A stretch of DNA of 64,000 nt, taken from contig NZ_CP054586.1 of the NCBI RefSeq assembly GCF_003721435.2, forward strand, positions 186,001 through 250,000, written 5' to 3'. This DNA comes from Halorubrum sp. CBA1229. GTDB taxonomy: Archaea; Halobacteriota; Halobacteria; Halobacteriales; Haloferacaceae. Shown here in pieces: positions 1 to 64,000 of this stretch. How positions within the stretch are numbered: position 1 is the stretch's first letter; every line of letters begins with the position of its first letter. Made by a program: the position numbers and the translations under genes. Under the pieces are notes generated by a model. It worked only from the letters and a program-made list of their open reading frames with translations, was not told the origin of the DNA and ran no database searches.

Positions 1-2
1 GT

Positions 3-143
3 GGCATCAATGAAAATACAGTGAAGCCTGCTGTCAGAGATCTGGCGGACGACGGTCAGATTGCAGATACGGATGATGGTTATGAGGTCAGAAGTCCACA
101 TCTAAGTCAAATCGTGGAGAAACTCGACGATAGCGAGGAATAG
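3..143 (+). CDS. C-terminal end of a winged-helix protein (partial)
   Basis: An open frame enters from the left edge and stops at TAG 141-143. The visible 46 residues read like the recognition helix and wing of a winged-helix domain (NTVKPAVRDLADDGQI, then a DDGYEV turn), followed by an acidic tail ending in DDSEE. The start lies outside the window, so nothing can be said about the rest. It is convergent with the next gene, 12 bases away. Confidence 0.5.
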   Translation, partial: GINENTVKPAVRDLADDGQIADTDDGYEVRSPHLSQIVEKLDDSEE

Positions 144-155
144 CCGGACTTCCAG

Positions 156-827
156 TCACACCCCAACTAATTCACGAATCCGACTTCGTGCCTCCCGTAG
201 GCCCGGTCGAGTGAGCGCAACTGTCGCGCTTGGGCCACGACCACTCCTATCGAAATATGAATCCGTCCCCTCGATATTATGATATATACCTGTCAATTGG
301 TCCGGATCGATGCCCGAGAATTCAAGTGCATCCTTCAGGTCAGATGAATAAACTCTATCCGCACCGTAGCACTCTTGCCACGTACCAAGTAGAATAAGCG
401 TGCCGTGAAGTTGCCGTTCTTGTCGTGTCTCTCCAAACCCAGTTGTATCTGCTACTATGAACGGTTCCTCTTCCAGTTCTGGATCTATGTCGATAACCTC
501 GGTTAACTGTTCAGAGCTGATGTTAAGTTCTGAAGCAAACTCTACAGATGGACTGGCTTCCTCCGTCTCGGTCTCAACTCTGGTGTTATTGTTATTTTGT
601 TCGTCAGAACTAGAGGGTTCGGTGTCATCGCCCCAGTCTGCAGTTACGGATGCCTGATCCGGCTCGGGATCTGGTCCTCCGGTCGAAGTGTCTAACTCAA
701 GGATCTGTTCTTCGTTGGATTCTAAGAATTCCAGTATCTCCAGTACCTCCGATTGGTAGTCATCATCATCAGATGCTTCGATTTCAACTTCTAATGGCCC
801 CTTTTTGAGTGTGAGCCGAACATCCAT
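156..827 (-). CDS. Acidic protein with C-terminal winged-helix-like region, unknown function
   Basis: A 223-residue protein of unknown function. It begins with a short beta-rich segment (MDVRLTLKKGPLEVEIEA) and a helix, then a long Asp/Glu/Ser/Thr-rich linker (about residues 45-115), then a folded C-terminal part of about 100 residues. The same plan of small beta domain, disordered acidic linker and wHTH-like end is seen in the gene at 3595-4146, so the two look like distant relatives flanking the helicase. An A/T-rich box (TTTAATTC on the minus strand, near 850-858) about 27 bases before the ATG supports this start and leaderless transcription. It is divergent from the gene at 926, with 98 bases between. 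Confidence 0.6.
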   Translation of the reverse strand: MDVRLTLKKGPLEVEIEASDDDDYQSEVLEILEFLESNEEQILELDTSTGGPDPEPDQASVTADWGDDTEPSSSDEQNNNNTRVETETEEASPSVEFASELNISSEQLTEVIDIDPELEEEPFIVADTTGFGETRQERQLHGTLILLGTWQECYGADRVYSSDLKDALEFSGIDPDQLTGIYHNIEGTDSYFDRSGRGPSATVALTRPGLREARSRIRELVGV

Positions 828-925
828 AGATGCTATAAATCATACAATCGAATTAAAGCTATCTAGTATCTGACCTAGAGATAAACCCTTAGTATTACAT
901 AGCAGCTAAGGAAGATTTTGATAGT

Positions 926-1333
926 ATGGGCAACGAGACTGATACTGACCCACTCCAGCAAGTCGTAGTGGACAAAGACGAGGTTAACCGTGAACGGCTG
1001 GCTGATGCCATCGAAGGGATCATCGGTGTCGATAATGATTCTGGAGAACCAGTCCCGCTCTCAGACTACCACGAACTCGGAAACGAATCGAAATTCGTAG
1101 TTCGACTCCTCGCACGACGAGCTGCACTTGCTCTTGAATTCATCGAAGAAAGTGAGTTGGGTGTATCGAGCAGCGAGCTTGCTGACCGTATGGATCCCAG
1201 TGATAGTACTATCCAGAACTATGGTGGGTTGGACTTCGTCGATAACAACGAGGACCATGGCGGTTATTTTATCCCGGGTTATGCTGTCGAATCAGCAATA
1301 AATCATATTGAGAACGTGATTGAATCCGAATAA
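926..1333 (+). CDS. Small HTH-like protein, family copy 1 of 3
   Basis: A 135-residue protein of unknown function. Two more copies lie at 4222-4617 and 5558-5965 on the other strand. All three share a DEVNRERL-type N-terminal block, the phrase GVDNDSGEPVP, a helix-rich core (FVVRLLARRAALAL) and a C-terminal part that looks like a helix-turn-helix followed by NNEDHGGYFIPGYA. The conserved GGYFIP tail is the best family mark. A TATA-like stretch near 889-900 lies about 30 bases before the ATG. It sits just upstream of the helicase gene and reads in the same direction, 252 bases apart. A DNA-binding or adaptor role is a guess from fold alone. Confidence 0.65.
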   Translation: MGNETDTDPLQQVVVDKDEVNRERLADAIEGIIGVDNDSGEPVPLSDYHELGNESKFVVRLLARRAALALEFIEESELGVSSSELADRMDPSDSTIQNYGGLDFVDNNEDHGGYFIPGYAVESAINHIENVIESE

Positions 1334-1585
1334 CAGGTTTGGGCCGTAAGGACTCACTGTTCCGCTACAAGTTTAGTTGCCACGAAGCAAATATTTTTGC
1401 CAGTAGATCCTTCCTCACGTGAGATTCTAGATTTCTCCATTTATTTTCAGAGGCACACCTAATTCCTGGTCTGGTCTGACCGGTAGATAAGGAGATCAAA
1501 TCCCCATAGTGTACAGAATCCGCCACAAAGACTATACTATTGGCACGAAACAAATTCAATATACAAAGAAGACTATTTTGAGATT

Positions 1586-3553
1586 ATGGCTCAAAACACA
1601 CAGTTTCCCATCAGCACAATTAAACAAGCAATTCGAGATATCCAAGAGTGTCAGCCCTTCGTTACCACAACGGACATCGCTGAGGAAGTCGGTTGCACAC
1701 CGGAAACAGCACGACACAAACTGATCGAACTCACCGACCGAGGTCTCCTCACCTCCTGTCGAGTAGGTGCTCGAGCAAAGGTCTGGTTCGCCCCGCAATG
1801 GATTACGATAGATGGGGACGAATCTTCCACGAATCAACCACCAGACACACCAGCCGATTCGGGTATCCCTCCATCAGAACCTAACAACAAAGAGTCGACA
1901 CAAGGCACACCTGAGGCGACTGCTCCAAATGACCCTGAGCCAAGCGCAGAAAACGTCTTGTTCTTCCCTAGTCGGCGCGAAATTGTCGTGGACTCACCGA
2001 CAGACAAGACCCAACAAATCCTCGCCCAAACCGCTCATCTTATCGACTCGACTGGCGATGGATATCTCTACAAAATCGATGAGACAGATATCTGGAACGC
2101 TCCTTACGACTCATTCCCCGACCTCCGCAGTGACCTGATCAAACTCATCGGTGAGGACCGATGGGATGGCGGCTTCGAAAGCCGCATCCACGACGACTGG
2201 GATCGAGCCCATCAGTTCCATCTTCACACCCACTCGGACGGATACACCATCCTCAAGGCCCGCGACGCAGACGTCTTCGAGAACGTCGCCAAACGGAATC
2301 TTGAGTACGGTGACCACTATACCGAATTTCTCTCAGATACCGAGCTTCGAGTGACCACTGACAGCGAAGCTGCGGTCAAGGAGACTCTCTACGAAGAAGG
2401 ATACCCGGTCATCGACCAGCGCCGCCTCGAGGAAGGAGCCAAGCTCGATATCCAGTTGACCCAGGATATCACACTCCGCGATTACCAGGAAGAGTGGGTC
2501 AAGCAGTTCGAAGGCCGCAGAGCCGGTGTGTTTGTCGGTCCCTCTGGGAGTGGAAAGACAATCGCCGCACTCGGGGTAATGAAACGTATTGGTGGAGAGG
2601 CGCTTATTATCGTACCGAACCGTGAACTGGCACAACAGTGGACTGACGAGCTTCTTGAGAAGACATCGCTACGGCGCGGCCAAGTTGGCCAGTACCATGG
2701 TGGCACGAAGCAGATTCGACCAGTAACGATCGCCACCTACGATATCGCGGCGATGAGCCGTCATCGTGAGCTGTTCAACGAACGTGACTGGGGGCTCGTT
2801 ATCGCTGACGAGTGCCACCACTCGGTGGCATCAACGTGGAAGCGATTCCGTGAGATTCAGTCGAAAGCACGACTTGGCCTCTCTGCAACGCCAGTCCGAG
2901 AAGCCGACGATCCGAAGGAAATCTATACGCTCATCGGGCCGCCAATTGGCACCGACTGGGGATCACTATTCGCCGACGGCTGGGTTGAGAAACCGTCTGT
3001 GGAACTCATCGCTGTCCCCTGGGCAAGCGATACGGCTCGCGACCGTTATCAGCGTGCTTCGGGGAGCAAGCAACTCATCGAAGCAGCACGGAACCCACAG
3101 AAGATTCCGGTCATCGATACGCTTCTCGACGATCACAGCGACCAGAAAACGCTCATTTTCGTCGACTGGATCCGCCAAGGCAAAGAGTTGGCGTCGGAAC
3201 TCAACATACCGTTCGTGTACGGTGAAACCAGCCATGACCAGCGCGAAGAAATGTATGAGCAGTTTAGAGCGGGCGAGATTAACGCGCTTATTGTGTCTCG
3301 GGTCGGTGACGAGGGAATCGACCTGCCGGATGCTGAAATCGCTGTTCTCGCGTCAACAATGGGCTCCTCACGATCACAGACCGGGCAGAGAGCCGGTCGA
3401 ACGATGCGCCCGCTCGGTGATGCAACGGTCTATATCATCCTCACGAAGGGGTCGGGCGAAGAGGATTGGGGTCGTGAAAGCACACAGTACCTCTCCGAGA
3501 AAGGTGTGGATGTCACAAAAACTAGTTGGGAAACACTCAAGACCGACGGTTAA
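1586..3553 (+). CDS. XPB/Rad25-type superfamily 2 DNA helicase with N-terminal winged helix
   Basis: A 655-residue ATP-dependent DNA helicase of the archaeal XPB family. Residues 1-70 form a winged helix (TTTDIAEEVGCTPETARHKL). Residues 75-125 are a low-complexity Pro/Asp/Glu linker. A domain resembling the XPB damage-recognition region follows, then the two RecA-like lobes. Walker A is GPSGSGKT (about 318-325), the box II is DECHH (about 408), motif III is LSATPVR, and the second lobe carries GDEGIDLPDA and QTGQRAGRTMRP. Archaeal XPB proteins are usually about 450-500 residues and lack the added wHTH and linker, so this copy may be recruited by a specific partner or site. TATA-like TCAATATACA lies about 26 bases before the ATG. 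The usual XPB partner nuclease Bax1 is not visible nearby, but a different nuclease is at 6103. Confidence 0.9.
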   Translation: MAQNTQFPISTIKQAIRDIQECQPFVTTTDIAEEVGCTPETARHKLIELTDRGLLTSCRVGARAKVWFAPQWITIDGDESSTNQPPDTPADSGIPPSEPNNKESTQGTPEATAPNDPEPSAENVLFFPSRREIVVDSPTDKTQQILAQTAHLIDSTGDGYLYKIDETDIWNAPYDSFPDLRSDLIKLIGEDRWDGGFESRIHDDWDRAHQFHLHTHSDGYTILKARDADVFENVAKRNLEYGDHYTEFLSDTELRVTTDSEAAVKETLYEEGYPVIDQRRLEEGAKLDIQLTQDITLRDYQEEWVKQFEGRRAGVFVGPSGSGKTIAALGVMKRIGGEALIIVPNRELAQQWTDELLEKTSLRRGQVGQYHGGTKQIRPVTIATYDIAAMSRHRELFNERDWGLVIADECHHSVASTWKRFREIQSKARLGLSATPVREADDPKEIYTLIGPPIGTDWGSLFADGWVEKPSVELIAVPWASDTARDRYQRASGSKQLIEAARNPQKIPVIDTLLDDHSDQKTLIFVDWIRQGKELASELNIPFVYGETSHDQREEMYEQFRAGEINALIVSRVGDEGIDLPDAEIAVLASTMGSSRSQTGQRAGRTMRPLGDATVYIILTKGSGEEDWGRESTQYLSEKGVDVTKTSWETLKTDG

Positions 3554-3563
3554 TAGTCAGAAA

Positions 3564-3570
3564 TTATAAT
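3564..3570 (+). promoter_or_regulatory. TATA-like box of the gene at 3595
   Basis: TTATAAT lies 25-31 bases before ATG 3595. Together with the overlap with the helicase that any upstream start would cause, it decides the start and implies a leaderless message. Confidence 0.5.
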
Positions 3571-3594
3571 AGTACGCCCTTAGTGACTCTCGTT

Positions 3595-4146
3595 ATGGCA
3601 GACAGTGAGGACGAGCCTCCCGAGTCGCTCCGGTTACATGTCAGCATCGGAAACGCCACAGTCGAGGTCGAGGGGCCAGCTGCCGACGCCGAAACCTGGT
3701 TTGAGGCCCTCCGTGAGGATTTCCTCCCTGAGGTCAATACTACCACTGTAGAAACCACCGCGAGCCAGCCCTCAAACAATCCTGATGGAGCAAATGAATC
3801 TGGAAGCTCTTCTAGTGAGGACAGTGTCACAGATAAGGCGCGGTCTCTCCCAGAATACTACAAGATAGCGGGCGATATTATCAAGCGGGATCGGGCACTG
3901 CTCGTCGGGTGGTATTTGGAATACCACGAAGATACAGGTGATTTCACCAGTAAGGAAGTCGAGTCTCGGGCACAGGATGCGAAAATCGGCCTTGGCCAGA
4001 ATGTTTCACGCGACCTCAGTAAGCAAGTACAAGAAGGTCGCTTGGATGTCGTTGACCAGCGAGACGGTTCAGACGCATATCATCTCACAAGAAGCGGCGA
4101 AGAGTACGTCCAAGAAGATCTGCTATCCGACTTAGAAAACTCGTAG
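3595..4146 (+). CDS. Acidic protein with N-terminal beta domain and C-terminal winged helix
   Basis: A 183-residue protein of unknown function. Residues 10-45 form a small beta/helix segment (SLRLHVSIGNATVEVEGP and EALREDFLPEV), 48-85 an acidic Ser-rich linker, and 90-183 a helical, winged-helix-like domain ending in DAYHLTRSGEEYV, a typical wing plus last helix. The frame is open upstream to 3526, but that would overlap the helicase; the TATA-like box at 3564-3570 favours ATG 3595. The organisation resembles the gene at 156-827. It lies 41 bases after the helicase stop and probably belongs to the same functional locus. Confidence 0.65.
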   Translation: MADSEDEPPESLRLHVSIGNATVEVEGPAADAETWFEALREDFLPEVNTTTVETTASQPSNNPDGANESGSSSSEDSVTDKARSLPEYYKIAGDIIKRDRALLVGWYLEYHEDTGDFTSKEVESRAQDAKIGLGQNVSRDLSKQVQEGRLDVVDQRDGSDAYHLTRSGEEYVQEDLLSDLENS

Positions 4147-4221
4147 TGGGTAACCCCATTAGCTAGAATTCAAAACTGCCAACTCGATTTGTCAGGATAA
4201 CTGGCTGTTCCACCAGTGGTG

Positions 4222-4617
4222 CTACACCTCTTCAGGAATGTCATCGCAGGCATCCGGAATATACTGAGATGGGATGAAGTAACCGCCATTCTTCTTATCT
4301 GTCTCCACATAATCCATATCAGATGCGTACGCTCGAATTGTTGAAGCGTTACCATTCACGATCGCCGCTATTTCTTTTGATTCTGCCCCCAGCTCTTCCT
4401 CTGATATTTCGCCAAGAATCTTAGCTGCACGGCGATAGAGGAGATACGTGACAAACTTTTTTCGACTAGAGAGGTTCTTAAATCCCGCCATTGGGACCAT
4501 TTCCCCAGTTTCAGAGTCAATAGCAACAACACCCTGAAGCGTCTCTAAAATTCGCTTTCTGTTGACATCCTCCTGATCTACGTAGAGTTTTTCGAGGTCT
4601 TCCCTGTCCTCACTCAT
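4222..4617 (-). CDS. Small HTH-like protein, family copy 2 of 3
   Basis: A 131-residue paralogue of the genes at 926 and 5558. Shared marks are DQEDVNRKRIL, AIDSETGEMVP, FVTYLLYRRAA and the end KNGGYFIPSQYIPDA. The middle (AAIVNGNASTIRAYASDMDYVET) fits a helix-turn-helix. It is the downstream gene of a minus-strand pair with the membrane protein at 4659. Function unknown; sequence divergence between copies suggests they are not recent duplicates. Confidence 0.65.
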   Translation of the reverse strand: MSEDREDLEKLYVDQEDVNRKRILETLQGVVAIDSETGEMVPMAGFKNLSSRKKFVTYLLYRRAAKILGEISEEELGAESKEIAAIVNGNASTIRAYASDMDYVETDKKNGGYFIPSQYIPDACDDIPEEV

Positions 4618-4658
4618 GGTTGCGGAGACGTAGCAGACACCGACACAAGTATTTATGG

Positions 4659-5447
4659 CTAAACGTTCTCCGGCGGAAGTTCAATTTCAATCTCTCCCCA
4701 GTCTGGAGTCGAATTTTTAATGGCAGCATCGAGGTACAGGTCATCTTTAACATCGACTGTTCCGCTCCAAACACAGATCTCTTCAGATTCTTCTCTGATT
4801 AATTCGTACTCAATAGTAATCTTGAATCGAACCGATTCCACATTATTCTCTCCAAAATGCTGGATTACCTCATGGAATTTTCCTTGAATCTCTTCTCCGA
4901 AGAGTTCATCCTGAAAATCTGGAATTGGGTCTGATTTGAATTCAATAGCTTCCGAGTTTGAGGTCTGTTCCTCAAGAGAACGAGCAAATGGATTTTTTCT
5001 GTATAGCGGGGTAATGGCACTGATTTCAGAACCACTTATTGATGATGGATACTTATTGACCGTGATTGTCACAGCCAAATTCTTTGCGACGCCATTCCCG
5101 AGATTGGACAGCTCGAAAGATAATTGATTATTGTCAGCCACCCAGCTGGTGAACTCCAATTCTGGTCGATGACTTGCGCTCATCCACCGTTCCTGGCGGT
5201 GTTGAATCGCCGTTTGCTGCTTGTATAGGAACACCAACCCAAATGTGAGCACCAGCGACCCGATACCACCAACAATTTGAGCGAAATTACTGGACTCAAC
5301 TGGCGGGTCAAATGAAATGATATTGACTACGCCCTCAAATTCCAGAGCTAGCCAAATAACTGCTACCAATAAAGTTGTAACCCCGAGAACCTCCATCTTT
5401 CGTCCCCGTAGACGGTCGAGATCGAGATACGAACGAATTTTATTCAT
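4659..5447 (-). CDS. Membrane-anchored protein with two N-terminal TM segments, unknown
   Basis: A 262-residue protein I do not recognise. Two hydrophobic segments lie at about residues 20-38 (VLGVTTLLVAVIWLALEF) and 60-76 (GGIGSLVLTFGLVFLY), followed by about 185 soluble residues rich in beta strands and acidic residues. The layout suggests two membrane passes with a large domain on one side. It lies between copies 2 and 3 of the small HTH-like family and faces the same way, with 41 bases to the downstream gene. Confidence 0.6.
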   Translation of the reverse strand: MNKIRSYLDLDRLRGRKMEVLGVTTLLVAVIWLALEFEGVVNIISFDPPVESSNFAQIVGGIGSLVLTFGLVFLYKQQTAIQHRQERWMSASHRPELEFTSWVADNNQLSFELSNLGNGVAKNLAVTITVNKYPSSISGSEISAITPLYRKNPFARSLEEQTSNSEAIEFKSDPIPDFQDELFGEEIQGKFHEVIQHFGENNVESVRFKITIEYELIREESEEICVWSGTVDVKDDLYLDAAIKNSTPDWGEIEIELPPENV

Positions 5448-5557
5448 TAATTATCGAGGGATTGGTGATACTTCATTCAGTTTGGAGAGACGAGGCGAGG
5501 TTTTGTTCAATACTGAGCGCACTAGATGTTTCTAGGTATTGGTTTTGACTCTACGGG

Positions 5558-5965
5558 TTAGTCGTCCTCTGTTTCGATATATGAGATTGCTCTGTCAATC
5601 GCATATCCCGGGATGATGTACCCATCGCGTTCCTCGTCGTTTTCAACGAATTGGAGTTCGCTAGCGTAATTGTTCACCGCTGAGGAGCTCACTTCGAGGT
5701 TTTCAGCGAACGTAGCGCTACCAGCGCCCTGTTCTTCATCAGATAGTTCACCAAGTGCTACTGCTCCACTCCGGTACAGAAGCTGCGCAACAAACTGCTC
5801 TTTGTTCGATAACTCGTGGTATGCCTCGTGGAAAATTGGGTCGCCGGTATCTTTGTCGACCCCGATAACGTCTTTCAGAGCGTCTCGAAGTCGTTGCTGG
5901 TTTACAGCGTCCTTGTCCTCATAAAGGTCTTCGAGGGGACTGTCTTCTTTGTCACACTCACTCAT
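5558..5965 (-). CDS. Small HTH-like protein, family copy 3 of 3
   Basis: A 135-residue paralogue of the genes at 926 and 4222, with DKDAVNQQRL, GVDKDTGDPIF, FVAQLLYRSGAVAL and the end ERDGYIIPGYAIDRAI. ATG 5965 (MSECDKED) is preferred over an in-frame codon three residues upstream because the family homology begins soon after it. It is the closest of the three to copy 1 in its C-terminal end. Function unknown. Confidence 0.65.
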   Translation of the reverse strand: MSECDKEDSPLEDLYEDKDAVNQQRLRDALKDVIGVDKDTGDPIFHEAYHELSNKEQFVAQLLYRSGAVALGELSDEEQGAGSATFAENLEVSSSAVNNYASELQFVENDEERDGYIIPGYAIDRAISYIETEDD

Positions 5966-6102
5966 TGAAATCACCTACTGTGGTATGGAAACAGACATAC
6001 GAATAATCTTCGACTCTATTGATTTCCCGCCTACTGAGCGGAAGTTACATTTCGTAGTCTAGAAAGTATATTTAACAACATGTCAATCAGAGAATCGCAT
6101 CA

Positions 6103-6531
6103 CTAAGATTCAGTAAACTCTCGAATTTTGCGGAGCGCCTCATCTATCGAGAATTCTTCGGGCAGGTTCGCCTGTTCACGATGCCAATCACTAGGCATCT
6201 CCCTAGGAGGATTGAAATTCACACGTTGCGTCTTCTCCATTTCGTGAGCAGGCACGTATCTCGCTGTGCCCTCTTCGTGGATGGCACCAGCAAATATATC
6301 GACGGTACCTTCGGGGTACTTTTCTGGAGAAATTTCTAACTCGTAACGATATTCATCATAGTCGCTCGCAGTTTTCACCTGAACTCGTAATAGCTCCCCC
6401 CCAACGTCGATTACCAAGTCGTATTTTTGCTCGTGACCATGGGGATAGGCTACACCATACCCATTTCGAAGGATATCTGCCGCGACTAAGGCTTCTGACG
6501 CATCACCCCGCCAACCTCGTTCCAAATCCAT
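6103..6531 (-). CDS. PD-(D/E)XK nuclease family protein
   Basis: A 142-residue protein resembling the small archaeal PD-(D/E)XK endonucleases of the intron-associated / Holliday-junction-resolvase-like type. An N-terminal helix carries a Glu (GDASEALVAADILRNG), then comes the metal-binding strand pair YDLVIDVGGELLRVQVKTA, where the Asp and the Q-V-K form the catalytic signature. The length is usual for a stand-alone nuclease domain. It is the last gene of the helicase locus and could act with the XPB-like helicase, but this is inferred only from position. Confidence 0.7.
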   Translation of the reverse strand: MDLERGWRGDASEALVAADILRNGYGVAYPHGHEQKYDLVIDVGGELLRVQVKTASDYDEYRYELEISPEKYPEGTVDIFAGAIHEEGTARYVPAHEMEKTQRVNFNPPREMPSDWHREQANLPEEFSIDEALRKIREFTES

Positions 6532-6690
6532 ACTAACCCACTAACAGTGCTACTACAGAAAAGTACGTCTGACTAGTCTCCGCTTCAATGTGTGCTCCAC
6601 CCTATTGAGATGAGATACGCTACAGTAACTCAAGTACTGAAATTTGAGCCATAATCCGACTAAATCCAGATCTGTACTCGATAGCGTCTA

Positions 6691-6713
6691 TTTACCCCTC
6701 CGATGGGTGAGGG
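6691..6713 (+). promoter_or_regulatory. Hairpin leader copy 1 (before tfb)
   Basis: After a TTTA stretch, stem CCCTC (6696-6700) and GAGGG (6709-6713) enclose loop CGATGGGT. CCCTC occurs again immediately downstream, so the right arm has two possible partners. The hairpin ends 37 bases before ATG 6750. Confidence 0.6.
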
Positions 6714-6749
6714 CCCTCTCGAAACGGGTCCCGAACACAGGTGAGAACA

Positions 6750-7670
6750 ATGGCAATCAGAGACATCTACGAAACTGGCTTCGACGAAGATGTCCAAACG
6801 GAGTCAAGCGCAAACCGATGTCCCGAGTGCGACGGACACGTCACTACCAACGTGAAGGAAACGGTCTGTGAGGACTGTGGACTCGTTATCGAGAAACAAC
6901 GTATCGATCACGGGCCAGAGTGGCGAGCGTACGATGTGGACGAGCGCGAGCGAACAGGCGCACCGTTAACGACGGCCCGCCACGATCGAGGCCTCTCGAC
7001 CGAGATCGGCCACGGAACCGATGCGCACGGGAACGAACTCTCAGGCCAGAAACGCCGACGGCTGGCCCGGATGCGACGTGAGCAGACCCGTGGTCGCTGG
7101 CGGTCCAAAGCGGAACGGAATCTTGCACACGGGTTGGGCGAGGTACGCCGGCTGGCAAGTGCGCTCGAGCTCTCCGAATCGATTCGTGACCAGGCGTGCC
7201 AGCTCTTCCGGAGCGCCCAGAGCGAGGATCTACTTCGAGGCAGATCCATCGAGGCCATCGGCGCAGCGAGTGTTTACGGTACCTGCCGGTGTAACCAACA
7301 CCCGCTCCTCCTCGAGGATGTCGTCGACGCCGCCCGAGTCGAGTCCACTCGTATCACCAACGCCTACCGAACACTGAATCGCGAATTGGAGCTTCCGGCA
7401 CCACCAATGCGCCCGACATCGTTCGTTCCGCGGCTGATCTCGGCGCTGGAGTTAGACCACGACATTCGCCGACGCGCGAACGAACTCGCAGAACGCGCCG
7501 AGGGGACAACCCTCGCGAACGGCTGTCAGCCATCGGGCGTCGCGGCCGCCTGTGTCTATCTGGCTGCCCAAGAGCAGGGCGCGCTGATTACCCAATCCAC
7601 CGTCGCGTCGGCAGCAGAGGTGTCAGTCGTGACGCTCCGAAGCCGGCGAGACGAACTCCAAGCGATCTGA
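6750..7670 (+). CDS. tfb: Transcription initiation factor TFB
   Basis: A 306-residue archaeal TFIIB homologue that bridges TBP-bound promoters and RNA polymerase. An N-terminal zinc ribbon has CPEC and CEDC pairs (about residues 23-45). The B-reader/linker region follows, then two cyclin-like repeats (about 105-200 and 205-305). ATG 6750 (MAIRDIYE) matches the usual haloarchaeal TFB start; GTG 6741 is in frame but less likely. Haloarchaea carry several TFBs and plasmid-borne copies are common. This is the first gene of the hairpin-leader module and could direct transcription of the neighbouring genes, which is inference. Confidence 0.92.
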   Translation: MAIRDIYETGFDEDVQTESSANRCPECDGHVTTNVKETVCEDCGLVIEKQRIDHGPEWRAYDVDERERTGAPLTTARHDRGLSTEIGHGTDAHGNELSGQKRRRLARMRREQTRGRWRSKAERNLAHGLGEVRRLASALELSESIRDQACQLFRSAQSEDLLRGRSIEAIGAASVYGTCRCNQHPLLLEDVVDAARVESTRITNAYRTLNRELELPAPPMRPTSFVPRLISALELDHDIRRRANELAERAEGTTLANGCQPSGVAAACVYLAAQEQGALITQSTVASAAEVSVVTLRSRRDELQAI

Positions 7671-7723
7671 GACGCCTCCGGTAGAGGAATACCTACATAC
7701 CGGCAGAGAGTCTACCAGGGGGT

Positions 7724-7828
7724 ATGGATCTGGACGAGACTGTCGAGTATCTGTCGACAGAACTCGATATCGAGCGGAGTGAGCACGTTCGCGAGGTCGG
7801 TCGAGCGGTCGCCGAGCTCCGTGACTGA
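7724..7828 (+). CDS. Very small acidic protein (34 aa)
   Basis: A 34-residue frame, MDLDETVEYLSTELDIERS followed by EHVREVGRAVAELRD. It looks amphipathic and acidic in the haloarchaeal manner and starts 53 bases after tfb. No function is known; acceptance rests on composition and position. Confidence 0.4.
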   Translation: MDLDETVEYLSTELDIERSEHVREVGRAVAELRD

Positions 7829-7933
7829 CTCCGTCGCAGGCAACCGGATTTATTTCGTGGTCGCCGAATCCGTCCCCGCGTTTTCTCACCCTCGAGTTTA
7901 AATACCAAACCGGAGGAAACGCGGAGCGAATCG

Positions 7934-8803
7934 ATGACGAACCGCAACTCAGACCGAGACGCGTTCCAACCTGTCGGAGAGGGCGCTCTGGTGCCGGACC
8001 CAGCACTGGATCAGCCAGCAGACGGCCAGCCAACCCGCCAGCGTGAGGCCTCGCATTCGGATGGGTATCCGGATGGAACTACCGACACAGACCGAGCCTG
8101 TGTCTCCTGTGGCGCATCGATCCCGGCGTCGCAAGGAAAATGCCGGTTCTGTCTCGAACACGAACTCGACGGCGCGTCGGAGTCGGGTGCTGCGAGTTCC
8201 GAGCAGACACTGCGTGGTGTGATCCACTTCCTCGTCGAATCCGGGACGTTCTACGGCGCCGTGGCAAAGGGAGCAGCAGCAGCGACGCTTCTCTCGTCAG
8301 GTCACGACCAGCCCATCGACGACTGTACGCTCATCTACGATCTCGACGACGAGCCCGCACCCCAGCTAACCGAGCGCTGGCCTAGGCTGTCCGCTGCTGC
8401 CGATGTGACCTCAGCGACCGGTGAGGCGTTGCTAACAGCAGCCCGTGAGCGGACAGCGTGGGACGAGACGAGCGATCGTTCCCAGACGGAGATTCCACGC
8501 GTCTATGATGAGCGTGGCCAGGGAATCCGTGCTGAGTCGTCACTCGAGCACACGCTCGACGACAGCGATCAGCTGTGGATCGTCCCAGCAATCGCTGTTG
8601 AAACAGTACCCCACGAAACGGAGTCCACCAGTGCCGGAGCCGAAATTCCGACCGTGACAGGCCTCGAGTGCCAGTACTGTACGAGAGAAACAGAACATCG
8701 GTTCAGGACACGGGAGTCGCTCCCTGACGAGACCTGGACGGGCCAACCAATCTGGGAGTGCCAGGTGTGTAGCACAGGTCGCTACGGGCCTGCTCCCGAA
8801 TAG
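7934..8803 (+). CDS. Protein with two putative zinc-finger regions, unknown
   Basis: A 289-residue protein with a disordered first 50 residues, a treble-clef-like cysteine cluster (CVSCG at about 56-60 and CRFC near 70), a central helical part and a second cluster near the C-terminus (CQYC and CQVC). I do not recognise the family. A TATA-like GTTTAAATA at about 7895-7903 lies about 30 bases upstream of the ATG. A perfect 6-bp stem (CGGATT/AATCCG) in the upstream gap lacks the GGGTG loop of the other leaders. Confidence 0.65.
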   Translation: MTNRNSDRDAFQPVGEGALVPDPALDQPADGQPTRQREASHSDGYPDGTTDTDRACVSCGASIPASQGKCRFCLEHELDGASESGAASSEQTLRGVIHFLVESGTFYGAVAKGAAAATLLSSGHDQPIDDCTLIYDLDDEPAPQLTERWPRLSAAADVTSATGEALLTAARERTAWDETSDRSQTEIPRVYDERGQGIRAESSLEHTLDDSDQLWIVPAIAVETVPHETESTSAGAEIPTVTGLECQYCTRETEHRFRTRESLPDETWTGQPIWECQVCSTGRYGPAPE

Positions 8804-8822
8804 GGGAGGAGAAATCCCGTAG

Positions 8823-8865
8823 ATTAACCAACAGTCTCCGATATAGATGGCTTCTGTTGGTTAAT
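8823..8865. repeat. Fixed-spacing inverted repeat, copy 1 of 6
   Basis: Perfect 12-bp arms ATTAACCAACAG (8823-8834) and CTGTTGGTTAAT (8854-8865) with 19 bases between. The TTAACCAACA to TGTTGGTTAA core spans 41 bp. It lies after the gene at 7934, between + and - strand genes. Confidence 0.8.
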
Positions 8866-8878
8866 ACGGTGAGTACCC

Positions 8879-9067
8879 TCAAGTCCGACGGCAGTCACGG
8901 CGGGCGTTCATTCGGCAGGGTTCGCAGCGGCTTGCCGCCACAAATCGGGGCGGGAACAGGGGTAGTGAGTAACGAACCGTAACATCGTCGAGTCCGGAAA
9001 CGTCACGCCGACCACGGCACGGACGCATCACCAGACGCTCGATGAACTCGCTGTCTAGACGGGCCAA
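8879..9067 (-). CDS. Small Cys/Arg-rich protein (62 aa)
   Basis: A 62-residue frame ending CEPCRMNARRDCRRT with four cysteines overall, suggesting a small metal-binding protein. Its start overlaps the end of the gene at 9055 by 13 bases, which suggests translational coupling in one operon with it and the wHTH gene at 9561. Function unknown. Confidence 0.45.
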   Translation of the reverse strand: MARLDSEFIERLVMRPCRGRRDVSGLDDVTVRYSLPLFPPRFVAASRCEPCRMNARRDCRRT

Positions 9068-9543
9068 GTAGGGAGCGAGGGCGCTCCATTACTCCAGTGA
9101 ATCGCATCTAGCGCGGGCGGAAACTGCTGTAGTCGGTCATCGAGGACGGCGAGTGGATGCGCATCGAGAAACGTCGCCTCGTGGCGATCAACCGGCGTGT
9201 CTTCGTGATTGAGTTGGATGTGACAAGGCCCAAGGTCCGGATGATCGGCGTCCTGGTGGAAGCCGAGCATCAGATTTCGGTCCGGTTCGACCCAGTTGAT
9301 GCGGTAGTATTCGCGGTCGACGCCGGCGGGGTACCAGAAGCGAATCTCCAATCGTGCTGTCGCCGCGTCGTACGAGTCACTCAGGAACGTCGTCGGATCG
9401 ACATCCGCGATGACGTAGCGGGGTCGGCGTCGAGACGGACGATAGCGGACCTCTTCACACCCCGGCTGGTTCGTCAATCGGTCGTGAACGTCGCGGAGGA
9501 GGGTCCGCTGTGTATAGCGGTCGCGACCGGCAAGAAAGATCAT
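9055..9543 (-). CDS. Conserved haloarchaeal protein, TumE-like partner of a wHTH regulator
   Basis: A 162-residue protein with alternating beta strands and a conserved-looking core (FWYPAGVDREYYRINWVEP, GFHQDADHPDLGPCHIQ). The His/Asp-rich strand pattern resembles the TumE (DUF6516-like) toxin fold, and its upstream neighbour is a wHTH protein of the type that often accompanies such genes. Start ATG 9543 lies 17 bases after the wHTH stop. The toxin call is inference from layout and weak fold resemblance. Confidence 0.5.
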   Translation of the reverse strand: MIFLAGRDRYTQRTLLRDVHDRLTNQPGCEEVRYRPSRRRPRYVIADVDPTTFLSDSYDAATARLEIRFWYPAGVDREYYRINWVEPDRNLMLGFHQDADHPDLGPCHIQLNHEDTPVDRHEATFLDAHPLAVLDDRLQQFPPALDAIHWSNGAPSLPTWPV

Positions 9544-9560
9544 TCTGTGAGAGAGGAGGA

Positions 9561-10112
9561 TTAGCTCGTGGCGCGGTCAGCAACGTCGATCATCTGCTCG
9601 CGGGCGGCTTCAACGTCGGAGTAGAGTTCCAGTGCGTGCTTGATGAGGCGGCGATCCTCCTCGTTCTCGCGCCAGAACGCGATGACGTCGCGGCGGTCCC
9701 GGAGCTCCGCACTTGTGAGGTCGCCGTCGGCGAGCGACTGTTCGAGCTCCTCCCACGTCTCGACGTCGTAGGTCGCCTGCCACTCCTCGATCTCCTCTGT
9801 AATCGCGGCCAATTCACTCCGCAGCTCCTCGCGGGTGTTTTCCTCGATGAGCGTGCGGATCTCCTCGAAGAGCAGGCGCGTGTAGTCCGGCTGGTAGCGC
9901 GTGGTCTCGCCGGCCTCGACGCGACGCAACTGGCCCTGGTCGACGAGATCCTGAAGTTCCTCGTTGGTCGTACTCCAAGCGGCGTCGGCCTGCTCGCTGA
10001 TCCAGTTGACCGACCGCGGTTCGCGAAGTGACTCGGCGACCGCCCGAATGCGGTCGCGGGCGCTCATCGACTCAGTCCACGATTGGACCCCATCTCGCGG
10101 GGATTCGGTCAT
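9561..10112 (-). CDS. Winged-helix ArsR-like regulator (DUF7342-type)
   Basis: A 183-residue regulator. Residues 15-80 form a winged helix (RIRAVAESLREPRSVNWI, TTNEELQDLVDQGQLRRVE), followed by a long helical tail (TRLLFEEIRTLIEENTREEL) probably used for dimerisation. The architecture matches the gene at 31830. The frame is open to 10316, but ATG 10112 is preferred because GAGGTG precedes it and family similarity begins there. It heads a minus-strand operon with 9055 and 8879 and could act as antitoxin/autorepressor. Confidence 0.65.
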   Translation of the reverse strand: MTESPRDGVQSWTESMSARDRIRAVAESLREPRSVNWISEQADAAWSTTNEELQDLVDQGQLRRVEAGETTRYQPDYTRLLFEEIRTLIEENTREELRSELAAITEEIEEWQATYDVETWEELEQSLADGDLTSAELRDRRDVIAFWRENEEDRRLIKHALELYSDVEAAREQMIDVADRATS

Positions 10113-10236
10113 GGGTGGCACCTCTTGGGACAGTGTTCTCGCCCCGCTCTCATATATGTTTGTACTGTCTCGCATAATCAAGAGTGAGATGCGAGCGAAG
10201 GCGTCCGGAGGTTGAAATGCGATACCGACAGAAGTT

Positions 10237-10389
10237 ATGCGCCAACCGATGTACGACCGATATTCTGACGTTGAGGAACTACGGCCGACCGGCGAGACAT
10301 CCCACATCCCGGACACGATGCTGGACGACGGGTGTGAGAGTGACCTCCTGGCGCCAACGCGTCGCGACGAGCACTGGTGGCGACGCTGA
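10237..10389 (+). CDS. Small conserved-looking protein (50 aa)
   Basis: A 50-residue frame, MRQPMYDRYSDVEELRPTG, continuing with an acidic stretch and ending RRDEHWWRR. Acidic composition and aromatic content look coding. No function is known. It is followed 28 bases later by hairpin leader copy 2. Confidence 0.45.
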   Translation: MRQPMYDRYSDVEELRPTGETSHIPDTMLDDGCESDLLAPTRRDEHWWRR

Positions 10390-10416
10390 TGCGCCGACGA
10401 CAGTCTCGTAAGGAGT

Positions 10417-10444
10417 CTTTCTGCGCCGGCGAGTGGTGAGGCGC
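10417..10444 (+). promoter_or_regulatory. Hairpin leader copy 2
   Basis: TCTTTCT, then stem GCGCC (10423-10427) / GGCGC (10440-10444), loop GGCGAGTGGTGA. It ends 5 bases before ATG 10450. Confidence 0.55.
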
Positions 10445-10449
10445 TTCAA

Positions 10450-10638
10450 ATGGACCCACGCAACACGCCCGGATATCGACTGCATCGGTCACTCACCAAT
10501 CTCAGGCGCATCGAGACGGCCGGACTCGACGACGCAGATCAAGAGCGGATCGAGGCAGCGAAGACACTCCTCCAGAACGTGAGTCTGCTCACCCAACCGC
10601 AACACAGTGGAGACGGCGATGCGCAGATCGAGCCTTGA
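10450..10638 (+). CDS. Small helical protein (62 aa), unknown
   Basis: A 62-residue protein predicted to be mostly helical (GYRLHRSLTNLRRIETAGL, DQERIEAAKTLLQNVSLL) with an acidic tail. It follows hairpin leader copy 2 directly, which supports that it is expressed. Function unknown. Confidence 0.55.
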   Translation: MDPRNTPGYRLHRSLTNLRRIETAGLDDADQERIEAAKTLLQNVSLLTQPQHSGDGDAQIEP

Positions 10639-10681
10639 ATGGCATCGCAGCCCAGAATCCGGATATCTCACTCCGGAGGCT

Positions 10682-10720
10682 GTTTATTTCCCCCCAGAAG
10701 GGGTGCGGGGAGAGATCCCC
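10682..10720 (+). promoter_or_regulatory. Hairpin leader copy 3 (before a gene interrupted by TnpB)
   Basis: TGTTTATTT, then CCCC (10690-10693) and GGGG (10707-10710) around loop CCAGAAGGGGTGC. A second hairpin GGGGA-gaga-TCCCC (10707-10720) uses the same right arm, so the two are mutually exclusive. Confidence 0.65.
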
Positions 10721-10730
10721 GAGGACACAG

Positions 10731-10772
10731 ATGAACCACCTCACTGAACAATTCCATATTCCCAAGGAGTAA
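10731..10772 (+). pseudogene. 5' fragment of a gene interrupted by the TnpB element
   Basis: ATG 10731 lies ten bases after leader copy 3 and opens a frame MNHLTEQFHIPKE that stops at once. The position exactly where a leader-driven gene should begin, and a coding-like 3' remnant beyond TnpB (12117-12209), suggest the original gene was split by the transposon. The fragment is too short for a family call. Confidence 0.4.
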
Positions 10773-10791
10773 CAACAAAGGTGAATCACAG

Positions 10792-12063
10792 ATGGACGAC
10801 GCGCTACGACGCACGGTACGAATCAAACTTGACGTACCCAGAGAATGTCGTGGCGATCTCCATCAGACCAAGACCCAATTCCTCCACTGTGCTAACCGAA
10901 CGAGCGAGTGGGCCTGGCGGTACGACGACGACTGTATCACCAGCAAGAGCAGAGCTGAAGAGGCCCTGTATGACGAGTTACGGGAGGAAACCGAACTCAC
11001 CGCTAATCTCGTTCAGAAAGGTATTCGTCGTGCTATCGCAGCCGTCAGGGCCGGCGTCGAGAAATTGACGCAAGGTGAGAAGACCAGCCAACCCATATTC
11101 GACTCGTGGAGCATCGTGTACGACAAACGCTCCGCGACGTTCAACGACGACCACGCTACCCTCTCGACGCCGAATGGCAGAGTCACCGCCGAATACGTGC
11201 TTCCACCCGAAAATGAGCGAGAGAACACACCGTTCGGACGGTACTACGAGAGTGACAGCTGGAATGCGTCGAGTGCCACGCTCCAGTACGACGAGGATGA
11301 GGACACGTTCTACCTACACGTCACGCTGAAAAGGTCCGACTACAGAAGTGACGGAACGGAACGCCAGGAAAGCCAGTCAGGTGATGATAGCCCTGAGAAC
11401 GGAGTGGTTCTCGGCGTGGACTTGAACGTGACTGGCGCGTTCGCCGTCACCTCCACAGGCGAGTTCATCGGCAGTGCAGACCTCCTCACCCACAAGCGCA
11501 ATCAGTACGAGCAACGCCGCGCCAAACTACAACAGACGGGTACACGGTCGGCTCACCTCACGATCCAGTCCATTGGTAGTCAGTTCAGCGAGTGGACAGT
11601 AGACTGGCTCCACAACCGCGCCAACGACCTCATCGAAGAAGCCCGTGACGCGAAGGTAGACGGGATTATTTTCGAGGATCTTACTCATATCCGCGAGCGT
11701 ATTGCGAACGGCAGCAAGTTCCAGCAGTGGGCCTACGCGAAGTTCGTGGAACTCGTTGAGTACAAGGTCGAGTCCACTGAGTTGTTCGTGGACTTCGTGA
11801 ATCCAGCGTACACGAGCCAGCGTTGCTCATATTGTGGGTGTACCCACGAGGATAATCGCGACGACAAGCAGTTCGAGTGCCAGTCATGTGGGTATGAGGT
11901 GAACGCGGATTACAACGCGGCCAAGAACATTGCAAACCGATACTGCAAGTATATCCATCGCGGGCAGAAGTCTCGCGGTGGATGGGCCACCAGTCAACTG
12001 GCCCTGAAGTCAGGGACGCTGAACGTGAATGGTGAATACACACCTTCCGCCGTGCGCAGATAG
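10792..12063 (+). CDS. tnpB: TnpB-family RNA-guided nuclease (IS200/IS605, IS1341-type)
   Basis: A 423-residue TnpB, the programmable nuclease of IS200/IS605-family elements and ancestor of Cas12. The RuvC-like catalytic residues are present: Asp210 (GVDLN), Glu295 (FEDL) and Asp373 (NADYNAAKNIA). A zinc ribbon with CSYC and CQSC lies between the last two. All three acidic residues and the zinc ribbon are intact, so the protein may be active. No tnpA is adjacent, so the element is not autonomous. The guide (omega) RNA is expected to overlap the 3' end of the gene and the right end of the element. Confidence 0.93.
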   Translation: MDDALRRTVRIKLDVPRECRGDLHQTKTQFLHCANRTSEWAWRYDDDCITSKSRAEEALYDELREETELTANLVQKGIRRAIAAVRAGVEKLTQGEKTSQPIFDSWSIVYDKRSATFNDDHATLSTPNGRVTAEYVLPPENERENTPFGRYYESDSWNASSATLQYDEDEDTFYLHVTLKRSDYRSDGTERQESQSGDDSPENGVVLGVDLNVTGAFAVTSTGEFIGSADLLTHKRNQYEQRRAKLQQTGTRSAHLTIQSIGSQFSEWTVDWLHNRANDLIEEARDAKVDGIIFEDLTHIRERIANGSKFQQWAYAKFVELVEYKVESTELFVDFVNPAYTSQRCSYCGCTHEDNRDDKQFECQSCGYEVNADYNAAKNIANRYCKYIHRGQKSRGGWATSQLALKSGTLNVNGEYTPSAVRR

Positions 12064-12116
12064 AGCGGGAGTCCACTGACAAGTCTCAGGGCTAGACCCA
12101 GAGACGGTTGACTAAG
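12064..12116 (+). other. Putative right end of the TnpB element / omega-RNA 3' part
   Basis: The stretch between the tnpB stop and the resumed coding-like frame contains GAGCGGGAGTCCACTGAC and related short pairings, as in right ends of haloarchaeal IS1341-type elements. By analogy with known TnpB systems the guide segment would be the flanking DNA just after it. The exact end cannot be fixed from one copy. Confidence 0.35.
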
Positions 12117-12209
12117 TGTCGCTTTCCCATCCTGCCAAAACGGTACGTCGTTCGCGACGGCGAAGTCCTCCACACGGACCTCAGTTCCCCCGAACCGATC
12201 GACGAGTAG
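12117..12209 (+). pseudogene. 3' remnant of the gene interrupted by TnpB
   Basis: After the element a frame reads CRFPILPKRYVVRDGEVLHT and ends TDLSSPEPIDE at TAG 12207-12209. Composition is clearly coding and acidic, but there is no start. It is probably the tail of the gene whose start is at 10731. Confidence 0.4.
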
Positions 12210-12213
12210 CGTT

Positions 12214-12261
12214 GTTCATCCCCCGGAAGGGGTGCGGGGCGATCCAGTCGTGAGTCGCCCC
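12214..12261 (+). promoter_or_regulatory. Hairpin leader copy 4
   Basis: TTCATC, then CCCC (12221-12224) / GGGG (12236-12239), loop GGAAGGGGTGC. GCCCC at 12257-12261 can pair instead with GGGGC 12236-12240. ATG 12278 follows 16 bases later. Confidence 0.65.
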
Positions 12262-12277
12262 GTGAGGTGACTGCTCG

Positions 12278-12940
12278 ATGGGACACCGCGCACTCGTTGC
12301 GTATGAACGCACAGACGGACAGTACACGCTCCACTACAGTCATTGGGGCGCAGCGAACCTGAAGCTCAAACACCGAATCTCGGCTGAGTCGCCGTTCGGT
12401 GGCGACGACACCGACTCCAAGTGGGCGAAACAGCTGCTGGCGGAACTGGCCGATGGCCTCGAGGCAGATGCCGTCGACGGCTACCTCGCCGGCGAGGATC
12501 GACCGTCGACGGTCGTCGAGCCGAAGCCCCGCGCCACCGGGCTCACCCTCGACGAGATCGTCGCTGACCATCTCGACTACCTCCACCACGAGGCGTTCTT
12601 CGTGGTGTCGACGACGTTCGAGGTGACCGCCTATCGGACGCTGTGGTTCGGGCTCCAGTACGACTCGGAGACGGTCGAACAGGGAGAGACGGTCGGGAAC
12701 GGCGCGCTCGCGACGGTGCGCTGGTACGACGGCGAACCGGTCGGCGACGGCCACCTGCAGGGCCAGTTCGCGGCCCTCAAAGACGTCGTCGGCGATATGC
12801 TCGACAAGGGCGTCTTCACGCCGTCGACGGCGAGACAGTACCTGAAACGGAAGCTGGCCGAGCGAGTTGGAGACCGACAGGAGCTGCTCATTCCGACCGG
12901 AGAGTCACCCTTCGAGAAGGCGAGCCTGAACCACTCCTAG
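12278..12940 (+). CDS. Haloarchaeal DUF6735-type protein
   Basis: A 220-residue protein beginning MGHRALVAYERTDGQYTLHY, SHWGAANLKLKHRI, which I associate with the haloarchaeal DUF6735 family. Its function is unknown. The protein has a mixed alpha/beta composition without membrane segments or cysteine clusters. It is preceded by hairpin leader copy 4 and followed by copy 5. Confidence 0.6.
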   Translation: MGHRALVAYERTDGQYTLHYSHWGAANLKLKHRISAESPFGGDDTDSKWAKQLLAELADGLEADAVDGYLAGEDRPSTVVEPKPRATGLTLDEIVADHLDYLHHEAFFVVSTTFEVTAYRTLWFGLQYDSETVEQGETVGNGALATVRWYDGEPVGDGHLQGQFAALKDVVGDMLDKGVFTPSTARQYLKRKLAERVGDRQELLIPTGESPFEKASLNHS

Positions 12941-12965
12941 TTCGATCTGCTTCGTGGCAGGTCCT

Positions 12966-12995
12966 GTTTTTCAGGGGTCAGAATGGGTGATCCCC
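12966..12995 (+). promoter_or_regulatory. Hairpin leader copy 5 (arms reversed)
   Basis: GTTTTTCA, then GGGGTCA (12974-12980) pairs with TGATCCCC (12988-12995) with one bulged T, loop GAATGGG. The G-rich arm is here on the left and the C-rich arm on the right, the opposite of most copies, so the pairing is kept but the bases are swapped. ATG 13015 follows 19 bases later. Confidence 0.6.
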
Positions 12996-13014
12996 GCCAT
13001 AGGCTCGTGATTCG

Positions 13015-13431
13015 ATGACCTCAGACGACGACCCGTTTCACGACTGCGAGTTGGATTCCGAGGCGATCCTCGGAACACACACGTTCGAAGACGTCCTGTT
13101 CACCGATGAGACGGAAACCCCGGTGAACGTGCTCACCGGCGAGACACCGGCGCATTCGCAAGCAACCGTCGAGGAAGCGAAAGAGTTCGCTGCGAGTATC
13201 GACACGGAGACGCCCCAAATCGCGCTCCCCGCATCCGTCGAGTCGCAGGTCGAAACACAGAGCAAGCCCTACACGGCGGCCGCGTTCTTCCACTTCAAGG
13301 CGACAGGCTCGCTCGCACGCCACCGTGCTTACCACGCCGCCTACGAGTCGGACGCGTTCGCGGTCGACTTCGAGGCCGACTACGAATCGGGCGACCTGAC
13401 CATCACTGTCGAACGAGCGGACGCATCCTGA
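13015..13431 (+). CDS. Acidic protein of unknown function (138 aa)
   Basis: A 138-residue acidic protein not recognised. An N-terminal part rich in Asp/Glu (DDDPFHDCELDSEAILG) precedes a C-terminal alpha/beta region (AAAFFHFKATGSLARHRAYH). It has its own hairpin leader and shares direction with its neighbours. Confidence 0.55.
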   Translation: MTSDDDPFHDCELDSEAILGTHTFEDVLFTDETETPVNVLTGETPAHSQATVEEAKEFAASIDTETPQIALPASVESQVETQSKPYTAAAFFHFKATGSLARHRAYHAAYESDAFAVDFEADYESGDLTITVERADAS

Positions 13432-13452
13432 GAATCCGCCGTCACGAGGAGA

Positions 13453-13485
13453 GTTTTTTCGAGCGCCGGCGATGGGTGCCGGCGC
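13453..13485 (+). promoter_or_regulatory. Hairpin leader copy 6
   Basis: GTTTTTTC, then a perfect 7-bp stem GCGCCGG (13463-13469) / CCGGCGC (13479-13485) around loop CGATGGGTG. It is among the clearest copies; the stem bases are unlike those of the CCCC/GGGG type. ATG 13537 is 51 bases downstream. Confidence 0.7.
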
Positions 13486-13536
13486 AGCTGGAGCGAGCAA
13501 CGACACCCGGTGCGTCGGCGTTTCGAGGTGTTCGAG

Positions 13537-14028
13537 ATGCACATGGTGATTTACGCACTGGTAGAGGCATCGACGCACGACGACGCGCTGGCCACCGGAA
13601 AGACGGTGTTCGACCGCCTGGTCGGCGCGGACCCACACGCCGGCGCCGTCTTCGATTACTATGTGACCTTCGATGAGGAGGACACGTCCGTTGCGGGAAA
13701 GGCGCGATGGGGTGAGCTCCCAACTGCAGCCCCCGTCGACTCTGATGACGGCGAAGACCTGCTTGAGCGTGGCTGGGAGGCGACGAAGGAGGAATTCGAG
13801 CGTAATCTCGACCGGGTGAAAGAGGCCATCGAGGAGCTCTCCGACGAGGAGATCATGCGCGACGAGGACCTCGCCCGGCACGCCTTCCATAAGGTCGGTG
13901 CGTACGACGGCCCGACGATCTTCCTGTACACCGAACACGGCACCGGCATTCGCCACCGTGGACAACTGGATCGACTCCTCGAGGAGAGTGAAGAGCTGTG
14001 GATCGTACCCGCTGACGTCCACTTCTGA
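13537..14028 (+). CDS. Haloarchaeal protein of unknown function (163 aa)
   Basis: A 163-residue alpha/beta protein starting MHMVIYALVEASTHDDALAT, with a helical middle (EEFERNLDRVKEAIEELSDE) and a C-terminal IFLYTEHGTGIRHRGQLD segment. The frame is open upstream to 13510, but ATG 13537 starts the beta strand that looks like the true N-terminus. The next gene starts three bases after its stop, indicating a two-gene unit. Confidence 0.6.
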   Translation: MHMVIYALVEASTHDDALATGKTVFDRLVGADPHAGAVFDYYVTFDEEDTSVAGKARWGELPTAAPVDSDDGEDLLERGWEATKEEFERNLDRVKEAIEELSDEEIMRDEDLARHAFHKVGAYDGPTIFLYTEHGTGIRHRGQLDRLLEESEELWIVPADVHF

Positions 14029-14031
14029 ATA

Positions 14032-14397
14032 ATGCCTCCCATCACCAATTGGCGACGCGAGAGCCGCTCGCCGACACTCGCGTATCGGAACACCGAGACC
14101 GGTGCGCGAGCCGTCCTGCATCGTGCGCCGGACTCCTACCGGTACAAGTGGCGTGGGGCAATTCTCGTCGACGGCTACCCGGTCTGGTCGCGAGGGTACG
14201 AGACGAAGGATGCGACATCGTTCCGTGACGAGCTCCGGGAGCGGCCCGCACCGGACCTCAACTGCCCGGAGTGTCCGAACAACGACGTTCGCGTCGGCGA
14301 GAAGGCGGCAGACGGGGCGAAAGTCCAGCAGTGGTACGACTGCCCCGACTGTGGATACGAAGCCCCCTCACGCATCGTCTACGGCGCCGAGCGGTGA
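14032..14397 (+). CDS. Zinc-ribbon protein (121 aa)
   Basis: A 121-residue protein with a beta-rich N-terminal half and a C-terminal zinc ribbon, CPECPNNDVR and CPDCGYE (about residues 81-113). It starts three bases after the previous stop, so it is probably translationally coupled to it, and it has no hairpin leader of its own. DNA- or RNA-binding is possible but unproven. Confidence 0.6.
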   Translation: MPPITNWRRESRSPTLAYRNTETGARAVLHRAPDSYRYKWRGAILVDGYPVWSRGYETKDATSFRDELRERPAPDLNCPECPNNDVRVGEKAADGAKVQQWYDCPDCGYEAPSRIVYGAER

Positions 14398-14416
14398 GAG
14401 GGTGAGCGCCGGGCGC

Positions 14417-14460
14417 TGTTTTTCGGCCGGGCACGAGGTGGTGGCCCGGGACGACCGGGT
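14417..14460 (+). promoter_or_regulatory. Hairpin leader copy 7
   Basis: TGTTTTTC, then CCGGGC (14427-14432) / GCCCGG (14444-14449), loop ACGAGGTGGTG. CCGGGT at 14455-14460 can replace the left arm. ATG 14471 follows. Confidence 0.65.
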
Positions 14461-14470
14461 GAGTCAACCA

Positions 14471-14866
14471 ATGACCCTCGAAGTACTTGACCGACACAGC
14501 GAGGCACTGTTCGAGTTCCTCTGGTGCCCCGTCTGCGGGCAGGAGGTCTTCACTCACATCCCCTTCGAGGGGGTGTTCTGCAAGAACTGCAACACCCAGG
14601 TCGAACTCAAAGAATCCCGAGAGACGCGCGGCTACGAGGAGGCCGTGCTCGCCTGCTTCGATTCAAGCACGACATGGAACCTCCACGTCGACGAGAAACT
14701 GCGCCGCGACCTGCCTGATGGGTCGGCACGCGTGAAGATCCTCGGCGCACCGGGAGCCTACAAGGTCGACTGGTGGAGTCCAGAGCCGGGGGAGGACTGG
14801 GAACCTGTGGAGCGCGGCGAGTTCGACGACGTCGAGGAACCATCAGAGGTGTCCCACCTGGCGTAG
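14471..14866 (+). CDS. Zinc-ribbon protein starting MTLEVLDRHSEALFEFLWCP
   Basis: A 131-residue protein with an N-terminal zinc ribbon, CPVCGQE and CKNCNTQ (about residues 19-42), followed by an acidic alpha/beta region. The N-terminal sequence is typical of a small haloarchaeal plasmid family of unknown function. It lies directly behind leader copy 7. Confidence 0.6.
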   Translation: MTLEVLDRHSEALFEFLWCPVCGQEVFTHIPFEGVFCKNCNTQVELKESRETRGYEEAVLACFDSSTTWNLHVDEKLRRDLPDGSARVKILGAPGAYKVDWWSPEPGEDWEPVERGEFDDVEEPSEVSHLA

Positions 14867-15022
14867 TGAATTGTCTGTTGCGAGGTCGTAATCAGTAGTG
14901 GAGTCGTTAAGACTGACGCAAAACACCGTGGTTCTGCCCAAGATCTGAAGACGGGGTTCTATTGAGTAGAGTAGTGGTATTCGTAGAACTACTTGAGTAA
15001 CACATGGCCCACCCGTATTACG

Positions 15023-15055
15023 ATTCCGTAATTCCGGAATAACGGAATATAATTA
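15023..15055 (+). promoter_or_regulatory. Palindromic operator overlapping a TATA-like box
   Basis: Half-sites ATTCCGTAATTCC (15023-15035) and GGAATAACGGAAT (15036-15048) form a 26-bp palindrome with one mismatch. It runs into ATATAATTA (15047-15055), a TATA-like box about 26-34 bases before ATG 15081. The arrangement fits a repressor that blocks TBP. Confidence 0.65.
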
Positions 15056-15080
15056 CGCATGTGGTCGGGATACTGCCTCA

Positions 15081-16319
15081 ATGCGTGTTGCTGCGGCCTT
15101 CGACTGGGATGGGGTGCCACGCGCCCCGGTGCTGAAGTACTACCTGTACAAGGCCACCAAGGCAGTCGAGTTCTATCGGCCGATAATGTACCTCTTCTTT
15201 CTCGCACAGGGACTCGACTTCACCCAGATCGCAATCTTAGAGGTCATTTACAACCTGACCACGCTATTCGGAGAAATTCCGACAGGCTACGTCGGTGATC
15301 GAGTGGGGCGGCGCAACAGCCTGCTTATCGGGACGGTGCTCATCGCGGTAACGCTGCTGGGAATCGGACTTTCAAGTTCGTTCCTCACTCTTGCGGTCCT
15401 GTACGCATGCTGGTCGGCGGGCTACAACTTTCGGTCTGGCAGCGAGGATGCCTGGCTGTACGATACGCTCACAGACGAACTCTCTGAGGGTGAGTTTGCA
15501 CACGTTCGCGGCCGCGGAGAGTCAGCCTCGCTCGCGGTTGGGGCAGGCGCGGCCATCGTCGGTGGCTATCTGGGGAGCATCGACCTCTCGTACCCCTGGT
15601 TCGTCGCCGCTGTAGTTACCGGAGTCGGCGCGGTTGTGTTGTTGACACTCGACGATCCGGAGACGTACAAGCAGTCCGAAAGCGACGACCTGAGTTTCCG
15701 CCGAACCGTGGGTATCGTGAAGGAGGCGCTCTCCCAACGGAATCTTCGTGCGTTTATTCTCTACTACTACGTTCTTTACGCGGCAGTGACGTATCTGGTG
15801 TTCGTCTTCCTCCAGCCGATCTTCCGGACTGTTGTCGTTGACATCGGCATCGCGCCGGCACAGGTCGAATCGCTACTCGGGTGGTTCTATGCGGCCTACA
15901 GTCTGGTCGGTGCGGTACTCAGCTACTATACTGGCGCGATAAAGGAACGTGTAGGCGTCAAGACGTGGTTCGTCGTCCTACCGTTCCTCGTTGGAGCGGC
16001 TCTGGTCGGGATGTACTTCGTTCCGGTACTTGCACTACCGACGTTCCTCGTCGCTCGTGGGCTGTCGGACGTGACGCGATCGTTTGCCGGGCAGTACGTC
16101 AACAACCGGATCGAGACGCTCGGTCGGGCGACCGTTCTGAGTGCGATGGCGATGGTGAGCGGACTGGCCGTCGTCCCGTTCCAGCTCGGGAGTGGCGTCA
16201 TTTCCGATTACGTATCACCCCTGTTTGCGCTCGCAGCTGCAGGCGGTGTCCTCATCGTCGGCTCAGGTCTGCTTCTCCTCTGGGAAACACCAGTGAAAGA
16301 CGGTGTTCCTAACAGTTAG
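15081..16319 (+). CDS. Major facilitator superfamily transporter
   Basis: A 412-residue membrane carrier with about 12 hydrophobic segments. The loop between TM2 and TM3 has the MFS signature (GEIPTGYVGDRVGRRNSLL). A hydrophilic stretch after TM6 (about residues 195-215) separates the two halves. Substrate unknown; drug efflux is common among similar haloarchaeal carriers. A palindromic operator at 15023-15048 suggests tight control. It lacks a hairpin leader, unlike the surrounding small genes. Confidence 0.85.
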   Translation: MRVAAAFDWDGVPRAPVLKYYLYKATKAVEFYRPIMYLFFLAQGLDFTQIAILEVIYNLTTLFGEIPTGYVGDRVGRRNSLLIGTVLIAVTLLGIGLSSSFLTLAVLYACWSAGYNFRSGSEDAWLYDTLTDELSEGEFAHVRGRGESASLAVGAGAAIVGGYLGSIDLSYPWFVAAVVTGVGAVVLLTLDDPETYKQSESDDLSFRRTVGIVKEALSQRNLRAFILYYYVLYAAVTYLVFVFLQPIFRTVVVDIGIAPAQVESLLGWFYAAYSLVGAVLSYYTGAIKERVGVKTWFVVLPFLVGAALVGMYFVPVLALPTFLVARGLSDVTRSFAGQYVNNRIETLGRATVLSAMAMVSGLAVVPFQLGSGVISDYVSPLFALAAAGGVLIVGSGLLLLWETPVKDGVPNS

Positions 16320-16500
16320 CGACTCAAGTGGGGTATCAGGATGTCGGGCCGATAAACGGAGGGATGCACAGGTTGCTGCGTCCTCAACTATACTACGAGA
16401 TCATGACAAGCTATCTCCGCATCATTTTGTAGATATCTCGTTCCGTCTGGAAGCCTCTCGAAACTGGGGGTAGGGATTCCAGCTGGAGCACACGGCCACC

Positions 16501-17865
16501 TTAGATGATGCCGCCGATGACGAGTAGTCCGACGACGAGCAGCAACGTCGCAACCACGCTCCCGCCAGCCAGCAGCTTGTTCTCCATCGCCTTCTCGTGG
16601 AGGGGCATTTCGGCGTACTCCTTGCGGAACGCGCCGAGGTTCTCCTCGTCGTAGAAGTACTTCCTCTTCAGCGCGAACCGTTCGGTCACCGCACAGCCGG
16701 TACAGACCGGCTCCCCTTCGAGCCGTTCGGTCTTGCTGTGGGTGTCGCAAGCGATCGCCCCGCAGTTCGGACAGTAGGTGTACGTCTCGTCGACGCCGCT
16801 CGTCTCGCAGTGGACGCAGCGATGAATCCCGTCCTCCAGAGTGACCCGCGAGGGGCCAGCAGCATAGTATTCGTACGGATACGAGTACTCCAGTATCTCT
16901 GTCGTCTGCCGAACCTCAGGTAGATACACCGGCTCAATCGATTGCACTGAGATGTCCGAGAGATTGGGCTCACACGTCTTGTTGTACGTGACGTTATTGT
17001 CGCCGGTGTAGGTCACCGTCGTCGTGTGGTAATCCTGGAGGCGGTCAACAGCCCACTCCTTGTACTCCGTTTGGGTCTGGCCAAAGCGACGCTCCTCAAC
17101 GTCGTCAAACGACTGTGCGAACTGTTCAGCGTCAAGGTCGACCGTTGCATGGAGGTTCTCAGTAACGAGTGTTGCGACGGTCTCGTCAGCAATCTGAGGA
17201 TGCCCACGCTCGGCGTGGACCACGAACCGCGTCCAGTCGTTGACCCGGTGGATGACGCCCACTGACGTCTCGAAGACGGCGTTCGTGTCGGCGGTGACTG
17301 CCACGACTGGGCGAAACTGCACCCGCGAGTACGGCGATGGCACGTCCGCGGCCGCGATGTTTTCGATATCGCGAAACGCTTCCTGGACGGGGGCATCGGC
17401 GTCGGTCGCCGCATCGTACGGCCGCAACGTCTCGTCACAGAGGATCTCGATACGCCCGTTGTAGAGATCGAGGCCGATCTCGTCGGCGATCTCCCGAAGG
17501 TCCTCGCCGTCGATCAACTCGATCGGATGTGGGTCGTCGTTCCCTCGAAGTCGGTCAGCGTACTCCTGTGCAGGGTTCGTAAACCGGCCAGTCGTGACGA
17601 CCATCCCTCGCTTCGGGCCGTCGAAGTCGAACGTCGCGATCGCCGAGTGGAGTTTCTGGACGACCGGGCGCCCGACCGTGCTGGTGTGTTTGCACTCGAC
17701 GACGATCCCGCGACGGGTGCCGTCGATAACCTCTTCCATCATCACGTCCCGCCCCTCGTCGGCCGTTTTCGCGGCCTGCCGGACGTTTTCGTAGCCGAGA
17801 TTCCGGAACACGTCCTCCATCACGTCCTCGAACTCGAACCCCGAGAGATCGTCCAGTACAGCCAT
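16501..17865 (-). CDS. Membrane-anchored Mrr-type restriction endonuclease
   Basis: A 454-residue protein with an N-terminal Mrr-like PD-(D/E)XK domain (residues about 8-110: FEFEDVMEDVFRNLGYENV, then DEGRDVMM and VVECKHTSTVGRP supplying Asp and E-C-K), a long middle region, two CxxC zinc-finger pairs near residues 355-400, and one C-terminal TM helix (LLAGGSVVATLLLVVGLLVI). Mrr enzymes cut modified DNA; a TM anchor would place the nuclease at the membrane, for example where DNA enters. ATG 17865 is preferred over the codon two residues upstream. It is the only long minus-strand gene in this stretch. Confidence 0.8.
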   Translation of the reverse strand: MAVLDDLSGFEFEDVMEDVFRNLGYENVRQAAKTADEGRDVMMEEVIDGTRRGIVVECKHTSTVGRPVVQKLHSAIATFDFDGPKRGMVVTTGRFTNPAQEYADRLRGNDDPHPIELIDGEDLREIADEIGLDLYNGRIEILCDETLRPYDAATDADAPVQEAFRDIENIAAADVPSPYSRVQFRPVVAVTADTNAVFETSVGVIHRVNDWTRFVVHAERGHPQIADETVATLVTENLHATVDLDAEQFAQSFDDVEERRFGQTQTEYKEWAVDRLQDYHTTTVTYTGDNNVTYNKTCEPNLSDISVQSIEPVYLPEVRQTTEILEYSYPYEYYAAGPSRVTLEDGIHRCVHCETSGVDETYTYCPNCGAIACDTHSKTERLEGEPVCTGCAVTERFALKRKYFYDEENLGAFRKEYAEMPLHEKAMENKLLAGGSVVATLLLVVGLLVIGGII

Positions 17866-17928
17866 CCTCAATTATGTGGACAGTACGTTGCAACTGCCAA
17901 ATACGTTGCCGAACGCTACGCCGTCCTG

Positions 17929-17959
17929 TTTGTTGAACCCCTGAGAGGGGTGCGGGGGT
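17929..17959 (+). promoter_or_regulatory. Hairpin leader copy 8
   Basis: TTTGTTGA, then ACCCC (17937-17941) / GGGGT (17955-17959), loop TGAGAGGGGTGCG. It lies 25 bases before ATG 17984. Confidence 0.6.
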
Positions 17960-17983
17960 CACCGAACCGCCCGCGAGCAACGA

Positions 17984-18193
17984 ATGAACGGGAATGTACC
18001 TATGGCCAGTTCGGAATCGGTTCCAGTCGCATCGCCCGGTCAGGCTCACCGAGACGCAGTCGAATACGTCGGCTTCCGCGTCGACGGCCAAGCCGTCGTC
18101 CTGAACCTCTCGGAGCATCGGCGGCTCTCCCTCGAGCGCAGTCTGGACCTCGTCAACCACAATTCGCGTATCCAACCGAAGCTACTTACGTGA
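17984..18193 (+). CDS. Small protein of unknown function (69 aa)
   Basis: A 69-residue frame (MNGNVPMASSESVPVASPGQ, then VGFRVDGQAVVLNLSEHRRL). An inner ATG at 18002 is an alternative start. Position behind leader copy 8 supports expression. The second half looks like two beta strands and a helix. Function unknown. Confidence 0.5.
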   Translation: MNGNVPMASSESVPVASPGQAHRDAVEYVGFRVDGQAVVLNLSEHRRLSLERSLDLVNHNSRIQPKLLT

Positions 18194-18207
18194 TACAAGC
18201 GTATCAC
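18190..18207 (+). promoter_or_regulatory. Operator of the RHH/RelE operon
   Basis: GTGATAC (18190-18196) and GTATCAC (18201-18207) are a perfect 7-bp inverted repeat with a 4-base spacer, five bases before the antitoxin ATG. Ribbon-helix-helix antitoxins commonly repress from such sites. Confidence 0.6.
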
Positions 18208-18212
18208 AGCAT

Positions 18213-18491
18213 ATGAGCACTGACAGCGACGCCGGCGGCGACGGTGAAATGGAGAAAATCAACGTCCGGGTGCCCCAGTCGCTGCTGGCACAGGTCGACG
18301 ACGTCTGGGAGGAGCGTGGCTACGCGAACAAATCCGAGTTCATCCGCGACGCGCTTCGAGACGCCGTCAATCCGCCAACGCGGCTGTCCGAGGAAGCGCT
18401 GGCGCATCTGGCCGAGAGCCGCAAGCAGCGGGAGCAGGGCGAGACGGTATCGCAGGACGACGTGAAGGACCGGCTGGGCATCGATGACTGA
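18213..18491 (+). CDS. Ribbon-helix-helix antitoxin
   Basis: A 92-residue protein with an RHH DNA-binding domain (EKINVRVPQSLLAQVDDVWE, then NKSEFIRDALRDAV, about residues 13-50) and an acidic C-terminal tail that would wrap the toxin. It overlaps the toxin start by eight bases, the usual order antitoxin-toxin. An inverted repeat sits at its promoter. Confidence 0.85.
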   Translation: MSTDSDAGGDGEMEKINVRVPQSLLAQVDDVWEERGYANKSEFIRDALRDAVNPPTRLSEEALAHLAESRKQREQGETVSQDDVKDRLGIDD

Positions 18492-18747
18492 GGTCGAGTG
18501 GACACCGAAAGCACTCGATTTGCTGGAGGGGCTCGAATCGGAAGCGCAAGAGCGGTTGGTGAAGAAACTCGACGAGGCGAAAGACTGGACCTCCCACCGA
18601 CTCGAAAAGCTCACCGGCTACCCGTACTACAAGCTTCGTGCTGGCGACTACCGTGCGATCCTCACGTGGGACCGGGAAGAGGATATCCTAATCGTTGAGG
18701 CAGTTGGGCATCGCCGGAATATCTACGACCGACACCTCCCACCGTAA
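18484..18747 (+). CDS. RelE/ParE-family toxin
   Basis: An 87-residue RelE/ParE-superfamily toxin. It has the expected N-terminal helix pair (KALDLLEGLESEAQERLVKK) and the beta-sheet core YKLRAGDYRAILTWD, then ILIVEAVGHRRNIYD. Members inhibit translation by cutting ribosome-bound mRNA or block gyrase; the type cannot be settled by eye. It is coupled to the RHH antitoxin upstream and probably stabilises this module. Confidence 0.85.
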   Translation: MTEVEWTPKALDLLEGLESEAQERLVKKLDEAKDWTSHRLEKLTGYPYYKLRAGDYRAILTWDREEDILIVEAVGHRRNIYDRHLPP

Positions 18748-18821
18748 CACACGCGGTCTACAGACCTGCTCAGGTCGGTAACGAACTCGGTCTGAAACTC
18801 AAGTACGATTCCGGTTGGTAG

Positions 18822-18863
18822 TGTTTATTGCCCCCGAGAGGGCTGCGGGGGAGTTCACTCCCC
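18822..18863 (+). promoter_or_regulatory. Hairpin leader copy 9
   Basis: TGTTTATTG, then CCCCC (18831-18835) / GGGGG (18847-18851), loop GAGAGGGCTGC. CCCC at 18860-18863 is an alternative partner of the right arm. ATG 18875 follows. Confidence 0.65.
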
Positions 18864-18874
18864 GTCACCGAGCT

Positions 18875-18997
18875 ATGACTGATTCAGAGTACCCCTGGCG
18901 AGACGAATCGCTCCGTTGTGACCCCTACTGGAAGCAGGAGTTGGGGATGGGGTCGAGAGTTTATAACCCATTACGGGGGAACCGCGGAGGGAGGTGA
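18875..18997 (+). CDS. Short frame upstream of the HNH gene (40 aa)
   Basis: A 40-codon frame (MTDSEYPWRDESLRCDPYWK and GMGSRVYNPLRGNRGGR) behind leader copy 9. Its last codons spell GGAGGGAGGTGA, which can serve as ribosome binding site for the following TTG start. It may be a leader peptide or the stub of a gene invaded by the endonuclease gene. Confidence 0.4.
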   Translation: MTDSEYPWRDESLRCDPYWKQELGMGSRVYNPLRGNRGGR

Positions 18998-19004
18998 CAG
19001 ATCT

Positions 19005-19829
19005 TTGACCGACCATATCTGTGACTACTGTGGCGAGTCGTTTGCGACCTCCAACGAGTTGGGTGGCCACGTAACCGCAGTCCATCGTCGCGACCAAATC
19101 GTAACGGACGCGGACGTAATTCTCGACGACCTCCAGCGTGTCGCAGACAAATTAGGAAAACCACCGACAGCAAAGGAGATGAGCGAGCACGGGGAGTACT
19201 CCCAGCGCGTCTGCCAGAACAAATTTGGGAGCTGGAACGAGGCGCTTCGTGAGGCTGGCTACGCTCCAAATCGGAAATTTCGACTCACCGATCAGGACCT
19301 GTTGGACGAGATTGACCGCCTTGCGGACCAGTTGGGTCGCCCGCCCTCAAGTGGGGAGATGGATCGGGTTGGGGAATATCACAGATGGACGTATGACCAC
19401 CGGTTTGGCGGGTGGGAAGAAGCACTCAACGAAGCTGGCTTCTCACAACCACGGTCCTATCAAGAACGTTCAGAGATCCCTTACGGGCCAAATTGGCCGG
19501 AGCAACGGCGGCAAGCATTGGAGCGTGATGACTTCCAGTGCCAAACGCCGTGGTGTGAGATGACTCAAGCGGATCATCAAGAGCAGGTTGGGAAGGACAT
19601 CTCTGTCCACCATTTGGTTCCGCGGAAGTCCTTCGTCACCCCCGATGGGCAGTTTGACCACGAACAGGCGAATCGAGTCTCGAATCTCGTGACGGTCTGT
19701 TCGAAGCATCATCTCATCTGGGAAGCCGTCGCCCCGCAGCGGTTGGATACGATTGTCGACGCCACACGGCCACCAGAGCGAGGTCGGCCGGAGGGTGTTG
19801 CTCTTCCCCTACGAGGGGATGAGGGGTAA
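19005..19829 (+). CDS. HNH endonuclease with C2H2 finger and homing-endonuclease-type repeats
   Basis: A 274-residue nuclease. It starts with a C2H2 finger (CDYCGESFATSNELGGHV), has two homing-endonuclease-associated repeats of about 50 residues (ILDDLQRVADKLGKPPTAKE and LLDEIDRLADQLGRPPSSGE, each ending FGxWxEALxEAG) and a C-terminal HNH domain (VHHLVPRKSF and SNLVTVCSKHH). TTG 19005 is chosen because a strong GGAGGGAGGTGA site precedes it and the finger begins just after; the frame is open to ATG 18918. The last codons overlap leader copy 10. Confidence 0.75.
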   Translation: MTDHICDYCGESFATSNELGGHVTAVHRRDQIVTDADVILDDLQRVADKLGKPPTAKEMSEHGEYSQRVCQNKFGSWNEALREAGYAPNRKFRLTDQDLLDEIDRLADQLGRPPSSGEMDRVGEYHRWTYDHRFGGWEEALNEAGFSQPRSYQERSEIPYGPNWPEQRRQALERDDFQCQTPWCEMTQADHQEQVGKDISVHHLVPRKSFVTPDGQFDHEQANRVSNLVTVCSKHHLIWEAVAPQRLDTIVDATRPPERGRPEGVALPLRGDEG

Positions 19830-19835
19830 CCCCCT
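19804..19835 (+). promoter_or_regulatory. Hairpin leader copy 10 (inside the end of the HNH gene)
   Basis: CCCCT (19806-19810) / AGGGG (19822-19826), loop ACGAGGGGATG, and a third arm CCCCT (19831-19835) that pairs perfectly with the same AGGGG. The element also encodes the last residues of the HNH protein. ATG 19846 is ten bases downstream. Confidence 0.65.
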
Positions 19836-19845
19836 CGTGATTCAA

Positions 19846-20088
19846 ATGCGACAGACAGACGAGCCTATCCCGACGCCCAATCCAGGCGCTCTCACGAACA
19901 GAGAACGACTCCGGAGGCACCTCACCAGTGCCCTCGAAAGCGCCGAGTCGGCAGAGACGAAAGCCCATCTCCGAGGAGCTCTTGCTGCGTGGCAGAATCT
20001 CCCGCCGACACCACTCGTCGAGTGTCCGCTCTGTGGAAAAGTCGGGCTTCCAGAGCGAATCCAAGCTCACGAGTGTCGACAGTCGTAG
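19846..20088 (+). CDS. Small zinc-finger protein (80 aa)
   Basis: An 80-residue protein with a helical middle (RERLRRHLTSALESAESAET) and a C-terminal CPLCGKVGLPERIQAHEC finger. The frame continues upstream to 19753 within the HNH gene, but ATG 19846 directly behind leader copy 10 is the natural start. Function unknown, probably nucleic-acid binding. Confidence 0.6.
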   Translation: MRQTDEPIPTPNPGALTNRERLRRHLTSALESAESAETKAHLRGALAAWQNLPPTPLVECPLCGKVGLPERIQAHECRQS

Positions 20089-20092
20089 CGTC

Positions 20093-20143
20093 GTTTTTGC
20101 GCCTCGATGGGTGGAGGCGCAGAGCAGAACGCTTCGCGCCTTC
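20093..20143 (+). promoter_or_regulatory. Hairpin leader copy 11
   Basis: GTTTTT, then a perfect 7-bp stem GCGCCTC (20099-20105) / GAGGCGC (20114-20120) around GATGGGTG. GCGCC at 20136-20140 can pair with GGCGC 20116-20120 instead. ATG 20154 follows. Confidence 0.7.
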
Positions 20144-20153
20144 GGAGCATGTT

Positions 20154-21311
20154 ATGAAAGACCCAGAGGAAGCTACGGTCTTCGCAGGCCTTGATGGGCG
20201 AACCGAGACGGAACTACCCGAGTGGTACGCCGAGCAATACGGAGGTCTCGAACCAATCAGCTTCAGTGAGGCGATTCGAAACCTCCCACAGGCAGTCGAT
20301 ACAGCAGTCGCATATCGCAACCCGTACACCGACGAGTGGGTCGAAACAGAGCGGTTCAACGCAATCGTCGAGCCATCCCGGCTACAAGCAGAAGCAGACG
20401 GTGATACCGAAGCAGAGTCGCTATTTCACATCCCGACTGACTCCTACTCGATCATCAACCCGGTCGACGTCTACGGGCCGCTGGAGGAGGTCCTCCGCGA
20501 GGAGACCATCGACGGGGCCCCGCTGGGCGAGGTGATGTTCGGCGAGATTCGGCGCTACCGGGGCGGCGGCGAAGTCCATATGGACATCATGTTCGACGGC
20601 CTCGAGGTGCGCCTGCCCGGCCGGTCGGACCCGATCACGATGGGCGTCACGTCGGGCTACGACTTCTTCGGCGAGCACGCCGTCTACGTGGAGGGGTTCG
20701 CCCAGGACGGCTACTGCTCAAACACGATGCGCTCGCTCACCGACAAGGAGGTCATCAAACACGTCGGCGACGTGCGGAACTTCCGGACCTGGTGGGAGGA
20801 GCTCCTCGCACAGGTCGAACTCGTCGCCGACGACCTCTTCGAGTTCATCCGGGACGCCCAGGACATCGACCTCGACTTCTCGGAACTTCCGTTCACCGTC
20901 ACGGAGTTCTACACCCTGCTGGGCTTCCCGGACTACCTGGCCGAGCGTGCCGCCGGCGATGCAGAAGCCAATGCGGCGTCCCCCTTCGAGATCGATATGT
21001 GGACGCTGCATTCTGGCGCGACGTACGCTCTCACCCACTTCTTCCAGGGGAAAGAGGGGGCATCCCTCGATCAATACGTTCGGATCGCCAACGACATTCT
21101 GTTCAACCCGGAAGGTACGATCGAGCGCGTCGAGCAGGCGTACGAGCAGCAGCTAGAGGCGGACGGTGACGACGGGTCACAGGCCTCGCTGGCCGGCGAA
21201 CGAGCGCTGGCGAGCATCGAGCGCGTCAGCGACGACCTGCAGGAGAAAGTCGAGCAGTTCGAAGAACGCGAGGACGCGCTGCGTGAGCGGTTCCAAGAGG
21301 CGATGGCCTGA
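20154..21311 (+). CDS. DUF932-like plasmid/phage protein
   Basis: A 385-residue protein that resembles the DUF932 family found on phages and plasmids (segments RNPYTDEWVETERFNAIVEP, HIPTDSYSIINPVDVYGPL and GVTSGYDFFGEHAVYVEGF). Family function is unknown. The C-terminal 60 residues are a Glu-rich coiled coil (VSDDLQEKVEQFEEREDAL). ATG 20154 behind leader copy 11 is preferred to the upstream codon at 19989, which would overlap the previous gene. It is one of the largest genes in the module and a marker of plasmid ancestry. Confidence 0.65.
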   Translation: MKDPEEATVFAGLDGRTETELPEWYAEQYGGLEPISFSEAIRNLPQAVDTAVAYRNPYTDEWVETERFNAIVEPSRLQAEADGDTEAESLFHIPTDSYSIINPVDVYGPLEEVLREETIDGAPLGEVMFGEIRRYRGGGEVHMDIMFDGLEVRLPGRSDPITMGVTSGYDFFGEHAVYVEGFAQDGYCSNTMRSLTDKEVIKHVGDVRNFRTWWEELLAQVELVADDLFEFIRDAQDIDLDFSELPFTVTEFYTLLGFPDYLAERAAGDAEANAASPFEIDMWTLHSGATYALTHFFQGKEGASLDQYVRIANDILFNPEGTIERVEQAYEQQLEADGDDGSQASLAGERALASIERVSDDLQEKVEQFEEREDALRERFQEAMA

Positions 21312-21340
21312 CGCCGCGGCGGTGACGTAGTCGACTGTTC

Positions 21341-21369
21341 TGTTTTTCTCGCCCTCGAGGGGTGGAGGG
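21341..21369 (+). promoter_or_regulatory. Hairpin leader copy 12
   Basis: TGTTTTTCTCG, then CCCTC (21352-21356) / GAGGG (21365-21369), loop GAGGGGTG. ATG 21378 follows after eight bases. Confidence 0.65.
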
Positions 21370-21377
21370 GTACCGAG

Positions 21378-21599
21378 ATGGAACAGTCCACGATTAGCGA
21401 CGGGAGTGACGACGAATTCCCACCTGAGAAGCGTCTTGAAGCACCGAATTACCGATTGATCAAGGCCGGTATCGCGACGATCCCGGATATGGAAACCCTC
21501 CAAGAGTGTGTTGCCTACGAGAACGCCCACCAGAATCGAACGCAGATTCTGCGCCGGCTCAAGTGGAAGGCCGAAGAGCTCCGTGAGGGCGAAGAGTAA
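21378..21599 (+). CDS. Small protein of unknown function (73 aa)
   Basis: A 73-residue acidic, mostly helical protein (LIKAGIATIPDMETLQECVA and RTQILRRLKWKAEELREGEE). No recognised family. It sits between leader copy 12 and inverted repeat copy 2. Confidence 0.55.
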   Translation: MEQSTISDGSDDEFPPEKRLEAPNYRLIKAGIATIPDMETLQECVAYENAHQNRTQILRRLKWKAEELREGEE

Positions 21600-21608
21600 G
21601 CTCTGATT

Positions 21609-21651
21609 TTAACCAACACACTCTGCGTGAGTTCACCCTTTTGTTGGTTAA
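21609..21651. repeat. Fixed-spacing inverted repeat, copy 2 of 6
   Basis: TTAACCAACA (21609-21618) and TGTTGGTTAA (21642-21651), perfect arms, 23 bases between, 43 bp overall. It lies immediately upstream of leader copy 13. Confidence 0.8.
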
Positions 21652-21664
21652 TCCGCTGGGCCTC

Positions 21665-21695
21665 TGTTTTTCGGGCCCCTGAAAGGGTGCGGGGC
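21665..21695 (+). promoter_or_regulatory. Hairpin leader copy 13
   Basis: TGTTTTTCGG, then GCCCC (21675-21679) / GGGGC (21691-21695), loop TGAAAGGGTGC. ATG 21724 is 28 bases downstream. Inverted repeat copy 2 is 14 bases upstream. Confidence 0.65.
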
Positions 21696-21723
21696 AGCCA
21701 GCAGCGGCCTCGCGAGCCTAATC

Positions 21724-22725
21724 ATGTCCCTCGAGCTGAGCTCCAGCGCCAGCACCGCCCGCGAAATCGTCGCCGCCAGACAAACAGACTTCGTGGCGTT
21801 CCTCCACCGAGCTCCCTTTGCCGGCGATGCTCTCACCCTCGGATTTCTCCCCGGGTTCCGGGAAGACTGTGGGTATCAGACGGATCAGTACCTGAACCTC
21901 GAGATTCCCGTTGGGATGCTCGACAACGATTTCCGGAGTCCCGATCTGGAGCGGTTCGTCGACCGCTTCTTCGAGTACGAACCAACGGTCGGGGTCATCG
22001 GGGACGTCGACGAAATGGACGACGTCGACGCCCACGTCTCTGCTGCTCGTGAGATCCAAGCGAGCTATCCAGAGGCCGAGCTCATCGTCGTTCCGAAGTC
22101 GCGGGAGGTGATCGACGTGATACCCGAGACCCTCGTCCTCGGGTATTCACGGGGATACGCCAACCGCCTGGCCCACGAATTCTCCGACCCAGCCGATTGG
22201 AGAGGGCGGCGCGTTCATATCCTCGGCGGGAGTCCGCCCAAGCAGCTCGACGCCATTCGACAGTTGACCCGACCGACACTCACGGACGAGCCACCAGCCG
22301 ACATCGTCGGCGTCGACTGGAACGGGCTGCACCGCGGCGCACAGTTCGGTGAGTTCTGGACGGCCGACGGCTGGGACGACAGCGGTCGCGACGCCGACCA
22401 CGTCACCGTGCGAAAGACGGTGCGCCACAGCCTCGCTCGCGTCCGTGAGTTCTGGAGGGCGCACGGAATCTGGCCCGAAACGACACCGCAAGACAAGGGG
22501 CTCGACGTCGAGTACAAGGGACCGAGTCCTGTCGATCTCGAGGACGCCGCCTGTACCGAGTGCGGGACGAACGTCTGGCGAACTCGCCGCGGCCCGTACG
22601 TGGCCGAATACGATACCGGCGCAATCTGTGGATACTGCAGCTACGAGTGCTACTTCAACCACCGTCACCGGAACAACCTGGAGGAGATCGTCGGCGAGCA
22701 GAGCGTCTACCTCCCGCCGACGTGA
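21724..22725 (+). CDS. Haloarchaeal DUF6610-type protein
   Basis: A 333-residue protein I place with the haloarchaeal DUF6610 family. The central part (ELIVVPKSREVIDVIPETLV, LGYSRGYANR, VHILGGSPPKQLDAI) suggests a TIM-barrel-like order of strands, somewhat like tRNA-guanine transglycosylase-type barrels, but catalytic residues cannot be assigned. A C-terminal zinc cluster (CTECGTNVW, CGYCSYECYFNHRHR) follows. Its position behind leader copy 13 fits the module. Confidence 0.55.
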   Translation: MSLELSSSASTAREIVAARQTDFVAFLHRAPFAGDALTLGFLPGFREDCGYQTDQYLNLEIPVGMLDNDFRSPDLERFVDRFFEYEPTVGVIGDVDEMDDVDAHVSAAREIQASYPEAELIVVPKSREVIDVIPETLVLGYSRGYANRLAHEFSDPADWRGRRVHILGGSPPKQLDAIRQLTRPTLTDEPPADIVGVDWNGLHRGAQFGEFWTADGWDDSGRDADHVTVRKTVRHSLARVREFWRAHGIWPETTPQDKGLDVEYKGPSPVDLEDAACTECGTNVWRTRRGPYVAEYDTGAICGYCSYECYFNHRHRNNLEEIVGEQSVYLPPT

Positions 22726-22735
22726 CTTCGCGACC

Positions 22736-22782
22736 TGTTTTTCGTGCCCCCAGAGAGGGCGAGGGCTCCTTCGAAAGCTCTC
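22736..22782 (+). promoter_or_regulatory. Hairpin leader copy 14
   Basis: TGTTTTTCGT, then GCCC (22746-22749) / GGGC (22763-22766), loop CCAGAGAGGGCGA with one more C on the left. GAGGGCT (22761-22767) can also pair with AGCTCTC (22776-22782), six of seven. The gene starts at GTG 22797. Confidence 0.55.
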
Positions 22783-22796
22783 AGAGGTGACTTCCA

Positions 22797-23159
22797 GTGA
22801 GTCAACAACAGCGTCCTGACAACGTCTCGATCGACGAGATCCCGGTCGATATCGACAACACGCAATCAGCGGAGGTCGATTCCGCCGACGTCCCCGACGA
22901 AATCGAATCCATCACCCGTGACCTCGCCGGTGAGCAGCCACCTACGAATCCGCTGGTCGTACTAAAAGCGGCCCGGTGGTGGTACATTCACGGCAAGGGC
23001 GGTACGGATCCCGCCTTCCAGTGGGCCATCGAGTGGGCGCGTCATCTTGCGACTGACACGCCTAGCGACGTCGAGCGGTTCGACGAGTTCCTCGAGTACC
23101 TCATCACGGTCGGATTGGCCGAAGAAAAACGCTCTCTACGCGATGCCAAGACTCCCTAG
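22797..23159 (+). CDS. Acidic protein of unknown function (120 aa)
   Basis: A 120-residue protein with a GTG start behind leader copy 14, an acidic disordered first 45 residues, and a helical second half (VVLKAARWWYIHGKGGTDPA, EWARHLATDTPSDVERFDEF). It overlaps the convergent gene at 23156 by four bases. Function unknown. Confidence 0.55.
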   Translation: MSQQQRPDNVSIDEIPVDIDNTQSAEVDSADVPDEIESITRDLAGEQPPTNPLVVLKAARWWYIHGKGGTDPAFQWAIEWARHLATDTPSDVERFDEFLEYLITVGLAEEKRSLRDAKTP

Positions 23160-23455
23160 AACTCTGGCAGTTCGCCTAGATTGTCGCTCGCGATGTTGTT
23201 CCCGTCAGTCCGAAGGTAGGTTGTCCCGTCAACTTCTACTGTCCCGACATCATCACCCTTTGTCCATTTCCCGTTGTCATTCTTGTACGCCGTACAGTAC
23301 TCTTGTCCAACCGATAAGCTGAGGATGACGGCCATTCGCGATTTGGTATCTCGGTTGACTAGTTGATCTCCATCGTCCTCATATACCTGAACTTGTTCGA
23401 TAGAGTCACCACTGTATCTTACTGCAGTGATTACGTAATCTGCCCATTTGCTCAT
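23156..23455 (-). CDS. DUF3892-like small protein
   Basis: A 99-residue protein starting MSKWADYVITAVRYSGDSIE, with the beta-strand pattern of DUF3892 domains, which occur on mobile elements and near nucleases. It is convergent with the gene at 22797 and lies opposite to its neighbours. The exact role is unknown. Confidence 0.55.
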   Translation of the reverse strand: MSKWADYVITAVRYSGDSIEQVQVYEDDGDQLVNRDTKSRMAVILSLSVGQEYCTAYKNDNGKWTKGDDVGTVEVDGTTYLRTDGNNIASDNLGELPEF

Positions 23456-23550
23456 GCAACAGCGTACTCAGACGTGTAGTGTAAAATGTTGGAAAGTGGA
23501 GTGAAACTGAACACGTTGCTGACGGCTGGAGAGCTAGTTGGTGAATTTCT

Positions 23551-23601
23551 GTTTTTGCGCCCCTGAGGGGTGCGGCGCGTTCTGAACTGCTGCAGTCGCC
23601 G
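23551..23601 (+). promoter_or_regulatory. Hairpin leader copy 15
   Basis: GTTTTT, then GCGCC (23557-23561) / GGCGC (23574-23578), loop CCTGAGGGGTGC. CGCCG (23597-23601) can pair with CGGCG (23573-23577) instead. ATG 23624 follows. Confidence 0.65.
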
Positions 23602-23623
23602 TGAACTCGATTCGGAGAACACA

Positions 23624-24556
23624 ATGGCTACGACTAGTGACTCGTCGGTCTCCTTCGACCAGACCGACACGCGATCCGACGAGATGAACAGTACGATCAA
23701 ACAGTGGATCGACGACCTCGTCGCCGGCGTCGACGACGCACAGGCCAGCGAAGAGTTCCAAGAGTGGCTCGATGTCCAGAGTCGTTTCCACGACTACTCC
23801 TACCGAAACACACTCCTCATCAAGCGGCAGTGTCCCGAGGCGAGCCGGGTGGCGGGCTACCGGACGTGGCAGGAGGAGTTCGACCGCCACGTCACGGAGG
23901 GTGAGTCGGCCATCTGGATCTGGGCACCGATCATCTCCAAGCAGTGCCCGGAGTGCGAGAATTCACCGAGCTACCACGAGGACAGTGACTGTGAGTACGA
24001 CGAGACGCCACCCGAGGAGTGGTCCGAGGGCCTCGTCGGGTTCAAGCCTGCTCCGGTGTTCGACGTCTCCCAGACCGAGGGCGAGCCGCTTCCCAACCTA
24101 GACACGGAAGCGACCGGGGACGCCGGCGACCTCGTCGAGCAGTTGACTGCCGCCGCTGACGACCTCGGCGTGACGGTGCGGATCGTACCAGCTGAGGAGT
24201 GGACCCACGGCGAGGCGAAGGGCATCTGCGAACAGCTGAGTCTCGTCGACGTCCAGCCGCTCGTCGAGGTGCGCGATCGGGCGAACGAGGCCGACCTCGC
24301 GCGGACGCTGATTCACGAGTACGCCCACGCTTTGCTCCACTTCGACGTCGACGACGACACCGAGCGGTCGAAACGCGAAGTCGAGGCCGAAGCCGTCGCG
24401 TACGTCGTCGGGCGCTACTGTGGGTTGGACACCAGCGGGTCTGCGTTCTACTTGGCCGCGTGGGAGTCGGACGATCCCGAGATCGTTCGCGACCGTCTCG
24501 ACCGGATCAGCACCACTGCTGAAGAGATCATCGACGCTCTCGACAGCGCCGCTTAA
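23624..24556 (+). CDS. ArdC-like antirestriction protein (ssDNA-binding domain plus HExxH peptidase)
   Basis: A 310-residue protein with the ArdC plan. The N-terminal domain (about 15-130, FHDYSYRNTLLIKRQCPEAS and GYRTWQEEFDRHV) resembles the ArdC ssDNA-binding domain. The C-terminal ImmA/IrrE-type metallopeptidase has HEYAHALLH with a downstream Glu in REVEAEAVAYVVG. A CxxC pair lies between them. ArdC proteins travel on conjugative plasmids and protect incoming single-stranded DNA. The TAA stop lies inside the left arm of inverted repeat copy 3. Confidence 0.8.
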   Translation: MATTSDSSVSFDQTDTRSDEMNSTIKQWIDDLVAGVDDAQASEEFQEWLDVQSRFHDYSYRNTLLIKRQCPEASRVAGYRTWQEEFDRHVTEGESAIWIWAPIISKQCPECENSPSYHEDSDCEYDETPPEEWSEGLVGFKPAPVFDVSQTEGEPLPNLDTEATGDAGDLVEQLTAAADDLGVTVRIVPAEEWTHGEAKGICEQLSLVDVQPLVEVRDRANEADLARTLIHEYAHALLHFDVDDDTERSKREVEAEAVAYVVGRYCGLDTSGSAFYLAAWESDDPEIVRDRLDRISTTAEEIIDALDSAA

Positions 24557-24594
24557 CCAACAAGAAGGGCCGTTAGCCTATTTTGTTGGTTAAG
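24552..24594. repeat. Fixed-spacing inverted repeat, copy 3 of 6
   Basis: CTTAACCAACAA (24552-24563) and TTGTTGGTTAAG (24583-24594) are perfect 12-bp arms. The core is 41 bp. The left arm supplies the stop of the ArdC-like gene; leader copy 16 begins right after. Confidence 0.8.
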
Positions 24595-24626
24595 TCTTTC
24601 AGTGCCCGCAGAGGGGCGGAGGCACT
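24595..24626 (+). promoter_or_regulatory. Hairpin leader copy 16
   Basis: TCTTTC, then AGTGCC (24601-24606) / GGCACT (24621-24626), a perfect 6-bp stem, loop CGCAGAGGGGCGGA. ATG 24645 follows 18 bases later. Confidence 0.65.
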
Positions 24627-24644
24627 CACCGGAGACCACGACCG

Positions 24645-25472
24645 ATGACCGAGAGATACCTTTCCGTCGTTCTTGAGGAAGCAGAACAGATCGCAACCCA
24701 CCACGAACAGGTCGCCCATTCGACCGAAAATACAGCCCACGAGTATCTGCGGTACGCGGTGCTGAAACTGCTCGAAGAGGGACCGTTCGATCCGGACAGT
24801 ACACTCCCTCGAATCGACGATGTGACCGTCGGATACGGGCAGGATACGGCGATGTTCGAGAACTGGCACACCGACGTCGAGTGGTGGACGACAGTCCCCC
24901 CGCAGGAGGAGTGTACGCGCTTTCGGATCTTCTACCCCATCGAGCACGAGTCAGTTCCGCGCCTCATCGTCGACGTAATGAGTGCGCTTGGGGCGGGGCG
25001 GGTCTGGACCGGGAGCGCTGTCGACTGCGGGTCGTACGACCATCACGAGCGGCGTGAAGTCCACTTCCTGTGGCCACAGGGACATCCGGTCGAGGACCTC
25101 CTTCAGGAGCGAGTCCACGGGCCTGACGCCGTCGCGCCGGATGGTGGCTGTACAGGCGACGTACGCGATCGGATGGTTGCATCAGCGAACGGTGGGCAGG
25201 TCGATGATCTCGAACCTCGTACCCGTCGCGCGGTCACCGAGGAGATGTCGGTCTCGTTGCTGGAGAAGGGCGGTCGGTACGAGGTACAGTCGGCGTCTGA
25301 GAACCGCTACGATGTCGACGTCGTCGGCGAATCCTGTACCTGTCCAGACTGGGAGCAGCGCTCCCCCGCCGGCGGATGTAAGCACCTCCGTCGCGTCGAT
25401 CACGAAATCAAGCGCGGGCGAGTCCCGCGACCGGATGGCAGACTCCCGGCCGATGCGGCTGATTCCGGTTAA
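24645..25472 (+). CDS. SWIM zinc-finger protein
   Basis: A 275-residue protein with a C-terminal SWIM finger, CTCPDWEQ followed by CKHLRRV (the CxCxnCxH pattern, about residues 228-255). The N-terminal 150 residues are alpha/beta and not recognised. SWIM fingers bind DNA or proteins and occur with recombination and plasmid functions. Its TAA stop is in the left arm of inverted repeat copy 4. It has its own hairpin leader. Confidence 0.7.
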   Translation: MTERYLSVVLEEAEQIATHHEQVAHSTENTAHEYLRYAVLKLLEEGPFDPDSTLPRIDDVTVGYGQDTAMFENWHTDVEWWTTVPPQEECTRFRIFYPIEHESVPRLIVDVMSALGAGRVWTGSAVDCGSYDHHERREVHFLWPQGHPVEDLLQERVHGPDAVAPDGGCTGDVRDRMVASANGGQVDDLEPRTRRAVTEEMSVSLLEKGGRYEVQSASENRYDVDVVGESCTCPDWEQRSPAGGCKHLRRVDHEIKRGRVPRPDGRLPADAADSG

Positions 25473-25509
25473 CCAACAGACCACCCTGTTCATCCCTCGC
25501 GTTGGTTAA
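25469..25509. repeat. Fixed-spacing inverted repeat, copy 4 of 6
   Basis: TTAACCAACA (25469-25478) and CGTTGGTTAA (25500-25509), one mismatch, 41 bp overall. It lies between two convergent genes, so it is not simply a promoter part. Confidence 0.75.
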
Positions 25510-25535
25510 CACAGACAGTTACGACTCTCCTGCCG

Positions 25536-26084
25536 TCACGGGAGCTCTTCTGTGACGTCGACGAGTTCCTCCTCGGTCTGCCAGCGATACAGCCGTCCCT
25601 CTTGCTCGAACAGCTCGAAGACGCCGTCCTGCATCCAGCCGAAGGTATGTTCTTCGTCCTCGTACACCCGCTTGAGGACGTGGCTCTTCGCGAAGAACTC
25701 TGTCGTGCCGACGAGGAGGCCCTGCTCGACGAGAAAGTCACTCGGTTCCTTCTCGGCGACGCCAACGAGGTAGGTGACGATGTCGGCAATCAGGCAGAAC
25801 TTCTGGATGCTGTTGTCCCATTCCCCGCGGATGTCGACCATTCGGAACGCGTAGGCGTCCTGCCGGCGATTGAGCCGGTCGACCACCAGATTCAGCCGCC
25901 GAATCGGCTCCCGGTCGTAGTTGCCCAGCACGAAGTACGAGCGCTCATTTTCGTAGACTGGGGTCAGTTCGCTCAGGGCGTGGAGGATCTCCTCGTTGTC
26001 CGCCAGCGAGATCGCTTCGTCGACGAGTTGATCCTTCACACTGGTGAGGACTTCTTCAGGGACCGGCGGTTTCTCGTCGGGCAT
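25536..26084 (-). CDS. Conserved haloarchaeal protein (182 aa), unknown
   Basis: A 182-residue protein with a helical N-terminal third (LTSVKDQLVDEAISLADNEE) and a central alpha/beta part (FCLIADIVTYLVGVAEKEPS, LVEQGLLVGTTEFF). I do not recognise a function. It is divergent from the PadR-like regulator at 26213 and shares with it a repeat-rich intergenic region, so the regulator may control it. Confidence 0.55.
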   Translation of the reverse strand: MPDEKPPVPEEVLTSVKDQLVDEAISLADNEEILHALSELTPVYENERSYFVLGNYDREPIRRLNLVVDRLNRRQDAYAFRMVDIRGEWDNSIQKFCLIADIVTYLVGVAEKEPSDFLVEQGLLVGTTEFFAKSHVLKRVYEDEEHTFGWMQDGVFELFEQEGRLYRWQTEEELVDVTEELP

Positions 26085-26109
26085 AGATAACTCCCCTCAG
26101 CGTCGTGCG

Positions 26110-26181
26110 ATATGATTTACGGAGTAATTCACTAGCTTAGTTAGATGCGATTTACTCCAGAGTGATTTACCTAAGGGTAAA
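26110..26181. promoter_or_regulatory. Shared divergent promoter with repeated GATTTAC sites
   Basis: The gap between 25536(-) and 26213(+) holds three GATTTAC motifs (near 26114, 26150 and 26164) and a perfect inverted repeat TTTACC-TAAG-GGTAAA (26166-26181), plus GGAGTAA opposite TTTACTCC. It is likely the operator region of the regulator at 26213. Confidence 0.5.
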
Positions 26182-26212
26182 CTACTTGTCGCTAGGACGT
26201 GTATCGTGTTGT

Positions 26213-26626
26213 ATGAGCACAGAAACGGGGACAGCTGAGGGGACGGAATCACGGGAACTCGTCCACTTTGTCACCCAACAGACGCGGTTCGCGCTGATCA
26301 ACAACATCCTCCAGCATCCTGACCAGCTCCCCTCGATGTACGAACTCGAGGAGCTCAACCCCAGCGTGAGCGACGCCACCGTCTACAAACACATCCAGAA
26401 GTTGATCGATAATGGCATCGTGAAGGAGGTCACCCTGAACGACGACCAGCGCCGGCAGGGCTACCCTAGAAAGTTCTATGGGCTCACGGAGGAAGGCCGG
26501 GAGTTCCTCGACGATCATAACCTCCTCGCAGCAGAGGACACGCTCCAGCAGATCTACGACACCATCACTGACAAGCCCGAGAAGATGGTCAAGTACGAGA
26601 ACGCTCCCCGTCCGGACGGCATCTGA
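26213..26626 (+). CDS. PadR/winged-helix transcriptional regulator
   Basis: A 137-residue regulator with a winged helix at about residues 20-95 (RFALINNILQHPDQLPSMYE, DATVYKHIQKLIDNGIVKEV, then GYPRKFYGLTEEGREFL as wing). ATG 26213 is favoured over 26162, since the latter lies within the operator repeats. It probably represses itself and the divergent gene at 25536 through GATTTAC sites. The ligand is unknown. Confidence 0.75.
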   Translation: MSTETGTAEGTESRELVHFVTQQTRFALINNILQHPDQLPSMYELEELNPSVSDATVYKHIQKLIDNGIVKEVTLNDDQRRQGYPRKFYGLTEEGREFLDDHNLLAAEDTLQQIYDTITDKPEKMVKYENAPRPDGI

Positions 26627-26635
26627 CCGTGCGTT

Positions 26636-26649
26636 CTATTCTAGAATAG
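26636..26649. terminator. Short palindrome after the PadR-like gene
   Basis: CTATTCTAGAATAG is a perfect 14-base palindrome ten bases after the stop of the regulator, followed by TTTTCTATT. It may be a terminator or a protein site; evidence is weak. Confidence 0.3.
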
Positions 26650-26785
26650 TTTTCTATTCACTGATAGTGGTGTGGCAATCCCGGCTCAGTGATTTGTTTC
26701 GCGTTCTTGTGCGTGGATCAGCCGTGACAGCCTGCGTGCGTATCACCGACCGAACTTCTTTCAATAACGGCTATGAGCCTGAACT

Positions 26786-27175
26786 ATGGAACGAAAACGC
26801 ATATCGTCCGGAACCGAATGGGAGTCGAAAGTCGGGTACTCTCGGGCCGTTCAAACGGGCTCTCAAGTACACGTTTCTGGAACGACAGCGACTAGCGATG
26901 ATGGTGATATAGTCGGCAAAGACGACGCATACAAACAGACAAAAAAAGCACTCCAGAATATTGAAAACGCCCTTCGAGAGACTGATGGGTCACTTGAGGA
27001 CGTGGTCAGAACTCGAATGTTCGTCACCGATATAAATGAGTGGGAGGCAATTGGCGAGGCCCATGGTGAAGTGTTTCGTGACGTTCGCCCAGCCACCAGC
27101 ATGATAGAGGTGAACCGCCTCATCGATCCGGAGTTACTCGTTGAGATTGAGGCGGTTGCGATTGTCCCAGAGTAA
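26786..27175 (+). CDS. ridA: RidA family enamine/imine deaminase
   Basis: A 129-residue RidA (YjgF/YER057c/UK114) protein that hydrolyses reactive enamine/imine intermediates formed by PLP enzymes. The conserved segments SRAVQTGSQVHVSGTTA, ALRETDGSLEDVVRTRMFVT and RPATSMIEVNRL are present, including the Arg and the C-terminal Glu region. TATA-like TTCAATAAC lies about 28 bases before the ATG. It is a housekeeping-type gene unlike its plasmid-like neighbours. Confidence 0.88.
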   Translation: MERKRISSGTEWESKVGYSRAVQTGSQVHVSGTTATSDDGDIVGKDDAYKQTKKALQNIENALRETDGSLEDVVRTRMFVTDINEWEAIGEAHGEVFRDVRPATSMIEVNRLIDPELLVEIEAVAIVPE

Positions 27176-27284
27176 GTCCTTTCCCTGTACTGGGCGATTC
27201 ATGAGTCTCCTGTACTGACCGATTCCAGTTTCGTGTAGGGAGTCCTCTACAACATCTTCATACCCGTGACGACTCAATATCTGA

Positions 27285-27325
27285 TTAACCAACAAATCTA
27301 TGCCGATACGCACGTTGTTGGTTAA
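27285..27325. repeat. Fixed-spacing inverted repeat, copy 5 of 6
   Basis: TTAACCAACA (27285-27294) and TGTTGGTTAA (27316-27325), perfect, 41 bp. The gene at 27342 starts 16 bases after it. Confidence 0.8.
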
Positions 27326-27341
27326 CACGAGGCGATCGCTA

Positions 27342-27665
27342 ATGTCCGACAAGCCACCGACGCCGCCGGCAGACCTCTCGACGGAGATGGTCGACACCCT
27401 CAACAGTTACACGCCCGAGCAGCTCCGATACGTCGCACGCTACGCTGAAGCGCTGGCATCGCACAAAGCCCGCGGCGGCCACGTTGACGAAGCGCCGGAT
27501 GACGACGAGGTCGACGAGCGGCCGGATGACCTTCCGGACGACGTCCCGTCGAAGGCCACAATCACGATCAAGGAGATCAACGATAACCGCTACTACTACT
27601 GGCAGTGGCGGGACGGTGAAAGGATCCGTTCTCAATATAAAGGGCCAGTCAACCCGGACGAGTAG
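27342..27665 (+). CDS. DUF6788-like small protein
   Basis: A 107-residue protein. The C-terminal 40 residues (ITIKEINDNRYYYWQWRDGE, then RSQYKGPVN) match a small beta domain I associate with DUF6788. A helical N-terminal part and an Asp-rich linker precede it. ATG 27342 is preferred to 27300 because the latter is inside the inverted repeat. Function unknown. Confidence 0.6.
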   Translation: MSDKPPTPPADLSTEMVDTLNSYTPEQLRYVARYAEALASHKARGGHVDEAPDDDEVDERPDDLPDDVPSKATITIKEINDNRYYYWQWRDGERIRSQYKGPVNPDE

Positions 27666-27718
27666 TTCTGACATTCATCAGTGATGACGGTTGCTAATGG
27701 TCGCCGAGAGGCTGAACC

Positions 27719-28369
27719 ATGTCCGTCAAAGTCGAATGCGACTTCTGTGGGAATACAGTTTCAAAATCTCCATCTGTAGTTGAGCGTACAAAACATCATT
27801 TTTGTGACCGAGAATGCTATGGTAACTGGCGCAGTGAGCAGCAGGACAGCAAAATTACTCTTAAATGCGACTACTGCGGGACTGAATACAGACGATATGA
27901 ATCATCACTCAAGGAGGAACAAACACACACCTTCTGTAGCAAGGAGTGTGTGGGCCAATAGAAGGTAGAAAATCGGCCTCAGACAGAGTGTACACACTGT
28001 GGTTCAATCATCAAACGAATTCAGTCAGATATCGAATCGGCGGATCGCCATTTTTGTAGTCGAGAGTGTAAGTGGGACTGGCAGCAGAAGACAGCGACCT
28101 ACGACTGGGAATCGACGCCGAACTATGGACCGTTATGGAAAGACCGTCGTGAACAGGTCTTAGAGCGGGATAATCGAACCTGCCAGGGCTGTGGTCGCAC
28201 CGAAGACGAACTCGGATATACGCCGCGAGTTCATCATATCCGTCCGTTCGCTACATTCGACGATGGTGAGATCGAAGCTGCGCACGACCCGTCAAACCTG
28301 GTTTCGCTCTGTGAGCCGTGTCACACGAGGTGGGAAGGAATTCCAGTTCGGCCGAAATTGATTCGGTAG
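27719..28369 (+). pseudogene. HNH endonuclease with three treble-clef fingers, broken by one in-frame TAG
   Basis: A 216-codon frame interrupted only by TAG at 27959-27961. It contains three similar cysteine fingers (CDFCGNTVSKSPSV.., CDYCGTEYRRYES.., CTHCGSIIKRIQS..), each ending FCxxECxxxW, and a C-terminal HNH domain (CQGCGRTEDELG, RVHHIRPFATF, NLVSLCEPCHTRW). The first and third fingers have Trp where the stop lies in the second, so TGG to TAG is the simplest explanation. The remaining frame has no other defect, so the loss is recent. Its end abuts the origin repeats. Confidence 0.8.
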
Positions 28370-28370
28370 A

Positions 28371-28597
28371 CACCCCGTGTGCGATATGAAATCCACAAAG
28401 ATATCTGGTTTGTACCCCCCGTGTGCGAGATGATTCTATGCTCGTTTTGGACGGACCCCGTGTGAGAGATGAATCAGTTGACGAATCAAGCCCCGACACC
28501 CCGTGTGCGAAATGAAATCGTGTATACTATTGTCAGACATAGATCCCGAGAGCGACAGGTGGTCTCACACAATCACACCCCGTGTGCGAAATGAATC
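28371..28597 (+). repeat. ORB-like repeats downstream of orc1/cdc6 (five copies)
   Basis: Five copies of CCCCGTGTGCGANATGAAATC, all in the same direction, at about 28371-28393, 28415-28436, 28454-28475, 28496-28519 and 28573-28597. Some differ at a few positions (GAGAGATGAATC in the third). They match the G/C-rich then A/T-rich layout of haloarchaeal origin recognition boxes. Confidence 0.8.
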
Positions 28598-28624
28598 CGG
28601 CTGGGGCTGCGGTAGCGCTGGGTC

Positions 28625-29971
28625 CTACTTGCCCTCGAAGAAATCATCTATCTGTGCGTTGACAACAGACTTGATAAGATCACCCTCATCGTCTGCCTCC
28701 TCGAGCCGAATATCAGCCCGGAGGGTTTCAGCAACCACCCCTGGATCGTCAACGAACGAGTACTCTTTGTGAACCCCGCTCCCGTAGCCGCGGCCTCGTT
28801 TTTCTGAGGTGACGAAGTTGTACGTCTCCGCCTCACTCATATAGCGGAGATAGGAGTCGCGTGATTTTGTATCAGCGTCAAGTAGCTCAGTGAGGTACTG
28901 ATACACACGATATGCGACCGTGCTGGGAACAGCGTTCAGGTTGCGCTGTGAGTAGACGGGGACGATCGCGGTTGCGTACAGCGAGAGCTTCTTTTGGGTC
29001 GAGAGTCCCTGCATCTGCGTCAGCGTCCGATCCCGTTCCGCTTCTTTCTGGGCATCGCGAACGTGTCCTTCATGAACCGTCTCTTCACCCTCTCGGTCCG
29101 CTATCTCGCCGGCTTTTCGGAACAGATCGATTGCTTTCCGCGCGTCGCCGTGGTCCTGCGCGGCAAACGCTGAGCTAAGTGGAATGATACCATCTTCAAG
29201 CACATCCTCTCGATACGCATCGCGACGTCGGCGAAGAATCGACTGGAGCTGGTCCGCATCGTAATCGGAGAAAACGACATCCTGCGGATTGAACGAACTC
29301 TCAGCTCGGCCGTCGAGGTTCTCCATAAACCGGGGGTCGTTTGTAAGCGCAGCAACGGACACGTGTCCCTCGATCTGGCCGAGCTGTGAGGCTCGAGAAA
29401 GCTGATACAGCAGCTTTGAGTATGCTGGTTCGTCGTTCGGGTCCCGCTGGCGGCCGACCAAGAGGTCAACCTCATCCAAGATGATAATGACCGAGTCAAA
29501 GTTGTTGCTCAGGACTTCATAGAACCGGTTGAGTTTCTGATCGGTCGAGACGCCGCTCTGAGGAACACCGATTTCAACGCCGGCTTCATTGGCAGCGTTT
29601 TCCACGAGACGATAGACGGCTCTGTCGTGGGACTTGATTGTCTGACAGTTGATTTTAATAACCCCAAACCGGTCGTCTTGGGCGTTCGCGAGTTCAAGCA
29701 CCTGCTGACAGACCGCGTTGATGATGAGTGACTTCCCCGTCCCAGACGGGCCGTAGAGAAGCATATTGGGTGGGCGGTTCCCCTGTAACGCCGGTCGGAG
29801 ATAGGTGATGATGTCGTCCAGTTGGTCATCACGCCCAACGATCCGGTCCTCGTCGATGACGGCATCCGGGTCAAGAAGTCCCTTATCTCGAAACACCGAG
29901 TTTTGAACGCCCTCCTGGAGGCGACCTTTGATGGATTGTGAAAGGGACTGTTGATCCTCGCCGTCAGCCAT
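28625..29971 (-). CDS. orc1: Orc1/Cdc6 replication initiator
   Basis: A 448-residue archaeal Orc1/Cdc6 AAA+ initiator that binds ORB repeats and loads the MCM helicase. Walker A is GPSGTGKS (74-81), Walker B IIILDEVD (about 162-169); sensor and lid regions follow (AALTNDPRFMENL, DHGDARKAIDLFRKAGE with the sensor-2 Arg) and the C-terminal winged helix occupies about 330-440. ORB-like repeats flank it on both sides, so it probably serves the adjacent origin. Such orc-ori pairs define haloarchaeal replicons. Confidence 0.93.
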   Translation of the reverse strand: MADGEDQQSLSQSIKGRLQEGVQNSVFRDKGLLDPDAVIDEDRIVGRDDQLDDIITYLRPALQGNRPPNMLLYGPSGTGKSLIINAVCQQVLELANAQDDRFGVIKINCQTIKSHDRAVYRLVENAANEAGVEIGVPQSGVSTDQKLNRFYEVLSNNFDSVIIILDEVDLLVGRQRDPNDEPAYSKLLYQLSRASQLGQIEGHVSVAALTNDPRFMENLDGRAESSFNPQDVVFSDYDADQLQSILRRRRDAYREDVLEDGIIPLSSAFAAQDHGDARKAIDLFRKAGEIADREGEETVHEGHVRDAQKEAERDRTLTQMQGLSTQKKLSLYATAIVPVYSQRNLNAVPSTVAYRVYQYLTELLDADTKSRDSYLRYMSEAETYNFVTSEKRGRGYGSGVHKEYSFVDDPGVVAETLRADIRLEEADDEGDLIKSVVNAQIDDFFEGK

Positions 29972-30007
29972 ATTTGTGGAGTTAGGTCGAAACTATAAAT
30001 AAATATG

Positions 30008-30222
30008 GGTACCGTGTGCGAGATTAAATTTGGTGAATTCTACCGATACAGACGGTATCACGAAGGGTAGCCAAATTAATGCCGTAACCGCGGGCAAGAT
30101 CAATTAGTCGGAGTGACCCCCCGTGTGCGAGATGAAATGTTGATCAGATCGTCGACCAGCTGTCGACGTCAAGGCGAGACAGACGATCTCGGTGGCAGTA
30201 CTCCCCGTGTACAAGATGAAAC
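30008..30222 (+). repeat. ORB-like repeats upstream of orc1/cdc6 (three copies)
   Basis: Copies at about 30008-30030 (ACCGTGTGCGAGATTAAATT), 30115-30139 (CCCCCGTGTGCGAGATGAAA) and a weaker one at 30201-30222 (CCCCGTGTACAAGATGAAAC). All run in the + direction. Confidence 0.75.
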
Positions 30223-30298
30223 ACCTGAGGCATTCCTGACCAGCCGTGTCGATAATACCGGTTGAGGATCTTGAGTGGGGTTTGATCGTGTCGGGAGG

Positions 30299-30330
30299 TA
30301 ACCCCCACACCCCGTGTGCGATATGAAATC
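30299..30330 (+). repeat. Long ORB copy, left side of the unwinding region
   Basis: AACCCCCACACCCCGTGTGC followed by GATATGAAATC. It matches the reverse complement of 30657-30686 over nearly 30 bases, making the strongest inverted pair of the origin. Confidence 0.8.
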
Positions 30331-30656
30331 GGGAAGATAGTGGGGAGGGGTAGCAGGAAGGAGAGCTCGTGAAGCATCGAAAATATACGATTCCTCGGGA
30401 AAGAGACCTCAAAGACGCTGATACTAGGATGGGGTATATATCATAGAAACCTTTACGTAGCCACTCTAATAACAATATCCGCAATAAGACTAAACTCGGT
30501 TAAAACGAAACATACTGTTTCGTGGAATAACCGAGTCCGCCCGTGGGTTTACGTCTCTATGTACCTGGCGCCTCTATCGGGTTTACGCCTTCTCGCGGGC
30601 TCTCTCATCCAATTTCGAGATGTCCGAGCGGGTTGTCGCTACCCACCGTCTCGGCA

Positions 30657-30686
30657 AATTCATATCGCACACGGGGTGTGGGGGTT
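30657..30686 (-). repeat. Long ORB copy, right side (inverted)
   Basis: ATTCATATCGCACACGGGGT then GTGGGGGTT, the inverted partner of 30299-30330. Confidence 0.8.
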
Positions 30687-30705
30687 CGACTCCGCCGGAA
30701 TCAGA

Positions 30706-30746
30706 TTAACCAACAAACTACCTTCGAACGACCCTGTATTGGTTAA
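30706..30746. repeat. Fixed-spacing inverted repeat, copy 6 of 6
   Basis: TTAACCAACA (30706-30715) and TATTGGTTAA (30737-30746), one mismatch, 41 bp. It lies 19 bases after the last ORB and is the right-most copy. Confidence 0.75.
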
Positions 30747-30749
30747 TAG

Positions 30750-31266
30750 CCTCACGTGTTTGCATACTCCGTCAACTTCGGGACTCACATCTCAGTAAGT
30801 TCTCAACGAATCTCTGTCCGATCCCTGCCAAGCAGTATCAGCACACTCTCGACGACTCCGACGTGGTGCGTTTCGAAGTACGACGTTTCGTACGATCATA
30901 ACTCCTCGTGGGTAACCACGACCTGATCTCGCGAGCGCTTGCTGTCGGCGACGACAACAACGGTGGGTTCTCCAACAACGACGTCGCAGCCTGGACGGAG
31001 ACCACCAGCAACTCTAACCAGCCACCGACCAGATCTGGACTAACCGTGATATCAATTTACTCATCCGCTGTATCTGCTTTATTCACTGTCGATGATCGCC
31101 TCTACGGATGGGGTTCTGTTTCCATCCTTGAGAACTGATAGGACCGGCGTGTGAGCTATAGGGGAGAAGGTCTGACGGAGGTATTGTTCCATTCACGCCG
31201 GATAGGCACGGTTGGTCGTTTGGTGTCCATCAGTGTTTTATTACTGTATTAAAACGAGCCAATACC
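30750..31266. other. Gene-poor stretch with remnants
   Basis: No convincing complete gene. A frame from GTG 30908 to 31138 (VGNHDLISRALAVGDDNNGG..) has coding-like composition in its first half but no recognised relatives. A TATA-like TATTAAAAC near 31243-31253 precedes the esterase fragment. Confidence 0.4.
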
Positions 31267-31611
31267 ATGTCTGGGTCGAAAGACGACCCCGTGTCGTCAC
31301 TCTCGGAACTCGCTGTCTCGTTCCCGAACGCGGGCGAACTGACGGCTACGGACCTCTCTGATGGGTTACGCTCGCAGTTTGCCGACGCGGCGATCATTAG
31401 GCTGGGCGAAGCCTCACACGGCACCCAAGAGTTCTTTGAACTACGATTCCGGCTCACCCGCCTCCTCGTGGAAGAGTTTGGGGTCCGTGCGATCGGTATT
31501 GAGGCCGGGTTCGACCCGCTGTGTCGGGTCGCCGAACTCGTCGGCGCCGTCGGCGGCTGTCTCCCACTCCAGGACGCGGCCGTCGTCCAGAAAGTCGATG
31601 CTAAACGCCAT
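31267..31611 (+). pseudogene. N-terminal fragment of an erythromycin-esterase-family gene
   Basis: The frame starts normally and contains the family mark IIRLGEASHGTQEFFELRFR followed by LLVEEFGVRAIGIEAGFDP, which carries the catalytic-region Glu and His. Family members are about 400 residues; similarity ends after about 110, although the frame stays open to 31785. Beyond the break the opposite strand reads as the start of another protein (next entry), so the gene was cut by a rearrangement. Confidence 0.7.
31535..31611 (-). pseudogene. 5' fragment of an unrelated gene antisense to the esterase fragment
   Basis: On the minus strand from ATG 31611 the sequence reads MAFSIDFLDDGRVLEWETAA, a typical haloarchaeal N-terminus, then runs into the esterase complement. 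It is best seen as the other side of a deletion or fusion junction. The family is not identified with certainty. Confidence 0.35.
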
Positions 31612-31829
31612 CTAGGTCTCTCTGATGTTCGAGTCGCCGATAAGGTGTGGCGTGTCGTTTCCGGATTTCAACGTATGGCCCCAAGAACGCCTCTACTGGT
31701 GTTTTCTGACCGCTTGTCTGTGTTCCGCTACTTCTGGAACGATTTCCGGAATTCAGCCGGTGTACTTACCACTGTGGGAATATAAGAATCTGCCAAAGAA
31801 CTATGTTCCTCTGAGCCGTGCGTTTCTAT

Positions 31830-32420
31830 ATGAACGACCGAAACCCACCAGATGAGTTTGCAGACGTCAACAAAGCGGTTGGTGAGGAATGGGAAGCAGA
31901 AACAACACCCTATGAGCGCATTCGACACGTCGTCGCGCATACGTACAGCCCCGTCTCAGCTGATGCCGTAGCTGACGATGCACAGACTGCTCCAAAGACC
32001 GCTCGTAAGCACCTGAACACACTCGCAGACGAGGGGTTTGTCGAGACGACACCCGGCGAACAGGGTGGCACGCTCTATCGCCGCTCTCCCGAATCGCTTG
32101 TCGTCCAACAGGTTGCCGACATTCTTGAGCACGTCTCGACCGATGAACTCGTCACCCGAATTCAGGAGATGCGCGAGGAACTCACCGAGTATCGGTCCGA
32201 ATTCGGTGTTGATTCCCCCGAAGAATTAGCGGTCAACCAGACGAACCAGGCCCTCAGCGAGACCGGGTCCCCACAAGACGAGGTCGACCCAGAGACGATT
32301 CGTGAGTGGAAGACGCTCCGTCGGAACCTCGCGTTCGCGAACGCTGCCCTCTCGATCGGTAATGCCGAGCAATTCGTCGACAGTGACCGTCGGTCGACTG
32401 ACGACACCGTCCCTGTCTGA
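31830..32420 (+). CDS. Winged-helix ArsR-like regulator (DUF7342-type)
   Basis: A 196-residue protein with a winged helix at about residues 22-85 (TPYERIRHVVAHTYSPVSAD, TARKHLNTLADEGFVETT, then LYRRSPES) and a helical C-terminal half. It has the same architecture as 9561-10112. ATG 31830 (MNDRN) is preferred over 31818 on family grounds. The next gene starts three bases after its stop; together they resemble an antitoxin-toxin pair. Confidence 0.65.
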   Translation: MNDRNPPDEFADVNKAVGEEWEAETTPYERIRHVVAHTYSPVSADAVADDAQTAPKTARKHLNTLADEGFVETTPGEQGGTLYRRSPESLVVQQVADILEHVSTDELVTRIQEMREELTEYRSEFGVDSPEELAVNQTNQALSETGSPQDEVDPETIREWKTLRRNLAFANAALSIGNAEQFVDSDRRSTDDTVPV

Positions 32421-32423
32421 GTA

Positions 32424-32906
32424 ATGCGGGATTCTCCTGACCAAGCAGAAACCCATACTCTTCGGGGGGCTACGGATCGTCCAGTACTGCAGACGATTCG
32501 TGACGTCGTCGAGCAAATGGAACCACTCGCGACAGCTAAACTCGACGACTACCTCCACCCATCAGTCCTCGAAATTATGCTTGACGACGGGCTGTGTGGG
32601 GCCGACGAGGCCCGAATCGACATCCAGTGGACGACACAGAACGATTATAAATTCCATTATACAGACACGGAAGCGGTGAATTTCCGGTGGGGAAAGCATC
32701 CACACGCCGGAGACTACATTCACGTCGATGGGTTCGAACACTATCATCCACCGCCGAATGCGAGTTCTGACCCAGACGAGATCGAAGCGTCCTGTATCAC
32801 TCAGTCGCCCGAAGAATTGGTCACTCGTGCGGTCCTCAAACTCTGGCGGGTCGCTTACCACACGGACTCGTATGAGCCACTTAATGCAGGTCGCAACCCG
32901 CCGTAG
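32424..32906 (+). CDS. TumE-like (DUF6516) putative toxin
   Basis: A 160-residue protein whose centre (YKFHYTDTEAVNFRWGKHPH, YIHVDGFEHYHPPPNA) matches the pattern of TumE-type proteins: a strand ending in an aromatic/Arg-Trp, then a His-rich turn. The C-terminus (SPEELVTRAVLKLWRV) is helical. It is coupled to the wHTH gene upstream. A toxin role is known for TumE relatives in bacteria; here it is inferred. Confidence 0.55.
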   Translation: MRDSPDQAETHTLRGATDRPVLQTIRDVVEQMEPLATAKLDDYLHPSVLEIMLDDGLCGADEARIDIQWTTQNDYKFHYTDTEAVNFRWGKHPHAGDYIHVDGFEHYHPPPNASSDPDEIEASCITQSPEELVTRAVLKLWRVAYHTDSYEPLNAGRNPP

Positions 32907-32957
32907 GAACCAATCCGAGTGCTTTCCTCCACGAACCCCCACTGAGAAGAGACTTCT

Positions 32958-33602
32958 TCAACCGATAGGCTTCAGCGACTTCATAGAGAAATCTGACTTT
33001 GAGCAATACCGTTCTGCAAGCTCCATCAACGCTCGAGTCCGTCGAATATCGGCGACGTTGTGAGTGATGAGTGGCTCGTAGGTGCCCCCCTTCCATGCGG
33101 TGACTGCCTCGCTACTGTCGGTGAATGGATCCAGCTCGTTCAATCCGGCGCCAATCAGTTCCTCGTAGACGCCACTCAGCGTATCTTCACTCGTATTGAA
33201 GCGTGTCTCGAAGACGTCCATCACGTCGACGTATGGCAACGCGCCAAACGGCCACTCGAGCCCGTGCGTACAGAGCCGTGTGCGAAGGGACGGGAGGTCG
33301 AATCCTCCGTCTCACCGCTCACTGTTGTACGCAACGAGCTTTGCATCACCTTGGGTGAGTGTCGACGTGACAAATGTCGCCAGTTCGTTCAGGAGTTCCT
33401 GTTCGCTGTCGTAGAGTGAGAGCTGTACCGGTGTCTGGAGAGCGTCGTTGAGCCGATCTGCGAGGCCTGCTTGTGGTGCCGTTCCGGTATGGAGAAACAC
33501 TCGCGACGAGACCGCCGAGTCGAACCCTACTACTGTGAGTTCATCATCGGCCTGAAATCCCGTCGTTTCGATATCGAATGCAATCGTCGTCAACTCCGTC
33601 AT
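32958..33602 (-). pseudogene. DEDD 3'-5' exonuclease gene broken by one in-frame TGA
   Basis: A 215-codon minus-strand frame with a DnaQ/RNase H-like exonuclease start (TTIAFDIETTGFQADDELTV, carrying the D-x-E metal motif). It is interrupted only by TGA at 33312-33314, after AYNSER, and continues DGGFDLPSLRTRL, EWPFGALPYVDVMDVF to the end. Related haloarchaeal proteins have Trp before the GGFDLP segment, so TGG to TGA is likely. Its ATG overlaps the TGA of the fragment upstream. Confidence 0.75.
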
Positions 33603-33730
33603 TCCACACCCCCAGTGCCACTATCGCCGGAGGATTGCTGCTGTTCGCCCCCAGTTTCCGAAAGCCGTCGTTCAAGCTCTGCGAGGTGTTGCTCGTGATC
33701 GTCGAGCCGGCCTTCTTGTTCGAGATCGAT
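33599..33730 (-). pseudogene. C-terminal remnant of the gene upstream of the exonuclease
   Basis: The minus strand reads IDLEQEGRLDDHEQHLAELE, RRLSETGGEQQQSSGDSG and stops at TGA overlapping the exonuclease ATG (ATGA). The 5' part is missing, replaced by the integrase fragment. The family is unknown; it is a short coiled-coil tail. Confidence 0.45.
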
Positions 33731-33968
33731 GCTTCAACGGCTCTCGGAGACCGCACAGATCGACATCGACCATCCGAAACACGACTATCTCGCACCGCAC
33801 GGCGGTCGCCGCGGGATGGGTGAGGTTCTTGTCCGGGCATTCGGGTACACGGTTGCAGCACGATATCTCGACAATTCGGAAGAGATGGTTCGTGAACGCT
33901 ACTCACACATCGAAGCCGGTGAGTTAGGTGATGTCGCGACTGAGCCCCTCGACGAAATTGATGAATGA
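33729..33968 (+). pseudogene. C-terminal fragment of a tyrosine recombinase
   Basis: A 79-residue frame with the end of a phage-type integrase: HGGRRGMGEVLVRAFG holds the H-x-x-R box and MVRERYSHIEA the nucleophilic Tyr. The N-terminal domains and first catalytic Arg are absent. It is evidence of a past integration event here, and the junction with the previous fragment is abrupt. Confidence 0.7.
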
Positions 33969-34349
33969 ACTGAGTCCTGCGATTCTTGTCCCGGCTACGC
34001 TTGTCTAGATGTCCATATGGCGTGGTTACGATGTCCTTTGACTTCTGGACGTAACGATCTCCTTGGAGTACGTTCGTGTGGAACTAGAGCAAGGCCAGTG
34101 TGCATTCATCACCACCGGATCTCAGGTAGCCATCGGGAGGTCTGAGTCGGGGACGTGACGTGCCAGTTAATAGCCGACTTCTATCGGGAACGCCGTGGTG
34201 ACCGCATCGGTCTGAGCGGCCCACTTCTTGCACTCCGCCTTGGTCGGGAACGCGTTTGCATACGGACAGAACAGAGCAGAAAAGATGGGAAGCGATCAAA
34301 CCATACTCTCGCAAAGCTAAGACGATGAGCATATTTTCGGAAAATATCA
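33969..34349. other. Gene-poor stretch with a small remnant
   Basis: On the minus strand about 34167-34265 reads YANAFPTKAECKKWAAQTDA then VTTAFPIEVGY and stop, the end of a small protein without its start. Otherwise nothing convincing. Confidence 0.35.
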
Positions 34350-35319
34350 CAGATTAGCATTCGATACGTTTCTACATCGAGCATCAAGCGACGACAGATC
34401 GCGGTTGACACTCCACCAGATCTGTTCGATCGGATTGAGATCTGGTGAATACCGCGGTAATGCTACTCTTGTCATATCAATCTCTTCTACTATATTATTG
34501 ATATATTCAGAAAAATGAGATAAAAAGTTGTCGCAAACGATTATGATCGGTCGGTCTGGATTCTTTTCGCGAATCTTGTGGGGTAATAATTGCCCACAGA
34601 TTCCTCGCTTAGATCCGCTTTGCAGTCGACGACACTTGTTCCGTTGGACGTGTAAAATCCGAAGACGACGTCGTCAAAATTCTCTATCGGTGTCTCTTTT
34701 TGTATCGTTGGTTTCTCGAAGGCCACAACCGCCGACTGTTGTCGGTTGGTCGAGGCCACGCTTCGTCAAGAAACCCGACGACGGCACCGCCATCGGTCAT
34801 TGAGTCGTCGTCAAGATCGTCGAGAGCGGCTTCGAGACGTTCTTCGAGCTGCTCTTCGGCATCGTCAGGATGATCTGGAGATTCTGGTCGAGGGATTGTA
34901 TATTTAAATCAAAGATATTTGAGAATTCGCAAAAAATGTCGATACGCGTAAGATACCTCAAATGCGTCTTCGATAAGCCGCTGAATTTCGTGGGTGGTGA
35001 GCGGTTGATGCTGTTCGAGCACCTCTCGAAACTTTTCGCGTTGGTGTTCGTCAAGTTTCGGCGGACGACCATCACTGAACTCTGGTCGAAGACCGTCGAC
35101 AGCGCCGTCGTTCCAGCGACCGATCCAGCGGCTCGCGGTCGGCGTCAAGACGCCGACACGCGTCGCCGCTTCGGTAACTGTATTGCCGAGATAAACGTTT
35201 TTAATCAAGTATAATCGCCGGACGAGATGTGGTTCTTCGTCCGATTAAGCTTGATCAATCGTCTCATCAATCTCTTCTTCACTGAGGTGTTTGACGAGTT
35301 GCTTCGACAGTCCGGACAT
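34350..35319 (-). pseudogene. IS630-family transposase pseudogene
   Basis: From ATG 35319 the minus strand reads MSGLSKQLVKHLSEEEIDET, a stop after IDQA, then the HTH part (NTVTEAATRVGVLTPTASRW, IGRWNDGAVDGL). Further frames give GAVVGFLDEAWPRPTDN, VVFGFYTSNGTSVVDC and the DDE end IIIVCDNFLSH, LPRYSPDLNPIEQIWW. Several stops and frameshifts make it dead. It appears to have inserted into the IS5-type transposase at 35385. Confidence 0.75.
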
Positions 35320-35384
35320 ATCTCATACTCTCGCTTAAATATTACAAATTCTCGACTATCACTAAAGCCGAGCGAGCGCTGATT

Positions 35385-35921
35385 GTAGCGGGTATCGTCG
35401 ATTCTGTCGTTGTGCGCGTGGTTGTACGGAGCGAAGATACGGTGCTTGATCAGCGGTCTGGTCCCGAGATCGCGTAATCCTTCACGAAGCGATTGCTTGT
35501 CGTATCCTTTATCGGCGGCAAGAGACCGCCGATCGCCCGCATTCCGGCGGGCGATCTGCTCGGCGAGATCTGCGTCACTTCCTTCTCGATTCGTTGAGCA
35601 GTGGACGGCAAGAACAGCTTGAGACGCGATATCGACGATTTTTGTGACTTTGAGCTTCTGAACGCGGTAGCTGATTCGCTGGCAGTAGTGGCGGCTGGCT
35701 GGTGAGCGGTCGTAGAACGTCGCGTCGATCGCGGCATGTTCAGAGAGATCGTGCAGCTGCGCCGACTGGCGCAGAAGCACTCGGCACACGGTCATACTGA
35801 TCCGGTCGAACGTCTTACACAACGTGGATGGTGCGGGGAGATCGGCCGTGTTAAGGCCGATATCTCCGGTTCTTTGTGGGATTTCTTTGAGCAGATCGAT
35901 TATCATGAGGTAAACTGACAT
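35385..35921 (-). pseudogene. IS5-family transposase fragment
   Basis: The frame (IIDLLKEIPQRTGDIG.., ..AAIDATFYDRSPASRHYCQR.., LAADKGYDKQSLREGLRDLG, NHAHNDRIDDTRYNQRS) is the middle of an IS5-type transposase. The first roughly 60 residues and the end after YNQRS are missing. The DDE residues Asp in IDATF and Asp in ADKGYD are present, the last Glu is lost. Confidence 0.75.
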
Positions 35922-36023
35922 TATGCTGGATAATCCACAGACTCAAAGCCCTTCTATGTCCAATAAACACGCCAAAGGGGACAAATAGCCCTTTGTGTGA
36001 AGATAGTAGAATATTACACAAGC

Positions 36024-36033
36024 TTTGTATAGT
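36024..36033 (+). promoter_or_regulatory. TATA-like box of the RdfA-like gene
   Basis: TTTGTATAGT lies 24-33 bases before ATG 36057 and decides that start over TTG 36045. Confidence 0.45.
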
Positions 36034-36056
36034 AGAAAATCCTATTGGTAAGTAAC

Positions 36057-36755
36057 ATGGTTGAGTGCTGTAAAGTCGGTATGGCTATCGACAAATACGA
36101 ACTGAAACACGATGTCGTGACAGGGGATATTAATGAGTATCTCCTAGCGAGATGGAATGGACATAACGAATTTCCCGAGACTGGGCTGAGAGCCCTCACT
36201 GATTATTTTAATCAAAAAATTCTAAAGAAAGTCTACACGGAGAACAATCGCCGAACTGTTGAAACCCAGATTGAGTCAGACTATGAAGCGCTCACCGGAG
36301 ATGACGAGATCGCAAAAGAAGAGATTATTGCAGATCTTGAAACCGACGGTATTGATGGGCAGCAGCTTGCAGACGACTTCATTTCCACAAGTACTCTATA
36401 TCGACACTTCAACGGCTGTCTCGAAGCTGAAAAAGAGAGCAGCCAGGATAGTTCAGATTCGAATTGGGAAGCAGAGAGTATCCAATACGCTCTGAACAAC
36501 GCACTCGAAAATTCTCTAAAGGCGTTGAAGTCTCTTGAAAAGAAAGAAAAAATCCCCCACGCGACAAAGGCAGAAGTGAGCGTTTCCTTGATACTTTCCT
36601 GCCCGGAGTGTACGACACGAGTCCAGTTCAAGCGGGCAAAAGAACGAGGCTACATCTGCAAAGAGCACATGAGCGAATCTGATGATCTGTCTGAGCTTTT
36701 CGGAGAGGGAACCACCGAGACGCAAGAAGAGGATTTCCAAGCCTCTCTCGGATAG
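36057..36755 (+). CDS. rdfA: RdfA-like (rod-determining factor) family protein
   Basis: A 232-residue protein resembling the haloarchaeal RdfA family, in which one member is needed for rod shape in Haloferax. The N-terminal CCKVGMAIDKYELKHDVV and ARWNGHNEFPETGLRALTDY, FNQKILKKV fit the family; the centre (LYRHFNGCL) and a C-terminal cysteine cluster (CPECTTRVQFKRAKERGYIC) suggest a zinc site. In other genomes I recall the family next to an archaea-specific SMC-like gene, as here at 38643, but 1.9 kb of IS debris separates them in this window. Confidence 0.65.
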   Translation: MVECCKVGMAIDKYELKHDVVTGDINEYLLARWNGHNEFPETGLRALTDYFNQKILKKVYTENNRRTVETQIESDYEALTGDDEIAKEEIIADLETDGIDGQQLADDFISTSTLYRHFNGCLEAEKESSQDSSDSNWEAESIQYALNNALENSLKALKSLEKKEKIPHATKAEVSVSLILSCPECTTRVQFKRAKERGYICKEHMSESDDLSELFGEGTTETQEEDFQASLG

Positions 36756-37313
36756 CAACTTAACCAGATCCAGCCAGTCACTTTCTCGATTGATATTTTC
36801 ACGTGAGGGTGTCATAGCAGTACTTCCGAGGTTCAGCGGTACAGATCGGGATTAACGACCAGATTCTCGGCGAGCATGCTGACTGAAACTATGAGCAATC
36901 GGAATCAGTGGCAACCGAAGTCAATAGCCGAGTCGATGAGGACATGGTTCTGCCTGTTGGTGTAATATTGTCCGACCGAACAGGAGTTCACTTCCGATAT
37001 ACGGCCAGTGAGAGAGCGCTGCCGCTCAGCGGCAGGCACTCTCGTCAAGCTTAGCGCCTACCACGGAGAGTAGCTCTGGAGTGCTCTGTAGACTTGATGG
37101 AAACGCTGCTACCCTAGGAGAAGTGAAACAAGATATGGGGCGAAAGAGACCGACAAGGATTCCGTGCCACAGAGCACGTTCTGTTGACTGGTCCGTGTGC
37201 GAAAGAAGCCGAGTCATGGACGATACAGCCCGGATTGCGCGCGCCGCGGCATCCGGGAAAGCCCGAATAGGTAAGTCTCTGCTTCACGTGCTGGCGTCCC
37301 GGGTGAACGAACC
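36756..37313. other. IS-related non-coding stretch
   Basis: No gene seen. A strong hairpin CTGCCGCT-c-AGCGGCAG (37019-37035) may be an IS end or a terminator. From about 37060 the sequence appears to be the 5' untranslated part of the IS110-type element. Confidence 0.4.
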
Positions 37314-37898
37314 ATGTACCTCGGAATCGACGTCCACAATCGGTACGCACAGGTGGCAGTGATGGATGAAGCTGGGACGATCATCAAAGAGGTTCGCGTC
37401 GAGAACGCGAACTTCGATGACCTCGCCCAGCGGTACGCCGGCGCACAAGCCGTGCTTGAGGCGACTTCCAACTACTACCACATCCACGATACTCTGTCGG
37501 AGTACTTGGATGTGACCGTCGCTCATCCCAAAAAGATCAACCAGATCGCAGACAACGACAAGAAACCCGACCGCATGGACCCGAAAGAACTCGCGCGGAT
37601 GCTCCGGTCGAACTCGGTGCCTGAAAGCTACGTTCAAACCGAGTGAGGGAAGCCCGTGCACTCGTGCGCGGGCGACAGATATATTAGTCGAAAAATGCAC
37701 CAAGTACGCCAACAAAGTCACGGACTCCGCTCCGATCACGGCATCACTGAAGACGTGAAACCACTGACTGTGACGGGACGAGAGTCCCTGCGGAGACTCT
37801 CGCTCCCGACGACGTTTGACACGTTGTGGAGTCGTATCTCGACCTGATCGAGTCGCTCACCGACGAAATTGAGAAGCTTGAGAAGACAATTGAATAAC
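37314..37898 (+). pseudogene. IS110-family transposase pseudogene
   Basis: The first 110 residues (MYLGIDVHNRYAQVAVMDEA, GAQAVLEATSNYYHIHDTL, DRMDPKELARML) are the N-terminal DEDD domain of an IS110-type recombinase. Then stop and frameshifts occur; traces continue as REARALVRGRQIY, HGITEDVKPLTVTGRE and LDLIESLTDEIEKLEK. The catalytic C-terminal Ser domain is missing. Confidence 0.75.
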
Positions 37899-37920
37899 GC
37901 GCGGTCGAGTTAAGTTAGTG

Positions 37921-38600
37921 AATGAGGCGTTCGACTTCAGAGTGCTTATGACCAAAATAGACGCCTCAGCGAATGTATCGCGTGGATCGACTTGTCGTTT
38001 GTGGAGCGAGATCGAACGCCGCGCTGGGTGATTAAAAAAAGGAATTCGCTATCATTTGACCGATATCTCTCTTCGAGAGGTGAGTAAATTTCTTGAACAA
38101 TATGGGATCGATCGGAATCATGTCGCTATTCACAATTGAGTTCATAACCCGATCTACAGCCGATCTCGGCGGTCTTCGAGGATCAACTCGCGGTTGATGA
38201 AAAGATGATCCTCCTTCACGGTTAGCAGTTCTGGCTGTACGGCGCGGTTGATCCATAGACGAACGAAATCATTCACGTGAGCCTCTATCCGACCGCAAAT
38301 AAACAGACGACGCGATGGTTTCTCACCGAGCTAAACCGGCGTTACCAACTCGATGATGTGACGTTTCTCGTCGATGACGCAGACTATCTTGGACTAGGTC
38401 TTGCTGAAGATGGTATTGATTTCAAGTCATTCAACATAAAAATCGGAATGCTATCGAACATGTCTTTTGTGAGGTAAAAACGCAGAACGATATGTTTCTC
38501 AAACTGTTTCAACAACGCCGAAGCAGAAACTGCTAATGAGTGGCTGAGATCGTTCGCTTTCGCATGGAATCAGCTATCTGAACATTACCTAGCAACTTGG
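37921..38600 (+). pseudogene. IS6-family transposase pseudogene
   Basis: Broken frames give ECIAWIDLSFVERDRTPRWV, GIRYHLTDISLREVSKFLEQ, YGIDRNHVAIHN, QFWLYGAVDP and IIHVSLYPTANKQTTRWFLT, ELNRRYQLDDVTFLVDDADY. These are in order across a haloarchaeal IS6-type transposase, with several in-frame stops and a frameshift near 38440. Not functional. Confidence 0.75.
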
Positions 38601-38642
38601 GTAGGCTTTATTAGTAGAGAAGCCCAGTGATACTTCACGCAT

Positions 38643-40493
38643 ATGTGGAATCTTCAAATAGAGAATATTGCCGGGATCAAATCCGGTAGTGCGACTCTCG
38701 AACAGGGGACAAACGTCGTACAGGCGTCAAACTTCCAAGGAAAATCTAGCTTGCTGAAAGCTATCCAAACAGCGATGGGAACAACCGGGAAGGATGAACG
38801 TACTCACCCCCTCACAGAAGGGCAGACTGAAGGGTACGCCGAATTAGACACCGGCAATAACACCTACCGAGGAGAGCTCTCTCGCGAAGGCCGCTCGGTG
38901 ATCAGGTCTGGAAACCCGTATCTGACAGAGGACACCGATATCACCTGCGCTTACCTCTTTGCTTTCCTCGGTGAAGATAATCCCATCCGCTCCGCGGTGA
39001 AGGAGGGTAATAACGAGCGCCTGACAGAGCTTCTGATGGAGCCGCTTAATGTCGAAAAGATCGATGCCCAAATTGCGGAACTCCAGAATGAGAAAAACAG
39101 TATCGAGAACGACATCAAGGAGGCCGAGAGAGCAAACAAGAAGCTCCCGAAAGCACAAGAAGAAGTCACGAGACTCGAAAAAGAACTCGAGGAGGCCCGC
39201 GAACGAAAGGATGAATTAGAAGAGCAGGTCGACGAAGATAGCGAGCAGAAGGAACTCAGCGACAAACTGAGCGAAAAACGCTCGCGTCTGAACAATACCA
39301 AGAATACGATCAAGAAGCTCGAATCACGAATTGAACGGAAGAAATCCACTCTCGAAGACAAACAGGACGAGTTGGACGATCTCGATATCCCTTCTGAACC
39401 GAAGATCAACACGGACATCCACGAAAAGGAGGAACGTATCAACGAACTCGATCTTCAGATTGACCTCCTCCGGAGAGTCCACAGTGTGAACAAGCAGGTC
39501 CTCGACGACGAAGAAGTGGAACTTGTGAGCGATGTCGAGCACGGTATTGACGGCGACAAGGTCGTCTGCTGGCTGTCTGGTGACACCACCACCGTCGACC
39601 AGATCGAAGAACAACTGAGGCAACTCAACGAGAAACGGCTTGAACTCCGCGAGGAGAAATTCGAACTCGAAAGCGAAGTCGACGAAATAGAGAAGAAGAA
39701 GCGAACGATTCGGACGAAAAAGCGAAAGCGCGACAAACTCGAAGATAAGATCGGAAACCTCAAACTAGACATCCAAGAGGACGAACAGGAGTTAGAGCAA
39801 GCGGAAGACCGAGTTGAAGACCTCCGAGAGGAGATCGAAGAGTTAGAGAGCCAGTACGAAGAGGTCCAAGAGGATCTCAACGAGGACCTGACCGACGTAC
39901 GGACGGAGATTGGCTCTCTGGAAACACAGCTCAAGAACAGCCGAGAAGACCTCGAGGAACTCGACGAAGCCGCAGGCGAAGCGGATGACCTGAGAGATGA
40001 ACTCGATACCGTCAAAGAGGAGATCGCAGACCTTCGCAACCGTCGCGACCGCAAGCACAAAGAGTTTGAATCTCTCTTCGAGACCGCGATGGACAACATG
40101 CTCGACCAGTTCGCTCCTGGCTTCGAAACAGTGCGGCTTGACCGCCGCGTCAACGAGGATGGATCGACCAAGGAATTCGAACTTACCGTCGTGAGAAACA
40201 GTCAGGACACGTCTGTCGAGAACCTCAGCGAAGGGGAAGTCGAACTCATCGGGTTCGTAACCGCCCTCGCAGGACATCAAGCGTTCAACGTGGACGAGAT
40301 CGTCCCGGTTATCCTCGTCGACGGCATCGGACAGCTCGCTGCGGAACACATCAAGGGACTCACCGAGTTCCTTGAGGGAGCGAGCGACATGCTGGTGACC
40401 ACCGCATATCCAGAAGCAGGCGACTTCGGAGGGAATTCGCTGTCCCCCGATGATTGGGATGTGGTTTCTGACGAGGAAGTAAGCCTCGCGTAA
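38643..40493 (+). CDS. SMC/Rad50-like coiled-coil ATPase (archaea-specific SMC-related protein)
   Basis: A 616-residue protein with SMC-type plan: N-terminal head (1-130), a coiled coil up to about 480 with a break near 290-310, and a C-terminal head. The P-loop is ASNFQGKSS, so the first Gly of GxxxxGKS is Ala. The signature is NLSEGE, and the Walker B region reads VILVDGIGQL with Gly where the catalytic Glu normally follows Asp. At the hinge there is CWLSGD, one Cys only, where a Rad50-type zinc hook would need CxxC. ATP turnover may be slow or absent. The gene pairs in context with the RdfA-like gene at 36057. Confidence 0.8.
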   Translation: MWNLQIENIAGIKSGSATLEQGTNVVQASNFQGKSSLLKAIQTAMGTTGKDERTHPLTEGQTEGYAELDTGNNTYRGELSREGRSVIRSGNPYLTEDTDITCAYLFAFLGEDNPIRSAVKEGNNERLTELLMEPLNVEKIDAQIAELQNEKNSIENDIKEAERANKKLPKAQEEVTRLEKELEEARERKDELEEQVDEDSEQKELSDKLSEKRSRLNNTKNTIKKLESRIERKKSTLEDKQDELDDLDIPSEPKINTDIHEKEERINELDLQIDLLRRVHSVNKQVLDDEEVELVSDVEHGIDGDKVVCWLSGDTTTVDQIEEQLRQLNEKRLELREEKFELESEVDEIEKKKRTIRTKKRKRDKLEDKIGNLKLDIQEDEQELEQAEDRVEDLREEIEELESQYEEVQEDLNEDLTDVRTEIGSLETQLKNSREDLEELDEAAGEADDLRDELDTVKEEIADLRNRRDRKHKEFESLFETAMDNMLDQFAPGFETVRLDRRVNEDGSTKEFELTVVRNSQDTSVENLSEGEVELIGFVTALAGHQAFNVDEIVPVILVDGIGQLAAEHIKGLTEFLEGASDMLVTTAYPEAGDFGGNSLSPDDWDVVSDEEVSLA

Positions 40494-40822
40494 GCGAGAC
40501 AGTCCATCTCCCGTTGTATTAAAGTGACGTTTCAGCGACTTATACTCCGATATACAGCGAAATCCACTGACTCAGAGACTTCTGAAACGCCCTTAGGGTG
40601 TTTCAGAGATGAGTGGTCGTCGGCGTCCGTGACAAGGACGCCGGCGACTACAATCTGTACGTGACGAATTTGACGAGGAAGTAAGCCTCGCGTAAGCGAG
40701 ACAGTCCATCTCCCGTTGTGTTAAAGTGACGTTTCAGCGACTTATACTCCGATATACAGCGAAATCCACTGACTCAGAGACTTCTGAAACGCCCTTAGGG
40801 TGTTTCAGAGATGAGTGGTCCG
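40469..40822 (+). repeat. Tandem duplication with offset 202 bp
   Basis: The segment starting TGACGAGGAAGTAAGCCTCG at 40469 recurs at 40671. Copy 1 lacks about 42 bases (CGTCAGCGGGACTCGG..) present in copy 2. The repeat joins the last codons of the SMC-like gene to a piece of an ISH8-type transposase, so both were duplicated together. A near-palindrome GAAACGCCCTTAGGGTGTTT lies in each copy. Confidence 0.8.
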
Positions 40823-41334
40823 TCAGCGGGACTCGGTCGCTAGATACGAAGCGGTTCCGCGTCGTCGGCGTCCGTGACAAGGACGCCGACGACTACAATC
40901 TGTACGTGACGAATTTGACGGGGAAAGAGTTCTTTTTGGCGGATTTAGCGCAGATCTACCGATGTCGGTGGGAGGTTGAGTTGTTGTTCCGTGAGTTGAA
41001 GACGCAGTACGAATGAGATGAGTTCGACACGAGAAACGAACACGTAGTAAAGATCCTACTGTATGCAGCGCTGCTGTCGCTGCCTGTAAGCTGCGATTTA
41101 TTCGGTCTAGTGACTGAGCAGGCGGATGAGAAGTTCGTGTTTCCGATAGAGTGCTGGGCGGCGACCTTTCGGTCGCACGCCCAGCTCATCCTCCACAAAC
41201 TCGGTGAATACCTCGGCTACTCACCACTGCCGCTGCTTGAACAACTGATAGAAGACGCTCAAATGATCCACAAGCAGCGACCGATCTTACAAGAGACGCT
41301 CGCTACCGCTACACAACCGAGGTGTGAGTCTTAA
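40819..41334 (+). pseudogene. IS4-family (ISH8-type) transposase fragment
   Basis: The frame reads TKRFRVVGVRDKDADDYNLY, KEFFLADLAQIYRCRWEVEL, LFRELKTQYE, TGA at 41014-41016, then DEFDTRNEHVVKILLYAALL and on to the natural end. YRxRWxVELLFRELK is the C-terminal DDE region with its Glu. The N-terminal two thirds are missing. Confidence 0.75.
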
Positions 41335-41640
41335 TTGAAGACGGATGCGTACGCTGCAACAGCTATTGGAGGCATCCTGTTCGCTTGTGAGGAACGGGAT
41401 AGCGTGAAAGCACTGGCGGGCTGTGCTCTTGGTATAATTATGAGGGGAAAGACTACTGTGGTTCTCGGCAGTATCCAGCCGGCAAGAACCAGCATAGAAT
41501 CGGCGATGACTCGCTTTTGAAGAGGAAGAATGCTACGCTGAATGTGTTCCTTACAGGGGAACGGACCGATCTCATTGAAACGGGGGAGTCAGAATTGGGA
41601 TTTAATTTCGACATACAGCGCAGGAGCCACAGTCGATCTG
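41335..41640. other. Remnant coding traces, no intact gene
   Basis: About 41440-41620 has a coding-like frame (GKDYCGSRQYPAGKNQHRIG, NVFLTGERTDLIETGESELG) without start or recognised family. Nothing else is visible. Confidence 0.3.
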
Positions 41641-41720
41641 TAGTAGCGTTTGCAACTAATTGCGCATCGGATCGCACGTCATCGTGCGATCAAGTGCCTG
41701 AAGACGTGCAAACGCTACTA
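41641..41720 (+). repeat. 80-bp doubly palindromic element, copy A
   Basis: Outer arms TAGTAGCGTTTGCA (41641-41654) and TGCAAACGCTACTA (41707-41720) are a perfect 14-bp inverted repeat. Inside, GATCGCACG-tcat-CGTGCGATC (41670-41691) is a perfect 9-bp hairpin. A second copy in opposite orientation lies at 52113. It resembles a MITE or an IS200/605-type end. Confidence 0.75.
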
Positions 41721-41785
41721 TAATGACTGGCACTGTGCTGTAAGCCATCCGAACACTTTACTATGCCCAAACAGTGACTTGGGAT

Positions 41786-43480
41786 ATGTCGGATGAAGCT
41801 GCTACGGGCCAAAGAGGGGGAGAGTACGTGTATGATGCACTCGTAGACGCGGGCGTCGGGACCCTGGTGGGCCTCCCGGGAACGCAAACCCTGCCGCTCG
41901 ATCAAACGGTCGCACGTCGTGATGACATCGCGTACGTTATGGCACGGCACGAAACCGCGATACCCCACATCGCGTGGGGCTACTACGAGGCAAGCGGCGA
42001 TGTCGCGGCGACGGTAACTGTTCCGGGACCGGGAGATACCAACGCCGCACACGGACTCAAGAACGCCTACGACGATAACGTCCCGATAATTCATATCTCG
42101 GCCGATGCCTCCCCCGAAGAGTTCGGGAAACATCCGATCCACGAAATCGATCCTGGGACGTTCGACAACGTGGTAAAAGCCAACATCAACGTCGAAAAGC
42201 CGTCACAGTTGCGAGCGGAGGTACGGCGCGGTATCGAAATCGCGCTTACGCCTCCGTTCGGTCCCGTCAGACTCGGTATCCCGAGCGAGTTCCTCGCGAG
42301 TGAGGTTGTGTCCCCGGACGCGTCAGTCTCCCCGGAACGAGTGGAGTACGCAACCGAAACGGCGCGTTCGGCGGCCGTCGAACTCCTCGCGGAGTCCCGG
42401 CGTCCGGTACTCTACGTCGGGGGCGGAGCACGGCGCTCTGAGGCTGGACCGGCGGCCGTAGCGGCGGTGGCCGACCGTCTGGACTCGCCGGTTGCCGTCT
42501 CGGTCAAGGGAAAAGGGGTGTTTCCGGAAGACGACTCCCGGTATCTCGGTTCGACGGGCGGTGATTTCCCCGCGGGCGCTCGGGATGTTCTCGAAGCGGC
42601 GGACGTTGTACTTGCGATCGGATGCGATTTCGATGGTCCGAACACGGCGAACTGGTCGCTCCCGATGGGGGACGAACTGATCCATATAAACCTTGATCCG
42701 ACCGAAATAGACGTCTCGTACGATACCGACATCGGGATCGTCGGCGACGCGGGAAGAGTTTGTTCGGCTATCGCCGAGAATCTTGAGGACCGAGACGGTG
42801 CCGAAACGTGGAACGGCCGTCAACTTGCGACGGCCGTCCGCGAAGAGTACCGGGACGAACTCCGTTCTCGGGGCCTCCTCGAGGATTCGACACCGCTTGG
42901 CACACCGGCAATAATGCGAGCGGTTCGGGAGACAATCCCGGACGAGACGGTCGTGACGACCGATATCGGTGCTCATCGTGTCTGGAGTCGGAATTCGTTC
43001 CCCGTGTATGAACGAAAGAAGTACGTCACTGCAGGGTCGTGGGCCGGTATGGGAGTCGGTCTTCCGAGTGCGATCGGGGCGAAACTGGCACGACCTGAGC
43101 TCCCGGTCGTCTGTCTTTCAGGGGACGGCAGCCTACTGATGTGTACACAGGAACTTCACACAGCGGCCGAGTACGACCTCGACGTGACGCTCGTCCTCTT
43201 TAACGATGCAGATTACGGCGCCATCAGTAAATCGTCGAAACTGGATGACGAGGCCGGAAATCGGCGGTTCTCGTGGTCGTCGCCGGATTGGATTTCCGTC
43301 GCCGAAGGATTCGGCTGTCGAGGCCGTCGTGCGAGTACGCGCGCAGAGGTGATAGATGCCGTCGAGTGGGCGCTCGACGCTGACGGTCCAACGCTTATCG
43401 ATATCGCCGTCGATCCCGATGAACCGACGCCGTACGATGCCGCAGAGTACGAGACCGACATCGATCCGACGGCATACTGA
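41786..43480 (+). CDS. Thiamine-diphosphate-dependent enzyme (acetolactate synthase/benzoylformate decarboxylase superfamily)
   Basis: A 564-residue ThDP enzyme with the three-domain Pyr-central-PP plan. The cofactor-activating Glu is Glu56 in ARHETAIPH; the Mg/diphosphate motif begins GDGSLLM at 446 and has Asn about 26 residues later (LFNDADYGA). The central domain (about 190-330) is Rossmann-like (PVLYVGGGAR). Catalytic specificity cannot be read by eye; the cluster suggests a 2-oxo-acid decarboxylase or carboligase. ATG 41786 is preferred over GTG 41774. It starts 65 bases after palindromic copy A. Confidence 0.85.
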   Translation: MSDEAATGQRGGEYVYDALVDAGVGTLVGLPGTQTLPLDQTVARRDDIAYVMARHETAIPHIAWGYYEASGDVAATVTVPGPGDTNAAHGLKNAYDDNVPIIHISADASPEEFGKHPIHEIDPGTFDNVVKANINVEKPSQLRAEVRRGIEIALTPPFGPVRLGIPSEFLASEVVSPDASVSPERVEYATETARSAAVELLAESRRPVLYVGGGARRSEAGPAAVAAVADRLDSPVAVSVKGKGVFPEDDSRYLGSTGGDFPAGARDVLEAADVVLAIGCDFDGPNTANWSLPMGDELIHINLDPTEIDVSYDTDIGIVGDAGRVCSAIAENLEDRDGAETWNGRQLATAVREEYRDELRSRGLLEDSTPLGTPAIMRAVRETIPDETVVTTDIGAHRVWSRNSFPVYERKKYVTAGSWAGMGVGLPSAIGAKLARPELPVVCLSGDGSLLMCTQELHTAAEYDLDVTLVLFNDADYGAISKSSKLDDEAGNRRFSWSSPDWISVAEGFGCRGRRASTRAEVIDAVEWALDADGPTLIDIAVDPDEPTPYDAAEYETDIDPTAY

Positions 43481-43555
43481 CAGGAATTATCTCATCTGGA
43501 CGTACCGTTCCTCTCTGGCGAACATTTATCTGTTCGGGGGAAACTACATGAATAT

Positions 43556-44317
43556 ATGGCACAATCGGACTCCGAAACGATCCGCTCGGTGGAAATCGCC
43601 TGTACCGTGATCGCGACGCTCCAGGAGTTAGACGGCGGCGGTATCACGGAGATCTCGAATCGAACCGGCCACTCCAAAAGTACGATCTACGACCACCTCC
43701 GGACGCTAGAAGCGAACCAACTCGTCGTGAAGGAAGACGATCAGTACCGATTGAGCGTCCGGTTCCTCGATGTCGCCTCCCACGTTCGCGACCAGTTTGG
43801 GAACTACGACGTCATCCGCGACGAACTCGACAAAGCCGCCGAGGAAACCGGGGAGATCGTTCAGTTCGGCATGGAGGAACACAAAAAAGTCGGCTACCTC
43901 TACAAGGCGCAGGGCGACCGGGCCGTACAGACGATCTCGAGCGTCGGAACCTACCAACCGATGCACTCGACGGCGCTCGGGAAGGCTCTCCTCGCTCAGT
44001 TCTCCGACGAGCGAGTACACAAGATACTCGACCGGCAGGGGATGGAACGGCGGACGGAGAACACGATCACCGATCGCGAGGAACTGTTCGAGGAACTGGC
44101 GGACGTTCGCGACCGGGGGTACGCCATCGACGACCAGGAGAACATCCGTGGTCTCCGATGCATCAGCGTCCCTGTCGGTTCGGACGATACCATCCTCGGC
44201 GCAGTCAGCGTCTCGGGGCCGTCGAGTCGGTTCAATCAGGATCGGCTCCACGAAGAGCTACCGAAACTCATGAAGAACACGGCGAACGTCATCGAACTCA
44301 ACACCAAGTACTCGTAA
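43556..44317 (+). CDS. IclR-family transcriptional regulator
   Basis: A 253-residue regulator: winged helix at about 10-75 (GITEISNRTGHSKSTIYDHL) and IclR effector domain at 80-250 (MEEHKKVGYLYKAQGDRAVQ, MHSTALGKALLAQFS, GYAIDDQENIRGLRCISVPV). IclR proteins often sense sugar-acid or aromatic intermediates and control nearby catabolic genes. It lies between the ThDP enzyme and glucarate dehydratase and is the likely switch of the cluster. Confidence 0.92.
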   Translation: MAQSDSETIRSVEIACTVIATLQELDGGGITEISNRTGHSKSTIYDHLRTLEANQLVVKEDDQYRLSVRFLDVASHVRDQFGNYDVIRDELDKAAEETGEIVQFGMEEHKKVGYLYKAQGDRAVQTISSVGTYQPMHSTALGKALLAQFSDERVHKILDRQGMERRTENTITDREELFEELADVRDRGYAIDDQENIRGLRCISVPVGSDDTILGAVSVSGPSSRFNQDRLHEELPKLMKNTANVIELNTKYS

Positions 44318-44362
44318 CCGAGCGAACTGTTGACGGCCGATCACCTGTCAGGGTTCCCGAAG

Positions 44363-44372
44363 CTTAATAATA
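44363..44372 (+). promoter_or_regulatory. TATA-like box of the glucarate dehydratase gene
   Basis: CTTAATAATA lies 22-31 bases before ATG 44394. It decides that start over the in-frame codon at 44373, which lies at the edge of the box. Confidence 0.5.
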
Positions 44373-44393
44373 GTGGCGTCTGGTCTCTCGAAT

Positions 44394-45620
44394 ATGCGAG
44401 TTACTGACGTGGAGATTATCCCCGTTGCACACCGTGAACCCCGGCTGCGAAATTCTTGGGGGGGTCACAGCGACGTGGCCGCCAGAACGATCGTTCGCCT
44501 CACCACCGCCGACGGCTTTGTCGGTGTGAGCGAGACGTACGGCGACGAACAGGTGATCTCTGATCTTAATCGGAGAAGCGAACTCGTCGAGGGAATGGAT
44601 CCCTACGAACGGAAGCCACTCGAACTACAGCTGCAGGACCCGATGACCTTCGGCGCATTCGAAACTGCGCTGTACGATCTAATCGGCCGGGTCCACGGCG
44701 AGCCGGTCTACTCGCTGCTCGGTGGTGCGGTCCGCGACGAGGTCGAGTTCTCGGGGTACCTCTTTTACAAACACGAGGACGCCGACCCCGAGAGCGCCGC
44801 CGTCGCGGGGGGCGAGGTTATGTCTCCTGAGGCGATGGTCGACGAGGCGAGAGCGTTCGTCGACCGGGGCGGATTCGAGGTGCTGAAACTGAAAGGTGGC
44901 GTACTCGAACCCGACGAGGAGCTGCGGACGCTCGAACTCCTCGCCGAGGAGTTCGGCCGCGACACCCCGCTTCGAATCGACCCTAACGGAACGTGGAGCG
45001 TCGAGACGGCGATACGCGTCGCTCGCCGGCTACGCAAGTCTGATCTCACCGTCCAGTTCCTTGAGGATCCGGTTCCGACGATGCACGCTCACGCCCGACT
45101 GAAGCGTCAGATCGATTTCCCGGTCGCGACCAATATGTACGTCGTCGACTTTGAGGAGATCGCTCCCGCTGTCGAGGCCGACGCCGTCGATGTCGTCCTG
45201 AGTGACCACCACTACTGGGGTGGTCTCTCCGGCAACGTCGACCTCGATCGGATCGCCCGCACGTTCGACATCGGCGTCGGGATGCACTCGAACTCTCATC
45301 TGGGTGTGAGTATGGCGGCGATGACGCACGTGGCGACGGCGATGCCGACGCTGCGGTACGCCTGCGATACCCACTATCCGTGGATGACCGACGACGTCGT
45401 TTTGCGACCGTTCGAGTTCGAAAACGGCCGTCTCGAACCCCGCGACGAGCCTGGTCTCGGCGTCGAAATTGACGAGGACGAACTCGAGCGACTCCATGAG
45501 AAGTATCGGGAATCTGACCCGCTCGCGTACTCGTCGGTGGAGTCGATGGCGGCCGAATACGCCGACGCGATGTCCGACATCGGCAGAACGGACTGGCTCC
45601 CGAACAAGCCACGATGGTGA
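44394..45620 (+). CDS. gudD: Glucarate dehydratase (enolase superfamily)
   Basis: A 408-residue enolase-superfamily enzyme of the glucarate dehydratase group, converting D-glucarate (often also L-idarate) to 5-keto-4-deoxyglucarate. The key residues are all visible: K165-x-K167 (LKLKGG), metal ligands Asp196 (RIDPNG), Glu224 (FLEDP) and Asn247 (ATNM), Asp271 (SDHHYWGG), and the His298/Asn300 pair in MHSNSHLG. Asn as third metal ligand and DHHYWGG distinguish this group. The cluster also has a KdgD-family lyase and an aldehyde dehydrogenase for the next steps. Confidence 0.9.
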   Translation: MRVTDVEIIPVAHREPRLRNSWGGHSDVAARTIVRLTTADGFVGVSETYGDEQVISDLNRRSELVEGMDPYERKPLELQLQDPMTFGAFETALYDLIGRVHGEPVYSLLGGAVRDEVEFSGYLFYKHEDADPESAAVAGGEVMSPEAMVDEARAFVDRGGFEVLKLKGGVLEPDEELRTLELLAEEFGRDTPLRIDPNGTWSVETAIRVARRLRKSDLTVQFLEDPVPTMHAHARLKRQIDFPVATNMYVVDFEEIAPAVEADAVDVVLSDHHYWGGLSGNVDLDRIARTFDIGVGMHSNSHLGVSMAAMTHVATAMPTLRYACDTHYPWMTDDVVLRPFEFENGRLEPRDEPGLGVEIDEDELERLHEKYRESDPLAYSSVESMAAEYADAMSDIGRTDWLPNKPRW

Positions 45621-45656
45621 CGGACAGCGGAGTGACGGTTCTCACGTACCGGTAAG

Positions 45657-46910
45657 ATGCTCGGTGGACGTCTCTCCAGTCAACGGCTGATCGTCACCGC
45701 TGCCGCGGTGGGAAATAAGGGGACCGCCATCCTGATGGCGACGGTGATGGCGGTCTACATCGGACGAGACGGTACGCCGCTGGCGGTGAGCCTCGTGTTC
45801 TCTGTCTTCTTCCTCGGACAGATGGTGTTCGCCCCTGTGTGGGGCGCGATCGCCGACGTCACCGGCCGTCGCAGGGGCGTTCTCATCGCATCGTCGGCGC
45901 TGGCGGCGCTGGCGATTCCGCCGCTTACCATCGTTGAGGGCGTCTGGGGGCCACTCGCCTTCCGAACACTGTTCGCGGTGTTCGCCGCCGGATTCCTACC
46001 GGTGATGTTCACGATTATGAACGAACGCGGCGGGACGACGAACCGAGGGCGTGAGGTGGGACTGTTCGGGAGCGCGGCCGCGATCGGATCGATGTTCGGT
46101 CGCTCGGCGTCTGGTCCGCTTATTGACCTGTTCGTCAGGGAGTCCGTCTATATTCTCATCGCAATCCTGGGTGCCTTCGTCGTCGTCGCGTGCCTCTTCG
46201 TCGAGGATCCGACGCCGAACGACCGGGAGACCGAGACGGGCGAGCCGTTCGTGACGGCTGTACGGGACCGACTGACCCCCACACCGAGCGGCGGTACTAC
46301 CCACCTTCACGTTAACGGACTCCACTGGCTGTACGTTGCCTCGTTTCTCCGGAACACGACGGTTCTCGGGGTGACGAGCCTGCTGCCGGTGTATTTCGTC
46401 TCGAATCTTGCGCTTTCGGCCGTCGTAATGGGCGTCATCCTCGCCATCAATCCCGCAGTGCAGGTGGTCGGAATGTACAGCTTCGGACGACTCTCCGACG
46501 TGCGAGGGCGAAAGCGAATAATCACTGGAGGACTCGTCGGGAGCGGCGCGTTCGCGCTCGTCGTGGCCGGGGCGTCATTTCTACCTACGGCCCCGGCTCG
46601 CGCCGTCGTCGCAGGGGCGGGGCTCATTATATTGGGAGTCGCCTATTCCGGGCTGCAGACAGGTGTGATCGCCTTCATCGGCGACGTCGCACCCGAGGAA
46701 TACGAATCCGAACTCATCGGGTTCCGCTCTACGGCTCGCGGGTTCGGCGGCGTCGTCGGTCCTCCGCTGTTCGGCGTCGGCGCCACGTTCGTCGGCTACG
46801 AGGCGACGTTCGCGGTAGCAAGTCTCCTCTCTTTCGGGAGTGCGGTTCTCGTCGCCCGGCGTCTCGTGGAGAGTCACACTCCGGACGTCACCGGGGAACC
46901 CGTCGATTGA
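45657..46910 (+). CDS. MFS transporter, likely sugar-acid uptake
   Basis: A 417-residue carrier with 12 predicted TM helices and the MFS loop signatures (GAIADVTGRRRGVLI between TM2 and TM3, GRLSDVRGRKRII in the second half). It follows glucarate dehydratase by 36 bases in the same direction, so co-transcription is likely and a sugar-acid substrate is probable. A second uptake system, the ABC transporter, is in the same cluster. Confidence 0.85.
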   Translation: MLGGRLSSQRLIVTAAAVGNKGTAILMATVMAVYIGRDGTPLAVSLVFSVFFLGQMVFAPVWGAIADVTGRRRGVLIASSALAALAIPPLTIVEGVWGPLAFRTLFAVFAAGFLPVMFTIMNERGGTTNRGREVGLFGSAAAIGSMFGRSASGPLIDLFVRESVYILIAILGAFVVVACLFVEDPTPNDRETETGEPFVTAVRDRLTPTPSGGTTHLHVNGLHWLYVASFLRNTTVLGVTSLLPVYFVSNLALSAVVMGVILAINPAVQVVGMYSFGRLSDVRGRKRIITGGLVGSGAFALVVAGASFLPTAPARAVVAGAGLIILGVAYSGLQTGVIAFIGDVAPEEYESELIGFRSTARGFGGVVGPPLFGVGATFVGYEATFAVASLLSFGSAVLVARRLVESHTPDVTGEPVD

Positions 46911-47044
46911 TCCGGACTGTTGCCGTCTCTTCGCGATGCTCGCCGGTCTCGGGGGTGGCGAGTACCGTGAAAACGGTACAGCAGTCCGTCTGAGGGGAGA
47001 CGCTGCCCCGATTACTCGTCTCCTTGCGCTGGGTTCGCGGGGAA

Positions 47045-47052
47045 CATTTATG
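47045..47052 (+). promoter_or_regulatory. TATA-like box for a GTG start
   Basis: CATTTATG lies about 25-32 bases before GTG 47077. It contains an in-frame ATG at 47050 which would otherwise be taken as start. Confidence 0.4.
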
Positions 47053-47076
47053 CGACCCACCGGAGTGTACTCTCCT

Positions 47077-48048
47077 GTGTCATCTGAACAGATACTGGTC
47101 CTTAGAGACGGGGTCCACGGCATTCCGATCGAACAGTACGCAGAAGCCATCGAGGAGCGAGTGCCGGACGCTGACGTCGTTCTCGCACGGAGTCGGCAGG
47201 AGGAGTTACGACTCGCTGCGGACGCGACGATCATTACGGACCGGGCCATCGACACCGAACTGGTCGAACGGGCCGAAGAGCTACGGCTGTTCTCGTGTAT
47301 CTCGGCGGGCTATGGGCACCTGCCACTGTCCGAACTCGAGGACCGTGGAGTTGCGGTCACCAACGCATCCGGCGTCCACGGACCGAACATCGCAGAACAG
47401 GTCATCGGGTACGTATTGACGTTCACACGGAGGCTCCGTGAAGGCTGGCGTCGCCAGCAGTCCGCCGAGTGGCGTCATTACCAGGCGAGGGAACTCAACG
47501 GCTCGACGGTCACTGTGGTCGGACTCGGTGCGATCGGCACGGCAGTCGTCGAGCGTCTCGAGGGGTTCGACGTGGACACGATCGGTGTCCGGTACACGCC
47601 ATCGAAAGGCGGCCCGACGGACCGGATTGTCGGATTCGAGTCCGAGGAGTTCGAGCCGGCACTCGGCGAGACCGATTATCTCGTCCTTGCCTGTCCGCTT
47701 ACCGAGACCACGAACGGGTTGATCGGCGACGCCGAGTTGACGACGCTCCCGGCGGATTCGATACTCGTAAACGTCGGTCGGGGCGGGCTCGTCGAGACAG
47801 ATGCGCTCGTCGACGCTCTTCGAGGTCACTCGATCAGGGGGGCCGCTCTCGACGTGACTGACCCCGAGCCACTTCCGGCGTCGCATCCGTTGTGGGAGCT
47901 CGAAAACGTCCTCATCACACCCCACATGGCGGGACATACGCCGAAATACTACGAACGATGTGCCGACATTCTCGCCCGGAATCTCGAGCGGATCCGGAAG
48001 CGCGGCGATTACACGAACCTCGAAAATCAGGTCCTAACGCCGGGGTAA
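47077..48048 (+). CDS. D-2-hydroxyacid dehydrogenase, copy 1
   Basis: A 323-residue NAD(P)-dependent D-2-hydroxyacid dehydrogenase. The nucleotide fold is VGLGAIGTAV; the catalytic Arg is in NVGRGGLVETDAL, Glu in DVTDPEPLP and His in ITPHMAGHT. GTG 47077 is chosen for its TATA-like box; ATG 47050 is possible and the frame is open to 46840. It is one of three such genes in the cluster (59301, 61677), implying several hydroxyacid substrates or a 2-keto-sugar-acid reductase role. Confidence 0.85.
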   Translation: MSSEQILVLRDGVHGIPIEQYAEAIEERVPDADVVLARSRQEELRLAADATIITDRAIDTELVERAEELRLFSCISAGYGHLPLSELEDRGVAVTNASGVHGPNIAEQVIGYVLTFTRRLREGWRRQQSAEWRHYQARELNGSTVTVVGLGAIGTAVVERLEGFDVDTIGVRYTPSKGGPTDRIVGFESEEFEPALGETDYLVLACPLTETTNGLIGDAELTTLPADSILVNVGRGGLVETDALVDALRGHSIRGAALDVTDPEPLPASHPLWELENVLITPHMAGHTPKYYERCADILARNLERIRKRGDYTNLENQVLTPG

Positions 48049-48052
48049 GAAC

Positions 48053-49108
48053 TCACTCGATCTGCGAGACGCCGTAGTCCTCGCCGAGTTCCGTCAGGGT
48101 CTCCCAGACTCCCTCTCCGATCGGGATCCCATCTTCGAGACGGCGCGTCTTCTTGCGGGCTTCGGGTTCGCCGGGCAACAGAATATCGTCGAAGTCACCC
48201 GTCGTGTCCATTCGTTTCAGATCGGCGGCCATCGAATCGAACCGGCTGATAAAGCTATCAAGGTTCGAGAACGCCTCGACGTCGATCGCACCGACGAAAT
48301 GCCCGAGACCCTCCGGTTCCGTCATATCATCGTACATTGTCGGCACGTCGTTCCCGTACACTGTGTCCAGCAGAAGCCCGCAGAACGCGTCGACGACGAG
48401 CGCTAGTCCATATCCCTTTGGCCCGCTCATCGGTCGGAGCGCGTGGAACTGTTCCGGATCCGTGATCGGTTCGCCCTCCTCGTCTATCGCCCACTCCGGT
48501 GGGATATCCTCTCCTTCTTCCTGAGCTAGAATGACGCTTCCCTTGGCCGTCTCGCTCGTGGCCATATCGAGTGACACCGGGAAGTCGTCGTACGGGAACG
48601 CGAAGGCGATCGGGTTCGTCCCGAAGTACGGATCGGAGCCACCGAACGGGGTCACATTCGGCCCCGCGTGCGTCATCGCGATCCCAATATACCCTTGTTC
48701 GGCCGCGTAGTTGGTGTAGTACGACGCCGTGCCGAAGTGGTTGCTCCGACGGACGCCGACGAAGGCGGCTCCCGCCGTGTCAGCGCGTTCGATAGCCGCG
48801 TCCATCGCTCGCCGGGTGGCGACCTGTCCGGGACCGTTGTCGGCGTCGACAATAGCGGTGGCCTCGCCGTGGTCCGCGACGGTCGGATTCGGGTCACGAT
48901 TCATTCCTCCCTTTTCGAGGCGCTCGACGTACGGATCGAGGCGGACGACCCCGTGCGTGTCGATCCCCCGGAGGTTGGCGTCGACGAGGCTATCTGCGAC
49001 GATCGCTGCACAGTCCGGGTCGAGTCCCGCCTGATCCAGGACTGACGTCGCGAACGTCTCCAGCTTGTCTGCTTCGAGTCTACGGTCTGCTTCTGCGTTC
49101 TCAGCCAT
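48053..49108 (-). CDS. Ldh2-type (malate/L-lactate dehydrogenase family) oxidoreductase
   Basis: A 351-residue NAD(P)-dependent dehydrogenase of the non-Rossmann Ldh2 family (ureidoglycolate, malate, sulfolactate and 2,3-diketo-L-gulonate reductases). Marks are SLVDANLRGIDTHGVVRLDP, GVRRSNHFGTASYYT with the catalytic His, MTHAGPNVTPFGG, GTNPIAFAFP and GPKGYGLALVVD. ATG 49108 is preferred to the codon two residues upstream. It is convergent with the previous gene, four bases apart, and divergent from the ABC binding protein. Confidence 0.85.
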   Translation of the reverse strand: MAENAEADRRLEADKLETFATSVLDQAGLDPDCAAIVADSLVDANLRGIDTHGVVRLDPYVERLEKGGMNRDPNPTVADHGEATAIVDADNGPGQVATRRAMDAAIERADTAGAAFVGVRRSNHFGTASYYTNYAAEQGYIGIAMTHAGPNVTPFGGSDPYFGTNPIAFAFPYDDFPVSLDMATSETAKGSVILAQEEGEDIPPEWAIDEEGEPITDPEQFHALRPMSGPKGYGLALVVDAFCGLLLDTVYGNDVPTMYDDMTEPEGLGHFVGAIDVEAFSNLDSFISRFDSMAADLKRMDTTGDFDDILLPGEPEARKKTRRLEDGIPIGEGVWETLTELGEDYGVSQIE

Positions 49109-49357
49109 ATACACACGGACGATTCTCCGTTTTTATCTTAAGATTTGGGGATGCCAAACCCGATCGCGTTCGGACACGCGCCCAGATGACTATCACTAGG
49201 AGGGGGGACGGTCGATGTTCGTTGCTCGGAAACGTCAGGTCGATCTTCGGGTGAATGGCGTGTGCTTTCAGCGGTCGAGCCGTGATGACCTGAATCTGAA
49301 CTTATCTCATATTCAATCATTACTTTTTTATTGGTATAGTATAGACACCGAACCGGA

Positions 49358-50845
49358 ATGCCAAAAGATACCATGGAGAGGCGGCAGGTGATGAAATACG
49401 CTGCCGCGCTTGGGCTGACGAGCATCGCAGGCTGCTCCGGTAACTCCGGCGGTGACGGCAGCGACGATCAGAGTGGATCGGATCCGGGGTCGGACGATCA
49501 AACTGAAGCAGATCAGGGGCCGGACATTCCCAACACGCTAGCGAGTTGGGACTTCATCAGCGTCGACGAACCGGCGCCGATCGACGAGCGGATCACCGGA
49601 GCCGAGTGGACTCCGCCAGAGTTCGACGAGGAAGCCGTGGCGGATTCGGTCAAGTACTTCAATATGGGATCGATGAAAAACGATCCGGCGACCGCGTGGT
49701 TCCAGGACCGGGTCGACGAGCGGACCGGCATCACCGTGGAACCGATCGTCGTTCCGTCGAAGCGGGCCACGCCGAAGATCACGACGGTCCTTTCCTCGCG
49801 GGCAGAGGAGCCGGCGATGATGCAGATCGACCGGCAGATGTATATGGACTTCGTCGAACCAGGATGGCTCGAACCGGTCGATCAGCTCTGGACGGAGGCC
49901 GCCTACGAGTACTTCCCGCAGGCGTTCTCGGCGGAGTTCGCCACCGATATGGACGTCACGGCCGACGAGCCGCACCAATATATTAGCGTCGCGATTGCCG
50001 AGGGTTCGGTCAAGAACTACCGTCCCGACCTCCTGCAGGAACTCGGCTTCGACGCAGACTTCCTCAAGCGGCCGACGTGGGAGGACGTCCGCGAAGTGTG
50101 TGAGGAAGCCGATTCGCAGGACGTCGACTACTACGGCCACGCTTGGTACGGCGGCGGCGTCCGTTACCCCTCCTACCCGTGGATGCTGAAGGTGTGGTCG
50201 CAGGGCGAGCGAATCGTGCAGGACGGTGAGGTCATCTTCAACAGCGACGCTGGCGTGGAGGCGCTCGAGTGGCAACGGCAGCTCATCGAGGACGGACTCG
50301 TCCCCGACGTCCTGTCGCTCGGACAGGGAGGTCCGGAGGACCTCTTCCTCGGTGGCGAGATCGTCGGGTACACGGGCGGGTCGAAAATGATCCCGCGCGC
50401 ACTCGAACAACTGGGCGAGGCCGGCGAGGCATACGACCTCGGGCTTCCCGCCAAATACGGGTCTGACGGCGAACACGCGACGTTCCTCGGCACCGACACC
50501 ATCTGCATAAACCGGTTCGCGCCGCCTGAAAAGAAGAAAGCCGCGCTGGTCTACATGGACGGCTGCCGGAGTGCCGAGGCGTCCGCACAGGAGTTCGTTC
50601 AGGAAGGTAACATGCCGGCCAACTCCGCTGCGTGGGACCTCGATATCGTCCAGTCGGAGGCGCCGTTCCAGGAGATCCCGCAGGAATCTATCGAGAACGC
50701 GCGCGAGGGGCTGTGGCCCCGACAGATCCAGACGATTGAGGTGCTCGTCGCGGAACTGCAGGCAGCGTGGGCCGGACAGAAATCGCCGCAAGAAGCGCTC
50801 GACGACGCACAGGCGGAAGTCGACGGAATCCTGCAGCAGAACTGA
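49358..50845 (+). CDS. ABC transporter solute-binding lipoprotein
   Basis: A 495-residue carbohydrate-type binding protein. The N-terminus has a Tat-like ERRQVMKYAAALGLT and lipobox SIAGC, followed by an acidic Gly/Ser/Asp linker typical of haloarchaeal anchored proteins. The rest has the extended binding-protein fold (KYFNMGSMKNDPATAWFQDR, GEIVGYTGGSKMIPRALEQL). It should deliver a sugar or sugar acid to the permeases at 54640 and 55623, although IS and AOR remnants now separate them. TATA-like GGTATAGTATAG near 49331-49343. Confidence 0.88.
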   Translation: MPKDTMERRQVMKYAAALGLTSIAGCSGNSGGDGSDDQSGSDPGSDDQTEADQGPDIPNTLASWDFISVDEPAPIDERITGAEWTPPEFDEEAVADSVKYFNMGSMKNDPATAWFQDRVDERTGITVEPIVVPSKRATPKITTVLSSRAEEPAMMQIDRQMYMDFVEPGWLEPVDQLWTEAAYEYFPQAFSAEFATDMDVTADEPHQYISVAIAEGSVKNYRPDLLQELGFDADFLKRPTWEDVREVCEEADSQDVDYYGHAWYGGGVRYPSYPWMLKVWSQGERIVQDGEVIFNSDAGVEALEWQRQLIEDGLVPDVLSLGQGGPEDLFLGGEIVGYTGGSKMIPRALEQLGEAGEAYDLGLPAKYGSDGEHATFLGTDTICINRFAPPEKKKAALVYMDGCRSAEASAQEFVQEGNMPANSAAWDLDIVQSEAPFQEIPQESIENAREGLWPRQIQTIEVLVAELQAAWAGQKSPQEALDDAQAEVDGILQQN

Positions 50846-51168
50846 CCTGCTCTCCGCTATTGTCTCTCTCGCACGAACTGATTCTTTTTGCGGCTGTCTG
50901 TGTCGGTCACAGCCGTACGCCCAGCAGAACCGTTTCGCCGGCAGCGTCGCAGACGTCCCGTTCTCGCGCCAGAAACTGTGTCGCAACTGATGGGGAGTAT
51001 CGTCTCCGTCAATCGATGCTCGCCGTCCCGTCCGACGAGAATGCGATCCGGATGGACGATCATCTCGCTGAACTGTGGGGCGGTTTCTCTGTCTGAGACC
51101 CATCTTGTCGTAATCCTGTCACAAAGATTTATTTACCTACTGCTAATGAAGCGAAATGGACACAGATA
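50846..51168. other. Intergenic region with a possible terminator and promoter
   Basis: A hairpin GGCTGT-n11-ACAGCC near 50892-50914 after a T-run may end the binding-protein message. A TATA-like AGATTTATTTAC near 51126-51137 lies about 32 bases before ATG 51169. No gene seen. Confidence 0.4.
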
Positions 51169-52110
51169 ATGAGCTACGAAAACGTCAAAAGCGGGCTCCG
51201 TAGCGTCGCCTTTACCGTGACGACTCCGTTCGACGAAGAGGGCGAGAACGTACGGTACGACGTCCACAAAGAGAACGTTCGTGCTATCGAGGACGCCGGC
51301 GCGGAACTGTTCGTTCCGTGTGGGAACACCGGCGAGTACTATTCTCTCTCGAACGCCGAGCGAGCAAACGTTGTCGAGGCGACGGTCGAAGCGGTCGACG
51401 AAAGTAGTACGGTCGTCGCCGGTGCCGGTGGCAGCACAAAGAACGTACAGCAACTCCTGGGCGAGTACGAGTCGATCGGGGTCGACGCGGGGATGATTAT
51501 GCACCCGGCCCACACGTACCTCCACAAAGAGGGGATCTTCCAGTACTACGATGACATCGTGAAGTCGACCAATCTCCCGATCGTTCTCTACAAACGGGGG
51601 CCGGAGCTTTCCGACGACGTCATCGCGAGACTGGGCCAGCGAGAGAACGTCGTTGGCGTCAAATACGCGGTGAATGACATCGGGGCGTTCTCCAAAGCGA
51701 TTACGGCTACAGACGCTGATCTCGTCTGGCTCGATGGAATCGCCGAGCGGTTCGCGCCGACGTTCGCTCTGGAGGGAGCAGAAGGGTTTACCACTGGCAT
51801 CGGTTCGTTCGTCCCGAAACCGACACTGGAACTACAAGACGCTCTCAGAAACGAACAGTGGGAGCGCGCGCGTGGAATCCGGGACCTGCTCCGCCCCTAC
51901 GAGGATCTCCGGCAAGAGGCCGGCTCTGAGAACCCGTTCGGCGCGGCGAACAATATTCCCGCAGTCAAATACGGGATGGAGCTCGCCGGCCTATACGGTG
52001 GACCGGTGCGCGAGCCGCTCGTGGAACTCGATGATCAGGACAAAGAGCGCGCCGAGGAGTATTACGACCGAATCTCCTCGACGTTGGAGACAGCGAACTT
52101 CAGCGACTGA
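51169..52110 (+). CDS. DHDPS/KdgD-family lyase, probable 5-keto-4-deoxyglucarate dehydratase
   Basis: A 313-residue class I aldolase-type TIM barrel of the dihydrodipicolinate synthase family. Schiff-base Lys165 lies in VGVKYAVND, the catalytic Tyr141 in VLYKRG, and the GNTGEYYSLS substrate loop is at 52-61. With glucarate dehydratase in the same cluster it most likely decarboxylates and dehydrates 5-keto-4-deoxyglucarate to 2-oxoglutarate semialdehyde (KdgD), but aldolase members look similar. Its stop is two bases before palindromic copy B. Confidence 0.8.
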   Translation: MSYENVKSGLRSVAFTVTTPFDEEGENVRYDVHKENVRAIEDAGAELFVPCGNTGEYYSLSNAERANVVEATVEAVDESSTVVAGAGGSTKNVQQLLGEYESIGVDAGMIMHPAHTYLHKEGIFQYYDDIVKSTNLPIVLYKRGPELSDDVIARLGQRENVVGVKYAVNDIGAFSKAITATDADLVWLDGIAERFAPTFALEGAEGFTTGIGSFVPKPTLELQDALRNEQWERARGIRDLLRPYEDLRQEAGSENPFGAANNIPAVKYGMELAGLYGGPVREPLVELDDQDKERAEEYYDRISSTLETANFSD

Positions 52111-52112
52111 TA

Positions 52113-52191
52113 TAGTAGCGTTTGCACGTCTTCACTCGCCCGATCGCACGACAGCGTGCGGCGGACGAGCAATCAGTTGCAACCGCTGGCA
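52113..52191 (-). repeat. Doubly palindromic element, copy B (inverted to copy A)
   Basis: TAGTAGCGTTTGCA (52113-52126) then ACGTCTTCA, an inner CGCACG-acag-CGTGCG (52145-52160), and TTGCAACCGCTGGCA at the other end with four mismatches to the outer arm. It matches the reverse complement of 41641-41720 over most of its length. Confidence 0.7.
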
Positions 52192-52414
52192 GATACCGTC
52201 AGAAACGAGTCTGTGACGCATTTCGTCACCACGAAATGGCGAATCTCTTGATACGGGTGGCCGGCTCTGATGGGATGAAAGCCTGCTAAGTCCCCAGCGT
52301 GCGTGGAAGGTATGGGGGTGGTCAAAGGCCTATGATTCAACAGCGTCTCAGAACGCGTGGCTCTGATTGGCCTACCTGCCAAGGACGCACTATCATGGGA
52401 GGCCGAATAGGTGT
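52192..52414. other. Non-coding stretch between the palindromic element and the IS5 copy
   Basis: No gene is convincing. It contains short local inverted repeats (GACGCATTTCGTCACC..) only. Confidence 0.3.
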
Positions 52415-53357
52415 GGCTCTGCTTTGTTGAATTCGATGACGGCGTCGGGATCACTGTTTGAGAGCCTGTTCGAGGTTGTAGACTGCGGCGGTCACCACGA
52501 GTTCGCGGAACTCGCGGTGCCACATGCAAGGGTGGACAGTGGGGCCGAATCGACGCTTGATGGTCGAAAAGGCGGTCTCGGCCATCTAGCGCTGGCCGTA
52601 TCACTCGCTGTCCAACCGTGCGTTGTGTGCGTGATCGTACGCAGCAAACAGCCGTTGACGCAGCAAGGGCGGGACGCCCGCTGACCAGAGGGCGTCCCGG
52701 TGCAATTGGTCGTCATAGCCCTTGTCGCCGGCGAGACTCTCGATTTTCTCGGTGTTACGAAGGGCGGCTCGACGGCCAGTTTGGGTGTCGTGCGGCCAGT
52801 GTGCCGAGCAGTGAATATCGATGATGGCACACGAATTTGTATCAACGAGGGCCGTCGTTTTGAGCGTGCGTATGTGGCGATCCGAGCGGTGTTGGTAGTG
52901 TCTCGATGCCGTTTCGCGGTCGAAGAATGTGGCATCGATGGCACCGTGCGAACCCGGATCGCAGATGGTCGCGGACTCACGAAGGAACCCACGCCATATC
53001 GACATGGGCACCCTCTCAAACGACCGATACAGCGTTGAGGGTGCGGGAAATGCCGTCCGCGCCAGCTGTAACAGCCCGCGAACTCGACCCATTTCACTCG
53101 CCCAGTCCACGATTTCGCGGTACGTCGCGTCCATGTGAACCCGCAAAAAGTGGAGCGTCACATGCTTCCAGCCGGGAAATCCGTGGCCAGTCGGATCACT
53201 CACCGCCGTTGGACTGGCGGCACAGCGCTTTTGAGCCAGCGACGCGGCTTGCTTAACGAAGCGGAAAAGTAGGGTAGTCACATTCGACTCTTCCGCTTCG
53301 CTACTACCTTCAGAGCGACGCTATCCCGCCGCCTTCTGCGGATTCAACAGAGCAACC
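52415..53357 (-). mobile_element. IS5-family insertion sequence with decayed transposase
   Basis: Terminal inverted repeats GGCTCTGCTTTGTTGAATTC (52415-52434) and GATTCAACAGAGCAACC (53341-53357) bound about 940 bp. The right end is adjacent to the AOR remnant, so the element may mark the deletion that removed the AOR N-terminus. Confidence 0.65.
52451..53281 (-). pseudogene. IS5-family transposase with two in-frame stops
   Basis: A 277-codon frame from GTG 53281 to TGA 52451. The DDE core is visible (AIDATFFDRETASRHY, LAGDKGYDDQLHRDAL, then METAFSTIKRR-like MAETAFSTIKRRFG). It is broken only by TGA at 52601-52603 and TAG at 52586-52588, five codons apart, in RLDSE*YGQR*MAETAF, where Arg (CGA) and Trp (TGG) are expected. 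Without these stops it would be complete, so inactivation is recent. Confidence 0.8.
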
Positions 53358-53358
53358 T

Positions 53359-54541
53359 CGACGGAACGCGCGTTTGGATACGGTGGGATCGGTGCGGTCC
53401 TCGGTTCGAAGAACGTGAAGGATGTCCACCTTCGGGGGCGACTCGCCGCCCGACATCGAGATCCCGGCCGGACAGATGGAGATCCACCGCGAGGCGGCAA
53501 CGGACGATCGCGTGATGAAAGAGCAGGGGACGGTTGCGGTGATGGATTTGGCGAATGAGGTGAACGGACTGCCGTCGTATTACTTCTCCGAGCAGTCGTT
53601 CGAGGGGGCAGAGGGAATCAACGGCGAGGCTGTCGCCTCGAAAAAATACAAGAAAGGAACGTGTTCTGCGTGCGTCTTTGCGTGCAAACTGCTGACGCGA
53701 GACGAAGAACGGGGCATCGAGACGGAGGGCCCGGAGTTCGGGGTGGCGATGGCGTTCGGATCGAATCAGGGCGTCGACGATATCGTGCACATGATGAAGT
53801 CTAACCGGATGTATGACATTTACCGACTCGATGCCATCTCGACCGGAAACGTCGTCGCCGCGTACCTTGCGGCCGAAGACGAGTTCGGTAACAGAGAACC
53901 CGTCTGGGATCTCGTCGAGCAGATCGCCCACCGCGAGGGTGTCGGCGACGCCCTCGCTGGCGGCATCGATCGCGTACACGGGGAGCTGGGTATCGACAAC
54001 TGGTCGGTGAAGGGTATGGACTTTACCGCTCACGAGGGGCGCGTCTTTCACGGTCAGGGGCCCTCTTACGCCGTCGCGAACCGCGGTGCGGATCACATGT
54101 ACGCGACGTTCTACTCCGGTTGAGTATTCTCTCGTCCCGCAAGAGCAGGCGGTCGATCCGGAGGGAACGCTCGGCAAGGCCGAGACGCTGATCGAACGGG
54201 AGAATCTGATTGCACTCAACGACAGCGGCGTCGTCTGTAATTTCTCGCGGGACTATATGACTCCCGAGCGGTACGAGATGCTGTTCGGGATCGACTACGA
54301 GGAACTCCTCGCGGTGGATGGGCGAACCGTCACGTTGGAACGGCACTTCAACAACCGCTTGGGCTTCGACGGGGACGACGACAGGCTCCCGTACGACCTC
54401 CCCGACTTCGAGGCGCCCCTCGACGTGTACTACGACTCGCGCGGGTGGACCGAACAGAGAGTCGTACCCGAGGCGCAAGTGCCCAAAACTGAGAGGGAGT
54501 CCCGTACGTCTCGAGACTCGATTGACATACCGTGCAGTTAG
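53359..54541 (+). pseudogene. Aldehyde ferredoxin oxidoreductase (AOR) pseudogene
   Basis: Tungsten-dependent AOR family remnant. It starts in mid-protein (FGYGGIGAVLGSKNVKDV), changes frame near 53428, runs as GQMEIHREAATDDRVMKEQG, KKGTCSACVFACKLLTRDEE, GSNQGVDDIVHMMKSN, LDAISTGNVVAAYLAAED and GPSYAVANRGADHMYATFYS, then changes frame at about 54117 by one extra C (TACTCCGG for TACTCGG) and continues EYSLVPQEQAVDPEGTLGKA to TAG 54541. The N-terminal pterin-binding domain is missing. An AOR would suit aldehyde oxidation in this cluster but is not functional. Confidence 0.8.
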
Positions 54542-54603
54542 TCGTGTTGCCACAGCCACGATAATTCCGCGGAACGTCTCGTATATCCGGATCGATAGTG
54601 GAC

Positions 54604-54615
54604 AAATTTATTATG
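54604..54615 (+). promoter_or_regulatory. TATA-like box of the permease operon
   Basis: AAATTTATTATG lies 25-36 bases before ATG 54640 and favours that start over two in-frame upstream codons (54598, 54613). Confidence 0.45.
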
Positions 54616-54639
54616 GTCCGCAAAGGAGGAGTAGATACC

Positions 54640-55608
54640 ATGGGTGTTGCTAACAGAATAGCAGAAACCTACGAGAAGCTGTTCAACCGACAGACCGGAC
54701 CGGAAGATATCGGACCAGTACGAGAGTTCATCAACGACCACTTCATGGGGGTCGTGTTGTTCCTCCCTCTACTGGTGCTCGGGGGACTCGTGGTGCTCCC
54801 GCTCTGGTACCTCCTCTATTCGAGCGTTCACCGGACGGGACGGTACGTCCAGGGAACGCAGTTCGTCGGACTGGAGAACTACATCCAGGCGTTCAACGAT
54901 CCGATGTTCTGGATGACGCTCCAGCACTCGACGCTGTACGCAGTTGGGTCGGTTGTGATCGCGTTCCTCCTCGGACTCATCAGTGCGCTCGCGATCAATC
55001 AGCTACGAAACGAACGGTTACGGAGCACGTTCACCGTTCTTATTCTACTCGCGTGGGCAGTCCCGCTGGTCGTCACCGGACTGATCTGGCGGTTCATCCT
55101 CAACGCGAACTACGGAATTGCGAACGCCTTCCTGATACAGGCGGGACTGATCACAGAGAGCATCGGGTTCATCACTAGCTCGACGCCGGCCTTCCTCGCG
55201 ATCATCGTTGTGGACGCGTGGGCCCGGGCGCCGTTCGCCACAATCATCCTCCTCGCGGGGCTCCAGACGATTCCGGAGGACCTCTACGAGGCAGCACGGA
55301 TCGACGGAGCGACGGACTTCCAGATGTTCAAAGACATCACCCTCCCGCACCTCAAACCCTCTGCGGGCGTCGCACTCCTCATTATGTCGATGTTCGCGTT
55401 CCGCACGTTCTCGGTCGTGTTCGCGCTGACTCAGGGCGGGCCGAGTAACGCGACCGAAGTCCTGGCGACGTACATCTACCGAACCGGTATCGGTCAGGGA
55501 CGGCTCGGCTACGCCGCCGCGCTGTCTGTGATTATGATCCTGATCACGCTCGTGTTCGTGACCTTGTACGTCAAACGAATACAGCAAGAAGCGCTCGAAA
55601 CCGCATAA
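54640..55608 (+). CDS. ABC transporter permease (MalF/UgpA type)
   Basis: A 322-residue inner-membrane permease with six predicted TM helices and the cytoplasmic EAA loop (LYEAARIDGATDFQMFKDIT, LPHLKP) that contacts the ATPase. The first of two permeases; the second starts 14 bases after its stop. It should work with the binding protein at 49358 and the ATPase at 58048. Confidence 0.9.
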   Translation: MGVANRIAETYEKLFNRQTGPEDIGPVREFINDHFMGVVLFLPLLVLGGLVVLPLWYLLYSSVHRTGRYVQGTQFVGLENYIQAFNDPMFWMTLQHSTLYAVGSVVIAFLLGLISALAINQLRNERLRSTFTVLILLAWAVPLVVTGLIWRFILNANYGIANAFLIQAGLITESIGFITSSTPAFLAIIVVDAWARAPFATIILLAGLQTIPEDLYEAARIDGATDFQMFKDITLPHLKPSAGVALLIMSMFAFRTFSVVFALTQGGPSNATEVLATYIYRTGIGQGRLGYAAALSVIMILITLVFVTLYVKRIQQEALETA

Positions 55609-55622
55609 CTGGAGATAACACA

Positions 55623-56519
55623 ATGGCACTACTGGACACATTCGTCAGTTCGGATCGCCGATACGAGATCAGTCAACAGATTGCGAGCGTCGTCAAGTCC
55701 CGATACTTCATCATCGGGGTCTTACTACTTATCACGCTGTACTTCACGTTCCCCATCTACTGGACGTTCGTGTCGTCGATTAAAACTCTCGAAGGGATTC
55801 ATCGATTCCCCCCGACGCTCATCCCGCAGGACACGATCGTTCCCCTCTGGCAGAACTACGTCGATATCTGGGTGCAACGTAACTTCGATAGCTACACGAT
55901 CAACAGCCTCGTCATCGCGGTCTCGACCACGGTGATCGTGATGTTCTTCGGGACGCTCGCCGGATACGGGTTCTCGCGCTTTCGGTTCCCGTACGACGAT
56001 TACGTCTTCATCGGTATCCTCGGCGCTCGCCTTCTCCCGCCGATCGGGATGCTGGTTCCGTTCTTCACCGTCTTCGGCGACTTAAACCTTCTCGACACGC
56101 GGATCGCATTAATCGTCGTGTACACGTATATGAACCTGCCCCTCGTGGTCTGGCTGATGCGAAACTTCTTCGTCTCGATTCCGTCTGATCTCGACGAAGC
56201 GGCCTATATCGACGGCGCGACCCGATTCCAGACGTTCAAGGACATCATCCTGCCGCTCGCTCGGCCGGGGATTGCCGCATCCGCCATCCTTGTGTTCTTG
56301 TTCTCCTGGCGCGAGTTCCTGTTCGCGCTCGTCCTGACCGTCTCACCCTCCGCGCGGACGCTTCCGGTCGGATCCGTCCTGTTCGTCGAAGACGTCGTCA
56401 CGCTCTGGAACTATCTTGCTGCTGCCGGATTCTTGGCGATGCTCCCGGCGCTTCTCTTCGTCATCCTGTTCCAGCGCCACATCGTCAGCGGCCTCACTGC
56501 CGGCGCGGTCAAGGGATAA
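55623..56519 (+). CDS. ABC transporter permease (MalG/UgpE type)
   Basis: A 298-residue permease with six TM helices and EAA loop (LDEAAYIDGATRFQTFKDII, LPLARPG). The MalG-type N-terminal helix with its following WTFVSSIKTLEG segment is present. It forms an operon with the previous gene. Downstream, an ISH3-type remnant separates it from the ATPase gene, which may reduce or uncouple ATPase expression. Confidence 0.9.
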   Translation: MALLDTFVSSDRRYEISQQIASVVKSRYFIIGVLLLITLYFTFPIYWTFVSSIKTLEGIHRFPPTLIPQDTIVPLWQNYVDIWVQRNFDSYTINSLVIAVSTTVIVMFFGTLAGYGFSRFRFPYDDYVFIGILGARLLPPIGMLVPFFTVFGDLNLLDTRIALIVVYTYMNLPLVVWLMRNFFVSIPSDLDEAAYIDGATRFQTFKDIILPLARPGIAASAILVFLFSWREFLFALVLTVSPSARTLPVGSVLFVEDVVTLWNYLAAAGFLAMLPALLFVILFQRHIVSGLTAGAVKG

Positions 56520-56679
56520 TACCGTTCCCCGCTCTCTATCCTTCACCTCGGCGCCGCGTTCCGTCGCTTGTTTCGCTTGAAGACAATCACGCCGGTCGAA
56601 TAGAGACGTCCCAGCTACGGCCGACGTGTCCTGCCTTTTCAGTAGTTGCCGAACCTAGCTGAGACTCTTCACGCTAGGC

Positions 56680-57808
56680 TACGTTGGTTGACCAATAGTC
56701 CAGACAGTTGAGGCGAAACAGGTCTGTCGTGCTGTGTCGACGGTCCTGTTTCCGGAACTGGAATTCGGCGTCAAACCGTGCGGTGAGTACACGAGAGAGG
56801 ATTTCTGCGGAATCCTTTCTCGCATCGCTTTTGAGCAGGATCTCGCAAATACTGGCAGGAAAACGCTCCAGCTTGACCGTAGCGAGCAAGTGGACGTGAC
56901 GTCTACTTGTTCGGAATCCTCTCGCCAAATCGTTGCTGTACCACTTGCGAAATCTCTCGACAGATGCCATTAACGATCAATTCGATGGCGTTCGAGATCG
57001 ACTGTTCGAAGCCCTCCGATCACGGCGCGGACTTCCTCCATTCGTCGATGTTGCCATCGATCTCCATAAGTGGCGATTCTACGGCTCTGCCGACACTGAC
57101 CACGTAATTACGACGTATCCTGCTCTGGGAACGAATAGAGCGTTTTGCTTCGCAACGTTGTGTATCGTTGCGCCACACACTTGATTTACCCTTGACGTGA
57201 TACCAATAGACGCGAACGGCTTTCGCGCCAAGCGCGAAGCCGTTCGCTCTTTGCTCGAAACGGCTCAACAGTATGTCTCAATTCGACATGTGAACCTCGA
57301 CCGTGGATTCTATCAAGTTCACGTCGTTGCAGAGTTAGATCGGCTCGATGTCGGTTATATCGTGCGTGCGCGTCAGAGTAGTGAAATGAAAAGACGTCTT
57401 AGCGCTGGCGCTGAGGCGGTCGCTGACGAGTATACGATGCAGCGAAAGCGCAAACCAACGGCGTCAGTAGATGTCACGGTCTTTGCGGTTCCGCACCGCA
57501 CAAGCGAAGACGATAACATATGGTTCGTGATAAGTTCGGACGTAGATACGTCGACAGCGAAAGCGTACGCGGCGGCGTTTCGCCGCCGCTGGGGAATCAA
57601 AACATCATATCGACAGATCGGTGATCTTCTTCCGAGAACCTCGTCGCCAACGTTCTCTGAGAGGTTATTCTACTTTTTATTCGCGGTGTCGCTGTATAAT
57701 CTGTGGGTGTTAGCCAACGTCCTAGCCGCACCTAGAACAGGTCCAAAGACACCACAGATCTCAACACGGATCTTCCGTAGATTGGTTCTCTCGACAGAAT
57801 ACGGCTGA
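56680..57808 (+). pseudogene. ISH3-family transposase pseudogene
   Basis: Frames read LFPELEFGVKPCGEYTREDF, change frame near 56920, then LYHLRNLSTDAINDQFDGVR, VDVAIDLHKWRFYGSADTD, and stop at TGA 57182-57184 (HT*FTLDVIPID, where Arg is expected), then continue in the same frame through HVNLDRGFYQVHVVAELDRL to RRRWGIKTSYRQIGDLLPRT and the end. The DDE residues Asp in AIDLHKW, Asp in LDRGFY and Glu/Lys in WGIKTSYR region (Glu replaced by Lys) are recognisable. It sits between the permease and ATPase genes; its ends were not resolved. Confidence 0.75.
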
Positions 57809-58047
57809 GTACGTACTCGGATTCGACTGGGATGACCAGAGAGTACGCCGATTGTGGAGAGGTATCGCTCGGGAACGCCGCTAACGCGGCGTTTCCCCGA
57901 TCTCTCAAAGAACCTGTCACAGCGGAATCTGCCAAGATCTTGAGATTCGATGAGTTCAACGGCTTGGTTGGTGCGGAGCAGGATTTGATTCGGCAACTAC
58001 TGTTTGTTTGGGGAACTTTTTTGTGAGTGAGTGACAGAGCAACGTGT
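57809..58047. other. IS tail and upstream region of the ATPase gene
   Basis: No gene seen. A hairpin CGCCGCTAACGCGGCG (57880-57895) may be an IS feature. No clear TATA box for the ATPase gene was identified. Confidence 0.35.
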
Positions 58048-59247
58048 ATGTCTGAGACAGCGATGAGTCAACAGGTGGACGATCAGGATAGAGGCGCTGA
58101 CAAAAAGACGACGCTGCAGCTCGAGGGCCTGACGAAAATATACGACGAGGGGGACGAAAACGTCTTAGCTGTCGATGAGATGAACGTCGATATCAAGGAC
58201 GGGGAGTTCCTCGTCTTTGTCGGTCCATCAGGCTGTGGAAAGACGACCACGCTGCGATGTATCGCCGGACTCGAAGACATCACTGATGGTGCGGTCATCA
58301 TCGATGGCGAGGACGTATCGGGACAGGCACCGAGAGAACGTGACATCGCGATGGTGTTCCAGACGTACGCTCTCTACCCGCACATGACGGTCCGCGAGAA
58401 TATGGCGTACCCGCTCAAGGTCCGGGGATACGACCGTGAGGACCGGGAGCGACAAGTCGAGGAGACGGCGGAGCTCCTCCAGATTCCGGAACTGCTTAAC
58501 CGCCAACCTGCAGACCTCTCCGGCGGACAGCAACAGCGGGTCGCGCTCGGTCGCGCACTTGTCCGCGAGCCGAAGGTCTTCCTGTTCGACGAACCGCTGA
58601 GCAACCTCGACGCAAAACTACGCGTGCGGATGCGGACAGAACTGAACCGACTCCACAGCCAGATCGGCAAGACGTCCGTCTACGTCACCCACGATCAGGC
58701 CGAGGCGATGACGCTCGGCGATCGGATCGCGGTGATGCAGGACGCAGAGATCCAGCAGATTGCACCGCCTCAGACCGTCTACGACCAGCCGGTCAGTCAG
58801 TTCGTCGCGGGGTTCATCGGGAGTCCGCAGATGAATTTCTTCGACGGAACGGCACGGATCGAGGACGATCGCGTCGTCGTCGATACCGGGGCGTTCGAAA
58901 TCACGCTTCCGGAAGTGACGAGCGAGAAGATCGAACTCGATCAACCGGGGGGACAAGAAATCTCGTTCGGGATCCGTCCGGAAGATCTGTACGCCGAATC
59001 GACCGGCGAGGAACCGGACGCTTCGACGAGCAGCTTCGAGGCCGAAGTCCTCGTCGTCGAGGAGATGGGCTCAGAGTTCCACCTCACGCTTGAACGCAAC
59101 GGCGTCGAATTCCAGGGAATTGTCGAACCCGACGCCGACCTCGAACGCGAGGACCGGGCAACTATCGAACTCGACCTCGAAAAATGCCACCTGTTCGATG
59201 GCTCTACCGGCGATTCGCTGCTCTACGGTCCTGATAGCGGCAGTTGA
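58048..59247 (+). CDS. ABC transporter ATP-binding protein (MalK/UgpC type)
   Basis: A 399-residue ATPase that powers carbohydrate import. Walker A is GPSGCGKTT, Q-loop in MVFQTYALYPHMTV, signature LSGGQQQRVALGRALV, Walker B VFLFDEPLSNLDA, and switch His in VYVTHDQAEAM. The C-terminal 130 residues form the TOBE/OB regulatory domain seen in MalK. ATG 58048 is favoured; ATGs 15 bases downstream and 21 upstream are possible. The likely partners are the permeases upstream. Confidence 0.92.
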   Translation: MSETAMSQQVDDQDRGADKKTTLQLEGLTKIYDEGDENVLAVDEMNVDIKDGEFLVFVGPSGCGKTTTLRCIAGLEDITDGAVIIDGEDVSGQAPRERDIAMVFQTYALYPHMTVRENMAYPLKVRGYDREDRERQVEETAELLQIPELLNRQPADLSGGQQQRVALGRALVREPKVFLFDEPLSNLDAKLRVRMRTELNRLHSQIGKTSVYVTHDQAEAMTLGDRIAVMQDAEIQQIAPPQTVYDQPVSQFVAGFIGSPQMNFFDGTARIEDDRVVVDTGAFEITLPEVTSEKIELDQPGGQEISFGIRPEDLYAESTGEEPDASTSSFEAEVLVVEEMGSEFHLTLERNGVEFQGIVEPDADLEREDRATIELDLEKCHLFDGSTGDSLLYGPDSGS

Positions 59248-59300
59248 GTGAAGGTCGTCGGTCAGTACCGTCTGAGTTCAGACAAGCGCGGACACGAGAA

Positions 59301-60326
59301 ATGAGTACGAAGGATACCCTTGAAGTTGGTCTCACTGCCGAGACGCTGTACAATCAGTCGATCGAATCGGACGTGTTCGGAGAACTTGACGTGACGTTCC
59401 GGACGGCGGATGTCGAAACGACCGACGATGTCGTCGAGGCCTTTGCCGGCGTCGACGCGGTGATCGATCGGTTGAATTCGGTTCCGTACCCTCGCGATGT
59501 CATCGACAGACTCGCTGCGGAGGGGTGTCGCGTCCTCGCCCGGTGCGGCATCGGCGTCGATATGATCGATCACGAGTGGGCGGCCGAGCGAGGGATGTCC
59601 GTCGTCAACGTCCCCGAGTACTGTCAGGAGGAAGTCGCAGACCACGCGATTCTGTTGATTCTTGCGCTCCAGCGCGACCTCGCTGTATATAATGGCGCAT
59701 TACACGCGGGGCAGTGGGACAGACGCCTCGCGACCGCCTCGATCGAACGGACGAGTACGCAGGTGCTCGGTCTCGTCGGGTTCGGATCTATCGCACGTCG
59801 GGTCGCAGAACGCGCGAACGCCTTCGGAATGGACGTCATCGCGACCGATCCCGAAGTGGACGTAGAGACGATGTCCGAGTTCAACGTGGGTGAGCGAGAG
59901 CACACGACTCTCCTCGAAACCGCAGACGTCATCTCCGTCCACGTACCCCTCATAGACCAGACCCGGGGGATGTTCGACCGGGACGCGTTCGACCGGATGA
60001 AAGATTCCGCGTATCTGGTGAACGTCTCGCGGGGCGGCATTGTCGACGAACGCGCGCTCGCTGTCGCTATCGAGGAGGACATCGTTGGGGGGGCGGCGCT
60101 CGATGTGCACGTCGAGGAACCCGCAGACAGACTGGGCGCGGGGGGGACCGCCTCCTTCGAGAGCCCGCTCAGGAGCTCCGATAACGTCCTGTTGACGCCG
60201 CACGTCGCGTGGTTTTCGGCGGCAGCCGAAGAGACGAAACGACGTCGGGCAGCCGAAGACGTCCGTCGCGTTCTGACGGGGTCAGAGCCCGAAAATCCGG
60301 TGAACGACCCGACGCAAAATATATAA
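59301..60326 (+). CDS. D-2-hydroxyacid dehydrogenase, copy 2 (CtBP-like)
   Basis: A 341-residue enzyme with Rossmann motif LGLVGFGSIARRV, catalytic Arg in NVSRGGIVDERAL, Glu in DVHVEEPADRL and His in LTPHVAWFS. The C-terminal-binding-protein-like spacing suggests the CtBP/phosphoglycerate dehydrogenase branch. ATG 59301 is the plausible start; the frame runs to 59244 inside the ATPase gene. It is 53 bases downstream of the ATPase and likely co-transcribed. Confidence 0.85.
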   Translation: MSTKDTLEVGLTAETLYNQSIESDVFGELDVTFRTADVETTDDVVEAFAGVDAVIDRLNSVPYPRDVIDRLAAEGCRVLARCGIGVDMIDHEWAAERGMSVVNVPEYCQEEVADHAILLILALQRDLAVYNGALHAGQWDRRLATASIERTSTQVLGLVGFGSIARRVAERANAFGMDVIATDPEVDVETMSEFNVGEREHTTLLETADVISVHVPLIDQTRGMFDRDAFDRMKDSAYLVNVSRGGIVDERALAVAIEEDIVGGAALDVHVEEPADRLGAGGTASFESPLRSSDNVLLTPHVAWFSAAAEETKRRRAAEDVRRVLTGSEPENPVNDPTQNI

Positions 60327-60327
60327 T
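60316..60327 (+). promoter_or_regulatory. TATA-like box of the second enolase-superfamily gene
   Basis: AAAATATATAAT lies 23-34 bases before ATG 60350. It overlaps the stop of the preceding gene and decides the start against the long upstream open frame to 60209. Confidence 0.55.
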
Positions 60328-60349
60328 CCCGGCGAGTCCAACAGCCGGT

Positions 60350-61567
60350 ATGCGTATTAGCGAAGTAAGCGTATACTCGCTATCGTGTCCGATCGAGCCG
60401 AAGCAGGTTCGTCCGTTCTACGGCGGTTTCCGCCGTCTACACAAGCGTGATTTCGTGCTCGCTGTCGTGGAGACCGCCGACGGCGCGGTGGGATACGCGC
60501 CGGCGGGTGCGTCGAGTTCGGCGATGCGCGAGTACTTCGAGGACGCTTCTCACGACAGTTTCGCTGATCTGCTCGAGACACGCATCGCCGACGCCATCAT
60601 CGGGGAGGAGATCGACGCCCCTGGCGACATCAGCGCGGCGATCCGCAATCTCGACCTGCCGACCAAGCTCGAATCCGAAGCGATCAGCGTCTTCGACGTC
60701 GCGTATCACGACCTGTGGGGAAAACGTGTGGGCGAACCCGTGTACGAACTGCTCGCAGACCGCGATGTCCAGCCGGAACCGCTGGATATGTATGCGAGCG
60801 CCGGGATGTATATGGACCCAGAAGGGTACGCCGAACAGGCGTCCGTGATCGCGGTTCGCGGGTTCGATGCGTACAAATATCGACCGGCCGGTCCGCCGGA
60901 GGAAGACATCGAGACGGTTCGTCGCATCCGCGAGCGCGTCGGCGATGAGATGGAGATTATGATCGATGCACACACGTGGTGGAAACTTGGCGAGCGGTCC
61001 TACGACTTCCAGCAGGTGGAGCAACTGCTTAATGAAATCGAGGCGTACGATCCCTACTGGATCGAAGAGCCGGTCCAGCCCGCAGATTACGACGCGTACG
61101 AACGTCTCGCCGCGGCGACCGACGTCCCGCTCGCCGGAGGGGAAAGCGAGGACTCCCCGGCAGGACTGAAGCGACTCAGCGAGACGGGCGTCGATTACCT
61201 TCAGGGCGACGTCCGTCACCACTGCGGATTTACGGGCTGCTGGGAGCTGATCGAGGCGTGTGCCGATGACGGTTCGATCACGTTCGTTCCCCACAACTTC
61301 GGGACGCATCTCGGGCTGGTCGCGAATGCGCATCTCATCACGGCGTCGCCGGAGTCGCCGTTACTGGAGTACCCCGTTTTCGGCAGCGATGTCGCCGGAA
61401 TGTATCCGTTCCCGCTGGCCGAAGACGTGCTTTCGACCGACCTCGACATCGCAGATGGACAGCTGAGGCTTCCGGACAGGCCGGGACTGGGCGTCGAGGT
61501 CAACGAGAGCGTGATCGAGAACTACCCGCACGTGGACGGACCGTGGACCGAGTTCGTCTACGAATAG
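60350..61567 (+). CDS. Enolase-superfamily (mandelate racemase/muconate lactonizing) enzyme, substrate unknown
   Basis: A 405-residue enzyme of the MR/MLE group. Lys176-x-Arg178 (AYKYRP) and metal ligands Asp206 (MIDAHTWW), Glu239/240 (WIEEPV) and Glu265 (AGGESE) are visible; His315 and His320 (VPHNFGTHLG) are candidates for the general acid/base. It lacks the DHHYWGG motif of the glucarate dehydratase at 44394, so the substrate differs, probably another aldonate or aldarate. The TATA box at 60316 indicates its own promoter. Confidence 0.85.
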   Translation: MRISEVSVYSLSCPIEPKQVRPFYGGFRRLHKRDFVLAVVETADGAVGYAPAGASSSAMREYFEDASHDSFADLLETRIADAIIGEEIDAPGDISAAIRNLDLPTKLESEAISVFDVAYHDLWGKRVGEPVYELLADRDVQPEPLDMYASAGMYMDPEGYAEQASVIAVRGFDAYKYRPAGPPEEDIETVRRIRERVGDEMEIMIDAHTWWKLGERSYDFQQVEQLLNEIEAYDPYWIEEPVQPADYDAYERLAAATDVPLAGGESEDSPAGLKRLSETGVDYLQGDVRHHCGFTGCWELIEACADDGSITFVPHNFGTHLGLVANAHLITASPESPLLEYPVFGSDVAGMYPFPLAEDVLSTDLDIADGQLRLPDRPGLGVEVNESVIENYPHVDGPWTEFVYE

Positions 61568-61676
61568 GGCATCGAAGACACGACACGGCTTCCTGACGGT
61601 TGGTCTGATACGGGCGGCTGTGACTGTGTTCACCCGTTTCACCGGAGAGTATCGACAGAAACGACGACAGTCCCTA

Positions 61677-62627
61677 TCAGACGACCTGATTCACGAGTGG
61701 CTCGTCCGCCCGGAGGCGGTCGTAGTTTTCCAGGAACAGGTCTCCGAACCGGTCGGGGAAGGTATCGGATCGACCGCCGACGTGCGGCGTTATCAACACG
61801 TCCTCGCGACCCCAGAGCGGTGACTCTTCCGGAAGCGGCTCCGTTTCGAATACGTCGAGACCCGCGCCAGCGATGCTGTCGTCCCGAAGTGCGTCGACGA
61901 GCGCGTCCTGGTCGACGACCGGACCGCGAGCGACGTTCACGAGTACTGCCGAGTCGGGAAGTGCCTCGAAGGCGGCCGCATCGATCGATCCACGCGTTTC
62001 CGCGGTGAGAGGGACGATGACGGCCAAGAGATCGGTTTTGGGGAGTACACTCCGGAGGTCGTCGGCCGGGAGCACGTGCCCATCGGGAAGACAGCCGTCG
62101 TAGTCGTCCGGATTGCGCTTGATCCCGTAGACGTCCATCTCGAACGCCAACCCTCGTCTTGCGATCGATTCACCGATGTTCCCGACTCCGTACACGGTCA
62201 GCGTCTTGTTCTTCCAGTCGCCCAGTTCGAGGCTCAGTTCTGACCTGGGCCCCCACGTCCGCTCGTAGCGTCGCTGCGAGAACTCGGGTATGTTCCGCGT
62301 GAACGAGAGCGCGAGCGCGAAAGCGTGTTCGGCCACTACTGAGTCGTGGATTCCGGCCGCGTTGGAGAATTTGATACCGCGGTCCCGAAACGCGTCGACG
62401 GGGTAGGCATCGTATCCGGCACTAGTGACCTGAACCCAGTCGCCAGGTTCGAGCGCTTCGAGCAGACGGTCGTCCCACCTCACCGGATTACAAATGAGCA
62501 TCTCTGCGTCTCGAAGGGCTGAAACGGTATCTTCCAGTTCGGTCAGGCCCGTCACCGACAGTTTGTCGCGACGTCCCCGGATCGCTCCCGCGATCGGTAA
62601 ATCGTGAGCTACCACTACTGTAGGCAT
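61677..62627 (-). CDS. D-2-hydroxyacid dehydrogenase, copy 3
   Basis: A 316-residue enzyme with Rossmann motif VYGVGNIGESI, catalytic Arg in NVARGPVVDQDAL, Glu in VFETEPLPEES and His in ITPHVGGRS. ATG 62627 (MPTVVVAHDLP) is chosen; the open frame extends far upstream but opposite the next gene. It is divergent from the mannonate-dehydratase-like gene at 62730, with about 100 bases of shared promoter. Confidence 0.85.
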   Translation of the reverse strand: MPTVVVAHDLPIAGAIRGRRDKLSVTGLTELEDTVSALRDAEMLICNPVRWDDRLLEALEPGDWVQVTSAGYDAYPVDAFRDRGIKFSNAAGIHDSVVAEHAFALALSFTRNIPEFSQRRYERTWGPRSELSLELGDWKNKTLTVYGVGNIGESIARRGLAFEMDVYGIKRNPDDYDGCLPDGHVLPADDLRSVLPKTDLLAVIVPLTAETRGSIDAAAFEALPDSAVLVNVARGPVVDQDALVDALRDDSIAGAGLDVFETEPLPEESPLWGREDVLITPHVGGRSDTFPDRFGDLFLENYDRLRADEPLVNQVV

Positions 62628-62729
62628 ACATCCGTTACCCCGGACGGCACCATAATAGATGTTCGGTCGCTGTGGTCGGGGTGCGTCCAATTCCCAACAT
62701 CCATTATGGGCTGTGTATAATGGCCATAT

Positions 62730-63809
62730 ATGCCGCAACAAGGTGTTACGGAAGCGGATACTCCGGACGCGCATACCGACGAGATGAGTGTCGGGTTCCG
62801 AACCCGATGGCTGAACGACGAACGGCTCCGGTTTATGTCCCAGCTCGGCGTCGAAGACGTCTTCGTCGACGTCGTGTCCCCGGGATACCAGGCGGACGCG
62901 TACCCCGACGACATCGAGTCCGAAGAGGCGAGACATCTCGAACTGTCGCCCGAGTCGATCCCGTCGGTCGATCGTCTTCGAGAGCTCAAAGTGCACCTCG
63001 CGGAGTTCGATCTCCGGTTCGCCGGAATCCATTCGCTTCACTACGGGATGTACGGGAACATTATGTTCGACCGGCCGGGTCGCGAGCAGCAACTCGAGGC
63101 GATCACGACGCTGCTCGAGCGGTTGGGCGATGCGGGGATCGACACGCTGGGGTACCAGTGGAATCCCCGCGGGGTGGTTCCGATGCGGACGGAGTTCGAG
63201 GCGTCCGTGCGGGGCGGTGCAACGGCGACTCGGTGGGACGAGAGTGATCTCGGCGAGATAGAGACGCCACCGGGTGAACTCGAGCGGACGTACACGGAGG
63301 CCGAGTGCTGGGAGAACTACGAAGCGTTTCTCGAAGCCGCCCTTCCGGTCGCCGAGGAGGCCGGAGTCCGTATGGCGCTTCATCCGGCCGACCCGCCGGT
63401 GTACGAGGAGATCGGCGGCGTCCCGCGGCTGTTCCGGAACGTCGCCGGCTTCGAGCGAGCGATGTCAACGGTCCCAAGCGACGCTCACGGGCTCAAACTC
63501 TGTCTGGGCTGTTTCTCCGAGATGGGTGAAGACATTCCGGGCGTGATACGGACGTTCGGTGACGACATCGTGTTCGTTCACTTCCGAGACGTCGTGGAGA
63601 CGGTCCCCGAGTTTACCGAGACATTCCTCGACGAGGGGAATTTCGACCAGTTCGAGGCGGTCGAGGCGCTACAGGAGGTGGGATTCGACGGTCCGCTGTT
63701 ACTCGATCACGTTCCGGAACTGGAGGGCGACACCGAGTGGCGCCATCGCTCCCGCGCCTACGGAGCTGGCTACCTCCGCTGTCTCGTCGATGGGGTTCGA
63801 CGTTCGTGA
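62730..63809 (+). CDS. Mannonate-dehydratase-like (UxuA-type) TIM-barrel protein
   Basis: A 359-residue protein of the xylose-isomerase-like TIM-barrel class that resembles UxuA mannonate dehydratases: HSLHYGMYGNIMFDRPGREQ, ALHPADPPVYEEIGGVPRLF and FVHFRDVV provide metal-binding His, Asp and Cys/His residues (CLGCFSEMG near 265). UxuA makes 2-keto-3-deoxygluconate from D-mannonate; here another sugar acid is possible. TATA-like GTATAATGG precedes the ATG closely. Confidence 0.75.
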   Translation: MPQQGVTEADTPDAHTDEMSVGFRTRWLNDERLRFMSQLGVEDVFVDVVSPGYQADAYPDDIESEEARHLELSPESIPSVDRLRELKVHLAEFDLRFAGIHSLHYGMYGNIMFDRPGREQQLEAITTLLERLGDAGIDTLGYQWNPRGVVPMRTEFEASVRGGATATRWDESDLGEIETPPGELERTYTEAECWENYEAFLEAALPVAEEAGVRMALHPADPPVYEEIGGVPRLFRNVAGFERAMSTVPSDAHGLKLCLGCFSEMGEDIPGVIRTFGDDIVFVHFRDVVETVPEFTETFLDEGNFDQFEAVEALQEVGFDGPLLLDHVPELEGDTEWRHRSRAYGAGYLRCLVDGVRRS

Positions 63810-63938
63810 GTTCTCCTCCGGAGGGATCCTCTCTCCCAACGCCGATCGATCGGTGACCGCCGCCCGGGAACACGAGGAATGTACCGTAAAGCCCGGATCC
63901 AAAACGTGTAAGTGATTCCGGGATGGACTTGGGATACT

Positions 63939-64000
63939 ATGAGCCTTGTCAACCTGTACGTTGACGGAGAGTGGATTCCCGCGGCGGATGGTGAGCGATT
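63939..64000 (+). CDS. Aldehyde dehydrogenase, N-terminal start (partial)
   Basis: ATG 63939 opens MSLVNLYVDGEWIPAADGER, a characteristic N-terminus of NAD(P)-dependent aldehyde dehydrogenases. The rest lies beyond the window. Given glucarate dehydratase and the KdgD-type lyase, it is most likely a 2-oxoglutarate semialdehyde dehydrogenase, the final step to 2-oxoglutarate. That specificity is inference. Confidence 0.65.
   Translation, partial: MSLVNLYVDGEWIPAADGER

Follow-up and report, generated by a model that had tools for sequence, protein, structure and literature searches.

The gene cluster at the left end of the window (the whole stretch of 64,000 nucleotides that was analysed, C2:186001-250000) probably represents a defence system of archaea that has yet to be described, because related blocks occupy the sites of known antivirus systems in other strains. 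That it is undescribed was judged from PADLOC-DB 2023 and open-access papers. The results showed that small wHTH-like proteins of the families c0, c1, c2 and c7 are co-inherited with one of two interchangeable DNA motors, often together with hepA or hepB. In this study, we believe that a defence role of the cluster is likely, and it is also fairly likely that the locus is a cargo island that a haloarchaeon acquired horizontally and that is directed against invaders, either viruses or plasmids. Archaeal immunity outside CRISPR is poorly charted (PMC12988326). The locus offers a defined, clonable haloarchaeal unit in which six or more protein families lack annotation.

Location and gene content of the locus

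The contig C2 (364 kb) belongs to a two-contig haloarchaeal genome, the other contig of which, C1, measures 3.22 Mb. The XPB cluster is a recently acquired gene block on this large plasmid of a salt-loving archaeon. Its GC content is 49%, compared with 62% and 60% in the left and right 3-kb flanks, respectively, and the low-GC block extends from approximately C2:184,500, left of the window, to the TFB gene at window position 6741. All eight ORFs that the first-pass annotation had listed between 156 and 6531 were found at those positions. The members of that gene set are all real, but the set was incomplete, since a fourth c0 copy and a gene with wHTH-like and HEPN-like parts adjoin it on the left, where the linked genes begin approximately 1.1 kb before the window. 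The features are as follows (window positions unless C2 is given).

C2:184873-185664, left of the window: hepB, 263 aa, N-terminal wHTH-like part and putative C-terminal HEPN-like part
-264 to 143 (C2:185736-186143; 3' end at 1-143), + strand: c0 copy no. 4, 135 aa, HMM E=8e-24
156-827, - strand: c7 family, 223 aa, N-terminal bba stretch, acidic linker and C-terminal wHTH-like part; homologues elsewhere
926-1333, + strand: c0 small wHTH-like protein, 135 aa
1586-3553, + strand: XPB-family SF2 helicase, 655 aa, N-terminal wHTH (domain and motif matches)
3595-4146, + strand: c1 family, 183 aa, bba N-terminus, linker and conserved C-terminal wHTH-like domain (alignment)
4222-4617, - strand: c0 copy, 131 aa
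4659-5447, - strand: c14 two-TM protein, 262 aa
5558-5974, - strand: c0 copy, 138 aa, GTG start
6103-6531, - strand: PDDEXK_5 nuclease, 142 aa, accessory (PF11645)
6741-7670, + strand: TFB (transcription initiation factor IIB-like) gene, right edge of the hotspot (read by eye)

The start of c1 at 3595 is an in-frame ATG within the ORF 3526-4146. The TFB gene is plasmid backbone and no member of the system; we read it as the right edge of the hotspot because this flank is conserved in genus relatives while the content between the flanks is variable.

Left of the window, L008 1305-5259 (C2:175305-179259) is a low-GC block whose proteins resemble, by eye, a YcaO cyclodehydratase, a SagB-like oxidoreductase and an APH-like kinase, and it is possibly a cluster for a thiazole/oxazole-modified peptide. 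A few genes to the right of the XPB cluster, a protein resembling TnpB/IS200-605 OrfB (by eye) is encoded at 10792-12063. The window also has an extreme AT skew (+0.465) at 39001-40000, over an ORF at 38643-40493 (+ strand) of 616 aa with 26% Asp+Glu.

Co-occurrence of the small proteins with two motors

The survey covered 392 genomes of Halobacteria. The c0 profile had matches in 36 of them, and the strong matches were mostly multi-copy clusters. The c1 profile had 14 matches, of which those in G354 and G150 were the hepB N-terminus, so that true c1 was present in 12 genomes, which belong to five families; this is a small number of loci. In 12 of 12, c1 lies within approximately 100 bp of c0. 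The locus of G192 was counted as incomplete, its c1 lying at the contig end, and a motor is present in 11 of the 11 complete loci. An XPB of the window's subfamily is carried by five of these (G000, which is the window genome, G210, G319, G200 and G251) and a HerA/DUF87 ATPase by six (G344, G033, G268, G322, G017 and G095, with c6 and in some cases c4); therefore, the motor is exchangeable. The triplet of c0, coiled-coil c1 and c2 accompanies XPB in L059, L060 and L062, and HerA in L050, L051, L053, L054, L065 and L067.

Within the 392-genome sample, four other loci keep the neighbours of the window XPB, and so does Natrinema zhouii, whose locus is the smallest version and holds XPB, c1, hepB and c7, with c0 absent. 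Two XPB loci, L101 and L102, instead encode c4-like proteins alongside a protein of 329/334 aa that has the motif GGMRNPSGGH. Chance clustering was rejected by the counts for c1 with c0 (12/12) and for the motor (11/11). Together with the defence genes and empty sites at the same slots, these counts bear out the early view of a linked set of the defence or mobile-element kind that corresponds to no known system. Whether the small family co-occurs with the helicase and the nuclease had been named as a check; XPB was present in 5 of the 11 complete c1-c0 loci, and the nuclease in none of the loci compared besides the window. Separate occurrence, which in most genomes would have spoken against the set, was seen in part, for the small family in L061, L063, L064, L066, L068 and L069 and for the helicase in L099, L100 and L190.

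Empty sites and defence neighbourhood

The clusters are islets gained by horizontal transfer, and empty counterparts of their sites exist. For example, the L056 islet has a GC content of 53% against about 69%, and its site is empty in four congeners, where 100-510 bp separate the two flanks, compared with 7.9 kb. Some low-GC islets adjoin tRNA genes. The islet of L062 lies beside tRNA-Arg, and at the same site G374 carries a 29.6-kb insert with a duplicated end of approximately 115 bp and with type I RM, Ppl and LmuB-like genes.

The window's slot is bordered by an RPA-like gene and the TFB gene, a pair that is also found in genus relatives and is only 0.8 kb apart in G272 and in a second copy of G000. 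The latter, G000:C2:35359-37328 (L250), is a nearly empty backbone pair on the same plasmid. In the window's slot, G004 has 4.8 kb with a short pAgo (3e-145) and its Aga_REase_Archaea partner (9e-171), and G219 has an LmuB-like ATPase (3e-39). At L063, a lone c0 ends 2 bp before an Mrr_cat nuclease. A further backbone, consisting of a type-B DNA polymerase, a protein of about 313 aa and a protein of about 106 aa, flanks clusters or hepB in L051, L052/L053, L069, L101 and L230/L231, and it is possibly a haloarchaeal cargo hotspot.

The helicase and its phylogeny

The protein encoded at 1586 had been called an XPB-type helicase, and this assignment stands. It matches ResIII (4e-24) and ERCC3_RAD25_C (3e-22) of Pfam, that is, an SF2 core with the ERCC3/RAD25 C-terminal domain, and it matches the NCBIfam XPB model NF045503 at 4e-103, though its 345.9 bits are under the equivalog cut-off of the DNA-repair XPB (610 bits, full-length score). 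The motifs GPSGSGKT, DECH and QRAGRTMRP are all intact. The N-terminal wHTH and linker had been regarded as atypical for an archaeal XPB, which proved wrong: both are covered by the alignment with this genome's chromosomal XPB (44% over 648 columns). The extra wHTH was thus rejected as a novelty, since the chromosomal XPB has a wHTH too.

In a tree of 21 sequences, a 100/100 branch splits a mobile XPB clade from the chromosomal and ParA-plasmid XPBs. On the mobile side are the XPBs of the clusters, those of c4-type loci and three copies associated with viruses or integrases, and the window XPB forms one group with those of L056, L059 and L109 (100/100). The XPB helicase at L060 5805-9986 (G251) has an intein-like insert exactly within the DEAH-box, between ADEC and HH, omitted for the tree. 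Members of the same subfamily occur without a cluster in viral or integrated elements (L099/L189, L100 and L190), which makes the helicase itself a gene of mobile elements that is put to use by the clusters. L189 and L190 are halovirus-like contigs of IMG/VR, and the L190 copy adjoins ParA and possible tail genes. On megaplasmids of Natrialbaceae (L011, L012, L014 and L016), a separate ParA-linked group of XPBs is found close to ParA and to one small gene, and in two cases a TFB gene is also near. A contig scan with a helicase fragment returned three haloarchaea and otherwise mostly actinobacterial noise. The genes flanking the chromosomal XPB (eight genes, two loci) gave only QueC and low-level viperin cross-matches and are housekeeping relatives of these models.

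Small wHTH-like proteins and accessory genes

The three small proteins first noticed in the window do form one family (36-41% identity), and c0 and c2, the second small family, found in the sister loci, match each other's HMMs, down to about 1e-10. The similar layout ascribed to the two acidic proteins at 156 and 3595 is suggestive only: BLAST found no similarity, and hhalign paired their N-terminal bba stretches with E=0.004 and a probability of 9%. No significant family was found for c0, c1, c7 and c14 in Pfam, NCBIfam, PADLOC or PHROGs, nor any for c2, hepA and hepB in the libraries searched, and the small subunits had no profile match to any PADLOC 2023 system. The wHTH and HEPN assignments were made at the sequence level. 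The wHTH-like sequences had weak HTH_11 matches (0.019 and 0.13), and a poor AlphaFold model gave the helix-helix-hairpin order. Two AlphaFold models were poor (pLDDT 46 and 61) with shallow alignments, and of insufficient quality for searching by fold, PDB profile searches were uninformative, and an Rfam search of the locus gave nothing informative.

Homologues of c7 were found in L056 (two copies), L062, L109 and L216-L222, usually directly before hepB. In L216-L222, c7 followed by hepB is a common two-gene unit, and a tyrosine integrase is near or directly ahead in L217-L220; the position of c7-hepB directly after tyrosine integrases fits carriage by integrative elements. The nuclease at 6103 is of the PD-(D/E)XK type, as first proposed (PF11645 PDDEXK_5, E=8e-19). 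As a core part it was rejected, since all-vs-all clustering found it in no other cluster compared. The two-TM protein is no core part either: the c14-c0 pair recurs in only two other loci (L061 and L064), and a distant homologue of c14 lies at the same hotspot in G361 (L247).

HEPN-like proteins

The hepA domain is the N-terminal part of long c0 proteins, and in the 22 genomes tested it turned up at c0 loci alone, in 7 of them. When the sequences were checked for the HEPN motif RX4-6H, R..RD.VH.N was invariant across five aligned hepA sequences and lost in L069, and hepB kept AHSI with the conserved Arg absent. AlphaFold, run without an alignment, gave a pLDDT of 61 in the fold check. The hepA motif and a weak similarity faintly suggest that both proteins are HEPN-like. 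A solo hepA-c0 adjoins BrxA (4e-170), BrxC (E=0) and BrxB in L069, and SspF/G/H in L068. The neighbours of hepB include ThsB-like TIR proteins, an HKD-Snf2 helicase with a type IIG RM enzyme, and an HmaB-like methylase. Viral scans with the cluster protein P0007, hepA and hepB gave no matches.

Alternative explanations

The locus could be a patchwork island whose defence cargo was gained piecemeal, with c0, c1 and c7 acting as transcriptional regulators of each sub-module, like BrxR/CapW of bacterial defence islands. Regulators would suit the lone c0 genes beside differing effectors (BREX, SspFGH and Mrr), the four diverged c0 copies on both strands of the window locus, the wHTH-like C-termini, and the recurrence of c14-c0 and c7-hepB as separate two-gene units. 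However, in the survey c1 never occurs without c0, nor without a motor in complete loci; the c0-c1-c2 triplet travels as a unit alongside either of two unrelated motors, and several wHTH proteins per locus exceed regulatory need. We consider such a patchwork unlikely.

It is quite improbable that XPB, c7 and hepB serve the replication, integration or superinfection control of an element or plasmid, with host defence not involved. The XPB islets lack an integrase, virion genes or replication genes of their own, one and the same slot can hold either a cluster or a known defence system, and hepB is often next to defence genes. On the other side, halovirus-like contigs contain the XPB clade, which is also seen near Orc/ParA genes; a tyrosine integrase immediately precedes c7-hepB or lies close to it in L217-L220, and PolB and Orc-like neighbours occur at several loci. 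A second DNA-repair XPB of the TFIIH/NER type, around which unrelated neighbours gathered by chance, is hardly credible. Its strong similarity to XPB is set against the separate clade (100/100), the missing Bax1/DUF790 partner (no DUF790 match in Pfam among the eight cluster proteins) and the neighbours conserved in the other loci; an ordinary repair paralogue was largely refuted by the co-occurrence counts, the tree and the neighbours.

Proposed mechanism

For the anti-invader island, we speculated that the wHTH subunits may form a DNA-recognition platform that would load XPB, or HerA in the sister loci, onto foreign DNA. XPB would then translocate along the invader DNA or remodel it, and the putative HEPN-like protein would convert recognition into inhibition by RNA cleavage or growth arrest. 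The PDDEXK_5 nuclease might optionally add to the inhibition, at the window locus alone. This scheme of wHTH-loaded XPB with HEPN-like or nuclease effectors is tentative. Gene content differs among the loci, which speaks against taking a fixed complex for granted. More doubtful is a new class of archaeal immunity, in which a mobile XPB offshoot on paralogous wHTH adaptors would sense or strip invader DNA and trigger a HEPN-type RNase, with XPB and HerA interchangeable. A single recognition module with two alternative motors is a rule open to test, and the clusters suggest how mobile DNA recruited a helicase family of core repair/transcription.

Comparison with known systems

The haloarchaeal DndCDEA-PbeABCD system (PMC6459918) is also a multigene set with an SF2 helicase and small proteins, and the PbeA models of PADLOC hit the window helicase in its core (6e-36). 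However, PbeA has a PLD domain, whereas the window helicase (P0002) has no PLD match, begins with a wHTH and is closer to XPB. The other seven cluster proteins had no PADLOC match to PbeB, PbeC, PbeD or dnd. Membership of PbeABCD was rejected, since the PLD and the partner genes are absent. The archaeal XPB-Bax1 repair helicase (PMC7293015) shares the helicase family and its motifs, but the window XPB belongs to the separate mobile clade, is without Bax1 and has other neighbours. The SNJ2 integrase helpers Orf2 and Orf3 (PMC8371274) are two small genes with wHTH after a tyrosine integrase, an arrangement comparable to c7-hepB in L217-L219. They measure 111 and 140 aa, in contrast to about 215-230 aa for c7 and 257-260 aa for hepB, and c7 and hepB had no match in the phage collection, so this identity was rejected.

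Fast-evolving wHTH proteins, a translocase and effectors have been proposed to act in combination in HerA/FtsK capture systems (PMC10853773, PMC12839542), two papers in which the words XPB and haloarchaea do not occur. The window motor is an XPB-type SF2 helicase instead of HerA/FtsK, the wHTH families here differ and are unannotated, and the Orc/Cdc6-REase core and PglZ are missing (no Orc/Cdc6 AAA+ with REase among the cluster proteins). In both cases, a translocase is combined with small DNA-binding proteins, fast-evolving and multi-wHTH in the capture systems and wHTH-like here, and with nuclease or RNase effectors (the RNase being putative here), in mobile and defence contexts. The sister loci have the same make-up with HerA/DUF87, and XPB takes the same position in the window and its related loci.

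Follow-up and report, generated by a model that had tools for sequence, protein, structure and literature searches.

Covarying hairpins with a fixed loop precede haloarchaeal plasmid genes, are tied to a conjugation system and may act as single-stranded start signals

Introduction

The closest described systems are the Frpo and ssi elements of the plasmids F and ColIb-P9, in which folded DNA lies upstream of early-entry genes, anti-restriction genes included, that are all encoded on one strand. A short hairpin on one DNA strand is also the promoter of the phage N4 virion RNA polymerase, a dedicated phage enzyme, with a stem of 5-7 bp and a 3-nt loop. F carries two Frpo copies, 92% identical, in which -10 and -35 boxes are rebuilt within a larger stem-loop, according to the accessible text of PMC9849209. 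The logic of early expression on entry has precedents in Frpo1/2 (same text) and in the anti-defence leading genes found on the T-strand (accessible text of PMC11541004). In the pLS20 family of Bacillus, EGeRS1 comprises 400-600 bp of conserved sequence with inverted repeats that recurs before establishment operons, including ardC; its authors regard single-stranded promoters as highly unlikely there because it is the non-template strand that is transferred (both from the accessible part of PMC8708921).

Here we analysed a window of 64,000 nucleotides from Halorubrum sp. CBA1229 (NZ_CP054586.1, positions 186,001 to 250,000), in which a sequence-only reading had reported 16 hairpins in front of accessory genes. 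Like Frpo and ssi, the element is folded upstream of one-stranded genes, and it would, as they do, need single-stranded DNA for its function. In contrast to Frpo, it is archaeal, short (about 28-35 nt), present in many copies per plasmid and diverged in sequence, with a fixed loop and a T-rich lead but no visible promoter boxes. It resembles EGeRS1 in being a repeated element with an inverted repeat before putative establishment genes, an ardC-like one included, and the N4 promoters in being a short hairpin on one strand, although its loops measure 8-14 nt. With the cis-regulatory leaders of Rfam it shares a covarying hairpin before start codons, but it has neither a preference for G·U pairs nor an Rfam match at the gathering score.

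Results

Sixteen hairpins in the window

All 16 hairpins were recovered where they had been reported, on the + strand. Each consists of a GTTTTTC-like lead, a stem of 4-8 bp and a loop of the form GA-N-GGG(T/C)G, giving about 28-35 nt including the lead; the T-rich lead is part of the element. Loops spanned 8-14 nt in the scan, and the loop core ended in GTG in 387 of 479 elements and in GCG in 86 of 479.

The first copy (6686..6713, CCCT/AGGG), with a lead of the GTCTATTTA type that is the weakest among the 16, precedes the gene of an orphan transcription factor B (TFB; ATG 6750, 6750..7670, + strand; TFIIB Pfam match, 2.2e-33), and a C-rich copy at 10680..10711 (CCCC/GGGG) precedes tnpB 10792, identified by its Cas12f1-like_TNB match, with a short frame starting at 10731. 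The scan placed the remaining copies, each with its T-lead, at 10414..10444 (GCGCC/GGCGC, before the 62-aa gene 10450), 12210..12239 (CCCCG/CGGGG, before the DUF6735 gene 12278), 12965..12995 (GGGG/CCCC, with arms swapped, before the 138-aa gene 13015), 13453..13485 (GCGCCGG/CCGGCGC, before the 163-aa gene 13537, which is followed by the DUF7568 gene 14032 with no hairpin of its own) and 14417..14449 (CCGGGC/GCCCGG, before the DUF7567 gene 14471). Further along lie the copies at 17927..17959 (ACCCC/GGGGT, before gene 17984, whose closest upstream gene is divergent), 18822..18851 (CCCCCG/CGGGGG, before the 40-aa frame 18875 and an HNH_repeat gene), 19796..19826 (CCCCT/AGGGG, before the 80-aa gene 19846), 20088..20121 (TGCGCCTC/GAGGCGCA, before gene 20154), 21341..21369 (CCCTC/GAGGG, before the 73-aa gene 21378), 21665..21695 (GCCCC/GGGGC, before the DUF6610 gene 21724) and 22736..22766 (GCCC/GGGC, before gene 22797 with a GTG start). 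The copy at 23549..23578 (GCGCC/GGCGC) precedes an ardC-like gene (23624..24556, + strand) for an anti-restriction protein with a single-stranded-DNA-binding ArdcN domain (5.1e-05, passing its cut-off) and an M78-like peptidase domain (Peptidase_M78, 0.00039, narrowly failing its own). The last copy, at 24593..24626 (AGTGCC/GGCACT, before gene 24645), has a GCGCC/GGCGC homologue in a second cluster, which shows C-G in place of an inner T-A pair and lacks the outermost A-T pair. The majority of the window genes behind hairpins are DUFs or have no Pfam match.

The sequence-only reading had the hairpins end 5-50 bases before the start codon, which holds by eye at 5-51 nt except for the copy at 10689, where the tnpB start is 80 nt and the start of the short frame 19 nt downstream.

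The loosest scanner asked for the loop motif together with a minimum of 4 Watson-Crick pairs and of 5 lead matches out of 8; it gave 22 matches in the window, the 16 copies plus 6 scattered, chance-like ones, against 3 in the reversed sequence. A tighter rule retained 15 of the 16, losing the copy at 6696 with its too weak lead, and added one chance-like match at 47190, with none on the - strand and none in the reversed control. For the large counts below we used the strictest rule, with 7 or more of the 8 lead positions matched. It retained 11 of the 16 and added 3 others, 1 of them on the - strand, so those counts miss real copies and take in some chance ones. On the same 364-kb replicon, further copies occur at 4.6-36 kb on the - strand and at 180-184.4 kb on the + strand.

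The fold is conserved and the family is widespread

Paired stem changes between copies had been taken to mean that the fold is conserved and not the sequence, and a larger alignment bore this out. The covariation score was 0.431. Shuffling the alignment 500 times gave 0.116±0.015, and sliding the partner strand gave no more than 0.168; as in Frpo and ssi, a single-strand secondary structure is conserved. The alignment held 86 distinct rows out of a 150-row model alignment and leans towards the model structure because it was built from the best-scoring matches. Two other measures, one of pairs in which both partners had changed and one of further pair types, stayed within the range of the shuffles. 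In several C-rich copies the predicted fold favours a competing inner CCCC/GGGG over the covarying outer stem, and predicted DNA folding energies were modest (mean z of -1.3 for the coding and -1.6 for the template strand); folding energy by itself does not single out the element.

A covariance model search, as had been proposed, found the element in 136 of 292 genomes of the class Halobacteria. The hairpins stand before 19-21 unrelated gene families, depending on whether 4 or 3 members are required, which supports the earlier view of a shared element before plasmid genes, and the distance from hairpin to ATG is near-fixed within a family, for example 34-40, 5-6 or 19-20 nt; in the family of gene 10450 it is 5-6 nt across 45 elements. 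The statement that no described RNA family fits stood up: Rfam 15 returned no match at the gathering score in the 64 kb and a single irrelevant one at E<=2 in 18.5 kb (snoU82P at 0.53). A search of viral_contigs with an exact 23-nt core turned up nothing, and neither this motif nor an archaeal single-stranded-DNA promoter was found in the open-licence papers searched. The family is large, covarying and described nowhere in the databases and papers searched.

Hairpins keep to one strand and follow the secretion genes

Within 146 loci, selected for at least 3 hairpins each, 380 of 1247 same-strand genes carried a hairpin and 0 of 674 opposite-strand genes did, even though matches on that strand were allowed to count. 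Among all scanner matches, 24 of 999 lay on the minority strand, and 20 of the 184 sources with matches had both strands; the 35 matches in the reversed-sequence control point to chance as the source of many of them.

T4SS genes share replicons with the hairpins. Among the matches listed, contigs bearing both hairpins and TrbL_3 (TrbL/VirB6, conjugative type IV secretion) showed the two co-oriented on 45 of 46 strand-consistent contigs (p=1.3e-12), with 3 mixed contigs set aside; on the lone disagreeing contig, a chromosome, TrbL_3 and the hairpins lie on opposite strands 735 kb apart. At the genome level, 85 had both, 51 the hairpin only, 22 TrbL only and 134 neither (p=5e-18), so that 51 of the 136 hairpin-positive genomes gave no TrbL_3 match at E<=1e-20. 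T4SS modules lie on both strands of the replicon studied here, L025 on the + strand and L023 on the - strand, and each is followed, in the same direction, by a hairpin cluster of its own; between the two modules, the coupling-type proteins are 43% identical and the VirB4-like proteins 40%. In L023, a PrimPol gene lies directly downstream of the coupling-type gene; its product has an NrS-1-type helix bundle domain (2.7e-32) and is similar to PDB primase chains (to 1.5e-37).

We think that the tie to conjugation and to one DNA strand is the key to the element. Our main reading, to which we give a probability of roughly 40%, is that it is a single-stranded-DNA start site from which establishment genes are expressed on plasmid entry, Frpo-like in its working but not a member of the Frpo family. 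Single-strand transfer is an assumption of this reading because no relaxase or oriT was recognised in a non-exhaustive look and PLSDB types 74 of 74 plasmids with a DUF6735 match as non-mobilizable. The co-orientation is compatible with the layout of F, where the transferred strand is the template; by itself it does not prove the geometry, because in pLS20 the transferred strand is non-template (accessible part of PMC8708921).

Promoter, leader and priming functions

No promoter box or TATA/BRE was found inside the stems on reading the sequences. The stems are G+C rich and, at 4-8 bp, too short for TATA plus BRE, so that a double-stranded core promoter rebuilt in the fold, as in Frpo, is absent. 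A rather unlikely alternative is that the element works in double-stranded DNA, with the T-lead serving the plasmid TFB as an atypical TATA-like box and the inverted repeat, placed between that box and the transcription start, acting as a regulator site or influencing melting. Of the A/T-rich parts, the T-lead is conserved best, and in 432 of 479 elements its centre is found 25-30 nt ahead of where the hairpin ends; in 22% of elements, A replaces T at one lead position, giving TATA-like TTTATT/TTTATC forms, and TFB is plasmid-encoded with its own gene behind a hairpin. Such a promoter leaves unexplained, however, why the arms covary freely with pairing alone kept and why no opposite-strand gene has an element, and the spacing from T-lead to ATG ranges between roughly 32 and over 80 nt. 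The cruciform in double-stranded DNA that had been suggested is also unlikely. Arms of 4-8 bp with loops of 8-14 nt are short for cruciform extrusion.

The shared cis-regulatory RNA that had been considered, in which a single protein would bind the U-rich lead and hairpin within the 5' leader, is the weaker reading and is unlikely. It would account for the covariation, the fixed loop and the position of the hairpins, most of which sit 5-55 nt ahead of the start codon. Two long-spacer families probably have leadered mRNAs, because a strong Shine-Dalgarno sequence separates the hairpin from the ATG (49 of 51 and 48 of 50); other families lack one, the loop itself resembles one where the spacer is short, and no clear rule emerged. 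An RNA fold should tolerate G·U over A·C, but the stems show no such preference: in 200 in-register elements of 338 unique, from 17 families of at least 5, taken from 1096 stem-free matches, we counted 9 G·T and 14 A·C events, compared with 15 and 0 in 25 haloarchaeal tRNAs (Fisher p=1e-4). TATA-like hexamers upstream are rare (18/479 for hairpins, 127/958 for opposite-strand genes, 280/11040 at random), which makes a place for the element within the transcript less probable, yet 220 of 683 hairpins need their own promoter because the closest upstream neighbour is divergent (crude gene calls). A TATA test on 50 hairpins with a divergent neighbour (2/50 vs 7/50) was too weak for use. A leader RNA also leaves the strand restriction within loci and the T4SS co-orientation unexplained.

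Wobble changes had seemed to pick out the template strand in early counts (CA10+AC4 vs TG2; CA12+AC11 vs TG5+GT4; CA12+AC4 vs TG4+GT2). Because the more trusted stem-free ortholog count gave 14 vs 9 events (p=0.40), which does not pick out that strand, we dropped the polarity claim.

That the hairpins are priming sites (ssi) on the transferred strand, where a plasmid primase makes the second strand and the position of genes is incidental, is likewise unlikely. The NrS-1-like PrimPol within the T4SS operon speaks for it, as does the GTG that ends most loop cores, since the NrS-1 enzyme recognises GTG motifs on single-stranded DNA (accessible text of PMC8718748). Against it, the 86 GCG cores depart from that motif, the same hairpins also turn up on pJ7-1, where the annotated primase looked only weakly PriS-like and not NrS-1-like in these searches, priming does not require a near-fixed spacing to specific gene starts, and the GTTGGTTA repeats are a better candidate for the PrimPol site.

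A recombination or cassette-boundary hairpin of the integron attC kind would suit genes in a single orientation with structure conserved rather than sequence, but it is highly improbable: the hairpin travels with its gene family at a near-fixed distance, lying 5' of the gene with family-specific spacing whereas attC lies 3' of the cassette gene, no attC boxes were seen by eye, and the annotation of two plasmids gives a phage-type rather than an integron integrase. We also rejected an intrinsic terminator, as the T-run comes before the hairpin and not after it, and TnpB-linked hairpins, as TnpB is just one among about 20 gene families.

Discussion

The single-stranded start signal draws on a covarying fold, a fixed loop and lead, near-fixed spacing and strong strand restriction, together with T4SS co-orientation, genes for ArdC and TFB, a primase gene adjoining that of the coupling protein and the absence of a G·U preference. 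As with Frpo and ssi, an anti-restriction gene stands behind the element. On conjugative entry, the one strand that we infer to be transferred would fold to form a hairpin ahead of every establishment gene, where an initiating enzyme would start synthesis; this could be the RNA polymerase of the host, aided or not by the plasmid TFB, or a different factor. Some 15-20 entry genes, among them those for ArdC, TFB and many DUFs, would then be expressed ahead of second-strand synthesis, and would be shut off once the DNA is double-stranded.

More tentatively, haloarchaeal conjugative plasmids may hold a whole regulon of single-stranded promoters, in which one hairpin code (lead, stem of free sequence and fixed loop) serves about 20 gene families through a dedicated archaeal initiation factor and operates on entry only. 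Under this regulon, 15-20 copies could coexist with little mutual recombination because the stem sequence is free. It would be the first single-stranded-promoter regulon outside bacteria, as far as our searches show.

Even if the mechanism is wrong, a large covarying family present in 136 of 292 genomes goes with a conjugation system, the replicons concerned being at present typed as non-mobilizable, and how haloarchaeal plasmids are transferred, and as which strand, becomes testable through it. If the main reading is true, the genes served by hairpins would be a ready list of candidates for establishment and anti-defence in haloarchaea, and archaea would possess their own route to gene expression from incoming single-stranded DNA.

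A conserved hairpin element on the replicon and across haloarchaea

Scanning the window bore out the 16 hairpins described in the sequence-only reading, all of them on the + strand. A loose scan recovered all 16 together with 6 chance-like extras (reversed control, 3), and a tighter scan recovered 15 of them and a single further hit, with 0 on the − strand and 0 in the reversed control. The tightest scanner retained 11 of the 16 and added 3 others, so that it both misses and adds elements. The hairpin itself stands, but its extent had been drawn too small, because a conserved lead makes the element larger. The lead consists of G (98%), T (99%), T (85%) or C, T (75%) or G, T (73%) or A, T (99%) and C (66%) or T, percentages that are inflated by selection, since an element had to agree with any one of seven lead variants in at least 7 of 8 positions. 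It is followed by a stem of 4–8 pairs and the loop GA-N-GGG(T/C)G. In 429 of the 479 unique elements, 7–10 nt separate the lead from the loop core.

The paired stem changes noted earlier were confirmed in an alignment of 86 distinct rows from the 150 best model hits, in which the covariation score was 0.431 compared with 0.116 ± 0.015 for shuffled and at most 0.168 for slid alignments, and standard pairs made up 89.4% of cells. Because these rows are the best-scoring matches to a structural model, this result leans towards structure. A model-independent example is the stem AGTGCC/GGCACT before gene 24645, which is GCGCC/GGCGC in the same position before its homolog in a second cluster, a change from T-A to C-G.

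This second cluster lies on the − strand at C2:4.6–36 kb of the replicon that holds the window at C2:186001–250000 (C2; 363,938 bases, the other contig of this haloarchaeal genome being 3.2 Mb), and further copies occur at C2:180–184.4 kb. A covariance model made from 12 copies and run against haloarchaeal genomes, as had been proposed, gave widespread matches: within the family it hit 101 of 170 genomes (E ≤ 0.01), and in a sample of the class 136 of 292 (E ≤ 0.001). Our sequence set comprised 100 stretches around matches, 80 named loci picked by their DUF6735 gene, and two named plasmids taken in full or nearly so. In 188 sources, the tightest scanner found 999 elements, of which 24 lie on the minority strand of their source and 975 on the majority strand; reversed sequences yielded 35. 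Because sources overlap, some places are counted doubly, and the distinct majority-strand elements number 479. A single chromosomal hairpin (C1:1047835; L003:1500–1560 in the stretch examined; E = 0.02) has its own paired stem, TCGCCG/CGGCGA, and precedes a gene that by eye resembles a homolog of the 190-aa family.

That no described RNA family fits was upheld by Rfam, with 0 matches reaching the gathering score anywhere in the window and one irrelevant match at E ≤ 2 over 18.5 kb. In the open-licence literature searched we came upon neither this element nor an archaeal single-stranded-DNA promoter. Passages of a survey of 104 RNA motifs name no haloarchaeal motif, and words beginning with 'halo' number 0 in its main text (PMC2864571).

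Within loci, hairpins precede genes of one strand only

The single most striking fact is the strand restriction. In 146 loci with at least three hairpins, 380 of 1247 same-strand genes were preceded by a hairpin at no more than about 150 nt, compared with 0 of 674 opposite-strand genes, based on crude gene calls and with opposite-strand matches permitted to count. The downstream proteins formed 21 families with at least 3 members by BLAST grouping, 13 of them with at least 10, and the spacing from hairpin end to ATG is family-specific (for example 34–40, 5–6, 19–20 or 18–19 nt). Those in the window include TFB, TnpB, DUF6735, DUF7567, DUF6610 and an ArdC-like protein, and several have no Pfam match. 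Two short overlapping genes at 18213–18747 lack hairpins and resemble, by eye, a CopG/RelE-like toxin-antitoxin pair.

Hairpin direction follows conjugation genes

Upstream of the window's cluster and co-directional with it, stretch L025 encodes a VirB4/TraG-like ATPase and a 1468-aa protein matching a type IV secretion (T4SS) coupling protein at 3e-05. The second cluster has its own T4SS module on the opposite strand (stretch L023), homologous to that of L025 at 43% and 40% identity and with a TrbL_3/VirB6 gene at 8e-139. Because the modules match the cluster directions, each of the two oppositely oriented clusters follows its own T4SS. Two homologous but diverged modules in opposite orientation on one replicon (C2:40–60 kb and C2:166–178 kb) suggest a fusion of two conjugative plasmids. 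Between T4SS and hairpin cluster, L025:10174–13259 carries YcaO and nitroreductase genes followed by an opposite-strand APH-family kinase gene, possibly a modified-peptide locus.

TrbL_3 was found in 107 of the 292 class genomes (E ≤ 1e-20); 85 genomes had both TrbL_3 and hairpins, 51 hairpins only, 22 TrbL only and 134 neither. Among the matches listed, 49 contigs had both; three of mixed direction (this replicon and two others) were left out, and directions agreed on 45 of the remaining 46, the sole disagreeing contig being a chromosome on which hairpin and TrbL_3 lie 735 kb apart. On agreeing contigs, the signed TrbL-to-hairpin distance was positive in 61 of 77 listed pairs (17–75 kb, one 169 kb) and negative in 16, some of the latter because circular contigs wrap. 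Two MPF_T-typed plasmids have the order T4SS, primase, TFB, hairpin genes, ArdC and origin protein. On two plasmids, annotated ExoVII subunit genes xseA/xseB directly precede the T4SS region (pJ7-1, 86893–88130, and L240:11944–13181). A non-exhaustive search found no relaxase, and for the 74 PLSDB records that match DUF6735 the database's prediction is non-mobilizable throughout.

The fold may act in DNA

If the stem were RNA, G·U should be commoner than A·C. Between orthologs in register, with elements found without use of the stem, we counted 9 G·T/T·G and 14 A·C/C·A events, compared with 15 G·U and 0 A·C in 25 haloarchaeal tRNAs, a generous benchmark of best-scoring tRNAs with pairs from a G·U-favouring program. 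The absent G·U preference speaks for a fold at the DNA level. The 14 and 9 events do not pick a strand (p = 0.40 against equality), and a template-strand polarity seen in less careful wobble counts was set aside on this stem-free count. Two results weigh against a strong folding signal: the folding energies predicted for DNA are modest, and for several C-rich copies an inner hairpin is predicted instead. Upstream of hairpins, TATA-like hexamers are few (18 of 479), near the random level (280 of 11040), compared with 127 of 958 for opposite-strand genes.

A second repeat and a primase-polymerase

A second repeat, TTAACCAAC-N(22-26)-GTTGGTTAA with exact arms and free spacer, occurs five times in the window (8824–8864, 21609–21651, 24553–24593, 25469–25509 and 27285–27325; 0 by chance). 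We found 173 distinct copies in 102 sources, 153 of them with a spacer of 23–24; among genomes of the same genus, 34 of 39 have the repeat. Copies lie preferentially at gene 3′ ends (convergent 51, tandem 88, divergent 7, within a called ORF 15) and often directly ahead of a hairpin, at a distance of up to 60 nt in 83 cases. Its arm GTTGGTTA is identical in 7 of 8 bases to TTTGGTTA, reported as the recognition site of the NrS-1 primase-polymerase, PrimPol (PMC8718748). An NrS-1-like PrimPol is encoded at L023:1162–2412 (−; PF22763, 2.7e-32; PDB primase chains to 1.5e-37) beside a conjugative coupling-type gene, and PF22763 was found in 52 of 116 class genomes. The arm match and this PrimPol on the replicon make the repeat a candidate site for priming of both strands. 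Its presence on two plasmids with an annotated primase that is not NrS-1-like argues against a strict repeat-PrimPol pairing.

A possible start signal on incoming single-stranded DNA

The best-supported reading is that the hairpin element would serve as a start signal on incoming plasmid DNA while this is still single-stranded, on the assumption that haloarchaea transfer a single strand. Such a signal would account for pairing that is kept while sequence is free, for the use of one strand and a direction following the T4SS, and for the anti-restriction ArdC among the genes and the seemingly missing ordinary promoters.

In the F plasmid, the transferred strand is the template for both tra and leading genes, as deduced from the known map, a layout equal to the co-orientation of hairpins and T4SS here. 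Folded Frpo DNA drives the F leading genes while single-stranded, expression ends on conversion to duplex, and the one leading gene of reverse orientation that was tested comes on only at a later stage (PMC9849209). In the families analysed in PMC11541004, the T-strand carries all of the anti-defence leading genes. In the Bacillus plasmid pLS20, establishment genes can have the reverse orientation (PMC8708921), a case that weakens an argument from orientation. Because no core promoter is visible in the stem, the element falls outside the Frpo family on that feature; as a start signal, it would work like Frpo but with another reader.
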